Shown: in pieces, positions 1-34,725 of the stretch
Position numbering within the stretch: the first letter of the stretch is position 1
How the letters are laid out: each line of letters begins with the position of its first letter
Assembly (NCBI RefSeq): GCF_018603515.1
Contig: NZ_JACATN010000010.1
Location: 1 to 34,725, forward strand
Length of the DNA stretch: 34,725 nucleotides
Reading direction: 5' to 3'
Source: Zobellia barbeyronii
Lineage (GTDB): Bacteria > Bacteroidota > Bacteroidia > Flavobacteriales > Flavobacteriaceae
Notes under the pieces: generated by a model
Seen by the model: the letters and a program-made list of their open reading frames with translations, nothing else
The model's database searches: none
What the model was told of the DNA's origin: nothing
Translations under genes and position numbers: made by a program

Positions 1-558
1 GGCATACGATATGTGGCCAACAATAATGCGAAAGCTTATGTGTATGGAGCGGATTTACGATTGAACGGAGCTTTCGTTCCAGGAACCGAATCTTGGGTAA
101 GTATTGGATTTTTAAAGACCGAAGAAAACAGCAATAACCGCGGATATATTGCCAGGCCTTCTGATCAACGGTTAAAATTTGGCATTTTATTCCAAGATTA
201 CATTCCTGAATTTCCAAATTTTAAAATGTACTTAAACTTGGTTTACAACACCGGTGTACCCGGTGGTTCGCCAAATTATGCTGATCCTTACATTTACAAT
301 ACCAGATTACGCGATTATAAGCGTGCAGATTTAGGAATTTCCCATATTTTTGTGGGCGGAAACAGAACCTATCAAAAAAATCATTGGTTGCACAAGTTTA
401 AAGAGCTAAGCGCGGGCATTGAAATATTTAATTTGTTCAATAATCAAAATTCAATTACAAACACATGGGTCAGGGATGTTGATAGTAAGCAACAATTTGC
501 CGTTCCCAATTTCATGACAAGTCGCGTGTTGAACATTAGGTTGCGCATGCGTTTTTAG
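1..558 (+). CDS. TonB-dependent receptor, C-terminal end (5' truncated by window)
   Basis: The reading frame is open from base 1 and the gene begins to the left of the window, so only about the last 185 residues are seen. They show alternating aromatic and polar residues typical of outer-membrane beta-strands, including a segment around GVPGGSPNYADPYIYNTRL and a 'FNLFNNQNSITNTWV' segment common in the last barrel strands of TonB-dependent receptors. The protein ends in a basic strand with a terminal Phe (RLRMRF), the usual outer-membrane insertion signature. It would import a ligand across the outer membrane using TonB energy. The ligand cannot be told from this fragment. The plug domain is not visible. 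The next gene starts 11 bases downstream and is probably co-transcribed. Confidence 0.85.
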   Translation, partial: GIRYVANNNAKAYVYGADLRLNGAFVPGTESWVSIGFLKTEENSNNRGYIARPSDQRLKFGILFQDYIPEFPNFKMYLNLVYNTGVPGGSPNYADPYIYNTRLRDYKRADLGISHIFVGGNRTYQKNHWLHKFKELSAGIEIFNLFNNQNSITNTWVRDVDSKQQFAVPNFMTSRVLNIRLRMRF

Positions 559-569
559 AAGACATACTA

Positions 570-1223
570 ATGAAGAAGATATTTTTTGCCGCACTCTTAT
601 TGACTACCGTTTTAGCTAACGCCCAAAAGAACATTTACGAAAGTGATAAGTTTGACGCTCTGAGCGACACTCACGAACTACTAGCCATTATTCCATTTTT
701 AGCTAATCTTGAACTAACTGATGAAATATCAAAAGAAGAATTAAATGCCCTTGAGCAAAAAGAAGGTTATGCGGTGCAGAACGCGCTCGAAACCTATTTT
801 TCTCAAAGAAAGAAGAAAAAGAAGTTCTCCGTTGAGTTTCAAGATGTAAAAAATACCAATGCCATTCTAACTCAAAATAATATTGATTATAATAATATTG
901 ATGTTTACACCACTAAGCAACTCAGTGAAATTTTGGGGGTAGACGGAATTATAAGTGGGAATATGGATTTAAACGTTCTTCTCTCAAAAGGGATTCCAAC
1001 GGAATTTAGTTTTATGGATTATTTTTCAGGAAATGCCAATTACGGACGCATAGGCGTAAAAATTAGTGACGGCACTACAGGGAAACTACTCTGGAAATAC
1101 GAAAAGAAAATCAACAAAAAATCAGGAAAGAATACAACGGACCTTATTGATCGGATGATGAAACTAGCGGCTCGTAAATTTCCGTATGACAGAGAAAAGC
1201 GAAAAGACAGAAAACAAAAATAA
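570..1223 (+). CDS. secreted protein of unknown function, weakly CsgG/TolB-N-like
   Basis: This 217-residue protein has a clear signal peptide (MKKIFFAALLLTTVLANAQ) with cleavage after residue 18 or 19, so it should be periplasmic. I do not recognise a named family. The body has the look of the alpha/beta fold seen in CsgG-type and TolB N-terminal domains: an early hydrophobic strand (LLAIIPFLANLEL), a helix leading to 'LSEILGVDGIISGNMDL' and a late strand pair 'GVKISDGTTGKLLWKYEKK'. In such proteins a 'value or subunit defined by G-x-D' turn follows this pattern, but the resemblance is my judgement by eye. There is a Lys-rich run (residues about 87-92) and a basic C-terminus. It sits 11 bases after a TonB-dependent receptor and is followed by a terminator. 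Confidence 0.7.
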   Translation: MKKIFFAALLLTTVLANAQKNIYESDKFDALSDTHELLAIIPFLANLELTDEISKEELNALEQKEGYAVQNALETYFSQRKKKKKFSVEFQDVKNTNAILTQNNIDYNNIDVYTTKQLSEILGVDGIISGNMDLNVLLSKGIPTEFSFMDYFSGNANYGRIGVKISDGTTGKLLWKYEKKINKKSGKNTTDLIDRMMKLAARKFPYDREKRKDRKQK

Positions 1224-1230
1224 ATATTTA

Positions 1231-1260
1231 AACTCCCTTTAACAGAGGGAGTTTTATTTT
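1231..1260. terminator. bidirectional rho-independent terminator
   Basis: An 8-bp perfect stem, AACTCCCT (1231-1238) paired with AGGGAGTT (1246-1253), encloses a 7-base loop and is followed by a T-rich run on the plus strand. It lies between convergent genes, and the stop codon of the minus-strand cysteine desulfurase (1254-1256) is immediately beside the stem, so it can end transcripts from both sides. Confidence 0.7.
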
Positions 1261-2402
1261 TCTACAAACTCCTTAAGTGCTTGAACGGTATAATCCAACT
1301 CTTCTTTGGTGTTGTACTTTGAAAAAGAAAACCTAACCGAAGGTTTTTTAAGCTCTTCTGCAGATAGTATTTCTGTTAACACATGTGAACCTAAGTCGCT
1401 TCCTGATTGACAAGCACTTCCTTTTGAACAAGCTATACCTTTCATATCTAAATGAAACAATAGCATTAGTGCTTTCTGTGGATCTATAGGTAGACAAACA
1501 TTTACTAATGTAAAGGTGCTTTTATTCAAGTCTCCCGAATGGCCATTAAACTTTGCCTCGGGAATCTCTTCCTTAATTCTATCTATAAAATAAGATTTCA
1601 GCTCGGTAACATAAGCCGTTTCAGCCTCCAAGTTATCGTATGCTTCTACAAATGCCATTTCCAATCCCATGATATTATGGAACGATTCTGTTCCTGCCCG
1701 ATGACCACGTTCTTGAGAACCACCAGATATGAAAGGTTTTAAACCTGAGTTTTTCTTTATGTAAGCAAAACCTATTCCTTTTGGACCATGAAATTTATGT
1801 GCGGCAGCAGTAAGAAAATCTACGGGCACTTCTTTTACATCCCATGAATAATGCCCTATGGACTGAACGGTATCCGAATGAAAAAGAGCTCCGTTTACAT
1901 GACAAAGATCACAAACTTTAGCAATATCAATTTTATTACCAATTTCATTGTTTACATGCATTAAGCTCACCAACTTCTTAGAATCGTCTTGTTGCAACAA
2001 AACTTCCAAGTTTTCTAAATCAGGGTTGCCAAATTCATCTAAATTCACATATAACACCTTGGTGCCTTTTTCACTGGCTAAATCTTCAACAGTATGAAGA
2101 ACAGCATGATGTTCAATTTTAGAGGTGATAATCGTTTCCACTTTCAGGTCGCGCACAGCACAACGTAAAATCATATTATCTGCCTCAGTACCACCAGAAG
2201 TAAAAATAATTTCCGCTGGATGGGCGTTCATGTATTTAGCAATTGTTTTTCTAGCACTTTCTACACCAGTCTTTGCAGAACGTCCAAAACTGTGTGTTGA
2301 AGATGGGTTGCCATAAAAATTGGCTAATGCATCTTGCATCTTTACAATCACATTTTCACGTACTTGTGTAGTGGCCGCATTATCTAAATAAACCTTTTCC
2401 AT
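1254..2402 (-). CDS. cysteine desulfurase, NifS/IscS-type
   Basis: This PLP enzyme takes sulfur from L-cysteine as a persulfide for Fe-S clusters or thiolated cofactors. The fold-type I aminotransferase class V signature is complete: YLDNAATT at the N-terminus, NPSSTHSFGR, TSGGTEADN, the HH pair in KIEHHAVLH, and the PLP lysine K203 in AAAHKFHGPKG. The catalytic cysteine is C331 in SKGSACQSGSDLG. At about 382 residues it has normal length for a group I desulfurase. I take the ATG at 2402 (MEKVYLDNAATT) because it matches the family N-terminus. An in-frame ATG at 2417 adds five residues and is possible. A TAATTTTG box (2429-2436, minus strand) lies about 20 bases upstream. No iscU-like scaffold gene is adjacent, so its physiological partner is not clear. 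Confidence 0.93.
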   Translation of the reverse strand: MEKVYLDNAATTQVRENVIVKMQDALANFYGNPSSTHSFGRSAKTGVESARKTIAKYMNAHPAEIIFTSGGTEADNMILRCAVRDLKVETIITSKIEHHAVLHTVEDLASEKGTKVLYVNLDEFGNPDLENLEVLLQQDDSKKLVSLMHVNNEIGNKIDIAKVCDLCHVNGALFHSDTVQSIGHYSWDVKEVPVDFLTAAAHKFHGPKGIGFAYIKKNSGLKPFISGGSQERGHRAGTESFHNIMGLEMAFVEAYDNLEAETAYVTELKSYFIDRIKEEIPEAKFNGHSGDLNKSTFTLVNVCLPIDPQKALMLLFHLDMKGIACSKGSACQSGSDLGSHVLTEILSAEELKKPSVRFSFSKYNTKEELDYTVQALKEFVEK

Positions 2403-2428
2403 TCCCAAAAAATTCAATTAAGAGCTGT

Positions 2429-2436
2429 CAAAATTA
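2429..2436 (-). promoter_or_regulatory. TAnnTTTG -7 box for the cysteine desulfurase gene
   Basis: On the minus strand this reads TAATTTTG, an exact match to the Bacteroidota sigma -7 consensus. A start site near 2423 would leave roughly 20 bases of leader before the ATG at 2402, or only a few before the ATG at 2417. I see no TTG at the ideal -33 spacing. Confidence 0.5.
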
Positions 2437-2492
2437 GCGGAATTAAAGTTAATTCTTCCCTAATTCAGAATAAACTTCTCCTTTATTTCCTT

Positions 2493-2500
2493 TAAATTTG
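2493..2500 (+). promoter_or_regulatory. TAnnTTTG -7 box four bases before a start codon
   Basis: TAAATTTG matches the Bacteroidota -7 consensus and is separated from the ATG at 2505 by only ACAC. Because transcription normally starts a few bases after this box, the mRNA may begin at or very near the start codon. Confidence 0.5.
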
Positions 2501-2504
2501 ACAC

Positions 2505-3518
2505 ATGAAGAAAACGCTACTTTTAGGTATCCTGATCCTTTTATCTGCCTGTGACGATGGCGACCTCCAAATTGAAAATGTAGATTTTGAACTAATCGCT
2601 CTTGAGTCTTGCGGCGATGAGGAAGACCCTCTGGATACTACCTTTTTCTTTAAAACGGATGGTGACAATGCGTACTTATTAGAATTAGAAAGTGGGTTAT
2701 TATTCAACCAAACCTCAACAGAGGGAGCTTTAACGAGTACCTTAGGAGGCTCTTCTGATTTAATTTATCGTTTCTTTTCAGATGATGTTTCTTCAGATTA
2801 TTTTTGTTCTACCATTCCTGCCACAGAACCTACAGTTCTTAGTGAATCTACCGCTGCCGCAGGAGATGTTGCTATAAACACAAAAGTAACTGCAGTATCC
2901 AAAGATGTGAAAACCTATTCTCACACGATACTAATTACCGGCTTGGTACTAACCAATGAGCAAAACGAGAGTATTACAGATACCTCTTCTTTTACTTATG
3001 GAACTTTTAAAACATCAACACCTACCAGTCAAAACCTTGAGATTCCGTTTTCTAATTATGGTGCCATTACCTCTCTTTCTGAATGTGATAGCGAAATTAT
3101 TGCCGGTAGCTTAAGATTCTACAAAAAGATAAATGACGAATACATCTCTTTAGATGTCCCGTTATCAGTTTTTGTAAACGAAGCTACCGTTGTAGACGAA
3201 CCTAGAACATCAACTTTAGAAAACGGAGAGTTTAATTATACCATATTGGATGCAGTTGTAACGGATGATATGATATGCACCACAGCAGCTCTTTCAGAAG
3301 AAATTATAAGTTATAATTTTGTATCCTCAGGTGGAACTATAAATGTAGTTACTGAAGCTAGCGAGCCTGATGCTACAGGAGCAATTACCTATGCTCACAC
3401 CATTTCACTTGATAACACCATACTTGTTCTTAAAGCGCAGAATGAAGATGATACCGATGTAACTCTTACTGCAATAGAAAGCTTTATTATTGGTACTTAT
3501 ATTACAGTGGGTAATTAA
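2505..3518 (+). CDS. flavobacterial lipoprotein with two internal repeats, function unknown
   Basis: This 337-residue protein has a lipoprotein signal peptide with lipobox LSAC (C16). Acidic residues directly after the cysteine (CDDGD) resemble surface-export signals described for Bacteroidota lipoproteins. I recognise no functional domain. The body appears to be a tandem duplication of about 150 residues. Each half carries a Cys-acidic segment (ESCGDEE and SECDSEI), then a Cys-Thr segment (CSTI and CTTA), then matching 'TYSHTI' / 'TYAHTI' and 'GTFKT' / 'GTYIT' motifs. The paired cysteines could form one disulfide per repeat. The composition is rich in Thr, Ser and Asp, as expected for an exported beta-rich protein. 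Its stop codon shares the TTAA at 3515-3518 with the convergent Smr gene. Confidence 0.8.
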   Translation: MKKTLLLGILILLSACDDGDLQIENVDFELIALESCGDEEDPLDTTFFFKTDGDNAYLLELESGLLFNQTSTEGALTSTLGGSSDLIYRFFSDDVSSDYFCSTIPATEPTVLSESTAAAGDVAINTKVTAVSKDVKTYSHTILITGLVLTNEQNESITDTSSFTYGTFKTSTPTSQNLEIPFSNYGAITSLSECDSEIIAGSLRFYKKINDEYISLDVPLSVFVNEATVVDEPRTSTLENGEFNYTILDAVVTDDMICTTAALSEEIISYNFVSSGGTINVVTEASEPDATGAITYAHTISLDNTILVLKAQNEDDTDVTLTAIESFIIGTYITVGN

Positions 3519-4060
3519 GCATTCTGGTAAATATATACTTCTGTTGCTCCAAGACCATATTTCTGGTAATCGGCATCATAATATTTTACATTTTCATAGC
3601 GTCTAAAAAGATAGTAGAGCTCTTCTTTGAGTATACCTTCTCCTACCCCATGAATAAAAACTACTTTTTGAATGCGCTTTCTCATAGCAAAATCCAATTG
3701 ACGCCTTGCGGTATCTAACTGAAGGTTCAACATCTCATGATTACTCATGCCCTTACTCGTTTTAGTCAATTGGTGTATATGTAAATCCACTTCCATTTTG
3801 GGAGCATTGCGCTCCTTAGGTTTCATTGCCTGAGTTCTCCTTTTCTTTGGAAGTTCCTTTTCTGCCTTTATCTGGCTTATTTCGTAGTTACTTACCTTAA
3901 TATCTCCGGTATCTATTCTAACTAGTTCATTAGACTCAAAATTGAGCGAAAATCCATCGGTGGTTTCCATGGTAACCGTACCTCCGGAAACCTTAATTAC
4001 CTTACCAGAGATGACGTCATCTAAAGTCTCAACCTTGTCCCCTATTTGAAAAACGGCCAT
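3515..4060 (-). CDS. Smr/MutS2-type domain protein with N-terminal KOW-like domain
   Basis: The roughly 181-residue protein has two parts. Residues 1-45 (FQIGDKVETLDDVISGKVIKV...) look like a small SH3/KOW-type barrel. A basic linker rich in Lys and Arg follows, then a C-terminal Smr domain with the 'VDLHIHQL' start, the 'KVVFIHGVGEGILKEEL' core and the 'YGLGATEVYI' end. Smr domains are nucleases or nucleic-acid binding units, found in MutS2 and in free-standing proteins acting on DNA or stalled ribosomes. The role here is not known. I chose ATG 4060 because a TATTTTTG promoter box at 4078-4085 overlaps the upstream GTG at 4078, which makes the longer form unlikely. It converges on the lipoprotein gene with a 4-base overlap. 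Confidence 0.88.
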   Translation of the reverse strand: MAVFQIGDKVETLDDVISGKVIKVSGGTVTMETTDGFSLNFESNELVRIDTGDIKVSNYEISQIKAEKELPKKRRTQAMKPKERNAPKMEVDLHIHQLTKTSKGMSNHEMLNLQLDTARRQLDFAMRKRIQKVVFIHGVGEGILKEELYYLFRRYENVKYYDADYQKYGLGATEVYIYQNA

Positions 4061-4077
4061 AATTTGTTTTGTATCCA

Positions 4078-4085
4078 CAAAAATA
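4078..4085 (-). promoter_or_regulatory. TAnnTTTG -7 box for the Smr-domain gene
   Basis: The minus strand reads TATTTTTG, an exact consensus match. A start about 5-6 bases downstream leaves about 12 bases before the ATG at 4060. The box overlaps the alternative GTG start, which argues for the shorter protein. Confidence 0.5.
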
Positions 4086-4122
4086 ATGGTAATTTCCGTG
4101 ATAGAATTGCTAAACCGTAAAA

Positions 4123-4434
4123 ATGCAGTTAGCCACCTTTCTATTGGTTATTGAAGATTACATGCTCCCGTGCTTGAACAAAAAGCTCTTTGGTATTGAC
4201 TGCCCTGGCTGTGGTCTTCAACGTTCTATTGTTCTTTTTTTAAAGGGAGACTTTGGTGCAGCCTTTGATATGTACCCTGCAATTTTCACCCTTATCCCGC
4301 TTGTATTATTCTCTATTGCAAGCCAATTCACCCGATTTCGTTTTGACACATATATAAAAGTAACCCTTGGTATAACCAGCGGTGCTATTATATTGGTTAA
4401 TTATATTTTAAAAATGACTCACCTAACCCACTAA
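4123..4434 (+). CDS. DUF2752 membrane protein
   Basis: This short protein (103 residues) carries the DUF2752 signature CPGCGLQRSIV near residues 28-38, followed by two hydrophobic stretches (about 48-68 and 78-97) that should span the membrane. The CPGCG pair could bind metal or be redox active. The family has no established function. It is the first of three closely packed small membrane-protein genes: the next begins 3 bases after its stop, and the third 4 bases after that. This points to a single operon in which the three act together or are at least co-expressed. No strong promoter box was found. TAGAATTG, one mismatch from consensus, lies about 17 bases upstream. Confidence 0.85.
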   Translation: MQLATFLLVIEDYMLPCLNKKLFGIDCPGCGLQRSIVLFLKGDFGAAFDMYPAIFTLIPLVLFSIASQFTRFRFDTYIKVTLGITSGAIILVNYILKMTHLTH

Positions 4435-4437
4435 AAA

Positions 4438-4767
4438 ATGGAAGATCACAAACTGCCTAACTCCACCCTAATCCTTGTATTTGGTATCCTCTCAATAGTT
4501 ACTTGCTGTTGTTATGGTATCCTTGGCCTTATATTTGGTATTGTTGCCTTGGTATTAGCCAACAAAGCGACAGCTATATACCTAGAAAATCCAGAAAACT
4601 ATACTGATTACGGGAATGTAAAAACAGGTAAAATCCTTGCTATCATTGGTATTGTATTAAGTGTTATTTATTTAATCATGACTATTGGTGCGATTTCTTT
4701 CTTCGGATTCGAGAATATTCAAGACCAAGAATTAATGCGCGAAAAAATGGAAGAATTATTAGGATAA
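4438..4767 (+). CDS. CCC-motif membrane protein (first of a tandem pair)
   Basis: The 109-residue protein has two predicted transmembrane helices, about residues 10-40 and 65-90, with a triple-cysteine run (VTCCCYG) at the end of the first hydrophobic stretch. The loop between them contains YTDYGNVKTGKILAIIG. This pattern matches the family called 'CCC motif membrane protein' in Bacteroidota and is related to DUF4190-like proteins. The function is unknown. A Glu-rich cytoplasmic-looking tail ends the protein. It lies 3 bases after the DUF2752 gene and 4 bases before a paralogue that shares the ENVKTGKTL-type loop, so the pair arose by duplication. Confidence 0.8.
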   Translation: MEDHKLPNSTLILVFGILSIVTCCCYGILGLIFGIVALVLANKATAIYLENPENYTDYGNVKTGKILAIIGIVLSVIYLIMTIGAISFFGFENIQDQELMREKMEELLG

Positions 4768-4771
4768 AACT

Positions 4772-5080
4772 ATGCAACAACCTTTACCAGGAGCAAGTAA
4801 CGCTCTAACTTTTGGAATTCTTTCTATAGTTTTAACCCTGCTTTGTTGTGGACCTTTTGGCGCTATTTTTAGCTTTATTGGCCTATCTAATGCTAAAACA
4901 GCACAACAAACGTATGACCAAAGCAATGGTGAATATACGGGCATTGAAAATGTAAAAACAGGGAAGACACTTTCTTATGTAGGCTTAGCCATAGCAGGCG
5001 TTTATTTATTATTAGCTATTCTCTACTTTGGCGTTATAGCGGCAATTTTCGCAACGGCAATTTCTAATGGCGATTTTTAG
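4772..5080 (+). CDS. CCC-motif/DUF4190-like membrane protein (second of a tandem pair)
   Basis: The 102-residue protein is a paralogue of the preceding gene product. It has two hydrophobic segments, a double cysteine (LLCCGPFG) where the neighbour has three, and the same connecting loop (NVKTGKTLSYVGLAIAG). The N-terminus (MQQPLPGASNAL) is short and likely cytoplasmic. No catalytic motif is visible. The conserved Cys-containing first helix and the Gly-rich second helix suggest a small integral membrane scaffold or an accessory subunit, but this is a guess. It is the last gene of the operon and is followed by a strong hairpin terminator shared with rocD. Confidence 0.75.
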   Translation: MQQPLPGASNALTFGILSIVLTLLCCGPFGAIFSFIGLSNAKTAQQTYDQSNGEYTGIENVKTGKTLSYVGLAIAGVYLLLAILYFGVIAAIFATAISNGDF

Positions 5081-5102
5081 ATAGAAGACAGAATTGTATA
5101 AA

Positions 5103-5136
5103 AAAAGCCTGAAACTAAGTTTCAGGCTTTTCTTTT
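5103..5136. terminator. bidirectional rho-independent terminator
   Basis: A 13-bp perfect stem, AAAAGCCTGAAAC (5103-5115) with GTTTCAGGCTTTT (5119-5131), has a 3-base loop and A/T tracts on both sides. It separates the small membrane-protein operon (plus) from rocD (minus) and should end both transcripts. Confidence 0.88.
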
Positions 5137-6417
5137 TTATTTCTCAAACTGTTTTAAAGTTGTTGTGATGATTTTTACACAATCTAGCAGTTGTTCTTTA
5201 TTCATGACCAAAGGAGGTGCAAAGCGAATAATATTACCATGGGTTGGTTTTGCCAAAAGTCCGTTTTCTTTTAAGGCCATACAAATATCCCAAGCAGTTG
5301 AACTTTCTTCTGTATCATTAATTAGGATAGCGTTCAACAAACCTTTACCCCTAACTCCGTTTACAATATTAGAACCTTCAATAAACTTATTAAGTTCTGC
5401 TCTGAACAATTCTCCTAGATCAAATGCGTTTTGAGCTAGTTCTTCTTCTTTAACAACATCTAAAGCAGCAATACCAACGGCAGCAGCTATAGGGTTACCT
5501 CCAAAAGTACTTCCGTGATTTCCTGGTTTTATAACACCCATGATATCGTCATTAGCCAAAACAGCCGATACAGGATACGCACCTCCTGATAAAGCCTTAC
5601 CTAAAATTAAAATATCTGGTTTAATTTCTGGCTCTCCACTACAATGTTTATCCTCACAAGAGCAGTTACCACAGGTTGCCAAAAGTCTCCCTGTTCGTGC
5701 AATACCGGTTTGAACTTCATCTGCGATGAACAAAACCCCATGTTTCTCACAAAGTGCTTTTGCTCCGGCTAAATACCCCTCAGAAGGAACATAAACTCCA
5801 GCTTCGCCTTGAATTGGCTCTACCAAGAACCCTGCTACATTTGGATTGTTTTCTAGCACCTCTTTTAGAGCGTCTAAATTATCATATTCAATTTTAAGAA
5901 AACCTGCTGTGTAAGGACCAAAATTCTTGCGGGCAACTGGGTCGTTAGAAAATGAAATAATAGTAGTTGTTCGTCCGTGAAAATTATTCTCACAAACAAC
6001 AATCTGTGCTTCGTTTTCTGCTAATCCTTTTTTCTCATACGCCCATTTTCTACATAATTTCAATGCAGTTTCAACAGCTTCCGCACCTGTATTCATAGGT
6101 AAAAGCTTGTCGAATTTAAATGTTTCGGTAGCATATTTTTCATACTTCCCGAGCATATCATTATAAAAGGCTCTAGAAGTAAGTGTTAATCTTTGCGCTT
6201 GTTCCGTCATGGCCCCAACAATTTTTGGATGGCAATGACCTTGATTTACGGCAGAGTAAGCCGAAAGAAAATCATAATACTTTTTTCCTTCAACATCCCA
6301 AACATACACGCCTTCTCCTTTGTTCAATACAACAGGTAATGGGTGATAGTTGTGTGCTCCGTGTTTATCCTCCAATGCAATAGCATCTTTAGATGTGATT
6401 TTTTCTAAAACTGACAT
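5137..6417 (-). CDS. rocD: ornithine aminotransferase
   Basis: This cytoplasmic PLP enzyme converts L-ornithine and 2-oxoglutarate to glutamate-5-semialdehyde and glutamate, linking arginine and proline metabolism. The class III aminotransferase pattern is complete: NYHPLPVVL at the N-terminus, [47 protein letters not shown], the PLP lysine K274 in ILGKALSGG, and [11 protein letters not shown]. The length of about 426 residues is slightly above the usual 400. An extra Cys-rich segment around residues 247-262 ([13 protein letters not shown]) just before the PLP lysine accounts for the difference. I use ATG 6417 rather than the TTG two codons upstream. A TAATTTTG box ends three bases before this ATG. 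Confidence 0.95.
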
Positions 6418-6420
6418 AAT

Positions 6421-6428
6421 CAAAATTA
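6421..6428 (-). promoter_or_regulatory. TAnnTTTG -7 box directly before rocD
   Basis: The minus strand reads TAATTTTG and then ATT before the rocD ATG at 6417. This is an exact match to the Bacteroidota -7 box and would place the RNA start at about the initiation codon, giving a leaderless message. The triplet 19 bases upstream is TTA rather than TTG. Confidence 0.5.
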
Positions 6429-6652
6429 CTTTAAAATAAAACTTCAGTAATTCCTTCTATACCTTTTTCCTTTCGAAGACTCGAAAATTCAGCGTGGGAG
6501 AGAAATCATCCTTGTAGAATTGCAAACTTAATAAATATTTTTCGCTTCGCATATATAAACTCTTTCACGAACCTATTTAACAAGATAAAAGTGACTTCCT
6601 ATAAAAGGTGGTGTCTTAATCTATAGCACCAAACTTTTTTAAAAACATCTAT

Positions 6653-7828
6653 ATGAACTATTTAGAAAACATTATGAACAGCCTTTCCAACTCGGTAGGC
6701 GATTTTTTACCAAGCACAATTGGTGCAATCCTTATCCTTTTAATAGGATGGTTTGTAGCTGGTTTTATCAAAAGGTTAATTACCAAACTGATAAAGCGCA
6801 CCAAAATAGACGATAAAATGGGATCGGGCAAAGTTGTGATTTCCTCCCTTATCGGAAAGCTGATTTACTTTTTTATTATGATTTTTGTTTTTATGCTAGC
6901 CTTGGAAAAGCTAGGTATGACAAGTGTTTTAGACCCTGTTAAAAACTTGCTTAACGGTTTCACAAATTACATTCCTAATATAGTGGGCGCTGGTTTAGTA
7001 GGTTATATTGGTTACATGCTTGCAACTATCGTTTCTGAGCTAGTAGGCCTGTCTGGAGACACCATTCAAAGCTTAGTGCCAAAACTTAAGCTACCAGAAA
7101 ATATTGATTTGGTAAACATTCTTAAAAAGATTGTTTTCATATTTATTTTCATCCCGCTATTGATTACGGCACTGAATATTTTGAACATGGATGCCATTTC
7201 TGTACCGGCCACCCATATGCTAGAGCAGTTCTTTAATGCCATTCCTAAAATTCTAGTAGCAGTTATTATAATTATAATTTTTGTTGTTGGAGGTAAATTC
7301 GTGGCAGGTCTACTAACAGACTTATTAGAGAGCCTTAAACTAGATGGTATCGTAAAGAAAATGAACTTAGGAGGTGTTTCTTCTAATACAAACCTTCCTA
7401 AATTGATTGGTAATATTGCCTTTTTCTTTATTGTTCTTTTCGGTATTACAACGGCTTTAGAAAAATTAGAATTTGCAAAACTTACTGAAGTACTAGACAC
7501 CTTAGTAGGTGTATCTGGTAACATTCTATTCGGTTTGGTTATTTTGATTATTGGAAACTGGATTGCCTCAATTGCTCATAAGGCAATGGCTAAAGATGAA
7601 AATAATCTATTTGTAGCTTCAATTGTAAGGATGTGTATTTTGGCCATCTTCTTAGCAATGGGTCTTAAAACCATGGGTATTGGCGATGATATTATCAACA
7701 TGGCCTTTGGTATAACTTTAGGTACCATTGCGGTTACCATTGCACTTTCTTTTGGACTTGGTGGAAGAGAAGCTGCTGGAAAACAAATGGAACGTATTTT
7801 AAATAAATTCAACAATAACAAACAGTAG
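6653..7828 (+). CDS. CmpX-like membrane protein with repeated conserved TM helices (mechanosensitive-channel-related)
   Basis: The 391-residue protein is strongly hydrophobic with about eight or more membrane segments. It contains repeats of the conserved TM-helix unit (PF05552 type), visible as 'LPSTIGAILILLIGWFVAGFIKRL', 'IPNIVGAGLVGYIGYMLATIV', 'IPKILVAVIIIIIFVVGGKFVAGLL' and 'GNILFGLVILIIGNWIASIA', each shown in full length only as part of the protein. The C-terminus has the helix 'ITLGTIAVTIALSFGLGGREAAGK', as in proteins annotated as mechanosensitive ion channel family. A typical MscS beta domain is not evident, so ion-channel function is a family-based guess. CmpX of Pseudomonas is the best-known comparison. 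The gene stands alone with a 230-base upstream region shared with the divergent rocD. Confidence 0.8.
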   Translation: MNYLENIMNSLSNSVGDFLPSTIGAILILLIGWFVAGFIKRLITKLIKRTKIDDKMGSGKVVISSLIGKLIYFFIMIFVFMLALEKLGMTSVLDPVKNLLNGFTNYIPNIVGAGLVGYIGYMLATIVSELVGLSGDTIQSLVPKLKLPENIDLVNILKKIVFIFIFIPLLITALNILNMDAISVPATHMLEQFFNAIPKILVAVIIIIIFVVGGKFVAGLLTDLLESLKLDGIVKKMNLGGVSSNTNLPKLIGNIAFFFIVLFGITTALEKLEFAKLTEVLDTLVGVSGNILFGLVILIIGNWIASIAHKAMAKDENNLFVASIVRMCILAIFLAMGLKTMGIGDDIINMAFGITLGTIAVTIALSFGLGGREAAGKQMERILNKFNNNKQ

Positions 7829-7860
7829 TTCCCCCGATAGACTATAATGTTTGTAAAGTC

Positions 7861-7896
7861 GAGAAGCCTTGTAATGAGGTTTCTTGGCTTTTTTCT
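7861..7896 (+). terminator. possible terminator after the CmpX-like gene
   Basis: AAGCC (7864-7868) can pair with GGCTT (7886-7890), with weaker internal pairing, and the stem is followed by a T-rich run (TTTTCTTTTC). The stem is short and imperfect, so this is a tentative call. Confidence 0.4.
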
Positions 7897-8015
7897 TTTC
7901 CCATTTTCAACAAAAACAAGTCACTCTTCTCTATTTACAGATTAATAATTCCATATTTAACTATTTTTAATAAGCTCCATTGTATTGATAGTTATAATAA
8001 ATGCAATGGGATGCT

Positions 8016-8023
8016 TACTTTTG
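8016..8023 (+). promoter_or_regulatory. TAnnTTTG -7 box four bases before the rlmD ATG
   Basis: TACTTTTG is an exact consensus match. The ATG at 8028 follows after CCGC. The box lies inside the longer open frame that starts at 8001, which makes that longer form unlikely and suggests a leaderless rlmD message. Confidence 0.55.
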
Positions 8024-8027
8024 CCGC

Positions 8028-9437
8028 ATGCGAAGAAAGAACAAGCGACAGGTATTCGAAAACGTAGAGGTTGTAGATGCCGGGGCGAAAGGAAAAACTA
8101 TTGGTAAGGCACCCGACGGAAGAGTCATTTTTTTGACAAACACCGTTCCTGGTGATGTTGTAGATGTACAGACTACAAAAAAGAGAAAAGCATATTTTGA
8201 AGGGATTGCCACCGCTTTTCATTCATACTCAGATAAACGTGTAGAACCTCAATGTGAACATTTTGGAGTTTGTGGCGGTTGCAAATGGCAAGATATGGGC
8301 TATGAGCACCAACTCTTCTACAAACAGCAAGAAATTGAAAACAACCTAAAACGAATTGGGCATCTTGAACTACCCGAGACTTCACCTATTTTAGGTTCTG
8401 AGGAACAGTATTTCTATCGTAATAAAATGGAATTTTCATTTTCAGATAGCAGATGGATGACTTTAGAGGAAATTCAATCTGATAAAGAGATTACGGATAG
8501 AGACGCTTTAGGGTTCCATATTCCTGGAATGTGGGATAAGATTCTAGACATTAAAAAATGTCACTTACAGCAAGACCCATCAAATGCTCTTAGATTGGAG
8601 ACCCGTGATTTTGCCATTAAAAATGGACTTACGTTTTTTAACCCTAGACATCAACATGGAGAATTGCGCTCTCTTATGATCCGTACAGCTTCAACTGGTG
8701 AATTAATGGTCATGATTCAGTTTCATGATGATAACCAAACCAATCGTGAGGCGATATTAAATCACCTTAAAGAAACCTTTCCTGAGATAACTTCGCTTTT
8801 GTATGTTATCAACCAAAAGCAGAATGATACCATATACGACCAAGAAATTATTTGTTTCTCGGGACGTGATCATATTTTTGAAGAAATGGAAGGCTTGAAA
8901 TTCAAAATCAATGCTAAATCATTTTATCAAACAAATTCAGCACAAGCTTACGAACTATATAAACTTACCCGCGAATTTGCAGATCTAAAAGGCGATGAGC
9001 TTGTTTACGACCTTTACACCGGTACAGGAACCATTGCACAGTTTGTTGCTAAAAAAGCAAAGAAAGTAGTTGGTATTGAATCTGTACCCGAAGCTATTGA
9101 AGATGCCAAAGCAAACGCAGAGCGTAATAAAATTGATAATGTAGATTTCTTTGTTGGTGATATGCGAAATGTCTTCAACCAAGAATTTATTAATACTCAT
9201 GGTACACCAGACGTTATAATTACAGATCCACCAAGGGTTGGTATGCATAAAGATGTGGTACAACAAATCTTAAACATTGCCCCAGAAAAAGTAGTTTATG
9301 TGAGTTGTAATAGCGCTACACAGGCACGCGACTTAGAATTAATGAAAGAGGCATACGAGGTAATAAAAGTACAACCGGTAGATATGTTCCCACAAACGCA
9401 CCATGTTGAAAATATCGTACTTTTGAAAAAGCTATAG
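8028..9437 (+). CDS. rlmD: 23S rRNA (uracil-C5)-methyltransferase RlmD/RumA
   Basis: This enzyme makes 5-methyluridine in 23S rRNA (U1939 in E. coli numbering) using S-adenosylmethionine. The N-terminal TRAM domain (about residues 5-65) is followed by an Fe-S cluster motif C76-x5-C82-x2-C85, with a fourth cysteine at C178, matching the spacing known in RumA. The SAM-binding segment is YDLYTGTGTIAQFV, the substrate motif is DPPRVGMH, and the catalytic cysteine is C427 in VYVSCNSATQARD. The length of about 469 residues is normal. I chose the ATG at 8028 (MRRKNKRQVFENV) because a -7 promoter box lies between it and the upstream ATG at 8001. The next gene begins 4 bases after the stop. Confidence 0.93.
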   Translation: MRRKNKRQVFENVEVVDAGAKGKTIGKAPDGRVIFLTNTVPGDVVDVQTTKKRKAYFEGIATAFHSYSDKRVEPQCEHFGVCGGCKWQDMGYEHQLFYKQQEIENNLKRIGHLELPETSPILGSEEQYFYRNKMEFSFSDSRWMTLEEIQSDKEITDRDALGFHIPGMWDKILDIKKCHLQQDPSNALRLETRDFAIKNGLTFFNPRHQHGELRSLMIRTASTGELMVMIQFHDDNQTNREAILNHLKETFPEITSLLYVINQKQNDTIYDQEIICFSGRDHIFEEMEGLKFKINAKSFYQTNSAQAYELYKLTREFADLKGDELVYDLYTGTGTIAQFVAKKAKKVVGIESVPEAIEDAKANAERNKIDNVDFFVGDMRNVFNQEFINTHGTPDVIITDPPRVGMHKDVVQQILNIAPEKVVYVSCNSATQARDLELMKEAYEVIKVQPVDMFPQTHHVENIVLLKKL

Positions 9438-9441
9438 CTTT

Positions 9442-9930
9442 ATGAAGAAACTGAAAATACTTTTTGTTATTCTCTTAGGCATTCTTTGTTTTTCTGCATG
9501 CGAGAAAGATGATATTTGCACGGAAGATGATACACCACAATTGGTCATTCGTTTTTATGATGCCCTAAATCCTACTGAATTTAAGGATGTGCAGAACTTA
9601 ATTGTCTGGGGAGTATTACCAACAGGAGGAAAAGATACTATAGCTAATATAGCATTGGATTCTATTGTTCTACCGTTAAGAGTGGATGAAACTAGCACAA
9701 CATTTGCTTTTTCAAGACAGCTAAGTATTGATGATATTAATGTAGACACCCTTACCTTTAACTATGATGTAAAGGAAATCTACAAATCTAGAGCCTGTGG
9801 TTATATTGCTAATTTTGAGAACTTAACTGCTACAGTAAAACAAGATGATTCAGTTTGGGTTCAGACCATAGATGTAGATAACGCACTTATTGAAAACACA
9901 GCTTCCGCCCATGTTAAGATATTTCACTAG
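9442..9930 (+). CDS. DUF6452-type lipoprotein
   Basis: The 162-residue protein begins with a lipoprotein signal peptide, lipobox FSAC (C20), followed by CEKDD, a Lys-acidic pattern that resembles the surface-export signal of Bacteroidota lipoproteins. The rest is predicted beta-rich: 'TPQLVIRFYDALNPTEFKDVQNLIVWG', then 'DSIVLPLRVDETSTTFAF', then a Cys pair (CTED near the start and RACGYI near residue 116). This matches the DUF6452 family, which commonly lies next to rlmD in flavobacteria. The function is unknown. It starts 4 bases after rlmD, and its 3' end overlaps the next gene by 20 bases, so the three form an operon. Confidence 0.75.
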   Translation: MKKLKILFVILLGILCFSACEKDDICTEDDTPQLVIRFYDALNPTEFKDVQNLIVWGVLPTGGKDTIANIALDSIVLPLRVDETSTTFAFSRQLSIDDINVDTLTFNYDVKEIYKSRACGYIANFENLTATVKQDDSVWVQTIDVDNALIENTASAHVKIFH

Positions 9931-10738
9931 TCTTTTTTTCTTCTTAGTTGTTGCTGTGGGATTTTCTCAGAGCGAACCTATTGACCTTAATAAAAAAGAT
10001 ACCACCGTATACAAACAACGTTATGGCTTAAGGGTTGGCGTAGATTTAAGTAGAATCGTTAATTCCTTTTTTGATGAGGACTATACGGGACTAGAATTCG
10101 TAGGTGATTATAGACTTACGCAAAATCTTTATTTAGCTGCTGAACTTGGTAACGAGAAAAAAACAATAGGTACGCCGCTTGGTGCTGAAGTTGATAGTGA
10201 AGGTGGGGACTTATATACCTTTACTACATCTGGCAGCTATATTAAACTAGGTATAGATTACAATACCTATGGCAATTGGTATGGTGAGCAAAACATGATT
10301 TATATTGGTGGTCGTTATGCTTTTAGCACTTTTAGCCAAGAACTAGACGCCTATAAAATTTTTGATACCAGCCGCTATTGGAACCCCGATGATTTTGCTT
10401 CAGGAACCGAGGCTTTAGGAAAATATGAAGGTCGTAATAAATCTTGGCTAGAGTTTGTAGCAGGACTTAAAGCGGAGGTTTTAAGAAATATCTATATTGG
10501 TGCAAGCGCACGTTTAGGAATCTTAATAACGAACAAAAGACCTGAAGGTATTTTGGATGACCTTTTTATTCCCGGTTTTAATAGAGTTACAGACGGTAGT
10601 AGATTTGGGGTTGGCTACAATGTTTCTCTCAGCTATTTAATTCCTCTTTACAAAAAGAAAAACGAACCGAAAAAAGAAAAAGTTCAGCCAGAACCGGAGC
10701 CCAAACCCGAACCTGAAGATAGACCTAGAAGACAATAA
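9911..10738 (+). CDS. DUF6048-type outer-membrane protein
   Basis: The roughly 275-residue protein has a signal peptide (MLRYFTSLFFFLVVAVGFSQ) and a beta-strand-rich body with regularly spaced aromatic residues and Gly-Tyr turns, for example 'YGLRVGVDLSRIV', 'NLYLAAELGNE', 'MIYIGGRYAFSTF' and 'IYIGASARLGILI'. This suggests a small outer-membrane beta-barrel. The tail is a Lys/Glu/Pro-rich stretch (PEPEPKPEPEDRPRRQ) of unknown use. The family, DUF6048, is typical of flavobacteria and often neighbours the DUF6452 gene. I use the ATG at 9911. A TTG at 9890 would add seven residues in front of the signal peptide and is less likely. The start overlaps the preceding gene by 20 bases. Confidence 0.72.
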   Translation: MLRYFTSLFFFLVVAVGFSQSEPIDLNKKDTTVYKQRYGLRVGVDLSRIVNSFFDEDYTGLEFVGDYRLTQNLYLAAELGNEKKTIGTPLGAEVDSEGGDLYTFTTSGSYIKLGIDYNTYGNWYGEQNMIYIGGRYAFSTFSQELDAYKIFDTSRYWNPDDFASGTEALGKYEGRNKSWLEFVAGLKAEVLRNIYIGASARLGILITNKRPEGILDDLFIPGFNRVTDGSRFGVGYNVSLSYLIPLYKKKNEPKKEKVQPEPEPKPEPEDRPRRQ

Positions 10739-10763
10739 TTTTTAAATTAGAAAAAACTTCTTT

Positions 10764-11939
10764 CTAGTCTTTATCTTCATCCTTGTTCATATACTTGGCT
10801 TTCTTACTGCCTTCGTACATCACATACTTTACCAAACGCGATTCTAATTGGCTATTGAAAACCTTTATTTTACGAGAAGGTCTTAGACCTACATATTTAA
10901 GGGCTTCCATATTAGATGTGATAAACCAAGCTTCCGTACCAGGGTATTTTTGCTTCAATGTATCTCCAATAGAAGCATAAAAATCTTCCATTTCTAAACT
11001 CAATCGTTCCCCATAAGGTGGGTTAAAAACCATATGCAGCTTACCTTCTGTAAACTTTTCGGTATCAAAAAAGTTCTTTCTTTCTACGGAAATGAATTCT
11101 GATAGGTTAGCGTTTTCAACATTATCTAACGCTTTGCGTACTGCAGAAGGTGCCTTATCGTAACCTACAATTTTATGATGAAACTCTCGAACCCTGTTAA
11201 GGCATACCTCAACAATCTTATCAAAAAGTTCTTGATCAAAATCATCCCATTTCTCAAAAGCAAATTCCTTTCTATTAATGTTTGCAGGTATATTGCAAGC
11301 AATCATAGCCGCTTCCGTTAACATGGTACCACTACCACACATAGGGTCTATAAAATCGCATTGACCGTCCCATCCACTTAAGAGTAAAAGTCCAGCTGCC
11401 AACACTTCGTTTATAGGTGCAATATTCGTGGCGGTACGATAGCCCCTTTGGTGTAAAGAACGCCCTGAACTATCTAATGAAACATTACAATGTTCATCAT
11501 GAATATGAATGTTGATACGTACATCAGGAAACTTTACGTCTACACTAGGGCGGCTTCCATCCATATCCCTAAATTTATCTACAATAGCATCCTTTACCTT
11601 TTGTGACACATAAAGGGAATGTGTAAAGTTATCCGAGTTTACCGTAGAATCAATAGCAAAAGTAGTATCAATGGAAAGGTACTCTGCCCAATCCATCGCA
11701 TAAATCTTTTTGTAAAGATCATTCTCGCTACGAACAGAAAAAGAATGAATAGGTTTTATAATCTTAATGGCAGTTCGTAAACATAGGTTGGCTTTGTACA
11801 TAAAACCAGTATCTCCTTCAAAAGCGACATTTCTAACGCCTTCAACTACATTGCTACCACCTAGATTACGAATTTCCTTGGCCAACATCTCTTCGAAACC
11901 AAAGAGGGTCTTGGCAACCATTTTAAAATTTTTACTCAT
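10764..11939 (-). CDS. THUMP-domain class I SAM-dependent RNA methyltransferase (RlmL/Trm14-like)
   Basis: The N-terminal part (about residues 5-150) is a THUMP RNA-binding domain with 'KTLFGFEEMLAKEIRNLGG', a start typical of YpsC/RlmL-type enzymes. The C-terminal half is a Rossmann methyltransferase with the SAM motif 'DPMCGSGTMLTEAAMIACN' and the catalytic motif NPPYGERL, the N-PP-Y/F type used for N2-guanine methylation. By family the target is a guanine in 23S rRNA or tRNA. At 391 residues it equals the N-terminal half of E. coli RlmL and lacks the RlmK part. The ATG at 11939 fits. An internal ATG at 11921 (MVAKTLFGF) is also possible. A TATTTTTG box at 11960-11967 lies about 20 bases upstream. 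Confidence 0.9.
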   Translation of the reverse strand: MSKNFKMVAKTLFGFEEMLAKEIRNLGGSNVVEGVRNVAFEGDTGFMYKANLCLRTAIKIIKPIHSFSVRSENDLYKKIYAMDWAEYLSIDTTFAIDSTVNSDNFTHSLYVSQKVKDAIVDKFRDMDGSRPSVDVKFPDVRINIHIHDEHCNVSLDSSGRSLHQRGYRTATNIAPINEVLAAGLLLLSGWDGQCDFIDPMCGSGTMLTEAAMIACNIPANINRKEFAFEKWDDFDQELFDKIVEVCLNRVREFHHKIVGYDKAPSAVRKALDNVENANLSEFISVERKNFFDTEKFTEGKLHMVFNPPYGERLSLEMEDFYASIGDTLKQKYPGTEAWFITSNMEALKYVGLRPSRKIKVFNSQLESRLVKYVMYEGSKKAKYMNKDEDKD

Positions 11940-11959
11940 GTCTTATTCTAAAGTTGCCG

Positions 11960-11967
11960 CAAAAATA
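11960..11967 (-). promoter_or_regulatory. TAnnTTTG -7 box for the THUMP methyltransferase gene
   Basis: The minus strand reads TATTTTTG, an exact consensus match, which would give a leader of about 15 bases before the ATG at 11939. No TTG sits at the optimal -33 position. Confidence 0.5.
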
Positions 11968-12142
11968 CAGTATTTTAGCCGGAGAAATACGAACCCACCC
12001 TCTGCTTTCTTAAATGCTGTTCTTCCTTTCACTAACTAAAGGAGAGAATTGCTTTTTTGAAAACTGAAAAAATCGGGTTTGCAGATGTAATTATCGCCAT
12101 AATACTAAGACTAAGAGCCCCGATAAAAACGATTTTCCGTTA

Positions 12143-12814
12143 ATGAATTACGCCTTACCCATTTTAGCCGTTCTACTAAGTTTTGCCTTTGTATATATTG
12201 TAAAACCCCAGAATAGAAGCAACTTTAAGCTACTTTTAGCATTTAGTGGTGCCTTTTTACTGGCGCTAACGTTGTTTGAACTTTTTCCGTCAGTATACGA
12301 AAATGGCGACCCTAAGAAAGTAGGCCTATTTGTAATGCTTGGAATTTTGTTTCAAATATTTTTAGAATTCTTTTCAAAAGGAGCGGAACATGGGCATGTT
12401 CATTTAGATAGTGAAAAAGAGCTTTTTCCTTGGTTATTGTTTGCTAGCCTTTGCGTTCATTCATTTTTAGAAGGCTTCCCAATACACCACCACGACACCA
12501 TAATTTACGGCATACTTATTCATAAAGTCCCTATCGCTATTATACTGAGTATCTTTCTATTAAACTCAAAAATACCTTTAAAAAAGGCATTTTTCTTTAT
12601 TACCATATTTTCATTAATGACCCCATTGGGAAGTTATATTGCTGATCATGCAGAGTGGGCAGACACCTATTTTGCTCCAATTAACGCATTGGTTATTGGT
12701 GTGTTCTTGCATATTTCTACGGTTATACTTTTTGAAAGTTCAGAAGGCCATACATTTAACTTGCGTAAAATAGTTGCCATTATTTTTGGCATCGCAATCG
12801 CATATTTTTTATAA
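12143..12814 (+). CDS. ZIP-family metal transporter
   Basis: The 223-residue protein has about seven hydrophobic segments and the ZIP signature in the fourth and fifth helices: 'LCVHSFLEGFPIHHHD' followed by 'ILIHKVPIAIIL', in which the His and Glu residues form the metal site. A His-rich loop (EHGHVH, around residue 90) lies between helices three and four, as is usual in ZIP carriers. By family it brings Zn(2+) or a similar divalent ion into the cytoplasm. The exact ion cannot be told. It is followed after 1 base by the DUF4268 gene. No clear promoter box was found in the roughly 200 bases before it. Confidence 0.88.
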   Translation: MNYALPILAVLLSFAFVYIVKPQNRSNFKLLLAFSGAFLLALTLFELFPSVYENGDPKKVGLFVMLGILFQIFLEFFSKGAEHGHVHLDSEKELFPWLLFASLCVHSFLEGFPIHHHDTIIYGILIHKVPIAIILSIFLLNSKIPLKKAFFFITIFSLMTPLGSYIADHAEWADTYFAPINALVIGVFLHISTVILFESSEGHTFNLRKIVAIIFGIAIAYFL

Positions 12815-12815
12815 G

Positions 12816-13244
12816 ATGTTCAGTAAAGCCGAATCAAAAAAATTACGCGAAGACTTCTGGATTGCCTTTGGAAAATCATATCCTAGAAAATGGATACTTT
12901 ATAATACCAAAGTGAAAGCCCTTGTTTTCAAGTTTCATTTTGACTTAAAAAAAGCAATGGTCTCCATAGATATTGAAACGGAAGACCTGGAGAGACGCAT
13001 AACACTTTGGGAGAAATTTCAATCACTACAATCTCTTCTTCAATCCGAAGAATACCTGCCAGAGGCTGTTTTTGAAGAGATTTTTTTTCTATCCAACGGA
13101 AAAGAAATATCAAGAATATATGTCACCCTAGAAAATGTTTCCATCCACAATAAGAATACTTGGCAAGAAACCATGATTTTCCTAAGCCAACAAATGGGAC
13201 AAGTAGAAGTGTTTTTTGCAGATTTTAGGGAAGTTTTAGAGTAA
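12816..13244 (+). CDS. DUF4268 protein
   Basis: The 142-residue protein has no signal peptide or membrane helix and should be cytoplasmic. 'LREDFWIAFGKSYPRKWILYNTKVKALVFKFHFD' near the start identifies the DUF4268 family. Parts of this family occur as C-terminal domains of proteins linked to restriction and nuclease functions, but the short free form is common in flavobacteria and its role is not known. I use the ATG at 12816, since the longer open frame from 12774 is inside the ZIP gene. It starts 1 base after the ZIP stop codon. Its stop lies 2 bases from that of the convergent uxuA. Confidence 0.82.
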   Translation: MFSKAESKKLREDFWIAFGKSYPRKWILYNTKVKALVFKFHFDLKKAMVSIDIETEDLERRITLWEKFQSLQSLLQSEEYLPEAVFEEIFFLSNGKEISRIYVTLENVSIHNKNTWQETMIFLSQQMGQVEVFFADFREVLE

Positions 13245-13246
13245 AA

Positions 13247-14446
13247 TCAATCTAATTTCATCTGATGCCGAATACCTTTTTCGAGTCCAGTAAGCTGCGC
13301 CATACCTAAAGCCCTACCAATAAGGGAATACCCAGGATAAAAATCTCCCTGACGTTTTTTATCATCTAGCAATACATGACCATGATCGGGTCTTAAAGGA
13401 ATAGCAGCATCAGTCCGGCCAAATCCTTTTCTTCTGAGTTGCTCATTTATAAAAGCTTCCATAACGTCCGCCATTACCACAGAACCGTTTAGATGCTCTG
13501 CTTCATAAAACTTACCCATAGCATTTAACTGTACATTTCTTAAGTGGATAAAATGGATACGGTCCCCGAAATCTTCAATAATTTTGACCAAATCATTATA
13601 AGGCGAAGCGCCCAACGACCCCGAACAAAAAGTAAAACCGTTATTCAAAGAAGGATAACAATCACGAATAAACTTTAAATCTTCATAAGTTGACGTTATT
13701 CTAGTGATACCAAAAACAGAAAAAGGTGGATCATCTGGGTGAATGGCCATGTGAATACCAAGTTTTTCAGCCTCAGGCAATATCGTCTTAAGAAAGTATA
13801 CCAAATTTTCTCTAAGTTCGTCTTTTGAAATTTGACTTACCAACGCCAAATTCTTTCTAAAAACTGACATTTTAATAGGTTCTTTGCTTCCGGGTATACC
13901 TGCTAGAATAGCATTTTCCAGTGCCTGTTTTTCTATGTCAGACAAACTAACAAAATACTTTTTAGCATTTAGTACAACACTCTCTTCATACACCTCAGCG
14001 GCATTGTCTCTTTTCAATATAAAGAGGTCAAAAGCAGCAATAGCAATTGGGTCATAAAGTAAACTAGATGCCCCGTTGGGCAGTTGGTAGTCCAGATTGG
14101 TGCGTGTCCAATCAATAAGTGGCATAAAATTATAGCAAATGATATTAATATTATGCTTTGCTAGGTTTCTCAATGTTTGAATGTAGTTCTCTATATACGC
14201 ATCCCTTTCTGGGAGTCCATATTTAATAGCGTTGTGAATATTAACGCTCTCCACCACGGACCATTCCATTCCATGCTCTTCTATTTCATTTTTTATTCCT
14301 GCAATGGCTTGTTCGGACCACACCTCTCCCGTGGGTATGCTGTGGCAAGCCGTAACAACACCTTGAGCTCCCAACTGCCTAATATCATCTAAGGTCACCC
14401 CAAAATCTGGTCCAAACCAGCGGTAGGTCTTTTTTAAGTACTCCAT
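13247..14446 (-). CDS. uxuA: mannonate dehydratase
   Basis: This cytoplasmic enzyme removes water from D-mannonate to give 2-keto-3-deoxygluconate in hexuronate (glucuronate) breakdown. Family motifs are clear: MEYLKKTYRWFGPDF at the start, 'GVVTACHSIPTGEVW', 'HPDDPPFSVFGITRI', 'FCSGSLGASPYNDL', 'HFIHLRNV' and 'IPLRPDHGHVLLDD'. The His, Cys and Asp residues in these motifs form the metal-binding active site known for UxuA. The length of about 399 residues is normal. I chose the ATG at 14446, one base after the SDR stop codon. The open frame extends ten codons further into that gene. It is the last gene of the susC-led minus-strand run and no terminator is visible behind it. Confidence 0.95.
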   Translation of the reverse strand: MEYLKKTYRWFGPDFGVTLDDIRQLGAQGVVTACHSIPTGEVWSEQAIAGIKNEIEEHGMEWSVVESVNIHNAIKYGLPERDAYIENYIQTLRNLAKHNINIICYNFMPLIDWTRTNLDYQLPNGASSLLYDPIAIAAFDLFILKRDNAAEVYEESVVLNAKKYFVSLSDIEKQALENAILAGIPGSKEPIKMSVFRKNLALVSQISKDELRENLVYFLKTILPEAEKLGIHMAIHPDDPPFSVFGITRITSTYEDLKFIRDCYPSLNNGFTFCSGSLGASPYNDLVKIIEDFGDRIHFIHLRNVQLNAMGKFYEAEHLNGSVVMADVMEAFINEQLRRKGFGRTDAAIPLRPDHGHVLLDDKKRQGDFYPGYSLIGRALGMAQLTGLEKGIRHQMKLD

Positions 14447-14447
14447 A

Positions 14448-15266
14448 TTAAACTCCGGTAAAAGAATTAAAGCCACCGTCTACATCATAGACCGTTCCCG
14501 TAACAAATGAAGATGCTTCACTCAAAAGGTAATGTACCATCCCATTTAGTTCGGATGCATCGCCAAAACGGTTCATAGGGGTTTTTGCCAATATTTTTTT
14601 ACTTCGCTCCGTATGCGAACCATCTTCATTTATTAAAATTTTTCTGTTTTGATTTCCAATAAAAAAGCCAGGAGCTATAGCATTTACTCGAATTTTATCA
14701 CTGAATTTTGTCGCCAGTTCTTCGGCCATCCACTTGGTAAATATATCAATACCTGCTTTTGCCATGGAATAGCCAAGCACCCGAGTTATAGATTGCTTTG
14801 AGGCCATAGAGGAAATATTTATGATGGAACCATACCCCTGCTCCGCCATTAATTGACTTAGAACAATAGTTGGCAGTACACTACCAAAAAGATTAAGGTC
14901 TACTACCTGTTTTGTATCCTTCAAAGAAATATCAAAAACGGTTTGGTCGGGACGCAGTGTTGCGCCTGGCAGATTCCCTCCAGCCAAGTTAATTAGGCCA
15001 TCTATTGCACCATGAGCGTTTTTTATTTGCTCTCGCAAGGAAACCAGCGCCTTCTCTTCCATTACGTCTACTACATACGAGAACGCACTATTCATGGAAA
15101 TTCGGTTTAGTACATTTCTCTTCTCATCTAATTTATCTGCCGATCTGCCAAGGAGTATTACGCTAGCACCATTTTTAACCAAGTATTCAGCAATGGAACC
15201 ACCTAAAACTCCGGTCCCTCCGGATAGGGCAATTGTTTTATCTCTTAAATCAAAAAGGTCGTTCAT
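14448..15266 (-). CDS. SDR oxidoreductase, probable D-mannonate oxidoreductase (fructuronate reductase)
   Basis: The 272-residue short-chain dehydrogenase has the nucleotide-binding motif SGGTGVLGGSIA (residues about 15-26), the NLAGG motif near residue 93, the catalytic Ser in 'INISSMAS' and the Y-x3-K motif in LGYSMAKAGI. 'PGFFIGNQNRKIL' and the C-terminal 'TGTVYDVDGGFNSFTG' are typical of the SDR subgroup annotated as mannonate oxidoreductase. It would reduce D-fructuronate to D-mannonate with NAD(P)H and feed UxuA, whose gene starts 1 base after its stop. It begins 2 bases after the upstream oxidoreductase gene. Substrate assignment rests on the uxuA neighbour and the family resemblance. 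It could act on a related keto-acid. Confidence 0.85.
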   Translation of the reverse strand: MNDLFDLRDKTIALSGGTGVLGGSIAEYLVKNGASVILLGRSADKLDEKRNVLNRISMNSAFSYVVDVMEEKALVSLREQIKNAHGAIDGLINLAGGNLPGATLRPDQTVFDISLKDTKQVVDLNLFGSVLPTIVLSQLMAEQGYGSIINISSMASKQSITRVLGYSMAKAGIDIFTKWMAEELATKFSDKIRVNAIAPGFFIGNQNRKILINEDGSHTERSKKILAKTPMNRFGDASELNGMVHYLLSEASSFVTGTVYDVDGGFNSFTGV

Positions 15267-15268
15267 AT

Positions 15269-16648
15269 CTAGTCTTTCTTGGCCAGTTCATAAGCTTTGG
15301 TAGTCGTATAATATTTACTGATCATATTGGGTACTTCCCAACTGGGTAGTTGACCAGCTTCCAAATACTTTAAATAATTCTCGGTTACCTGACCAAAATG
15401 GGCCTCATGTCCAATTTTAAATGAATCCGGAATATTAATTTTATAATTACCATCTTCCATTTTCTCCTTTGTAGTACCTGGAAATTGAGCTGTGATTTCG
15501 CCTTCGATTGCTGTATTCAATAGTTCTTCAAAGCCATCTTGTTGTTTTGGGCTTATATACAAAGTGGGTTTATAGCCCTCTTTTTCGCCTTGTTTAATAA
15601 TCAAATCACTCTTAGTGCCTCGCATGATACTGTAATGTGTATCACCAGTGCCTTCAGGTGCTTGATAGTTCCATATTACCGATACTTTGGCATGTTTGCC
15701 ATTAATTTTATAGACCATTTCACCATTACAGAACACATTTAATTTATCATCGGTTATATCCTTTTTTAAATAATCAGGATAACCATCAAGGCCCGTAACT
15801 TTCTGAAATTCGTCCGTTGTAAGTATGGTAGGCCAACGCTTGGCCGTTATCATTTCTATATTGTTGGTATCTATAATTTGTTCGGAAAAAGCCTCCCATT
15901 GCACCAAATCTACCAAATGAGTAGTAACATCAACGATGCCTTCGCCTTCCTCATTTACATCAAAAAACCAAGCCGGACGCACTAGAGGCTGGCCAGAGAC
16001 ATACTTAAAAAAGTGATGCACACTTTCTTTACTAATAGCAGGTTCCTCGGGCGTACCATCTACTAATTCCCCAAATACTTCAGGTAACCCGGAGAAAGTT
16101 TTTTGCATTAATGTAGTAGACTCAAAACGCTCGGTCATGATATCATAAATCAACACCCCGTTCTTTTCCGCAACTTCAAAAGCTTGCTGCAATTTTTTAA
16201 ATCCCTCAGGGTTAATCACTAAGGGCTTGTCTGCATAAACATTCAATCCCGCCTTTACCGCCTCAAGCACATAATCAATCTTTTTACTGTTCTTTCCCGC
16301 TACGATCATAACGTTACCAGGCTTATCGGCAATCATTTTTTCCAAGTAATCATCACCCAAATATTTCTCTACCTTCCAAGCTGTAGGAGCTTCTTCCCGA
16401 GAATTATACGAGTTTATCTTATTTAAAAAATCCTGTACTTCTGGACCATCTGGTGCAAAAAGGTAAATGGTGGAATCTACTTGAGGGTACATTTTTTTCT
16501 GAACCAATGCTGCATGAAAATGACCTGGATCTAATGTCATCATTTTCACATTATCAGAAGTCTTTTTATCGACCATTTTATTATCGGTTTTTTTTTCACC
16601 GCACGCTATGCAGAGTAACAAAAGTAAAAATGAAATTGTATTTTTCAT
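15269..16648 (-). CDS. lipoprotein Gfo/Idh/MocA-like oxidoreductase with putative oxidoreductase C-terminal domain
   Basis: The 459-residue protein starts with a lipoprotein signal peptide (lipobox CIAC, C16), so it is anchored outside the cytoplasmic membrane. After a short linker, residues about 35-190 form a Gfo/Idh-type nucleotide-binding region, but the start 'MMTLDPGHFHAALVQ' lacks the usual GxGxxG loop. The conserved EKP motif appears as ADKPLVI (NVYADKPLVIN). The remainder matches the 'putative oxidoreductase C-terminal' family (PF16490 type), with 'FFKYVSGQPLVRPAWFFDVNEEG' style segments and the VTTHLVDLVQWEAF helix that carries the His and Asp typical of the active site. A substrate is not known. 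It lies after an internal terminator hairpin and 2 bases before the SDR gene. Confidence 0.8.
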   Translation of the reverse strand: MKNTISFLLLLLCIACGEKKTDNKMVDKKTSDNVKMMTLDPGHFHAALVQKKMYPQVDSTIYLFAPDGPEVQDFLNKINSYNSREEAPTAWKVEKYLGDDYLEKMIADKPGNVMIVAGKNSKKIDYVLEAVKAGLNVYADKPLVINPEGFKKLQQAFEVAEKNGVLIYDIMTERFESTTLMQKTFSGLPEVFGELVDGTPEEPAISKESVHHFFKYVSGQPLVRPAWFFDVNEEGEGIVDVTTHLVDLVQWEAFSEQIIDTNNIEMITAKRWPTILTTDEFQKVTGLDGYPDYLKKDITDDKLNVFCNGEMVYKINGKHAKVSVIWNYQAPEGTGDTHYSIMRGTKSDLIIKQGEKEGYKPTLYISPKQQDGFEELLNTAIEGEITAQFPGTTKEKMEDGNYKINIPDSFKIGHEAHFGQVTENYLKYLEAGQLPSWEVPNMISKYYTTTKAYELAKKD

Positions 16649-16730
16649 GTATGGGGTGTTAGTCTTCAGCTTTCTCTCATAGTCGGAAAAAGCCCTTCAA
16701 TCTATATTATAAAAGTTTAGAAGCTGTTTA

Positions 16731-16760
16731 AAAAGCCCGTTCATAATGAACAGGCTTTTC
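16731..16760 (-). terminator. hairpin terminator inside the susC-led gene run
   Basis: A 13-bp stem with one mismatch, left arm 16731-16743 and right arm 16747-16759, has a 3-base loop (TAA). On the minus strand it ends in a short T run. It starts 7 bases after the stop codon of the Gfo/Idh gene, so it should reduce expression of the three downstream genes or mark the end of a processed transcript. Confidence 0.7.
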
Positions 16761-16765
16761 TTATT

Positions 16766-18142
16766 TTAATACTTTACAGTGTCCGTCCCGTAAGGTTTTC
16801 TTTGCTCACGACGCAACATGGCGTTTGCTTCATCGTCATTTATGAACACCTCTTTATCGTAATCCCATTCCAGTTTTCTATCAACCTGCATAGCTATATC
16901 ACTGATCAAACAGATAGCACATGCTTTATGACCTTTTTCAATTGGTGAAATAGGTGCTTTTCTTGTCTTGATACAATCTAACCAGTTACCATGTTGGTCG
17001 TCAATTTTTTCAAGGTGAATCTCATTTTCCCCGATAACCGATTCTAAAATTTTAGGATCAGAAGCGTTTAATGCTTTACTGCTCTTTTCTTTATCTACTG
17101 GATCGGTAGCCGAAGCTTGGTAAGAACCACGGGAAACAAAAATCCATCCATCAGTACCTTCATAACGAATACCATTGGTATATCCTCCGCTGGTATAAAC
17201 CGTGATGCCGCTATCATACTCATGCTTCACAAAGAAATCGCCATGTACGTTCCACAATCCAGATTTCGGAAACTCTGCAAGCGCCTCAACGGAAATAGGT
17301 CCTCCTAATTCCGTATTCATACCCCAAGCCGCGGAATCATAGTGATGCTGACCCCACCCGGTAATCATACCAGCGCCATAATTACGAGAACGCAACCAGC
17401 CTGGTCTGCTATAATCTGCTTGAGGGTGCACACCTATTTCTGTATAAGGAACTTCTGGGGTAGAACCCAACCACATATCAAAATTCAGGTTTGATGGTAT
17501 AGGCATTGCAGGAGCTTCGGGTCCGGCAGGGTCACCAGGTAAACCAATTTTTACCGTATGGATTTTACCTATTCGCCCATTTCTCACCAGTTCTGCAGCA
17601 ATCCTAAATTGTGGCATGGCACGTTGTTGTGTCCCTACCTGCAAAATAGCACCTGTTTTCTGAACAACTTCTCGCAATTGTTGTCCTTCTCTTACCGTTA
17701 AGGAAGTAGGTTTTTGAAGATAGATATCCTTTCCGGCCAAAGCAGCCTCCATTGCCGGTTGCGAATGCCAGTGGTCCGGAGTACTTATAACAACTGCATC
17801 TATATCCTTGTTCAAAAGCATTTCCCTATAGTCTTCATATACTTTGGTTCTGTCATACATGGCTTTGCCTGTTTTTTCCTGGTAAAACCCATCCACTAGA
17901 AGCTTAGCGTCTGCAGCTCTTTTAGAATCAAGATCACACACTGCCAAATAATTTGCTTGATCAAAACGAATCGTATCGCGAATATCATGGTCTCTAGCAA
18001 TACGACCACAACCGATCTGACCAATATTTATCTTATTACTGGGCGCATTTTTACCCAAAACATGGGCTGGTACAATACTAGGAAAAGCTACCATAGCGGC
18101 AGTACTTAAAGCTGTTCTGTTTATAAATTTTCTTCTATCCAT
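16766..18142 (-). CDS. Tat-exported Gfo/Idh/MocA-family oxidoreductase
   Basis: The 458-residue protein begins with a twin-arginine signal (MDRRKFINRTALSTAAMVA), so it is exported folded with its NAD(P) already bound. The Rossmann start is INIGQIGCGRIARDHD. The EKP motif of the family is LQKPTSLTV, as in secreted relatives where the Glu is replaced by Gln. A second domain contains 'GWGQHHYDSAAWGMN', whose His and Asp residues are the likely catalytic pair. By family it oxidises or reduces a sugar hydroxyl or keto group. Secreted relatives act on glycosides, forming or reducing 3-keto sugars. It begins 16 bases after the DUF6807 gene and is followed by a terminator. Its exact reaction is not shown by the sequence. 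Confidence 0.87.
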   Translation of the reverse strand: MDRRKFINRTALSTAAMVAFPSIVPAHVLGKNAPSNKINIGQIGCGRIARDHDIRDTIRFDQANYLAVCDLDSKRAADAKLLVDGFYQEKTGKAMYDRTKVYEDYREMLLNKDIDAVVISTPDHWHSQPAMEAALAGKDIYLQKPTSLTVREGQQLREVVQKTGAILQVGTQQRAMPQFRIAAELVRNGRIGKIHTVKIGLPGDPAGPEAPAMPIPSNLNFDMWLGSTPEVPYTEIGVHPQADYSRPGWLRSRNYGAGMITGWGQHHYDSAAWGMNTELGGPISVEALAEFPKSGLWNVHGDFFVKHEYDSGITVYTSGGYTNGIRYEGTDGWIFVSRGSYQASATDPVDKEKSSKALNASDPKILESVIGENEIHLEKIDDQHGNWLDCIKTRKAPISPIEKGHKACAICLISDIAMQVDRKLEWDYDKEVFINDDEANAMLRREQRKPYGTDTVKY

Positions 18143-18158
18143 GTTAGTAATACGTATT

Positions 18159-19415
18159 TTATTTATTGATTAATTCTATTTGGTTTTCCTTTGCAAACGA
18201 TTGCCAGTACGCTTCTGCTTCCTCAGCATTTAAAGCACCATCAAACACAACCATTCTGTAATTCAGTTCATATCTTTTATTCGGTTCTATTTTCCATTCT
18301 TCATGACGGATAGGGCAAAATTCAAAAAACATATCGCCTCTACCTCCATTGGCATCAATAGGCCAAATACGCATAGGTTCCGGATGGTTTCTATTCTTAG
18401 GGTGACTCATGAACAGAATTCCGTTCATGCCTTTTCCATCCGATGCTTCTCCTGATACAATACACCATTTGGCGTTGGTTCCATCTGCAGTTAAACGGTC
18501 ATTACCTTCAGAAGTCAAAACCGAACAATTATCCGCCTTCCAGCGTTCGTTAAAACGAAGTCCCAATCCTCCACCGTAGCGGTACGCTTCAAATAAAATA
18601 CCTTTCTCCAGAGGTGAACTGAATTCACTTGTGTAGTCGAACATATAGCGGTCCGCCCGGTTTAAGTTCCATAGTTTTACTTGAATATCTTCGTTTAAAG
18701 CTACTTGAGGCTCTTCCTTTGTTTTCAGGTCGATGTGCTCTTGAGTTGCAGTAAACGAAGCATAGACATCTCCCGCTTCCGTATTTTTAAATTCCTTAAA
18801 AAGAACCGTTCCCATTCCATCTCCAAGATTCCAAAAATCCACTCGTTCACCATCTACTTGAGTATGGGTCCATGGTCCCCAAAGACCGTAATGATGATAA
18901 TGGTCGTTAGGTTGAATACGGGTAAGGGTATCCCCTTTTGGTGTGATAATAGGGTGAATATATCCTGATTTTTTAAAAATGGAATCTACACCTTCCGGTG
19001 GATAAGTCATTTCATACCGATACGAGACGGCTGGTTTGTTCTGAAAATTAAGTTGTAAACTACCATCTTGTTTTTTTTCTGATAGTCCACTGTCCGATTT
19101 GTATGAGGACACTCCGTTCCTCAATGAATAATTTAAAGGTTCATCACTATTTTTTTCAGTAACCGGAACAAACCAAATTTTATTCTCCTTTTGATTTATC
19201 TGAAAAGAAACTTCTATATTTTTTTTTCCTGCTTCTTGAAAAAGAACCATAGGTTTCTTGATATCTATTTGAGCTTCCTCGGCTTTTTTCAAATCAAAAC
19301 TGACGGGTTGGGTTAAAAAAATTCCGTCACCTTTATCTACCGTAAAGCGTATTGAATTTTCAGAATTACATGACCACAGGATCGAAATAATAAGTAAAAA
19401 AACAATTGCACGCAT
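18159..19415 (-). CDS. DUF6807 (PmoA-like) lipoprotein
   Basis: The 418-residue lipoprotein has a lipobox LWSC (C16). Residues about 120-400 match the DUF6807 family, named 'methane oxygenase PmoA' in older annotation although it is unrelated to methane oxidation. Clear pieces are 'SGYIHPIITPKGDTLTRIQP', 'DHYHHYGLWGPWTHTQVDGERVDFWNLGDG' and 'NRNHPEPMRIWPIDANGGRGDMFFEFCP'. The HYHHYGLW cluster looks like a metal or substrate site. Such genes often sit beside Gfo/Idh oxidoreductases in polysaccharide-use loci, as here. The function is not established. It lies 50 bases after susD and 16 bases before the Tat-exported oxidoreductase, without any terminator between them. Confidence 0.85.
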   Translation of the reverse strand: MRAIVFLLIISILWSCNSENSIRFTVDKGDGIFLTQPVSFDLKKAEEAQIDIKKPMVLFQEAGKKNIEVSFQINQKENKIWFVPVTEKNSDEPLNYSLRNGVSSYKSDSGLSEKKQDGSLQLNFQNKPAVSYRYEMTYPPEGVDSIFKKSGYIHPIITPKGDTLTRIQPNDHYHHYGLWGPWTHTQVDGERVDFWNLGDGMGTVLFKEFKNTEAGDVYASFTATQEHIDLKTKEEPQVALNEDIQVKLWNLNRADRYMFDYTSEFSSPLEKGILFEAYRYGGGLGLRFNERWKADNCSVLTSEGNDRLTADGTNAKWCIVSGEASDGKGMNGILFMSHPKNRNHPEPMRIWPIDANGGRGDMFFEFCPIRHEEWKIEPNKRYELNYRMVVFDGALNAEEAEAYWQSFAKENQIELINK

Positions 19416-19465
19416 AAACTGTATTTTAGATGACGGAATTAAAACAAAAACAAATTAACTAACTA

Positions 19466-21322
19466 TTAATTATCATTCTCTGGTTCAGAAACTGTAGTGA
19501 GCGGAGCAATATTTAGTTCCGCACCAGGATATCCTTCATTTTGATTGATGCGCGCTTGGGTATTAGCATTTATTGCCGATGCAGGTACCGGCCACAAAAC
19601 ATGGTAAGGGCTCATCGTATATTCATCTCCATGAATAGTTTTAACCCCTTTATTATAAAAGTCGGTAACCTCCATAATACGATCGTACCAAAAATTCTTT
19701 TGAGAAAAATTATCCATACTATAAGTTTCACCATTATAAGCTGTTTGTCCGGTCATAGCAAAAATGAATGCTACGCGAGCAAGCTCTGTTTTACGAGGTT
19801 CTTCATAGTATAATTCACGAGCACGCTCATCAAGAATAACATCAATATTTACATCGGACGCCATAACATCATCAGCTTCTGCTCTTCTTCTAACAGCATT
19901 TATATCTTCTGCTGCCAAAGCTAAATTTCCTTTCCAAAAATAAGCTTCGGCACGTAATAAATGTGTTTCAGCAATACGGAAAACGTACCAATCTGAGTGC
20001 CCTCCCTGTGGCTTCACATTTAATGGATCAGGAATAGAAAATTTATAATGTGGAAAATCAAACCAATTACGGATGGTATCAGAACATAAAGGCGTTCCAT
20101 CTGGAAGATACAATTCTAAATTTTTACCGTAAAACGAATTACCAGCCTCTTTTAAACTTGGTGCATTGTACACGAAATCTTCCATTTGAACCCAGTTACC
20201 ATCCTTAAACCTTTGATCATTATTGGCATCTTTCCAGATTTGTTCAGTACTATAAGCTGTACCTCTATTCCTACCTATACCCCTACCATATTCAAAAACC
20301 TGATTGATTTCTGCATCCGGAGCATCTGACATTCCGTTTTGGCCGTCTGGCGTGTTAATAAAACGCCACCATAAGGGTACCGCTTGCCGTTGTATACTAG
20401 TGGGAGCACGTGAACCATTATCTTCGAATTCCAAACGACTAATAGACATTAAAATACCCTCCGTATTACCAGGAATACTCTTATTCTGAGGCCTATGTAA
20501 ATCCCATGTCACATCCTTAGTTGCATCACCAGCGGTAGCACCAAATCTATTGGTCATTAGCCTGTGTTGTCCTCCCTCTATTAATTGTGAAGATGAAGCA
20601 ATAGCCGCATCAAAATCTGTTAATGCCAAATTTACCTTTGTAAGCAAGTGTAAAACTGCACCTTTGCTCACATCTCCTTTGTCTGAAACTTCAGGCACCA
20701 TAGAAACAGCTGCATTCAAATCTTCTTGTATTTTCTCTAAAATGGTAATTCTACTGGTACTCACAAAATCTAACTTTGGTTCTTTAACCTCCTCAAGAAC
20801 AAAAGGAATATCACCAAATTGCTGCGTAAGCCTGTAATAAAAATATCCTCGTAGAAAATAGGCCTTGCCAAGTATTGTAGCACGCTGTTCATCACTATCA
20901 AACTCAGCATCGTCAATTCTACCAACAACGGTATTGGTAAATTTTATTCCTTCGTAGAAAAGATTCCAATACCATCCAATCCTATTAGTGTTTGAACTAT
21001 TTAAATTAGCATCCGGTAGAATTAATAGGTTTAAATCTTGCGCTGGACCAGATTTATCTGTTGTTCCTTCTACCGCCACCTCAGAAAATACGTTTTCTGT
21101 AATAATAGGAGCTCCATCTCCATAGAATTCAGATACTAGTCTGGCTAATGCATTATTATTTAAACTGGCTAGCCCATCGGGAGTGTTCAAGGCATTCCCC
21201 GGAGTAAAAAAAGATTGTGGCTCAGCATCTAAAAATTCTTCCTCGCAAGAAGTAAAGGTCAAGGCAAAAACACAGGTCAAACCCAGTAACGCTTTTCTAT
21301 ATGTATATAATTCTTTATTCAT
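19466..21322 (-). CDS. SusD/RagB-family nutrient-binding outer-membrane lipoprotein
   Basis: The 618-residue protein is the surface-exposed glycan-binding partner of the SusC channel. A lipoprotein signal ends at C26 (TSCEEEFLDAEP), with the acidic triplet after Cys that favours surface display. The SusD N-terminal helix set is visible in 'TPGNALNTPDGLASLNNNALARLV', 'YFLRGYFYYRLTQQFGDIPFV' and the TPR-like helices after it. The C-terminal RagB part includes 'FRIAETHLLRAEAYFWKGNLALAAEDINAVRRRA' and 'DERARELYYEEPRKTELARV', with 'HVLWPVPASAINAN' and 'NQNEGYPG' near the end. The ligand is not evident. It starts 19 bases after the susC stop codon. The longer segments named here are read in pieces from the full protein. 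Confidence 0.95.
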   Translation of the reverse strand: MNKELYTYRKALLGLTCVFALTFTSCEEEFLDAEPQSFFTPGNALNTPDGLASLNNNALARLVSEFYGDGAPIITENVFSEVAVEGTTDKSGPAQDLNLLILPDANLNSSNTNRIGWYWNLFYEGIKFTNTVVGRIDDAEFDSDEQRATILGKAYFLRGYFYYRLTQQFGDIPFVLEEVKEPKLDFVSTSRITILEKIQEDLNAAVSMVPEVSDKGDVSKGAVLHLLTKVNLALTDFDAAIASSSQLIEGGQHRLMTNRFGATAGDATKDVTWDLHRPQNKSIPGNTEGILMSISRLEFEDNGSRAPTSIQRQAVPLWWRFINTPDGQNGMSDAPDAEINQVFEYGRGIGRNRGTAYSTEQIWKDANNDQRFKDGNWVQMEDFVYNAPSLKEAGNSFYGKNLELYLPDGTPLCSDTIRNWFDFPHYKFSIPDPLNVKPQGGHSDWYVFRIAETHLLRAEAYFWKGNLALAAEDINAVRRRAEADDVMASDVNIDVILDERARELYYEEPRKTELARVAFIFAMTGQTAYNGETYSMDNFSQKNFWYDRIMEVTDFYNKGVKTIHGDEYTMSPYHVLWPVPASAINANTQARINQNEGYPGAELNIAPLTTVSEPENDN

Positions 21323-21341
21323 TGTCTTGTTATTTAGAGTA

Positions 21342-24300
21342 TTAAAGGCTTATGTCTAACCCTATGGTGAAAAATCTTGGGGTTGGCAAAGTAGGATTGT
21401 TACTTCCATTTGAGTTTCTACCTTCAATATCAGTAGGTTCTGGGTCATAAAAATCCCAATGTGGAGCCCACACCGCAAGGTTTCTTCCATTGGCATAAAC
21501 TCGTAATTTCTGTATACCAAACTTTTGGATGGTTTCGGTCGGAAAACGATAGGCTATTGTAACATTGTTCAACCTTATAAATGAAGCGTCCCTCCATATG
21601 CCATAACTGGCACCACCATCACTAGAGAACAATCTTGCGTAATCATTGGTTGGGTTTTCTGGTGTCCAGTAAGGAGTTTGAATGGAATTAGTTCTATCAA
21701 TAAAGCCGTTTCTATTCTTAGCCTCATTGAACAGTCGTTTCTGTCCCCAGTTAGAATACATCTCAAAAGAAAAATCTATGTTTTCAAACAAAGTAAACCG
21801 GTTAGACATAGCCGCCTGAAACCGTGGTGTACGGTGTCCTATGAATTTTTTATCTTCATCCGTAAACAGCCCGTCATTATTTACATCGTTGAGTTTAAAA
21901 TCTCCTGGTGCAAGACCAACTTCTGCTGCAGCTTCTGCTTCATTTTCTTGAAAAACACCAAGAACCTCATAGTCCCAAATTACATCAGAAGCTTCTCCTA
22001 TAAACCATCGATTTGAAATATCATCAAGTTCATTTCCATCTTCACCCAAGTCTCCATATAATTCATTGATTTTACTTCGATTCAGAGAAAAATTGAAATT
22101 CGTTGTCCAGTTAAAATTCTCTTTATCATAATTAAGTGTAGATAGAGTAAATTCAACCCCTTTATTTTCTACCTCCCCTAGATTAGTAAATACAAAAGGA
22201 AAACCAATAATATCCGGAAGCCTTCTTTCCACAAGTAAATCTGTGGTTATATTTCTATATGCCTCTATAGATCCTTCTATAATACCATCCGCCAGGCTAT
22301 AGTCTAAACCTAAGTTAACCGCTTTGGTCGTTTCCCATTTTAGGTCAGGACTTTCTTGTGTAAAATTATTAAATGTGGGTACAGTAAAGACTTCACCATT
22401 AGCATTAGCATTCAGGTATTTACCAGCTCTTAATTGAGATAATGAAACAAAGCGTCCTATTTCTCTATTCCCATTTTCACCATAAGTAGCCCTAAGCTTT
22501 AAAAAATTTACAAATTCTGAATTAAAGAAATTCTCATTAGAAATAGTCCATCCCGCGGCGATAGAAGGAAAGTAACCTCGCTTATTTCCAGCTCCAAAAG
22601 CAGAGTAACCGTCTCTTCTCATGGTCAAGGTAAGAAGGTATCGTGAATCATAATTATAATTGAACCTGCTCATAAAAGCATCACCAGTACTGGTCACATC
22701 TTCGCTACTTACCGTAGGAACCGTACCCAGCTCTAAGCTGCTAAAACCAAGTGCATCATTTGGCTCAAAAGTTGTTGCATTAGCTGTAGTTTCATATGAT
22801 CTAAACTTCTCTGCATATACCAAGAAGGTTAAATCAAACTGATGCTTATTTATAGTCTTGTTCCATCTTAAAATATTATCTAATTGCCATTCCGAAATTC
22901 TACGGTTTGCTCTTGTACTTTCCCCTACTACATTTTGAGGACTAGCAGATTGTAAATGTCTATAAAATTCCCTGAACTCTAACCGGTTTGTATACCCCAA
23001 CTCATAAGTAAACCCTAATGGTAATTTTACTTTAGCGTATACTCTTGAATTAAAGGTATGCTCCAAATCTATTAAATCTGTAAACTGTTGGGATAAAAAA
23101 GCATTGGTAGCCCCTGCTCCACTATCATCCTGAGGACTTAGTCTAGGATTGCCATCATTATCAAATTCAGAACCATAAGGAGATGACCTTTCTATCTGGT
23201 TTCTATCTGCAGCGATAAAACCTTCATCTCTTTTTGCAAATTGCGTATTCATACCTACGGTTAGCCAGTCATTTATATCTGCATCAAGGTTTAAACGAGA
23301 CCTTAACGTTTGAAATTTTTCGCCATCATATATACCTTCATTAGAGGTGCGGCCTACAGACCAATAATAATTTAGCCCGTTATTTCTTCCCGAAATACTG
23401 GTATTGATATCGTTTCTAATACCAGTTCTAATAATCTTATCGTACCAATCTACAGTTTTACCTTCTAAATAATTATTGATTTCAACATCCTGAAAACCAA
23501 TACGATTTAACCAAGCCCTAGCTGGATCACCCGCAGAACCATCATAAGCCAACCATTCTTCTTGAGTAACTCCTTCAGGTAAATTATTAGGATTATCATA
23601 GCGCCCAGGATTATCCTTAGCTAATTGTGGGTTAATACTTTTAAAGACATCCGTTCGCCAATTTGCATAGCCTTCCGGCCCATAAGGTCTTTCTTTATAA
23701 GCATCTGTTGCAACACCAACACTAGAGTTAATGTTTATGGTAGGTTTGTCACTTGTACCTCTTTTAGTCGTAATTAAAATAACACCGCTTGAACCTCTAG
23801 CTCCATAAACCGCTGCAGAACTTGCATCTTTCATTACATCTAATCGGTCAATATCAGATGGAGCGATATCGGATAAATCTCCATTATAAATAATACCATC
23901 TACAACAATTAAAGGATTAGATCCTGCAGAAAGACCATTGTTACCCCTAATTCTAATATTACTTACACCTTTAGGACCTGAGGATAAGCCAATACTTAAA
24001 CCAGCTACATTACCCCGCAAAACATCGGTAACCGAGTTGGTTGATTGATCAGCCAAATCATCTGCTTCTACTTGGGAAATGGCTCCAGTTAAATCTTTTT
24101 TCTTTACCGATCCATATCCAACTAGAATAACTTCATCTAATGTTGAAGCACTTGGCTCCATTGCCGTATTGACTTGAGACTTTCCTTCAACAGGAATCTC
24201 CTGAGCTGCATAACCAATATAACTGATAACCAATATTGAATTTTGATTAGCAACAGAAATAGAATAGTTCCCATCAAAATCTGTAGACACACCATTAGTT

Positions 24301-24473
24301 GTCCCTTTCTCCACAACTGTCGCCCCAGGCAAAGGAGCATCATATTCATCTGTCACAACTCCGGTAACAGTAAAATTATCTTGTGCATATGTCGAAAAAG
24401 AAAAAATTGACACAAGTCCTAAAAAAAATAAGGTTCGTTTAAATGATTTAAAATCGCTTAATAGTTGTTTCAT
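21342..24473 (-). CDS. SusC/RagA-family TonB-linked outer-membrane transporter
   Basis: The 1043-residue protein imports oligosaccharides across the outer membrane. Order of parts: signal peptide to about residue 30 (ending STYAQ), a carboxypeptidase-like regulatory domain (TVTGVVTDEYDAPLPGATV and GVSTDFDGNYSI), a plug domain with 'VGYGSVKKKDLTGAISQV' and 'IRIRGNNGLSAGSNPLIVVDG', then a large beta-barrel ending in 'PTPRFFTIGLDISL'. The DVMKDASSAAVYGARGSSGV motif is the SusC hallmark. Length is normal. It heads the minus-strand gene run with susD 19 bases behind. A promoter with TAGTTTTG and a TTG 19 bases upstream precedes it, and the TTG lies inside a palindrome that is the likely LacI-type operator. 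Confidence 0.96.
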   Translation of the reverse strand: MKQLLSDFKSFKRTLFFLGLVSIFSFSTYAQDNFTVTGVVTDEYDAPLPGATVVEKGTTNGVSTDFDGNYSISVANQNSILVISYIGYAAQEIPVEGKSQVNTAMEPSASTLDEVILVGYGSVKKKDLTGAISQVEADDLADQSTNSVTDVLRGNVAGLSIGLSSGPKGVSNIRIRGNNGLSAGSNPLIVVDGIIYNGDLSDIAPSDIDRLDVMKDASSAAVYGARGSSGVILITTKRGTSDKPTININSSVGVATDAYKERPYGPEGYANWRTDVFKSINPQLAKDNPGRYDNPNNLPEGVTQEEWLAYDGSAGDPARAWLNRIGFQDVEINNYLEGKTVDWYDKIIRTGIRNDINTSISGRNNGLNYYWSVGRTSNEGIYDGEKFQTLRSRLNLDADINDWLTVGMNTQFAKRDEGFIAADRNQIERSSPYGSEFDNDGNPRLSPQDDSGAGATNAFLSQQFTDLIDLEHTFNSRVYAKVKLPLGFTYELGYTNRLEFREFYRHLQSASPQNVVGESTRANRRISEWQLDNILRWNKTINKHQFDLTFLVYAEKFRSYETTANATTFEPNDALGFSSLELGTVPTVSSEDVTSTGDAFMSRFNYNYDSRYLLTLTMRRDGYSAFGAGNKRGYFPSIAAGWTISNENFFNSEFVNFLKLRATYGENGNREIGRFVSLSQLRAGKYLNANANGEVFTVPTFNNFTQESPDLKWETTKAVNLGLDYSLADGIIEGSIEAYRNITTDLLVERRLPDIIGFPFVFTNLGEVENKGVEFTLSTLNYDKENFNWTTNFNFSLNRSKINELYGDLGEDGNELDDISNRWFIGEASDVIWDYEVLGVFQENEAEAAAEVGLAPGDFKLNDVNNDGLFTDEDKKFIGHRTPRFQAAMSNRFTLFENIDFSFEMYSNWGQKRLFNEAKNRNGFIDRTNSIQTPYWTPENPTNDYARLFSSDGGASYGIWRDASFIRLNNVTIAYRFPTETIQKFGIQKLRVYANGRNLAVWAPHWDFYDPEPTDIEGRNSNGSNNPTLPTPRFFTIGLDISL

Positions 24474-24524
24474 ACAAAGTGTATTAAAGTTGAGTTTGAT
24501 TATTTAGGTTTAGCTGACTAAAAA

Positions 24525-24554
24525 CAAAACTATAAAATTTTATGAATTACGCAA
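24525..24554 (-). promoter_or_regulatory. susC promoter (TTG-N19-TAGTTTTG)
   Basis: On the minus strand a TTG at 24552-24554 is followed by exactly 19 bases and then TAGTTTTG (24525-24532), an exact match to the Bacteroidota consensus. Transcription would start near 24519, giving a leader of about 45 bases. Confidence 0.7.
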
Positions 24555-24565
24555 CCGATTGCGTA
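24548..24565. promoter_or_regulatory. 18-base palindromic operator, likely for the adjacent LacI-type regulator
   Basis: TACGCAACCGATTGCGTA is an inverted repeat with one mismatched pair out of nine, centred on CG as in many LacI-family sites. It covers the -33 TTG of the susC promoter, so bound repressor should block polymerase. The regulator gene lies 156 bases away and is divergent. Confidence 0.75.
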
Positions 24566-24679
24566 AATTAATTACACAAAATTTATCAAATTAGCATATA
24601 TACTCATACAAAATGGACTTAAACGCTTAAATAAAGTTATATTTTCTAATAAAATTGAATTAAGTCTTGTATATTTATA

Positions 24680-24710
24680 TTTGTTGCGTAATATTGTTGC
24701 AGTAACCTTG
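24680..24710 (+). promoter_or_regulatory. candidate promoter of the LacI-type regulator, with half-operator
   Basis: TTTG (24680-24683), 19 bases, then TAACCTTG (24703-24710, one mismatch to TAnnTTTG) gives a plausible promoter 10 bases before the ATG at 24721. TTGCGTA at 24684-24690 repeats one arm of the susC operator next to the -33 element. Confidence 0.5.
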
Positions 24711-24720
24711 CACTAACCAA

Positions 24721-25737
24721 ATGGCAAAGAAAATCACGATTTATGACTTGGCGCAGAAACTAAACATCTCTCCAGCCACCGTCAGTAGAAGTTTAAACGA
24801 CCACCCGGCCATTAGTCAAAAGACTAAGGATAAAGTATTACTGGTCGCTAAAGAAACAGGCTATAGAACCAACAAATTTGCAGCTAATCTTAGTAAGCAA
24901 AAGTCCAATACTATTGGAGTTATTGTTCCTAAACTGAATTCCAACTTTATGTCTACAGTATTATCTGGCATAGAGAAGATTGCTAATGATATTGGATATA
25001 ACTTAATAATTAGCCAGTCCTTGGAGTCAGAAAAAAAAGAAAAGCTCAACGCAAAAACTCTTTTTGATAGTGGGGTTGATGCCTTATTGGTTTCTCTTGC
25101 TTACGAAACTGAAAATTACGATCACTTTACCACCTACACAGACAGGAAAATACCCCTACTTTTCTTCGATAGAGTTTGTGATTTACCAAACTGCCCTACT
25201 ATCACCATAGATAACCATGCTGCAGGTTTTGACGCTACACAACATTTAATTGAACAAGGGTGCAAAAACATTGTGCATATTAGTGGCAACCTGAAACGAT
25301 CCGTTTATTCCGATAGATTTGAGGGATACCAAAGGGCTTTATATAAGAGTGATATACCGTTCAGGAAGGAAAACCTCTATGAGAGCGATCTTAACATAGA
25401 GAATGTTAGGACGTTTGTAGAGCGAATAAAAAACTCAAAACATAAGGTGGATGGCATTTTTGTATCCAACGACACCTTTGCCGTACACTGTATAAAAGAA
25501 TTGAAAAAAGAGGGATACAGGATACCGGAAGACATAAAGATTATAGGATTTAATAATGACCCGGTTTCTGAAGTTATCTCACCAAACTTAACTACCATAG
25601 AATATCCTGGTTATAAAATGGGCATTCTTGCCGGAGAAAGTATTATTAGCCATCTCAGCGGTTCTATTAATATTCAATCTGCGGACCAAATTCTTATAAA
25701 ACATAAATTAATCATTAGAGAATCTACACAACTTTAA
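24721..25737 (+). CDS. LacI-family transcriptional regulator
   Basis: The 338-residue regulator has an N-terminal LacI helix-turn-helix with 'KITIYDLAQKLNISPATVSRSLNDHP' and the hinge helix 'NKFAANLSKQKSNTIGVIVP'. A periplasmic-binding-protein-like sensor domain follows, visible in 'GIEKIANDIGYNLIISQS', 'LFFDRVCDLPNCPTITIDNHAAGFDATQHLIEQG', 'DGIFVSNDTFAVHCIKEL' and 'IIGFNNDPVSEVISPNLTTIEYP'. It binds DNA as a dimer and releases or binds it in response to a sugar or sugar phosphate. It is divergent from susC with a near-perfect palindrome in the shared 247-base region, so it most likely controls the susC-led run and possibly itself. The ThuA gene begins 15 bases after its stop and is probably co-transcribed. 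Confidence 0.94.
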   Translation: MAKKITIYDLAQKLNISPATVSRSLNDHPAISQKTKDKVLLVAKETGYRTNKFAANLSKQKSNTIGVIVPKLNSNFMSTVLSGIEKIANDIGYNLIISQSLESEKKEKLNAKTLFDSGVDALLVSLAYETENYDHFTTYTDRKIPLLFFDRVCDLPNCPTITIDNHAAGFDATQHLIEQGCKNIVHISGNLKRSVYSDRFEGYQRALYKSDIPFRKENLYESDLNIENVRTFVERIKNSKHKVDGIFVSNDTFAVHCIKELKKEGYRIPEDIKIIGFNNDPVSEVISPNLTTIEYPGYKMGILAGESIISHLSGSINIQSADQILIKHKLIIRESTQL

Positions 25738-25752
25738 ATACAATCTTTACTC

Positions 25753-26667
25753 ATGAAAAAGAATATTACTGTCTTATTTTTATTCGTTACTAGTTTCATT
25801 TTCGCCCAACAAGTTGAAAAATTTGAAATCACAGAAGAATGGCTTGCCAAAATAGAACAGATGGCTCCGTCTGAAACTACCGTAAAAAATGTAACCAAGA
25901 AGAAAGTTTTAGTGTTCTCAAAGGCTACAGGTTTTGACCATTGGACCATTCCACATAACGCAGAAATGCTAAAAATACTCGGAAAAAAAACTAATGCTTT
26001 TGAGGTTCACATAGGTTATGACATTGAAAATTTTGATAAAAAGAATTTAAAAAAATATGATGCCGTAATATTCAATAACTGTAATCCTTCTGGTCCAAAA
26101 AGAGATTTATTTTTTGATTTATTACAAATGAACACCAACCTTCCTGATAATGAAATTATAGCACTATCAAAACAATATGAAACCAACCTGATGGATTACG
26201 TATCAAATGGTGGTGGATTAATGATAATGCACGGTGCTATTACAGTTCAAAACAATTCTACAAAATTCAGTAAAATGACAGGTGGTAGTTTTGACTACCA
26301 CCCTAAACAACAAGAAATGCATGTTAAGGAAGTAGACCCTAACCATCCTTTAGTACAAGCATTTAAAGGAAAGGGACTTACACATGTAGATGAACCTTAT
26401 TTTTTTAACAATGCTTACTTCGATTACAATTTTAGGCCATTGCTTTATATTGAAATAGATAAATTAGAGGGCATGCGAAAAGAGGTTGACGAAAAGATAA
26501 ACTATGTTTCTTGGATTAAAAGACATGGAAAAGGCCGCGTTTTTTATAGCTCGCCTTCTCATAATGCACAGAGTTTAGACCACCCTGAGCTGCTTCAATT
26601 TTTCTTAGATGGAATGCAATATGTAGTGGGTGATTTAAAATGTGACGACTCCCCAATAGGAAAATAG
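25753..26667 (+). CDS. secreted ThuA-domain protein
   Basis: The 304-residue protein has a signal peptide (MKKNITVLFLFVTSFIFAQ). Residues about 50-290 form a ThuA domain with a class I glutamine-amidotransferase-like fold: 'KKVLVFSKATGFDHWTIPHNAEML', 'YDAVIFNNCNP', 'YVSNGGGLMIMHGAI', 'HPKQQEMHVKEVDPNHPLVQAF', 'VDEPYFFNN' and 'GKGRVFYSSPSHNAQSLDHPELLQFF'. ThuA of rhizobia works with ThuB in trehalose use, where the sugar is oxidised at C3, and secreted relatives are common beside Gfo/Idh and DUF1080 genes. A cleaving or isomerising role on keto-sugars is therefore inferred. It starts 15 bases after the LacI-type regulator. Confidence 0.88.
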   Translation: MKKNITVLFLFVTSFIFAQQVEKFEITEEWLAKIEQMAPSETTVKNVTKKKVLVFSKATGFDHWTIPHNAEMLKILGKKTNAFEVHIGYDIENFDKKNLKKYDAVIFNNCNPSGPKRDLFFDLLQMNTNLPDNEIIALSKQYETNLMDYVSNGGGLMIMHGAITVQNNSTKFSKMTGGSFDYHPKQQEMHVKEVDPNHPLVQAFKGKGLTHVDEPYFFNNAYFDYNFRPLLYIEIDKLEGMRKEVDEKINYVSWIKRHGKGRVFYSSPSHNAQSLDHPELLQFFLDGMQYVVGDLKCDDSPIGK

Positions 26668-26679
26668 ATTACATTGAAG

Positions 26680-26687
26680 TAGTTTTG
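26680..26687 (+). promoter_or_regulatory. TAnnTTTG -7 box before the DUF6503 lipoprotein gene
   Basis: TAGTTTTG is an exact consensus match 14 bases before the start codon at 26702. It suggests that this gene can be transcribed apart from lacI-thuA. Confidence 0.45.
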
Positions 26688-26701
26688 CTTAAAACAACCA
26701 A

Positions 26702-27514
26702 TTGAAAGCTCTCTACACTTCTATTTTAGTATTATTCTTTTGCTTTTTTACCTCGTGTAAAGAGACAAAATACAAGCCATCCAGCAAAACAGTAGATACA
26801 GCTGCAGCATCTTCAGCAAAGCAAGATAGTAGCAGCTTGTTAGATAAATGTATCAATGCACATGGTGGAATTCAAAAATGGACGTCGTTCACTGGTATCT
26901 CTTATAATTTAGAAGAAAACGGTAAAACAGTTTATCAACTTACTAATATAAAAGACCGTAGGGCCTACTTAAAATCTAACGATTATGAAGTGGGCTTTGA
27001 CGGAAAAGTAGCATGGGCAAAACCAGATGCTTCTAAAATTCCTGGGAAATCCCCTGCTTTTTATTATAACTTAGATTTTTACTTTTTAGGAGTTCCCTTT
27101 TTATTGAAAGACCCAGGAGTAGTCGCTACAGATGAAGGAACATCCGTAATAAACGGTAAAAATTACAAGACTTTAAAAATTACTTTTGGCTCGGAAATAG
27201 GTCTTTCTCCTGAGGATGTATATTACCTCTACTTAAACCCCGAAACTTTTAGGTTGGAGATACTCACCTATTCAGTCTCCTTTTTTAAGAAAGAAAACGC
27301 ACAAATAAATTCTGCCAAAACGTATTCAGAATATAAAGAAGTACAAGGTATTATGATGCCAACAAAACTGGAGAATTTTGAATGGAACGATGGAAAGCTA
27401 GGAAAAAGCACAAACCATATTCGTCTTTTTAGCGATATACAATTTCTAAATGAAATACCGGACAAATCTATTTTTGAGGCTCCAAAAGGTTCTATAACAG
27501 AAAGTATTAACTAG
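26702..27514 (+). CDS. DUF6503-type lipoprotein
   Basis: The 270-residue lipoprotein has lipobox FTSC (C19). A low-complexity Ser/Ala/Thr linker follows, and then the recognisable domain starting 'LLDKCINAHGGIQKWTSFTGISY'. Further conserved pieces are 'FDGKVAWAKPDASKIPGKSPAFYYNLDFYFLGVPFLL', 'DPGVVATDEG' and 'LSPEDVYYLYLNPETFRLEILTYSV'. This matches the DUF6503 family, a flavobacterial group with a lipoprotein-carrier-like (LolA/LolB-style) beta fold. The function is unknown. The start codon is TTG at 26702. No ATG is nearby and the next in-frame Met is far into the protein, so TTG is well supported. Its 3' end converges on the cytochrome-like gene with an 8-base gap and no visible terminator. 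Confidence 0.75.
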   Translation: MKALYTSILVLFFCFFTSCKETKYKPSSKTVDTAAASSAKQDSSSLLDKCINAHGGIQKWTSFTGISYNLEENGKTVYQLTNIKDRRAYLKSNDYEVGFDGKVAWAKPDASKIPGKSPAFYYNLDFYFLGVPFLLKDPGVVATDEGTSVINGKNYKTLKITFGSEIGLSPEDVYYLYLNPETFRLEILTYSVSFFKKENAQINSAKTYSEYKEVQGIMMPTKLENFEWNDGKLGKSTNHIRLFSDIQFLNEIPDKSIFEAPKGSITESIN

Positions 27515-27522
27515 ACTAGAAT

Positions 27523-29754
27523 CTATTTCTTGGAATAATCCAATAGCTCTTGTTCCGTATACTCTGCACCACTTTCCGGTTTTGTGTTGCGCAGCTCTTC
27601 TATTTTATCTAGTTTTAATCGACTTGGCACATCTGAAAAAGCGTTGGTCACATACGAGATAATATCTGCTATATCTTTGTTGGAAATAGCTTCATTACGA
27701 ATGAGACCTGGCATAGCCAAATTTAAGTTGTACTCTTTTCCTTTAACTGTTATTGGCCCTTCCAAACCATGCAAGATAATAAGCCCCAATCTTTCTGTAT
27801 TTGCTACATGCTCAGACCCCATTAAAGGTGGAGCAAGCCCTTCTATGCCCTGCCCGTTTACCCCATGACAAGATGCACAGATTTCGTAAAACATTTTAGC
27901 TCCACTTGTCCTAGTATCTTCTATTAACGATTTCCTAGCAAAAATAGGATTAACTTCATCCTCTTTCCTTTTCTTCTCACTTGTTACCAATGCCTCTGCA
28001 AGTAACTTGTTTGTAGGTTCCAATGCTTTACTCAACATTTCTTCCTTACCTTCAACACCACTAACTAAGGCTTCTTTAAAAATTGGTTTCTTTGAATATT
28101 TAGCACTTAGTTTCTCCATTACTGGAAGAAAAGAATCTTCATCTATAGAAAACAAACTTCCCATAATACTACTCAAGTAAAGGTCTACTGTTACATTATC
28201 TTTTGCTAAAAGCTCAGTTACCAAAGACGTGTTCTTTTCAGTACTAGCTTCTTTAAGATAGGGTTCAATAAGGATTATAGCGTGAGCTGTAAGCTCAGAA
28301 TTACCTTTGATTGCTACGTTACTCAACAACTCATAAGACAATGCGTTGAGTCCTTCTAATGTATATAATGCATGTACCTGGGCTATTGGATTTTGAAAAT
28401 CAAGAACAAGCTCCTCCAATGCTTCTACTGCATCTTCTTTATGTTTGTAAATCAAAAATTGCTGAGCACGATCACGTACCCATCCATTCTTATCTTTTAA
28501 CAATTCAACAAGTTGCATGGAGCTTAATTTATTGAAATCACGGACCGGTTCATTAATTTGGCCTAGTTTCTTAACCCTTAAAATTCTTCCAAAATTAGTT
28601 AGAGTATCCAGTTTATTAATTGCTACTTTTTTCTTTAAATAAGGACTTAAATATGCATGATGTCCAATCATACCCCTATGCATATCCGTTACATACATGC
28701 TTCCATCAGGACCATTATTTAAATTTACCGGTCTAAAACCTTCATCCGTTGAAGTTAAAAATTCTTTGTTTTCATATGCCTGTTTAGCAATGGTAGAATC
28801 TCCTGTAAAAGTTAAAACGTTTCTCTTAATAAGGTTTCCTTCTGGAATGCAAACAAATACATTTTCATCATATTCTGACGAGAATGCACCACCTCTATAA
28901 ACTAAAGGTGCACATGCTGCAGTAGCCTTCACCAATATACTATCTTGATTTAAAACTCCTTTTGCATACCCTCTATTTACAGTGGTTGCGTGCTTAGGAT
29001 AGACACGTTGGTCGTCCGTCAACATCCGATTTACTCCAAATTCAGGTGTAAAATATTTATTTCTTACCAACACATTCGGCAATACATGATCACCTAGTAA
29101 TTGCCTTGAATTATCATTAAAATAAAGTCTCCCAAAATTATCGTGACTTATTCCCCATTGCCCTCTAAAGGTTGTAGCCTCCTTTTTCCATACTCCATTT
29201 TCACGTCGATATCGGAAATTAGATTTCGCATTATAAATCCAATTATCAATATTCATCATCAAACCGTTAGGTTGATGTTCAGGATTTCCTTCTACCGCGT
29301 AAATAGAATCTACAACTACTCTATTAACAGGCTTGTCATCTTCAATTTCGGTAAAGTAAAGAAAGGGGGGTTCTGAATATAAAAGCCCGCCATATACATG
29401 AGCCAAGGCTCTGGGCATTACAAGACTATCAAGAAACGTTTTCGTGTGATCTACAACCCCATCATTATCCAAGTCCTCAAGAATGTCTATGCTACCATTT
29501 GGTTTGGTTTCATCACTACCCTGCATATCATTCATGTAGCCCGGCATTTGAACGACCCATATTCTACCTTGATTATCAAAGTCAATAGCAACCGGCGCTT
29601 TCAAAAATGGTTCCGATGCTACAAAGTCTAATTCAAAACCAGATTCTACCTCATATCCTTCTAAAGAAATACGGGGTTCATCATAAGATGTATTACAATT
29701 AGCCAATAAAAGAAGAAGCGCGCCTAAAAAAAAAAGAGATTTAAAATACATCAT
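27523..29754 (-). CDS. PVC-type heme-binding lipoprotein (propeller, repeats, cytochrome c)
   Basis: The roughly 743-residue protein has a lipoprotein-like signal (LLLLLANC, C20, with an unusual Asn before Cys). Residues about 30-400 form a beta-propeller-like region of the DUF7133/PVC-type, with 'FLKAPVAIDFDNQGRIWVVQMP', 'DILEDLDNDGVVDHTKTFLDSL' and 'NLNNGPDGSMYVTDMHRG'. HEAT-like helices follow (about 410-600). The C-terminus is a cytochrome c domain: C626-A-S-C629-H630 binds heme, and M681 in LAMPGL is the likely axial ligand. Such proteins are thought to move electrons from a sugar or alcohol oxidation. It is the last of four genes on this strand. I use ATG 29754, since the frame upstream starts with a TTG. 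Confidence 0.87.
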   Translation of the reverse strand: MMYFKSLFFLGALLLLLANCNTSYDEPRISLEGYEVESGFELDFVASEPFLKAPVAIDFDNQGRIWVVQMPGYMNDMQGSDETKPNGSIDILEDLDNDGVVDHTKTFLDSLVMPRALAHVYGGLLYSEPPFLYFTEIEDDKPVNRVVVDSIYAVEGNPEHQPNGLMMNIDNWIYNAKSNFRYRRENGVWKKEATTFRGQWGISHDNFGRLYFNDNSRQLLGDHVLPNVLVRNKYFTPEFGVNRMLTDDQRVYPKHATTVNRGYAKGVLNQDSILVKATAACAPLVYRGGAFSSEYDENVFVCIPEGNLIKRNVLTFTGDSTIAKQAYENKEFLTSTDEGFRPVNLNNGPDGSMYVTDMHRGMIGHHAYLSPYLKKKVAINKLDTLTNFGRILRVKKLGQINEPVRDFNKLSSMQLVELLKDKNGWVRDRAQQFLIYKHKEDAVEALEELVLDFQNPIAQVHALYTLEGLNALSYELLSNVAIKGNSELTAHAIILIEPYLKEASTEKNTSLVTELLAKDNVTVDLYLSSIMGSLFSIDEDSFLPVMEKLSAKYSKKPIFKEALVSGVEGKEEMLSKALEPTNKLLAEALVTSEKKRKEDEVNPIFARKSLIEDTRTSGAKMFYEICASCHGVNGQGIEGLAPPLMGSEHVANTERLGLIILHGLEGPITVKGKEYNLNLAMPGLIRNEAISNKDIADIISYVTNAFSDVPSRLKLDKIEELRNTKPESGAEYTEQELLDYSKK

Positions 29755-29799
29755 TCTAAACAAAAAATTTATGCTATAATTATATCGTTTAAATATACA

Positions 29800-30432
29800 T
29801 TAAACAACGATCAAATACATGAGAAACCAATGAAAAGCAGCACCGGCCAAAACAAAAAGGTGCCATATGAAATGATTAAATGGTATGCGCTTCCACGCAT
29901 AAAAGAGAATACCAAAGGTATAAAAGAGGCCCCCAAGAAGCAATAACCAGATTCCTAAAGATGATATACTATTAAGAAGATTTTCATAATCCAATACAAT
30001 TAACCATCCCATCGCTACATAAAACAATAAGGATAGAAATTCATATTTACCGGTATAAAATAATTTGAATAAAGTACCGATGAACGCAATTCCCCAGATG
30101 GCATAAAAAATATACCAACCATTCCCATTATATAATGTAATCAGGGCAATAGGGGTGTATGTTCCTGCTATTAAAAAATAGATATTTACATGATCAACAA
30201 CCCGTAATTTAATCTTTAGCCTTGGGTTAGTAGTAAGATGATAGATTGTCGAAACCCCAAACATAGAAATTAAGGTAGCGGAATAAAGTAAAATAGAAAA
30301 TATTGAATAAGGTGATTTGTTGCCGTTTTTAACCAGCAGTAATATCATTCCTATCAAGGCCAATAATACCCCTACACCATGGGAAAGGGTATTGAATTTT
30401 TCTTCTTTTGTAAAAACTATTTTTTCGTTCAT
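29800..30432 (-). CDS. hemolysin III / PAQR-family membrane protein
   Basis: The 210-residue protein has seven predicted membrane helices. The family signature is present: 'FNTLSHGVGVLLALIG' at the start, 'VSTIYHLTTNPRLKIKLRVVDHVNIYFLIAGTYTP' in the middle, and 'FNHFIWHLFVLAGAAFHWFLM' at the end. The Ser-His, His-x-Asp and final His residues make up the zinc-binding site known in PAQR proteins. Bacterial members are called hemolysin III but are probably membrane-homeostasis proteins rather than toxins. It lies between the copper-domain gene (34 bases) and the heme-protein gene (45 bases) on the same strand. That is an odd place for this family, and it may simply ride in the operon. Confidence 0.92.
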   Translation of the reverse strand: MNEKIVFTKEEKFNTLSHGVGVLLALIGMILLLVKNGNKSPYSIFSILLYSATLISMFGVSTIYHLTTNPRLKIKLRVVDHVNIYFLIAGTYTPIALITLYNGNGWYIFYAIWGIAFIGTLFKLFYTGKYEFLSLLFYVAMGWLIVLDYENLLNSISSLGIWLLLLGGLFYTFGILFYAWKRIPFNHFIWHLFVLAGAAFHWFLMYLIVV

Positions 30433-30466
30433 GCAAGTAAACTAACAAGCACATTCAAAAATTTGA

Positions 30467-32416
30467 TTACTCTACAATAAGCTTTATCCTCATTGAAGCT
30501 GAATGCCCTGGAAAGGTACAAACAATCCAGTATTCTCCTGCAAATTTAGGCACTTCAAAATAGATTGTTTCGTCTGTTTCTGGCTGAACAATACCAGTAT
30601 GTACAAGAACCAAATCTGTATCTGGAACATAGTTTAAGTCTGCGCCATCTAATCCTAAATGCAGCGCTAAATCCCCCACCTTAGTTACAGACTCTTCACC
30701 TCTTTCTGTTATGACCAGATTATGAAGCATATCGTCATTATTGCTAAAGGTAATCTCTACTTTAGATTTTCTTTTAAGCTTTAACTCAGTAATATCATAT
30801 TTTAGACCTGGCTTAGTACTAATCACTATTTTTTCATCAGGACCATTTACCCATGTCAACGGCATTTCATTTATCCTTTTAGGTTGTACAAGTCCATCTT
30901 TACCCGTTTTACTTTCAATTTGTTTGGATTTCAAAGTACCACCAGGAACTTCATTTAATGTATAATAACCTGTATCATGCAAAAGTGATTCTCCTTTATT
31001 TGTTTTTAGATCAACTACTTTCAATTGATGTATAAACCCGAGTTTCATACCATCAACTTTTAATCTTACAGCTAGTCCATCATCTGAAACATCCGCATTT
31101 GTTACCACAGCTTTCTGCTGATCAACAATAGGACTTCCGTAGGTATTATGATATAGATAATTAAACGTTGTTATCTGATAACTAGATACATCTGTACCCA
31201 CCTTTTTATTTATGGGCTTCGTAAATTCTAAAAGAAACCCATCATCCTCAGCCTTCATTGTTTTAACTTCAAACGGAACTTTACCGTTCCACTTTAATCT
31301 CTGTAGACCGAACATTTTTTTGCCGGTAGATGACCAACCTCTACTGGTCATACCAACAAACATACTATTATCACTACCCCATAACATTCTGAGAATTCCC
31401 GAAGAAAACCCTTCTACAAAAGGAAAAACAGCTCCTTGGTAAACACCATTCACCTTCTCCATGTACACCCTCATTATCTTACTATGACCTTGATCACCTA
31501 CAAACATTTGACCTTCAAATGGGCCAAATTTACCTTTGGTGGTATCATAAATCATATCAGATGTAGAGATTCCCAAAATTGTATGAGGCAACCAAATTGC
31601 TGGTGCCTTTAATTCGGGTACTTTCTTTGAATATTCATAAAGACTTAAACCAGATTCCTCTTCAATATCTTCTTTCTTTAACTTTAAAGGGGATTTAGGA
31701 TCTCCCGTCCATACTAAACCTTCTGGATTACCAGCAAAATCACCTTTTTCCAAATGTGTAATTCTCCCCGAGCCTACCCAATCTCCCTGATTTTCAGAAT
31801 AAAAAATATCTCCAGCATTATTGATAACGTACCCAGAAGGAGAACGTAGACCAGTAGCAATAGGAGTCATCTCCCCTTCTGGAGTAATTCTTAACATCCA
31901 GCCTCTCCATTTTACTAAACTAGCTCCATGTCCAATCCAAGATAGATTCAAAGTAACTAGCATATCACCATTATCCATGAATTTTGGCCCATAAGAATAG
32001 TCATGATAATTACCTGACAATGGCCATGAATAAATAGTTTTATACAGATCTGCAACGCCATTACTATCTTTGTCATCAAGTCTAGTCAACTCACCCCTTT
32101 GAGATAAATAAAAGCTTTTATCCCTATAGTTTAATCCTAAGGCTTCGTGCATACCACTAGCAAACCTAGTGTAGTCTGGTGAATTACCATAAGGTTTGTC
32201 AATAACCCAAACTTCCCCTCTTCTTGTTGAAACCCCTAACTTATCATCATCTGTTAATGCCAATCCACCAACTTCCAAAACTACATCATCCGGTATAGGA
32301 ACATCTACGATGTCATAGAATTGGGCTTCTTTTTTGGCCATGGCCGATTGTGCCGCACCAAATTGATAGCTCCCGAATAGAACTAAAAAAAATATTGTTT
32401 TATATAAAGTCTGCAT
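30467..32416 (-). CDS. beta-propeller protein with C-terminal azurin-type copper domain
   Basis: The 649-residue protein has a signal peptide (ending FGAAQS). Residues about 30-380 are a soluble beta-propeller, with 'GGLALTDDDKLGVSTRRGEVWVI', 'ARFASGMHEALGLNYRDKSFYLSQRGELTRLDD'-like blades (seen as FASGMHEALGLNY) and 'GLRSPSGYVINNAGDIFYSENQ'. A linker of beta-domains follows. Residues about 520-649 form a cupredoxin whose type I copper ligands are H565 (MLHNLVI), C633, H638 and M642 in CTFPGHSASM, the same C-x4-H-x3-M spacing as azurin. It should be a secreted electron carrier or a copper-linked dehydrogenase. It starts 10 bases after the DUF1080 gene stop. Confidence 0.88.
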   Translation of the reverse strand: MQTLYKTIFFLVLFGSYQFGAAQSAMAKKEAQFYDIVDVPIPDDVVLEVGGLALTDDDKLGVSTRRGEVWVIDKPYGNSPDYTRFASGMHEALGLNYRDKSFYLSQRGELTRLDDKDSNGVADLYKTIYSWPLSGNYHDYSYGPKFMDNGDMLVTLNLSWIGHGASLVKWRGWMLRITPEGEMTPIATGLRSPSGYVINNAGDIFYSENQGDWVGSGRITHLEKGDFAGNPEGLVWTGDPKSPLKLKKEDIEEESGLSLYEYSKKVPELKAPAIWLPHTILGISTSDMIYDTTKGKFGPFEGQMFVGDQGHSKIMRVYMEKVNGVYQGAVFPFVEGFSSGILRMLWGSDNSMFVGMTSRGWSSTGKKMFGLQRLKWNGKVPFEVKTMKAEDDGFLLEFTKPINKKVGTDVSSYQITTFNYLYHNTYGSPIVDQQKAVVTNADVSDDGLAVRLKVDGMKLGFIHQLKVVDLKTNKGESLLHDTGYYTLNEVPGGTLKSKQIESKTGKDGLVQPKRINEMPLTWVNGPDEKIVISTKPGLKYDITELKLKRKSKVEITFSNNDDMLHNLVITERGEESVTKVGDLALHLGLDGADLNYVPDTDLVLVHTGIVQPETDETIYFEVPKFAGEYWIVCTFPGHSASMRIKLIVE

Positions 32417-32426
32417 GTTCTTCTAT

Positions 32427-34313
32427 TTACCAAATGATACTATATTCAACCTTTTGCTCACCCGCTGGAATTTTCACTAACAATTCCTCTTCCCCATTCG
32501 ATACCCGAATTATAGGAGATAAACTATCATCCGAAAAATCAACAAAGTAACTCTCGTCATTAACTATATACGAGCCATCTGGCAGTTTTTCTATTGCTTC
32601 TCCAGAAGCCACCTTGTGCCAAATTTCTCCTTCTCCACTAGCTAATACAGTTCGATTCAATTTACGTTCATCTGAAGATGGCACCATTTTATCTTTAATA
32701 ATTTTAGACTCAATTTTTCTAGTAAATATTGGAATTCCTACTTTGTCGAGCTCATAGCCCTCTGAAAATTGTAAAGCCTCTTGCGATACATTCTTAGGCC
32801 ATTTTGAATCAGCCGATTCCAATATTGTAAATTCCGGGTTTCCATGAAAGGAAACCGCAAAACCAGCTGGTTCTCCTAATTGTCTTATACCTCGTGAATG
32901 CCACATTTGGGTAGCATCTAAAAAATCACCGTTCCAAACTTCCAGTAGACAACCAGAAGCTAAATCATAAGCATAGTTTATTTTTTGTGGTGTCCCTACT
33001 GATATACAATGGGTACGTTTTTCATTTTCATGCATCAAAAAACTACGTTGTGTTACTGCTAGCTCCGTCGGTTCCACCATAATTTTTCTACCTCCAACAC
33101 TTTTCTTTTTCGCTATGGAACTAGCGGCATGAAGTGGTTGTTTTTCAATTCCAGGACCTTCTACGGAGAGGCTAAATCCTATTACCCAAGGATTGTGCTT
33201 GTTATAAATTAATCTAAATGGCACTTCTCCTTTTGATAGAGTAACCTTGCTTACACCCAAAGAATCAACAATAAAGTTCCCGTCCCGATTAACCACGGTG
33301 TCATTATCTATAATTAATAAACCACCTGCCTGATTTAATCTGAAGTCAAAAATATAATCACCAGTAACAGGAACTACTAATTTACCTTGGTAATCCAATA
33401 TCCGTGTAACCTTATCGCCAACGGCCATAGTAGAAGATAAAGAGTCTGTTACAATTTCTCTTATAGGAACTAGACTATCCAAATTCGGCAGCATAACATC
33501 TTCATTCTTAAATTCTTTCATTTTCATATTTGAAAATGAAAGCTTGTTATTCTCATACAATTTATACTTTAAGTTTTTGAATGCAATCGCCCCATGATCT
33601 CCCTGAATCATTAATGGAGCCTTAGCAATTTCATCTTGACCAATACCCCCCCGAGTAGCACCTGTAACTTTAACATTTTCTTGAATCAATGTTCCATTCA
33701 ACCAAACTTCCTTAAATTCAGCATCTTTAATTTTACTACCAGTAGAATCGAACCTTGGAGCATGAAATATAATTCTAAAATGCTGCCATAAACCAGGAGC
33801 TTTTGCTGCATTAATTCTTGGAGCATATCCCTCATAACCTTCATTTCCCTTATCTTTTGTCCTATCCCAACGTTGATAAATACCACCCATATCACCATGT
33901 GATACATCAAGAACCTCCCAACTATCAAAAAGCTGAACCTCATATCTTTCTTGGAAATACAGACCAGAATTAGAACCTTTAGGTATCATAACATCAACCT
34001 CTAACTCTATATCACCGTGTTCAAAATTAGTTGTCAGATTTCCCTTGTCTGTTTCAGTGGGTATGTTTACTAATACACCTTTTCCTTCTGTTGATATAAT
34101 CTTCCCTTCCTTAGAGCGGTCAACATATACTCCGCCAACAGCACTCCAATTATTTGATATTTTTTTGAAATCTTCAAGAGTATTTAGAGATATAGATTCA
34201 AAAGGAAGTGAAATTTCTTGTAGTGAGGATTTAGTTCTTTCTACTTTCCTTTCTTTTTCTGTGCAGCAATACAACAACGCACTTAAAATAAAGATTGGTA
34301 CAATTCTTTTCAT
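32427..34313 (-). CDS. 3-keto-disaccharide hydrolase-type (DUF1080) lipoprotein with PA14-like domain
   Basis: The 628-residue protein has a short signal with a Cys pair at residues 16-17, suggesting a lipoprotein, though the lipobox is unusual. Residues about 45-255 are a DUF1080/3-keto-disaccharide hydrolase domain (concanavalin-like fold): 'FEHGDIELEVDVMIPKGSNSGLYFQERYEVQLFDSW', 'GGIYQRWD', 'PGLWQHFRIIFHAPRF', 'KEVWLNGTLIQENV' and 'PLMIQGDHGAIAFKNLKY'. Residues about 295-385 look like a PA14 carbohydrate-binding domain (VPVTGDYIFDFRL, LLIIDND). The last 200 residues (from about 430, 'INYAYDLASGCLLEVWNGDFLD') are a third domain I cannot name. It heads the second minus-strand run, with a TATTTTTG box about 17 bases upstream. 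Confidence 0.85.
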   Translation of the reverse strand: MKRIVPIFILSALLYCCTEKERKVERTKSSLQEISLPFESISLNTLEDFKKISNNWSAVGGVYVDRSKEGKIISTEGKGVLVNIPTETDKGNLTTNFEHGDIELEVDVMIPKGSNSGLYFQERYEVQLFDSWEVLDVSHGDMGGIYQRWDRTKDKGNEGYEGYAPRINAAKAPGLWQHFRIIFHAPRFDSTGSKIKDAEFKEVWLNGTLIQENVKVTGATRGGIGQDEIAKAPLMIQGDHGAIAFKNLKYKLYENNKLSFSNMKMKEFKNEDVMLPNLDSLVPIREIVTDSLSSTMAVGDKVTRILDYQGKLVVPVTGDYIFDFRLNQAGGLLIIDNDTVVNRDGNFIVDSLGVSKVTLSKGEVPFRLIYNKHNPWVIGFSLSVEGPGIEKQPLHAASSIAKKKSVGGRKIMVEPTELAVTQRSFLMHENEKRTHCISVGTPQKINYAYDLASGCLLEVWNGDFLDATQMWHSRGIRQLGEPAGFAVSFHGNPEFTILESADSKWPKNVSQEALQFSEGYELDKVGIPIFTRKIESKIIKDKMVPSSDERKLNRTVLASGEGEIWHKVASGEAIEKLPDGSYIVNDESYFVDFSDDSLSPIIRVSNGEEELLVKIPAGEQKVEYSIIW

Positions 34314-34329
34314 ATGTTTTATTTGAAAT

Positions 34330-34337
34330 CAAAAATA
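34330..34337 (-). promoter_or_regulatory. TAnnTTTG -7 box for the DUF1080-led operon
   Basis: The minus strand reads TATTTTTG, an exact consensus match 16 bases before the ATG at 34313, so the leader would be about 10 bases. No TTG lies at 19-base spacing and no copy of the susC palindrome is visible here. Confidence 0.5.
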
Positions 34338-34599
34338 GATTACTAAATAAGTTTTTTAGGTCATTTTATTAGCAAATCCATGTAGTATTCTACCAAAATA
34401 TGCTATTTAATTCTAAAAATACAAAAGTGTAACAAACACACCTAATAATATTTACTATTCAAACATGCACTCAATATTAAGTGGAATATGACTATCTGTT
34501 AAATGTCTTTTTGAGGTAAAATGAAGATTGTTTTTCGTAAAAGCAGATAGCACCAACTTTTGAGTAGTTGGCCCAGTATCAGAAATCGTGGATTTCGAG
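34338..34599. other. intergenic stretch without a recognisable gene
   Basis: These 262 A/T-rich bases between the DUF1080 promoter and the 5S terminator hold no coding region that I can support. Only a 6-bp hairpin (CCAACT at 34553-34558 with AGTTGG at 34566-34571) stands out, and it lacks a T tract. Confidence 0.6.
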
Positions 34600-34640
34600 C
34601 AAAAAAAAAGGTCCCGATCAGAATAAACTGATCGGGACCT
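34600..34640 (-). terminator. rho-independent terminator of the rRNA operon
   Basis: A 13-bp perfect stem (34609-34621 with 34628-34640) with a 6-base loop is followed on the minus strand by a run of nine T's. It lies directly behind the 5S gene and is the strongest terminator in the window. Confidence 0.95.
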
Positions 34641-34645
34641 CGAAG

Positions 34646-34725
34646 TAAGGCGGCTTCCTACTCTCCCACCTGTTGGCAGTACCATCGGCGCTAGCGGGCT
34701 TAACTTCCCTGTTCGGAATGGAAAG
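34646..34725 (-). rRNA. rrf: 5S ribosomal RNA, 3' part (gene runs past the window end)
   Basis: The complement reads ...CATTCCGAACAGGGAAGTTA and later GCCGATGGTACTGCC and GGGAGAGTAGG, the conserved loop C/helix III and helix V/IV sequences of bacterial 5S rRNA. About 80 bases are present, and the 5' third of the gene lies beyond base 34725. The exact 3' end (near 34646) is approximate. On this strand the 23S and 16S genes should lie further right. A strong terminator follows the gene. Confidence 0.93.

What the first reader, a model, noticed from the sequence alone, without database searches (positions are those of the whole stretch)
13247..34313. SusCD locus without classical glycoside hydrolases: a candidate oxidise-cleave route for uronate-containing glycosides
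Sequence shows susC/susD, two exported Gfo/Idh-type oxidoreductases (one Tat, one lipoprotein), DUF6807, ThuA, DUF1080 (3-keto-disaccharide hydrolase family), a heme protein, a copper-domain protein, an SDR, uxuA and a LacI regulator. No GH or PL family is recognisable. Known: ThuA/ThuB and DUF1080 relatives handle 3-keto sugars, and UxuA dehydrates mannonate. Inference: a sugar ring is oxidised first, the weakened glycosidic bond is then cleaved, and a hexuronate derivative goes to UxuA. The combination with heme and azurin electron carriers and a uronate exit is what may be new.
Basis: partly seen in the sequence, partly recalled or inferred. Interest (0 to 1): 0.75.

Follow-up and report, generated by a model that had tools for sequence, protein, structure and literature searches.

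The report
Glucuronate-handling oxidoreductase gene cassette
A marine bacterium carries a movable, separately regulated set of genes that probably uses paired oxidoreductase-type enzymes, instead of ordinary sugar-cutting enzymes, to free glucuronic acid from a complex sugar and feed it into metabolism; the general trick is known, but this enzyme set has not been characterised as far as could be seen.

Summary
The genes are really there (Zobellia-like genome), and none of the 14 proteins matches a GH or PL family in Pfam. But the stretch is not one system. Window 13247-27514 is a LacI-controlled cassette: divergent LacI-ThuA-DUF6503 and SusC-SusD-DUF6807-Gfo(Tat)-Gfo(PF16490)-SDR-UxuA. A 20-bp operator at 24547-24566, unique in the genome, recurs in 14 of 14 LacI-bearing cassettes examined. 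The second run (27523-34313) has no such site. Its DUF1080 + propeller-cupredoxin pair is a unit of its own (72 of 80 loci), found with or without the cassette. The propeller-heme protein is the one part of that run that tracks the cassette. The uronate idea gains support: UxuA in 11 of 17 relatives; UxaC, GH67, GH115 or CE15 beside the Gfo pair in 5 of 20 loci elsewhere in Bacteroidota; DUF6807 and ThuA fused in four. Oxidise-cleave chemistry is already known (BT2157/BT2158, LacABC/DUF1080, ThuAB), so this is a new variant, not a new kind. What the Gfo pair, DUF6807 and ThuA do chemically is unproven. Boldest open reading: the cassette removes the 4-O-methyl group of methylglucuronate.

The parts
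13247..14476 (-). uxuA, mannonate dehydratase (probably cytosolic)
   Evidence: TIGR00695 464.4 bits, cut-off 199.55
14448..15266 (-). SDR, D-mannonate oxidoreductase type (fructuronate to mannonate)
   Evidence: PRK08277 315.5 bits, cut-off 281
15269..16648 (-). GfoC: lipoprotein of Gfo/Idh fold, PF16490; usual GxGxxG loop replaced by DPGHFH
   Evidence: PF16490 E 4.5e-136; 4oo3 E 3.7e-194; DPGHFH in 32 of 37 homologues scored
16766..18142 (-). GfoTat: Tat-exported Gfo/Idh oxidoreductase, most conserved protein of the cassette (79-96% in the 14 relatives aligned)
   Evidence: nearest PDB chains are dehydrogenases 8tdf, 8tdh
18159..19415 (-). DUF6807 lipoprotein; predicted fold resembles PL26 and galactose mutarotases
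   Evidence: PF14100 E 1.7e-71; AF2 mean pLDDT 81; Foldseek
19466..21322 (-). susD
   Evidence: PF07980
21342..24473 (-). susC
   Evidence: Plug, TonB-dependent barrel
24547..24566 (.). LacI-type operator TTACGCAACCGATTGCGTAA
   Evidence: only exact arm match in the genome; found with up to 4 mismatches in 14 of 14 LacI-cassette intergenic regions of relatives
24721..25737 (+). LacI-family regulator
   Evidence: PF00356, PF13377
25753..26667 (+). ThuA, exported; fused to DUF6807 in four relatives
   Evidence: PF06283; fusions L183, L188, L190 by Pfam, L191 by phmmer
26702..27514 (+). DUF6503 lipoprotein, optional member (seen in 5 of 17 relatives)
   Evidence: PF20113
27523..29763 (-). DUF7133 propeller + cytochrome c lipoprotein; tracks the cassette more often than its neighbours do
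   Evidence: PF23500, PF00034, CASCH at residue 629; TIGR02604
29800..30432 (-). HlyIII-family membrane protein, probably unrelated
   Evidence: PF03006
30467..32416 (-). Neighbouring unit (Cup): PQQ-sugar-dehydrogenase-like propeller fused to a type 1 copper domain
   Evidence: H565, C633, H638, M642 invariant in 20 of 20 aligned
32427..34313 (-). Neighbouring unit: DUF1080 (3keto-disac_hyd) + PA14 lipoprotein
   Evidence: PF06439 E 1.8e-24, PF07691
34645..34725 (-). 5S rRNA, contig end
   Evidence: Rfam RF00001

Best explanation
Window 13247-27514 is one LacI-controlled catabolic cassette for a glucuronate-bearing glycan fragment. SusCD imports it across the outer membrane. In the periplasm a Gfo/Idh pair (Tat protein plus PF16490 lipoprotein), with DUF6807 and ThuA, oxidises the uronosyl ring, opens a bond on it by elimination or hydrolysis of the keto-sugar, and restores the ring, releasing plain hexuronate. 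The hexuronate enters the cell (a TRAP transporter lies in the cassette of four relatives), is isomerised by the UxaC encoded elsewhere in the genome, reduced by the SDR to mannonate and dehydrated by UxuA to KDG. The propeller-cytochrome c protein is a frequent companion that probably passes electrons from a sugar oxidation to the respiratory chain. The DUF1080-cupredoxin pair next door is a separate sugar-oxidation unit. Shown: gene content, operator, conservation, fusions, uronate neighbours. Inferred: every reaction upstream of UxaC, the order of steps, the bond that is cleaved, and that LacI binds the operator.
For: Operator between the divergent arms, unique in the genome, in 14 of 14 LacI-bearing cassettes. 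GfoTat beside GfoC in 17 of 17 Flavobacteriaceae loci with GfoC and, at 49-71% identity, directly beside it in 17 of 20 phylum loci read. DUF6807-ThuA fusions in L183, L188, L190, L191. Uronate genes in the 17 Flavobacteriaceae loci: UxuA in 11, SDR in 12, UxaC in L126, TRAP in 4. Among the 20 phylum loci: UxaC in L182 and L185 (L182 by Pfam, with an SDR over the PRK08277 cut-off), GH67 + GH115 + GH10-CE15 in L189, CE15 in L178, CE15 + GH115 in L183. UxaC is in the own genome. GfoTat is nearest to dehydrogenases 8tdf and 8tdh. The DUF6807 model matches a PL26 lyase and mutarotases. In L128 a PQQ-type sugar dehydrogenase (PF07995) and a separate small cytochrome c follow GfoC. A TIGR02604-HEAT-cytochrome c protein and a PF14100 protein share a putative operon on a Verrucomicrobia cosmid that let S. 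meliloti use lactose (PMC5342196).
Against: No activity is shown for any of these proteins. GfoTat is far below the BT_2158 cut-off (130.7 of 750 bits). 8tdi, deposited as glucuronide-3-dehydrogenase, is only a weak match (E 5.9e-6), weaker than the GH109 chain 2ixa (E 4.8e-7), so it says nothing on substrate. GfoC lacks the usual dinucleotide loop, so it may not be a dehydrogenase. Of the 17 Flavobacteriaceae loci, 6 lack UxuA, 5 lack SDR and 6 lack SusCD within the 20 kb read. In 15 of 20 phylum loci no UxaC, GH67, GH115 or CE15 was detected. Genome-level co-occurrence with GH67 (17 of 30 GfoC genomes against 48 of 365 others) is no better than with the control GH29 (25 of 30 against 90 of 365), and within GH29 genomes it is not significant, p 0.11. 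Foldseek TM-scores for DUF6807 are only about 0.5.
Confidence: 0.5

Rival explanations
1. One reading: the whole 21 kb is one pathway, in which cupredoxin and heme proteins oxidise the sugar, DUF1080 cleaves the 3-keto-glycoside and UxuA takes the uronate.
For: All genes lie together in several Zobellia; gaps inside the second run are 10-36 bp. In L183 a cupredoxin protein (PF00127) and a propeller related to Cup (34% identity) sit directly downstream of GfoTat-GfoC; L178 has the same order, but its counterpart of the cupredoxin has no Pfam match. The heme protein tracks the cassette.
Against: Among 18 cassette genomes the Cup protein is missing in 6 and lies on another contig or 70 kb away in 4. 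The DUF1080-Cup pair is followed directly by DUF4268 and ZIP, without the cassette, in L029, L031, L039 and L040, and sits among sulfatases and fucosidases in other genera. No operator within 5 mismatches in 27400-34725.
Confidence: 0.2
2. The bond broken is not glycosidic: the cassette demethylates 4-O-methylglucuronate (oxidation, loss of methanol, hydration, reduction), yielding plain glucuronate for UxaC, SDR and UxuA.
For: In L183 and L189 the Gfo pair sits beside enzymes that would already free or de-esterify methylglucuronate (GH115, GH67, CE15), so a further glucuronidase would be redundant. That those families act on methylglucuronate is recalled knowledge.
Against: The own genome and G008 have no GH67. 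L189 shows no ThuA or DUF6807. No C1 gene was among the neighbours scanned, though only part was scanned. The same genes would also suit plain glucuronate, and the GH67 association is not specific.
Confidence: 0.17
3. Ordinary: GfoTat is an NAD-dependent glycosidase like GH109, and the rest is routine uronate catabolism.
For: GH109 shares the Gfo/Idh fold; 2ixa is found at E 4.8e-7.
Against: Dehydrogenases 8tdf and 8tdh score far better (E 1.5e-19, 8.7e-18), and the C-terminal domain matches PF19051. It does not explain GfoC, DUF6807 and ThuA.
Confidence: 0.13

Closest known systems
Bacteroides thetaiotaomicron BT2157/BT2158 type 3-keto glycoside pathway
   Same: Exported Gfo/Idh dehydrogenase and DUF1080 family; GfoTat is a distant relative of the BT_2158 family. 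BT2158 is called a periplasmic glycoside 3-dehydrogenase (PMC11300592, passages read) and BT2157, a DUF1080 protein, a 3-ketotrehalose hydrolase (PMC9007349, passages read)
   Different: GfoTat far below the BT_2158 cut-off; partners are PF16490, DUF6807 and ThuA; uronate exit; DUF1080 outside the regulated unit. The main paper on this pathway was not held; its full gene range is recalled
Caulobacter LacABC plus DUF1080
   Same: Periplasmic lactose 3-oxidation with a DUF1080 protein proposed to cleave the product (PMC9007349, passages read); a model for the neighbouring DUF1080-Cup pair
   Different: There a LacABC dehydrogenase, here a PQQ-dehydrogenase-like propeller fused to a copper domain
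ThuAB operons
   Same: ThuA with an oxidoreductase, proposed 3-keto-maltose route in Paenibacillus (PMC4765114, passages read)
   Different: Here ThuA is exported, linked to DUF6807 (fusions) and a Gfo pair, with uronate genes
P2B11 glucuronide-3-dehydrogenase, PDB 8tdi
   Same: Gfo/Idh fold, deposited under a name for glucuronide 3-oxidation
   Different: Only E 5.9e-6 to GfoTat, weaker than many other Gfo/Idh chains; its context was not examined
Verrucomicrobia cosmid Lac161 ORF7-ORF10
   Same: TIGR02604-HEAT-cytochrome c protein and a PF14100 protein in one putative operon (PMC5342196, passages read)
   Different: No Gfo pair in the passages seen; lactose, not uronate

Membership tests
Polysaccharide utilisation locus (SusCD) | Adjacent susC and susD | tested here: met
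Polysaccharide utilisation locus (SusCD) | At least one GH or PL | tested here: not met
   no GH or PL at E 0.001 in Pfam for 14 proteins; dbCAN not available
Hexuronate (UxuAB) catabolism | UxuA above curated cut-off | tested here: met
   464.4 against 199.55 bits
Hexuronate (UxuAB) catabolism | Mannonate oxidoreductase above cut-off | tested here: met
   315.5 against 281 bits
Hexuronate (UxuAB) catabolism | UxaC available | tested here: met
   one copy elsewhere in the genome; in the cassette surroundings of L126
BT2157/BT2158 type 3-keto pathway | BT_2158-family dehydrogenase above cut-off | tested here: not met
   130.7 against 750 bits
BT2157/BT2158 type 3-keto pathway | DUF1080 in the same regulated unit | tested here: not met
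   adjacent unit without the operator; transcription itself not tested
BT2157/BT2158 type 3-keto pathway | Keto-sugar intermediates | not testable with these tools
   needs enzymology
PQQ-dependent sugar dehydrogenase (Cup protein) | Propeller fold of the family | tested here: met
   2ism, 3a9g, 6jt5, 3das among the six best Foldseek hits; model mean pLDDT 74.7; many nitrous oxide reductases (propeller plus copper domain) follow at similar E-values but low TM-scores, 0.17-0.30
PQQ-dependent sugar dehydrogenase (Cup protein) | PF07995 profile match | tested here: not met
   none at E 0.001; hhalign probability 2.8% with shallow profiles
PQQ-dependent sugar dehydrogenase (Cup protein) | PQQ supply | tested here: inconclusive
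   pqqC not found, but no control genome gave a match either
GH109 | Closest to GH109 among solved structures | tested here: not met
   2ixa E 4.8e-7 against 8tdf E 1.5e-19
Polysaccharide lyase or mutarotase fold (DUF6807) | Fold match | tested here: inconclusive
   PL26 E 1.2e-7, TM about 0.5; no PDB sequence match up to E 1

The most novel reading that the evidence does not exclude
GfoTat-GfoC with DUF6807 and ThuA form a bacterial demethylating pathway for 4-O-methyl-D-glucuronate: the ring is oxidised, methanol is lost by beta-elimination (DUF6807 having a lyase-like fold), water is added and the ketone reduced, giving glucuronate for UxaC, SDR and UxuA. GfoC, with its altered dinucleotide loop, would be a non-redox member of the Gfo/Idh fold.
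Probability: 0.17. Interest if true: 0.85.

Novelty: new variant of a known kind. Interest (0 to 1): 0.58.

Why it matters
If true, a widespread cassette (GfoC in 30 of 395 Bacteroidota genomes sampled) gives four poorly understood families (PF16490, DUF6807, ThuA, DUF7133-cytochrome c) a common setting in uronate use, and shows how a locus with no recognisable GH or PL could still use a complex glycan. If the demethylation branch is right, it would say how bacteria deal with methylglucuronate, a side group of xylan; two searches of the held papers listed no paper describing such a pathway (none, three papers on other subjects, listing only), which is weak evidence, since most subscription journals are missing.

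Tried and rejected
Hypothesis that the whole stretch is one unit: rejected on operator and synteny. Hypothesis that genome-wide co-occurrence with GH67 points to a methylglucuronate substrate: rejected, because the GH29 control was at least as strong. Catalytic His/Arg of PQQ dehydrogenases in the Cup propeller: the motifs look alike (labels recalled), but the more distant L178 and L183 homologues have Ala in place of that His and hhalign gave only 2.8% probability, so catalysis is not claimed. Apparent 1900-2025 aa cytochrome proteins in G039 and L121: in L121 an artefact of 5000 masked bases; G039 was not checked. Apparent loss of GfoTat in L122: an artefact of my ORF picker; tblastn finds it at 88%. 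GH109: not favoured. PQQ synthesis: uninformative control. Literature on expression of this locus in Zobellia: nothing in the listings. The nearest lead, a mannonate dehydratase and a Gfo/Idh protein annotated GH109 in a Maribacter on arabinogalactan (PMC11036162, passages), could not be tied to this cassette. Other papers seen only in passages and not used: PMC10971088, PMC10291797, PMC5306329.


Full report
Where it is. The window is a whole 34,725-base contig of a 4.98 Mb genome. For the cupredoxin protein its four nearest named relatives are Zobellia (86-93% identity). The contig ends inside a 5S rRNA gene.

What is there. Missed were DUF6503 (26702-27514) and an HlyIII-family protein (29800-30432). 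Export signals as I read them from the sequence: Tat for GfoTat; lipoprotein boxes for GfoC, DUF6807, the cytochrome protein, DUF1080 and DUF6503; ordinary signal sequences for ThuA and the cupredoxin protein. SDR shows no signal sequence; the annotated UxuA start is a GTG with 14 residues before the family domain, and UxuA is taken to be cytosolic. Pfam gave no GH or PL for the 14 proteins.

Two units, not one. In 80 loci found with the cupredoxin protein (the best 80 of 226 relatives), a DUF1080-like protein lies directly upstream in 72; the eight others are seven Runella loci and one Emticicia. What follows downstream differs. In L029, L031, L039 and L040 (Maribacter) the pair is followed at once by DUF4268 and ZIP, the genes that flank the far side of the cassette in the window; in L016 and L018 a short cassette without SusCD, SDR and UxuA stands between Cup and DUF4268; in L021 and L023 a cassette with UxuA follows; in L025 only HlyIII and the heme protein lie between. 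In other genera the pair often sits among sulfatases, fucosidases and esterases (gene order, one example of each family scanned). 5S rRNA was found beside the pair in L015 and L016, 2 of 10 loci scanned, and in the window.

The cassette in relatives. DUF6807 was sought in 149 genomes, own included; regions of 18 other genomes were fetched and 17 hold GfoC (the 18th, L130, has a 40% DUF6807 only). With the own genome that makes 18 cassette genomes. Usual order: ThuA and LacI on one strand; SusC, SusD, DUF6807, GfoTat, GfoC, SDR, UxuA on the other. Counts in the 17, within about 20 kb each: GfoTat 17 (16 by ORF, one more by tblastn), DUF6807 15, a ThuA-family gene 16 (15 of the window type plus L129), LacI 14, SDR 12, UxuA 11, SusCD 11, TRAP transporter 4 (Pfam in L123, the other three by clustering). 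L127, L128 and L129 carry the core in other surroundings. L124 and L128 add a sulfatase. In L128, whose genome has no match to the heme protein at E 1e-60, a PQQ-type sugar dehydrogenase (PF07995) and a 132-aa cytochrome c with a CVQCH heme motif follow GfoC: the propeller and heme parts as separate genes. Two Zobellia (G002, G006) have lost SusCD and all but about 30 residues of DUF6807.

Which neighbours follow the cassette. From, in the 18 cassette genomes: the heme protein (E up to 1e-60) is within 25 kb in 13 (in G039 and G087 as partial matches), on another contig or 70 kb away in 3 (G005, G008, G013), and unmatched in 2 (G027, G068). The cupredoxin protein (E up to 1e-100) is within 30 kb in 8, on another contig or 70 kb away in 4 (G005, G008, G018, G057) and missing in 6 (G013, G027, G039, G068, G082, G087). 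Outside Zobellia (9 genomes) the heme protein is linked in 6 and the cupredoxin protein in 1. In G005 and G008 the heme protein stays with the cupredoxin gene instead, so it belongs to neither exclusively. Several of these genomes are drafts, so 'another contig' need not mean far away.

Regulation. Between susC and lacI lies TTACGCAACCGATTGCGTAA, a near-perfect palindrome with central CG, as expected for LacI-family operators (recalled). It has no other match with up to 3 mismatches in the window (expected 0.00), and its arms have no other exact match in the genome. The same site with up to 4 mismatches lies in the LacI-cassette gap of 14 of 14 relatives with LacI, while 0 or 1 of 200 shuffles (single-base shuffles) of each region gave a hit. 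Eight of the 14 are Zobellia, so they are not independent; six (L122-L126, L129) are other genera. None lies in 27400-34725 with up to 5 mismatches (one strand; the pattern is nearly its own complement). Binding was not tested.

Uronate link beyond the family. GfoC is in 30 of 395 Bacteroidota genomes (E up to 1e-60). I read 20 of the 27 matching genomes outside the family. GfoTat at 49-71% identity lies directly beside GfoC in 17 of 20; L186, L193 and L194 have only distant Gfo/Idh genes (24-29%) near it. DUF6807 is in 13 and ThuA in 11 of 20, counting fusions. Uronate or xylan side-chain genes are in 5 of 20: UxaC in L182 and L185 (same family; L185 by phmmer only), with an SDR over the mannonate-oxidoreductase cut-off in L182; GH67, GH115 and a GH10-CE15 protein in L189; CE15 in L178; CE15 and GH115 in L183. 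I sought these families with seeds taken from the loci themselves and scanned only part of the neighbours with Pfam, so 5 is a lower bound. DUF6807 and ThuA are fused in L183, L188, L190 and L191 (L190 and L191 are one genus). A propeller-heme protein (DUF7133, HEAT, cytochrome c) lies near the core in L187. A genome-wide association with GH67 exists (17 of 30 against 48 of 365), but the control GH29 is as strong (25 of 30 against 90 of 365), so it reflects polysaccharide degraders in general. Physical closeness is somewhat better evidence: GH67 lies within about 15 kb of GfoC in G180, G370 and G426, 3 of the 17 genomes with both, two of them one genus; for GH29 the list of places was cut, so there is no full control for this.

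The proteins. GfoTat keeps the Rossmann glycine motif (26 of 33 homologues by a strict pattern) and is closest to dehydrogenases 8tdf and 8tdh; a chain deposited as glucuronide-3-dehydrogenase (8tdi) follows at E 5.9e-6, behind GH109 2ixa (4.8e-7) and many others, so it does not indicate the substrate. GfoC (PDB 4oo3, deposited as hypothetical protein) has DPGHFH where the dinucleotide loop should be, in 32 of 37 homologues, which suggests it is not an ordinary dehydrogenase; this is inference. DUF6807 is predicted with mean pLDDT 81 and matches PL26 exo-rhamnogalacturonan lyase and galactose mutarotases, TM about 0.5 at best. The cupredoxin protein (mean pLDDT 74.7) has a propeller like PQQ sugar dehydrogenases plus an auracyanin-like domain with the four expected type 1 copper ligands invariant in 20 sequences (ligand identities recalled); nitrous oxide reductases, also propeller plus copper domain, appear in the same list with low TM-scores.

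How it probably works, and what is known. Conversion of glycosides by oxidation at C3 and cleavage of the weakened bond is established or proposed for BT2158 (PMC11300592, passages), LacABC with DUF1080 (PMC9007349, passages), ThuAB (PMC4765114, passages) and O- and C-glycoside eliminases (PMC10628242, passages). A DUF1080 role in degrading xanthan, which contains glucuronate, was proposed for Thermogutta (PMC5673643, passages). A protein with the architecture of our heme protein was purified and reported to hydrolyse lactose, encoded in a putative operon with a PF14100 protein (PMC5342196, passages). So the principle is not new. New here, as far as the searches show, are the defined, separately regulated cassette, the Gfo pair with DUF6807 and ThuA, and its recurrent uronate setting. 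Which bond is broken stays open: glycosidic, or the methyl ether of 4-O-methylglucuronate.

Verdict. Observation confirmed with corrections; interpretation partly supported; a new variant of a known kind of pathway.

Noticed in passing
19466-24473 and L115-L120: SusC in six Zobellia cassettes falls into two alleles (90-93% or 65-67% identical to the window); the nearest relative by the cupredoxin protein (G004, 93%) has the distant allele, while the enzymes stay 78-98% identical. The uptake pair seems to be swapped over the same enzymes.
   Followed up: partly
L131, L132 (G002, G006): Two Zobellia have lost SusCD and most of DUF6807, leaving a stub of about 30 residues, but keep LacI, ThuA and the Gfo pair.
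   Followed up: partly
34645-34725: The DUF1080-cupredoxin pair lies next to 5S rRNA here and in L015 and L016; many other contigs break at about the same distance from it.
   Followed up: partly
30467-34313: DUF1080 plus propeller-cupredoxin is a tightly kept two-gene unit (72 of 80 loci) and looks like a self-contained sugar oxidation and cleavage pair with its own copper electron exit.
   Followed up: partly
L128:13617-15136: A PQQ-type glucose/sorbosone dehydrogenase (PF07995) and a small separate cytochrome c follow GfoC in a genome without a close relative of the fused heme protein; possible functional replacement.
   Followed up: partly
G000:C22:507161-508342: A second UxuA in the same genome, beside an SDR and a SusD (L136).
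   Followed up: partly
G000, whole genome: 17 matches to the DUF1080 family in one genome, one of them under the cut-off and two in one reading frame.
   Followed up: no
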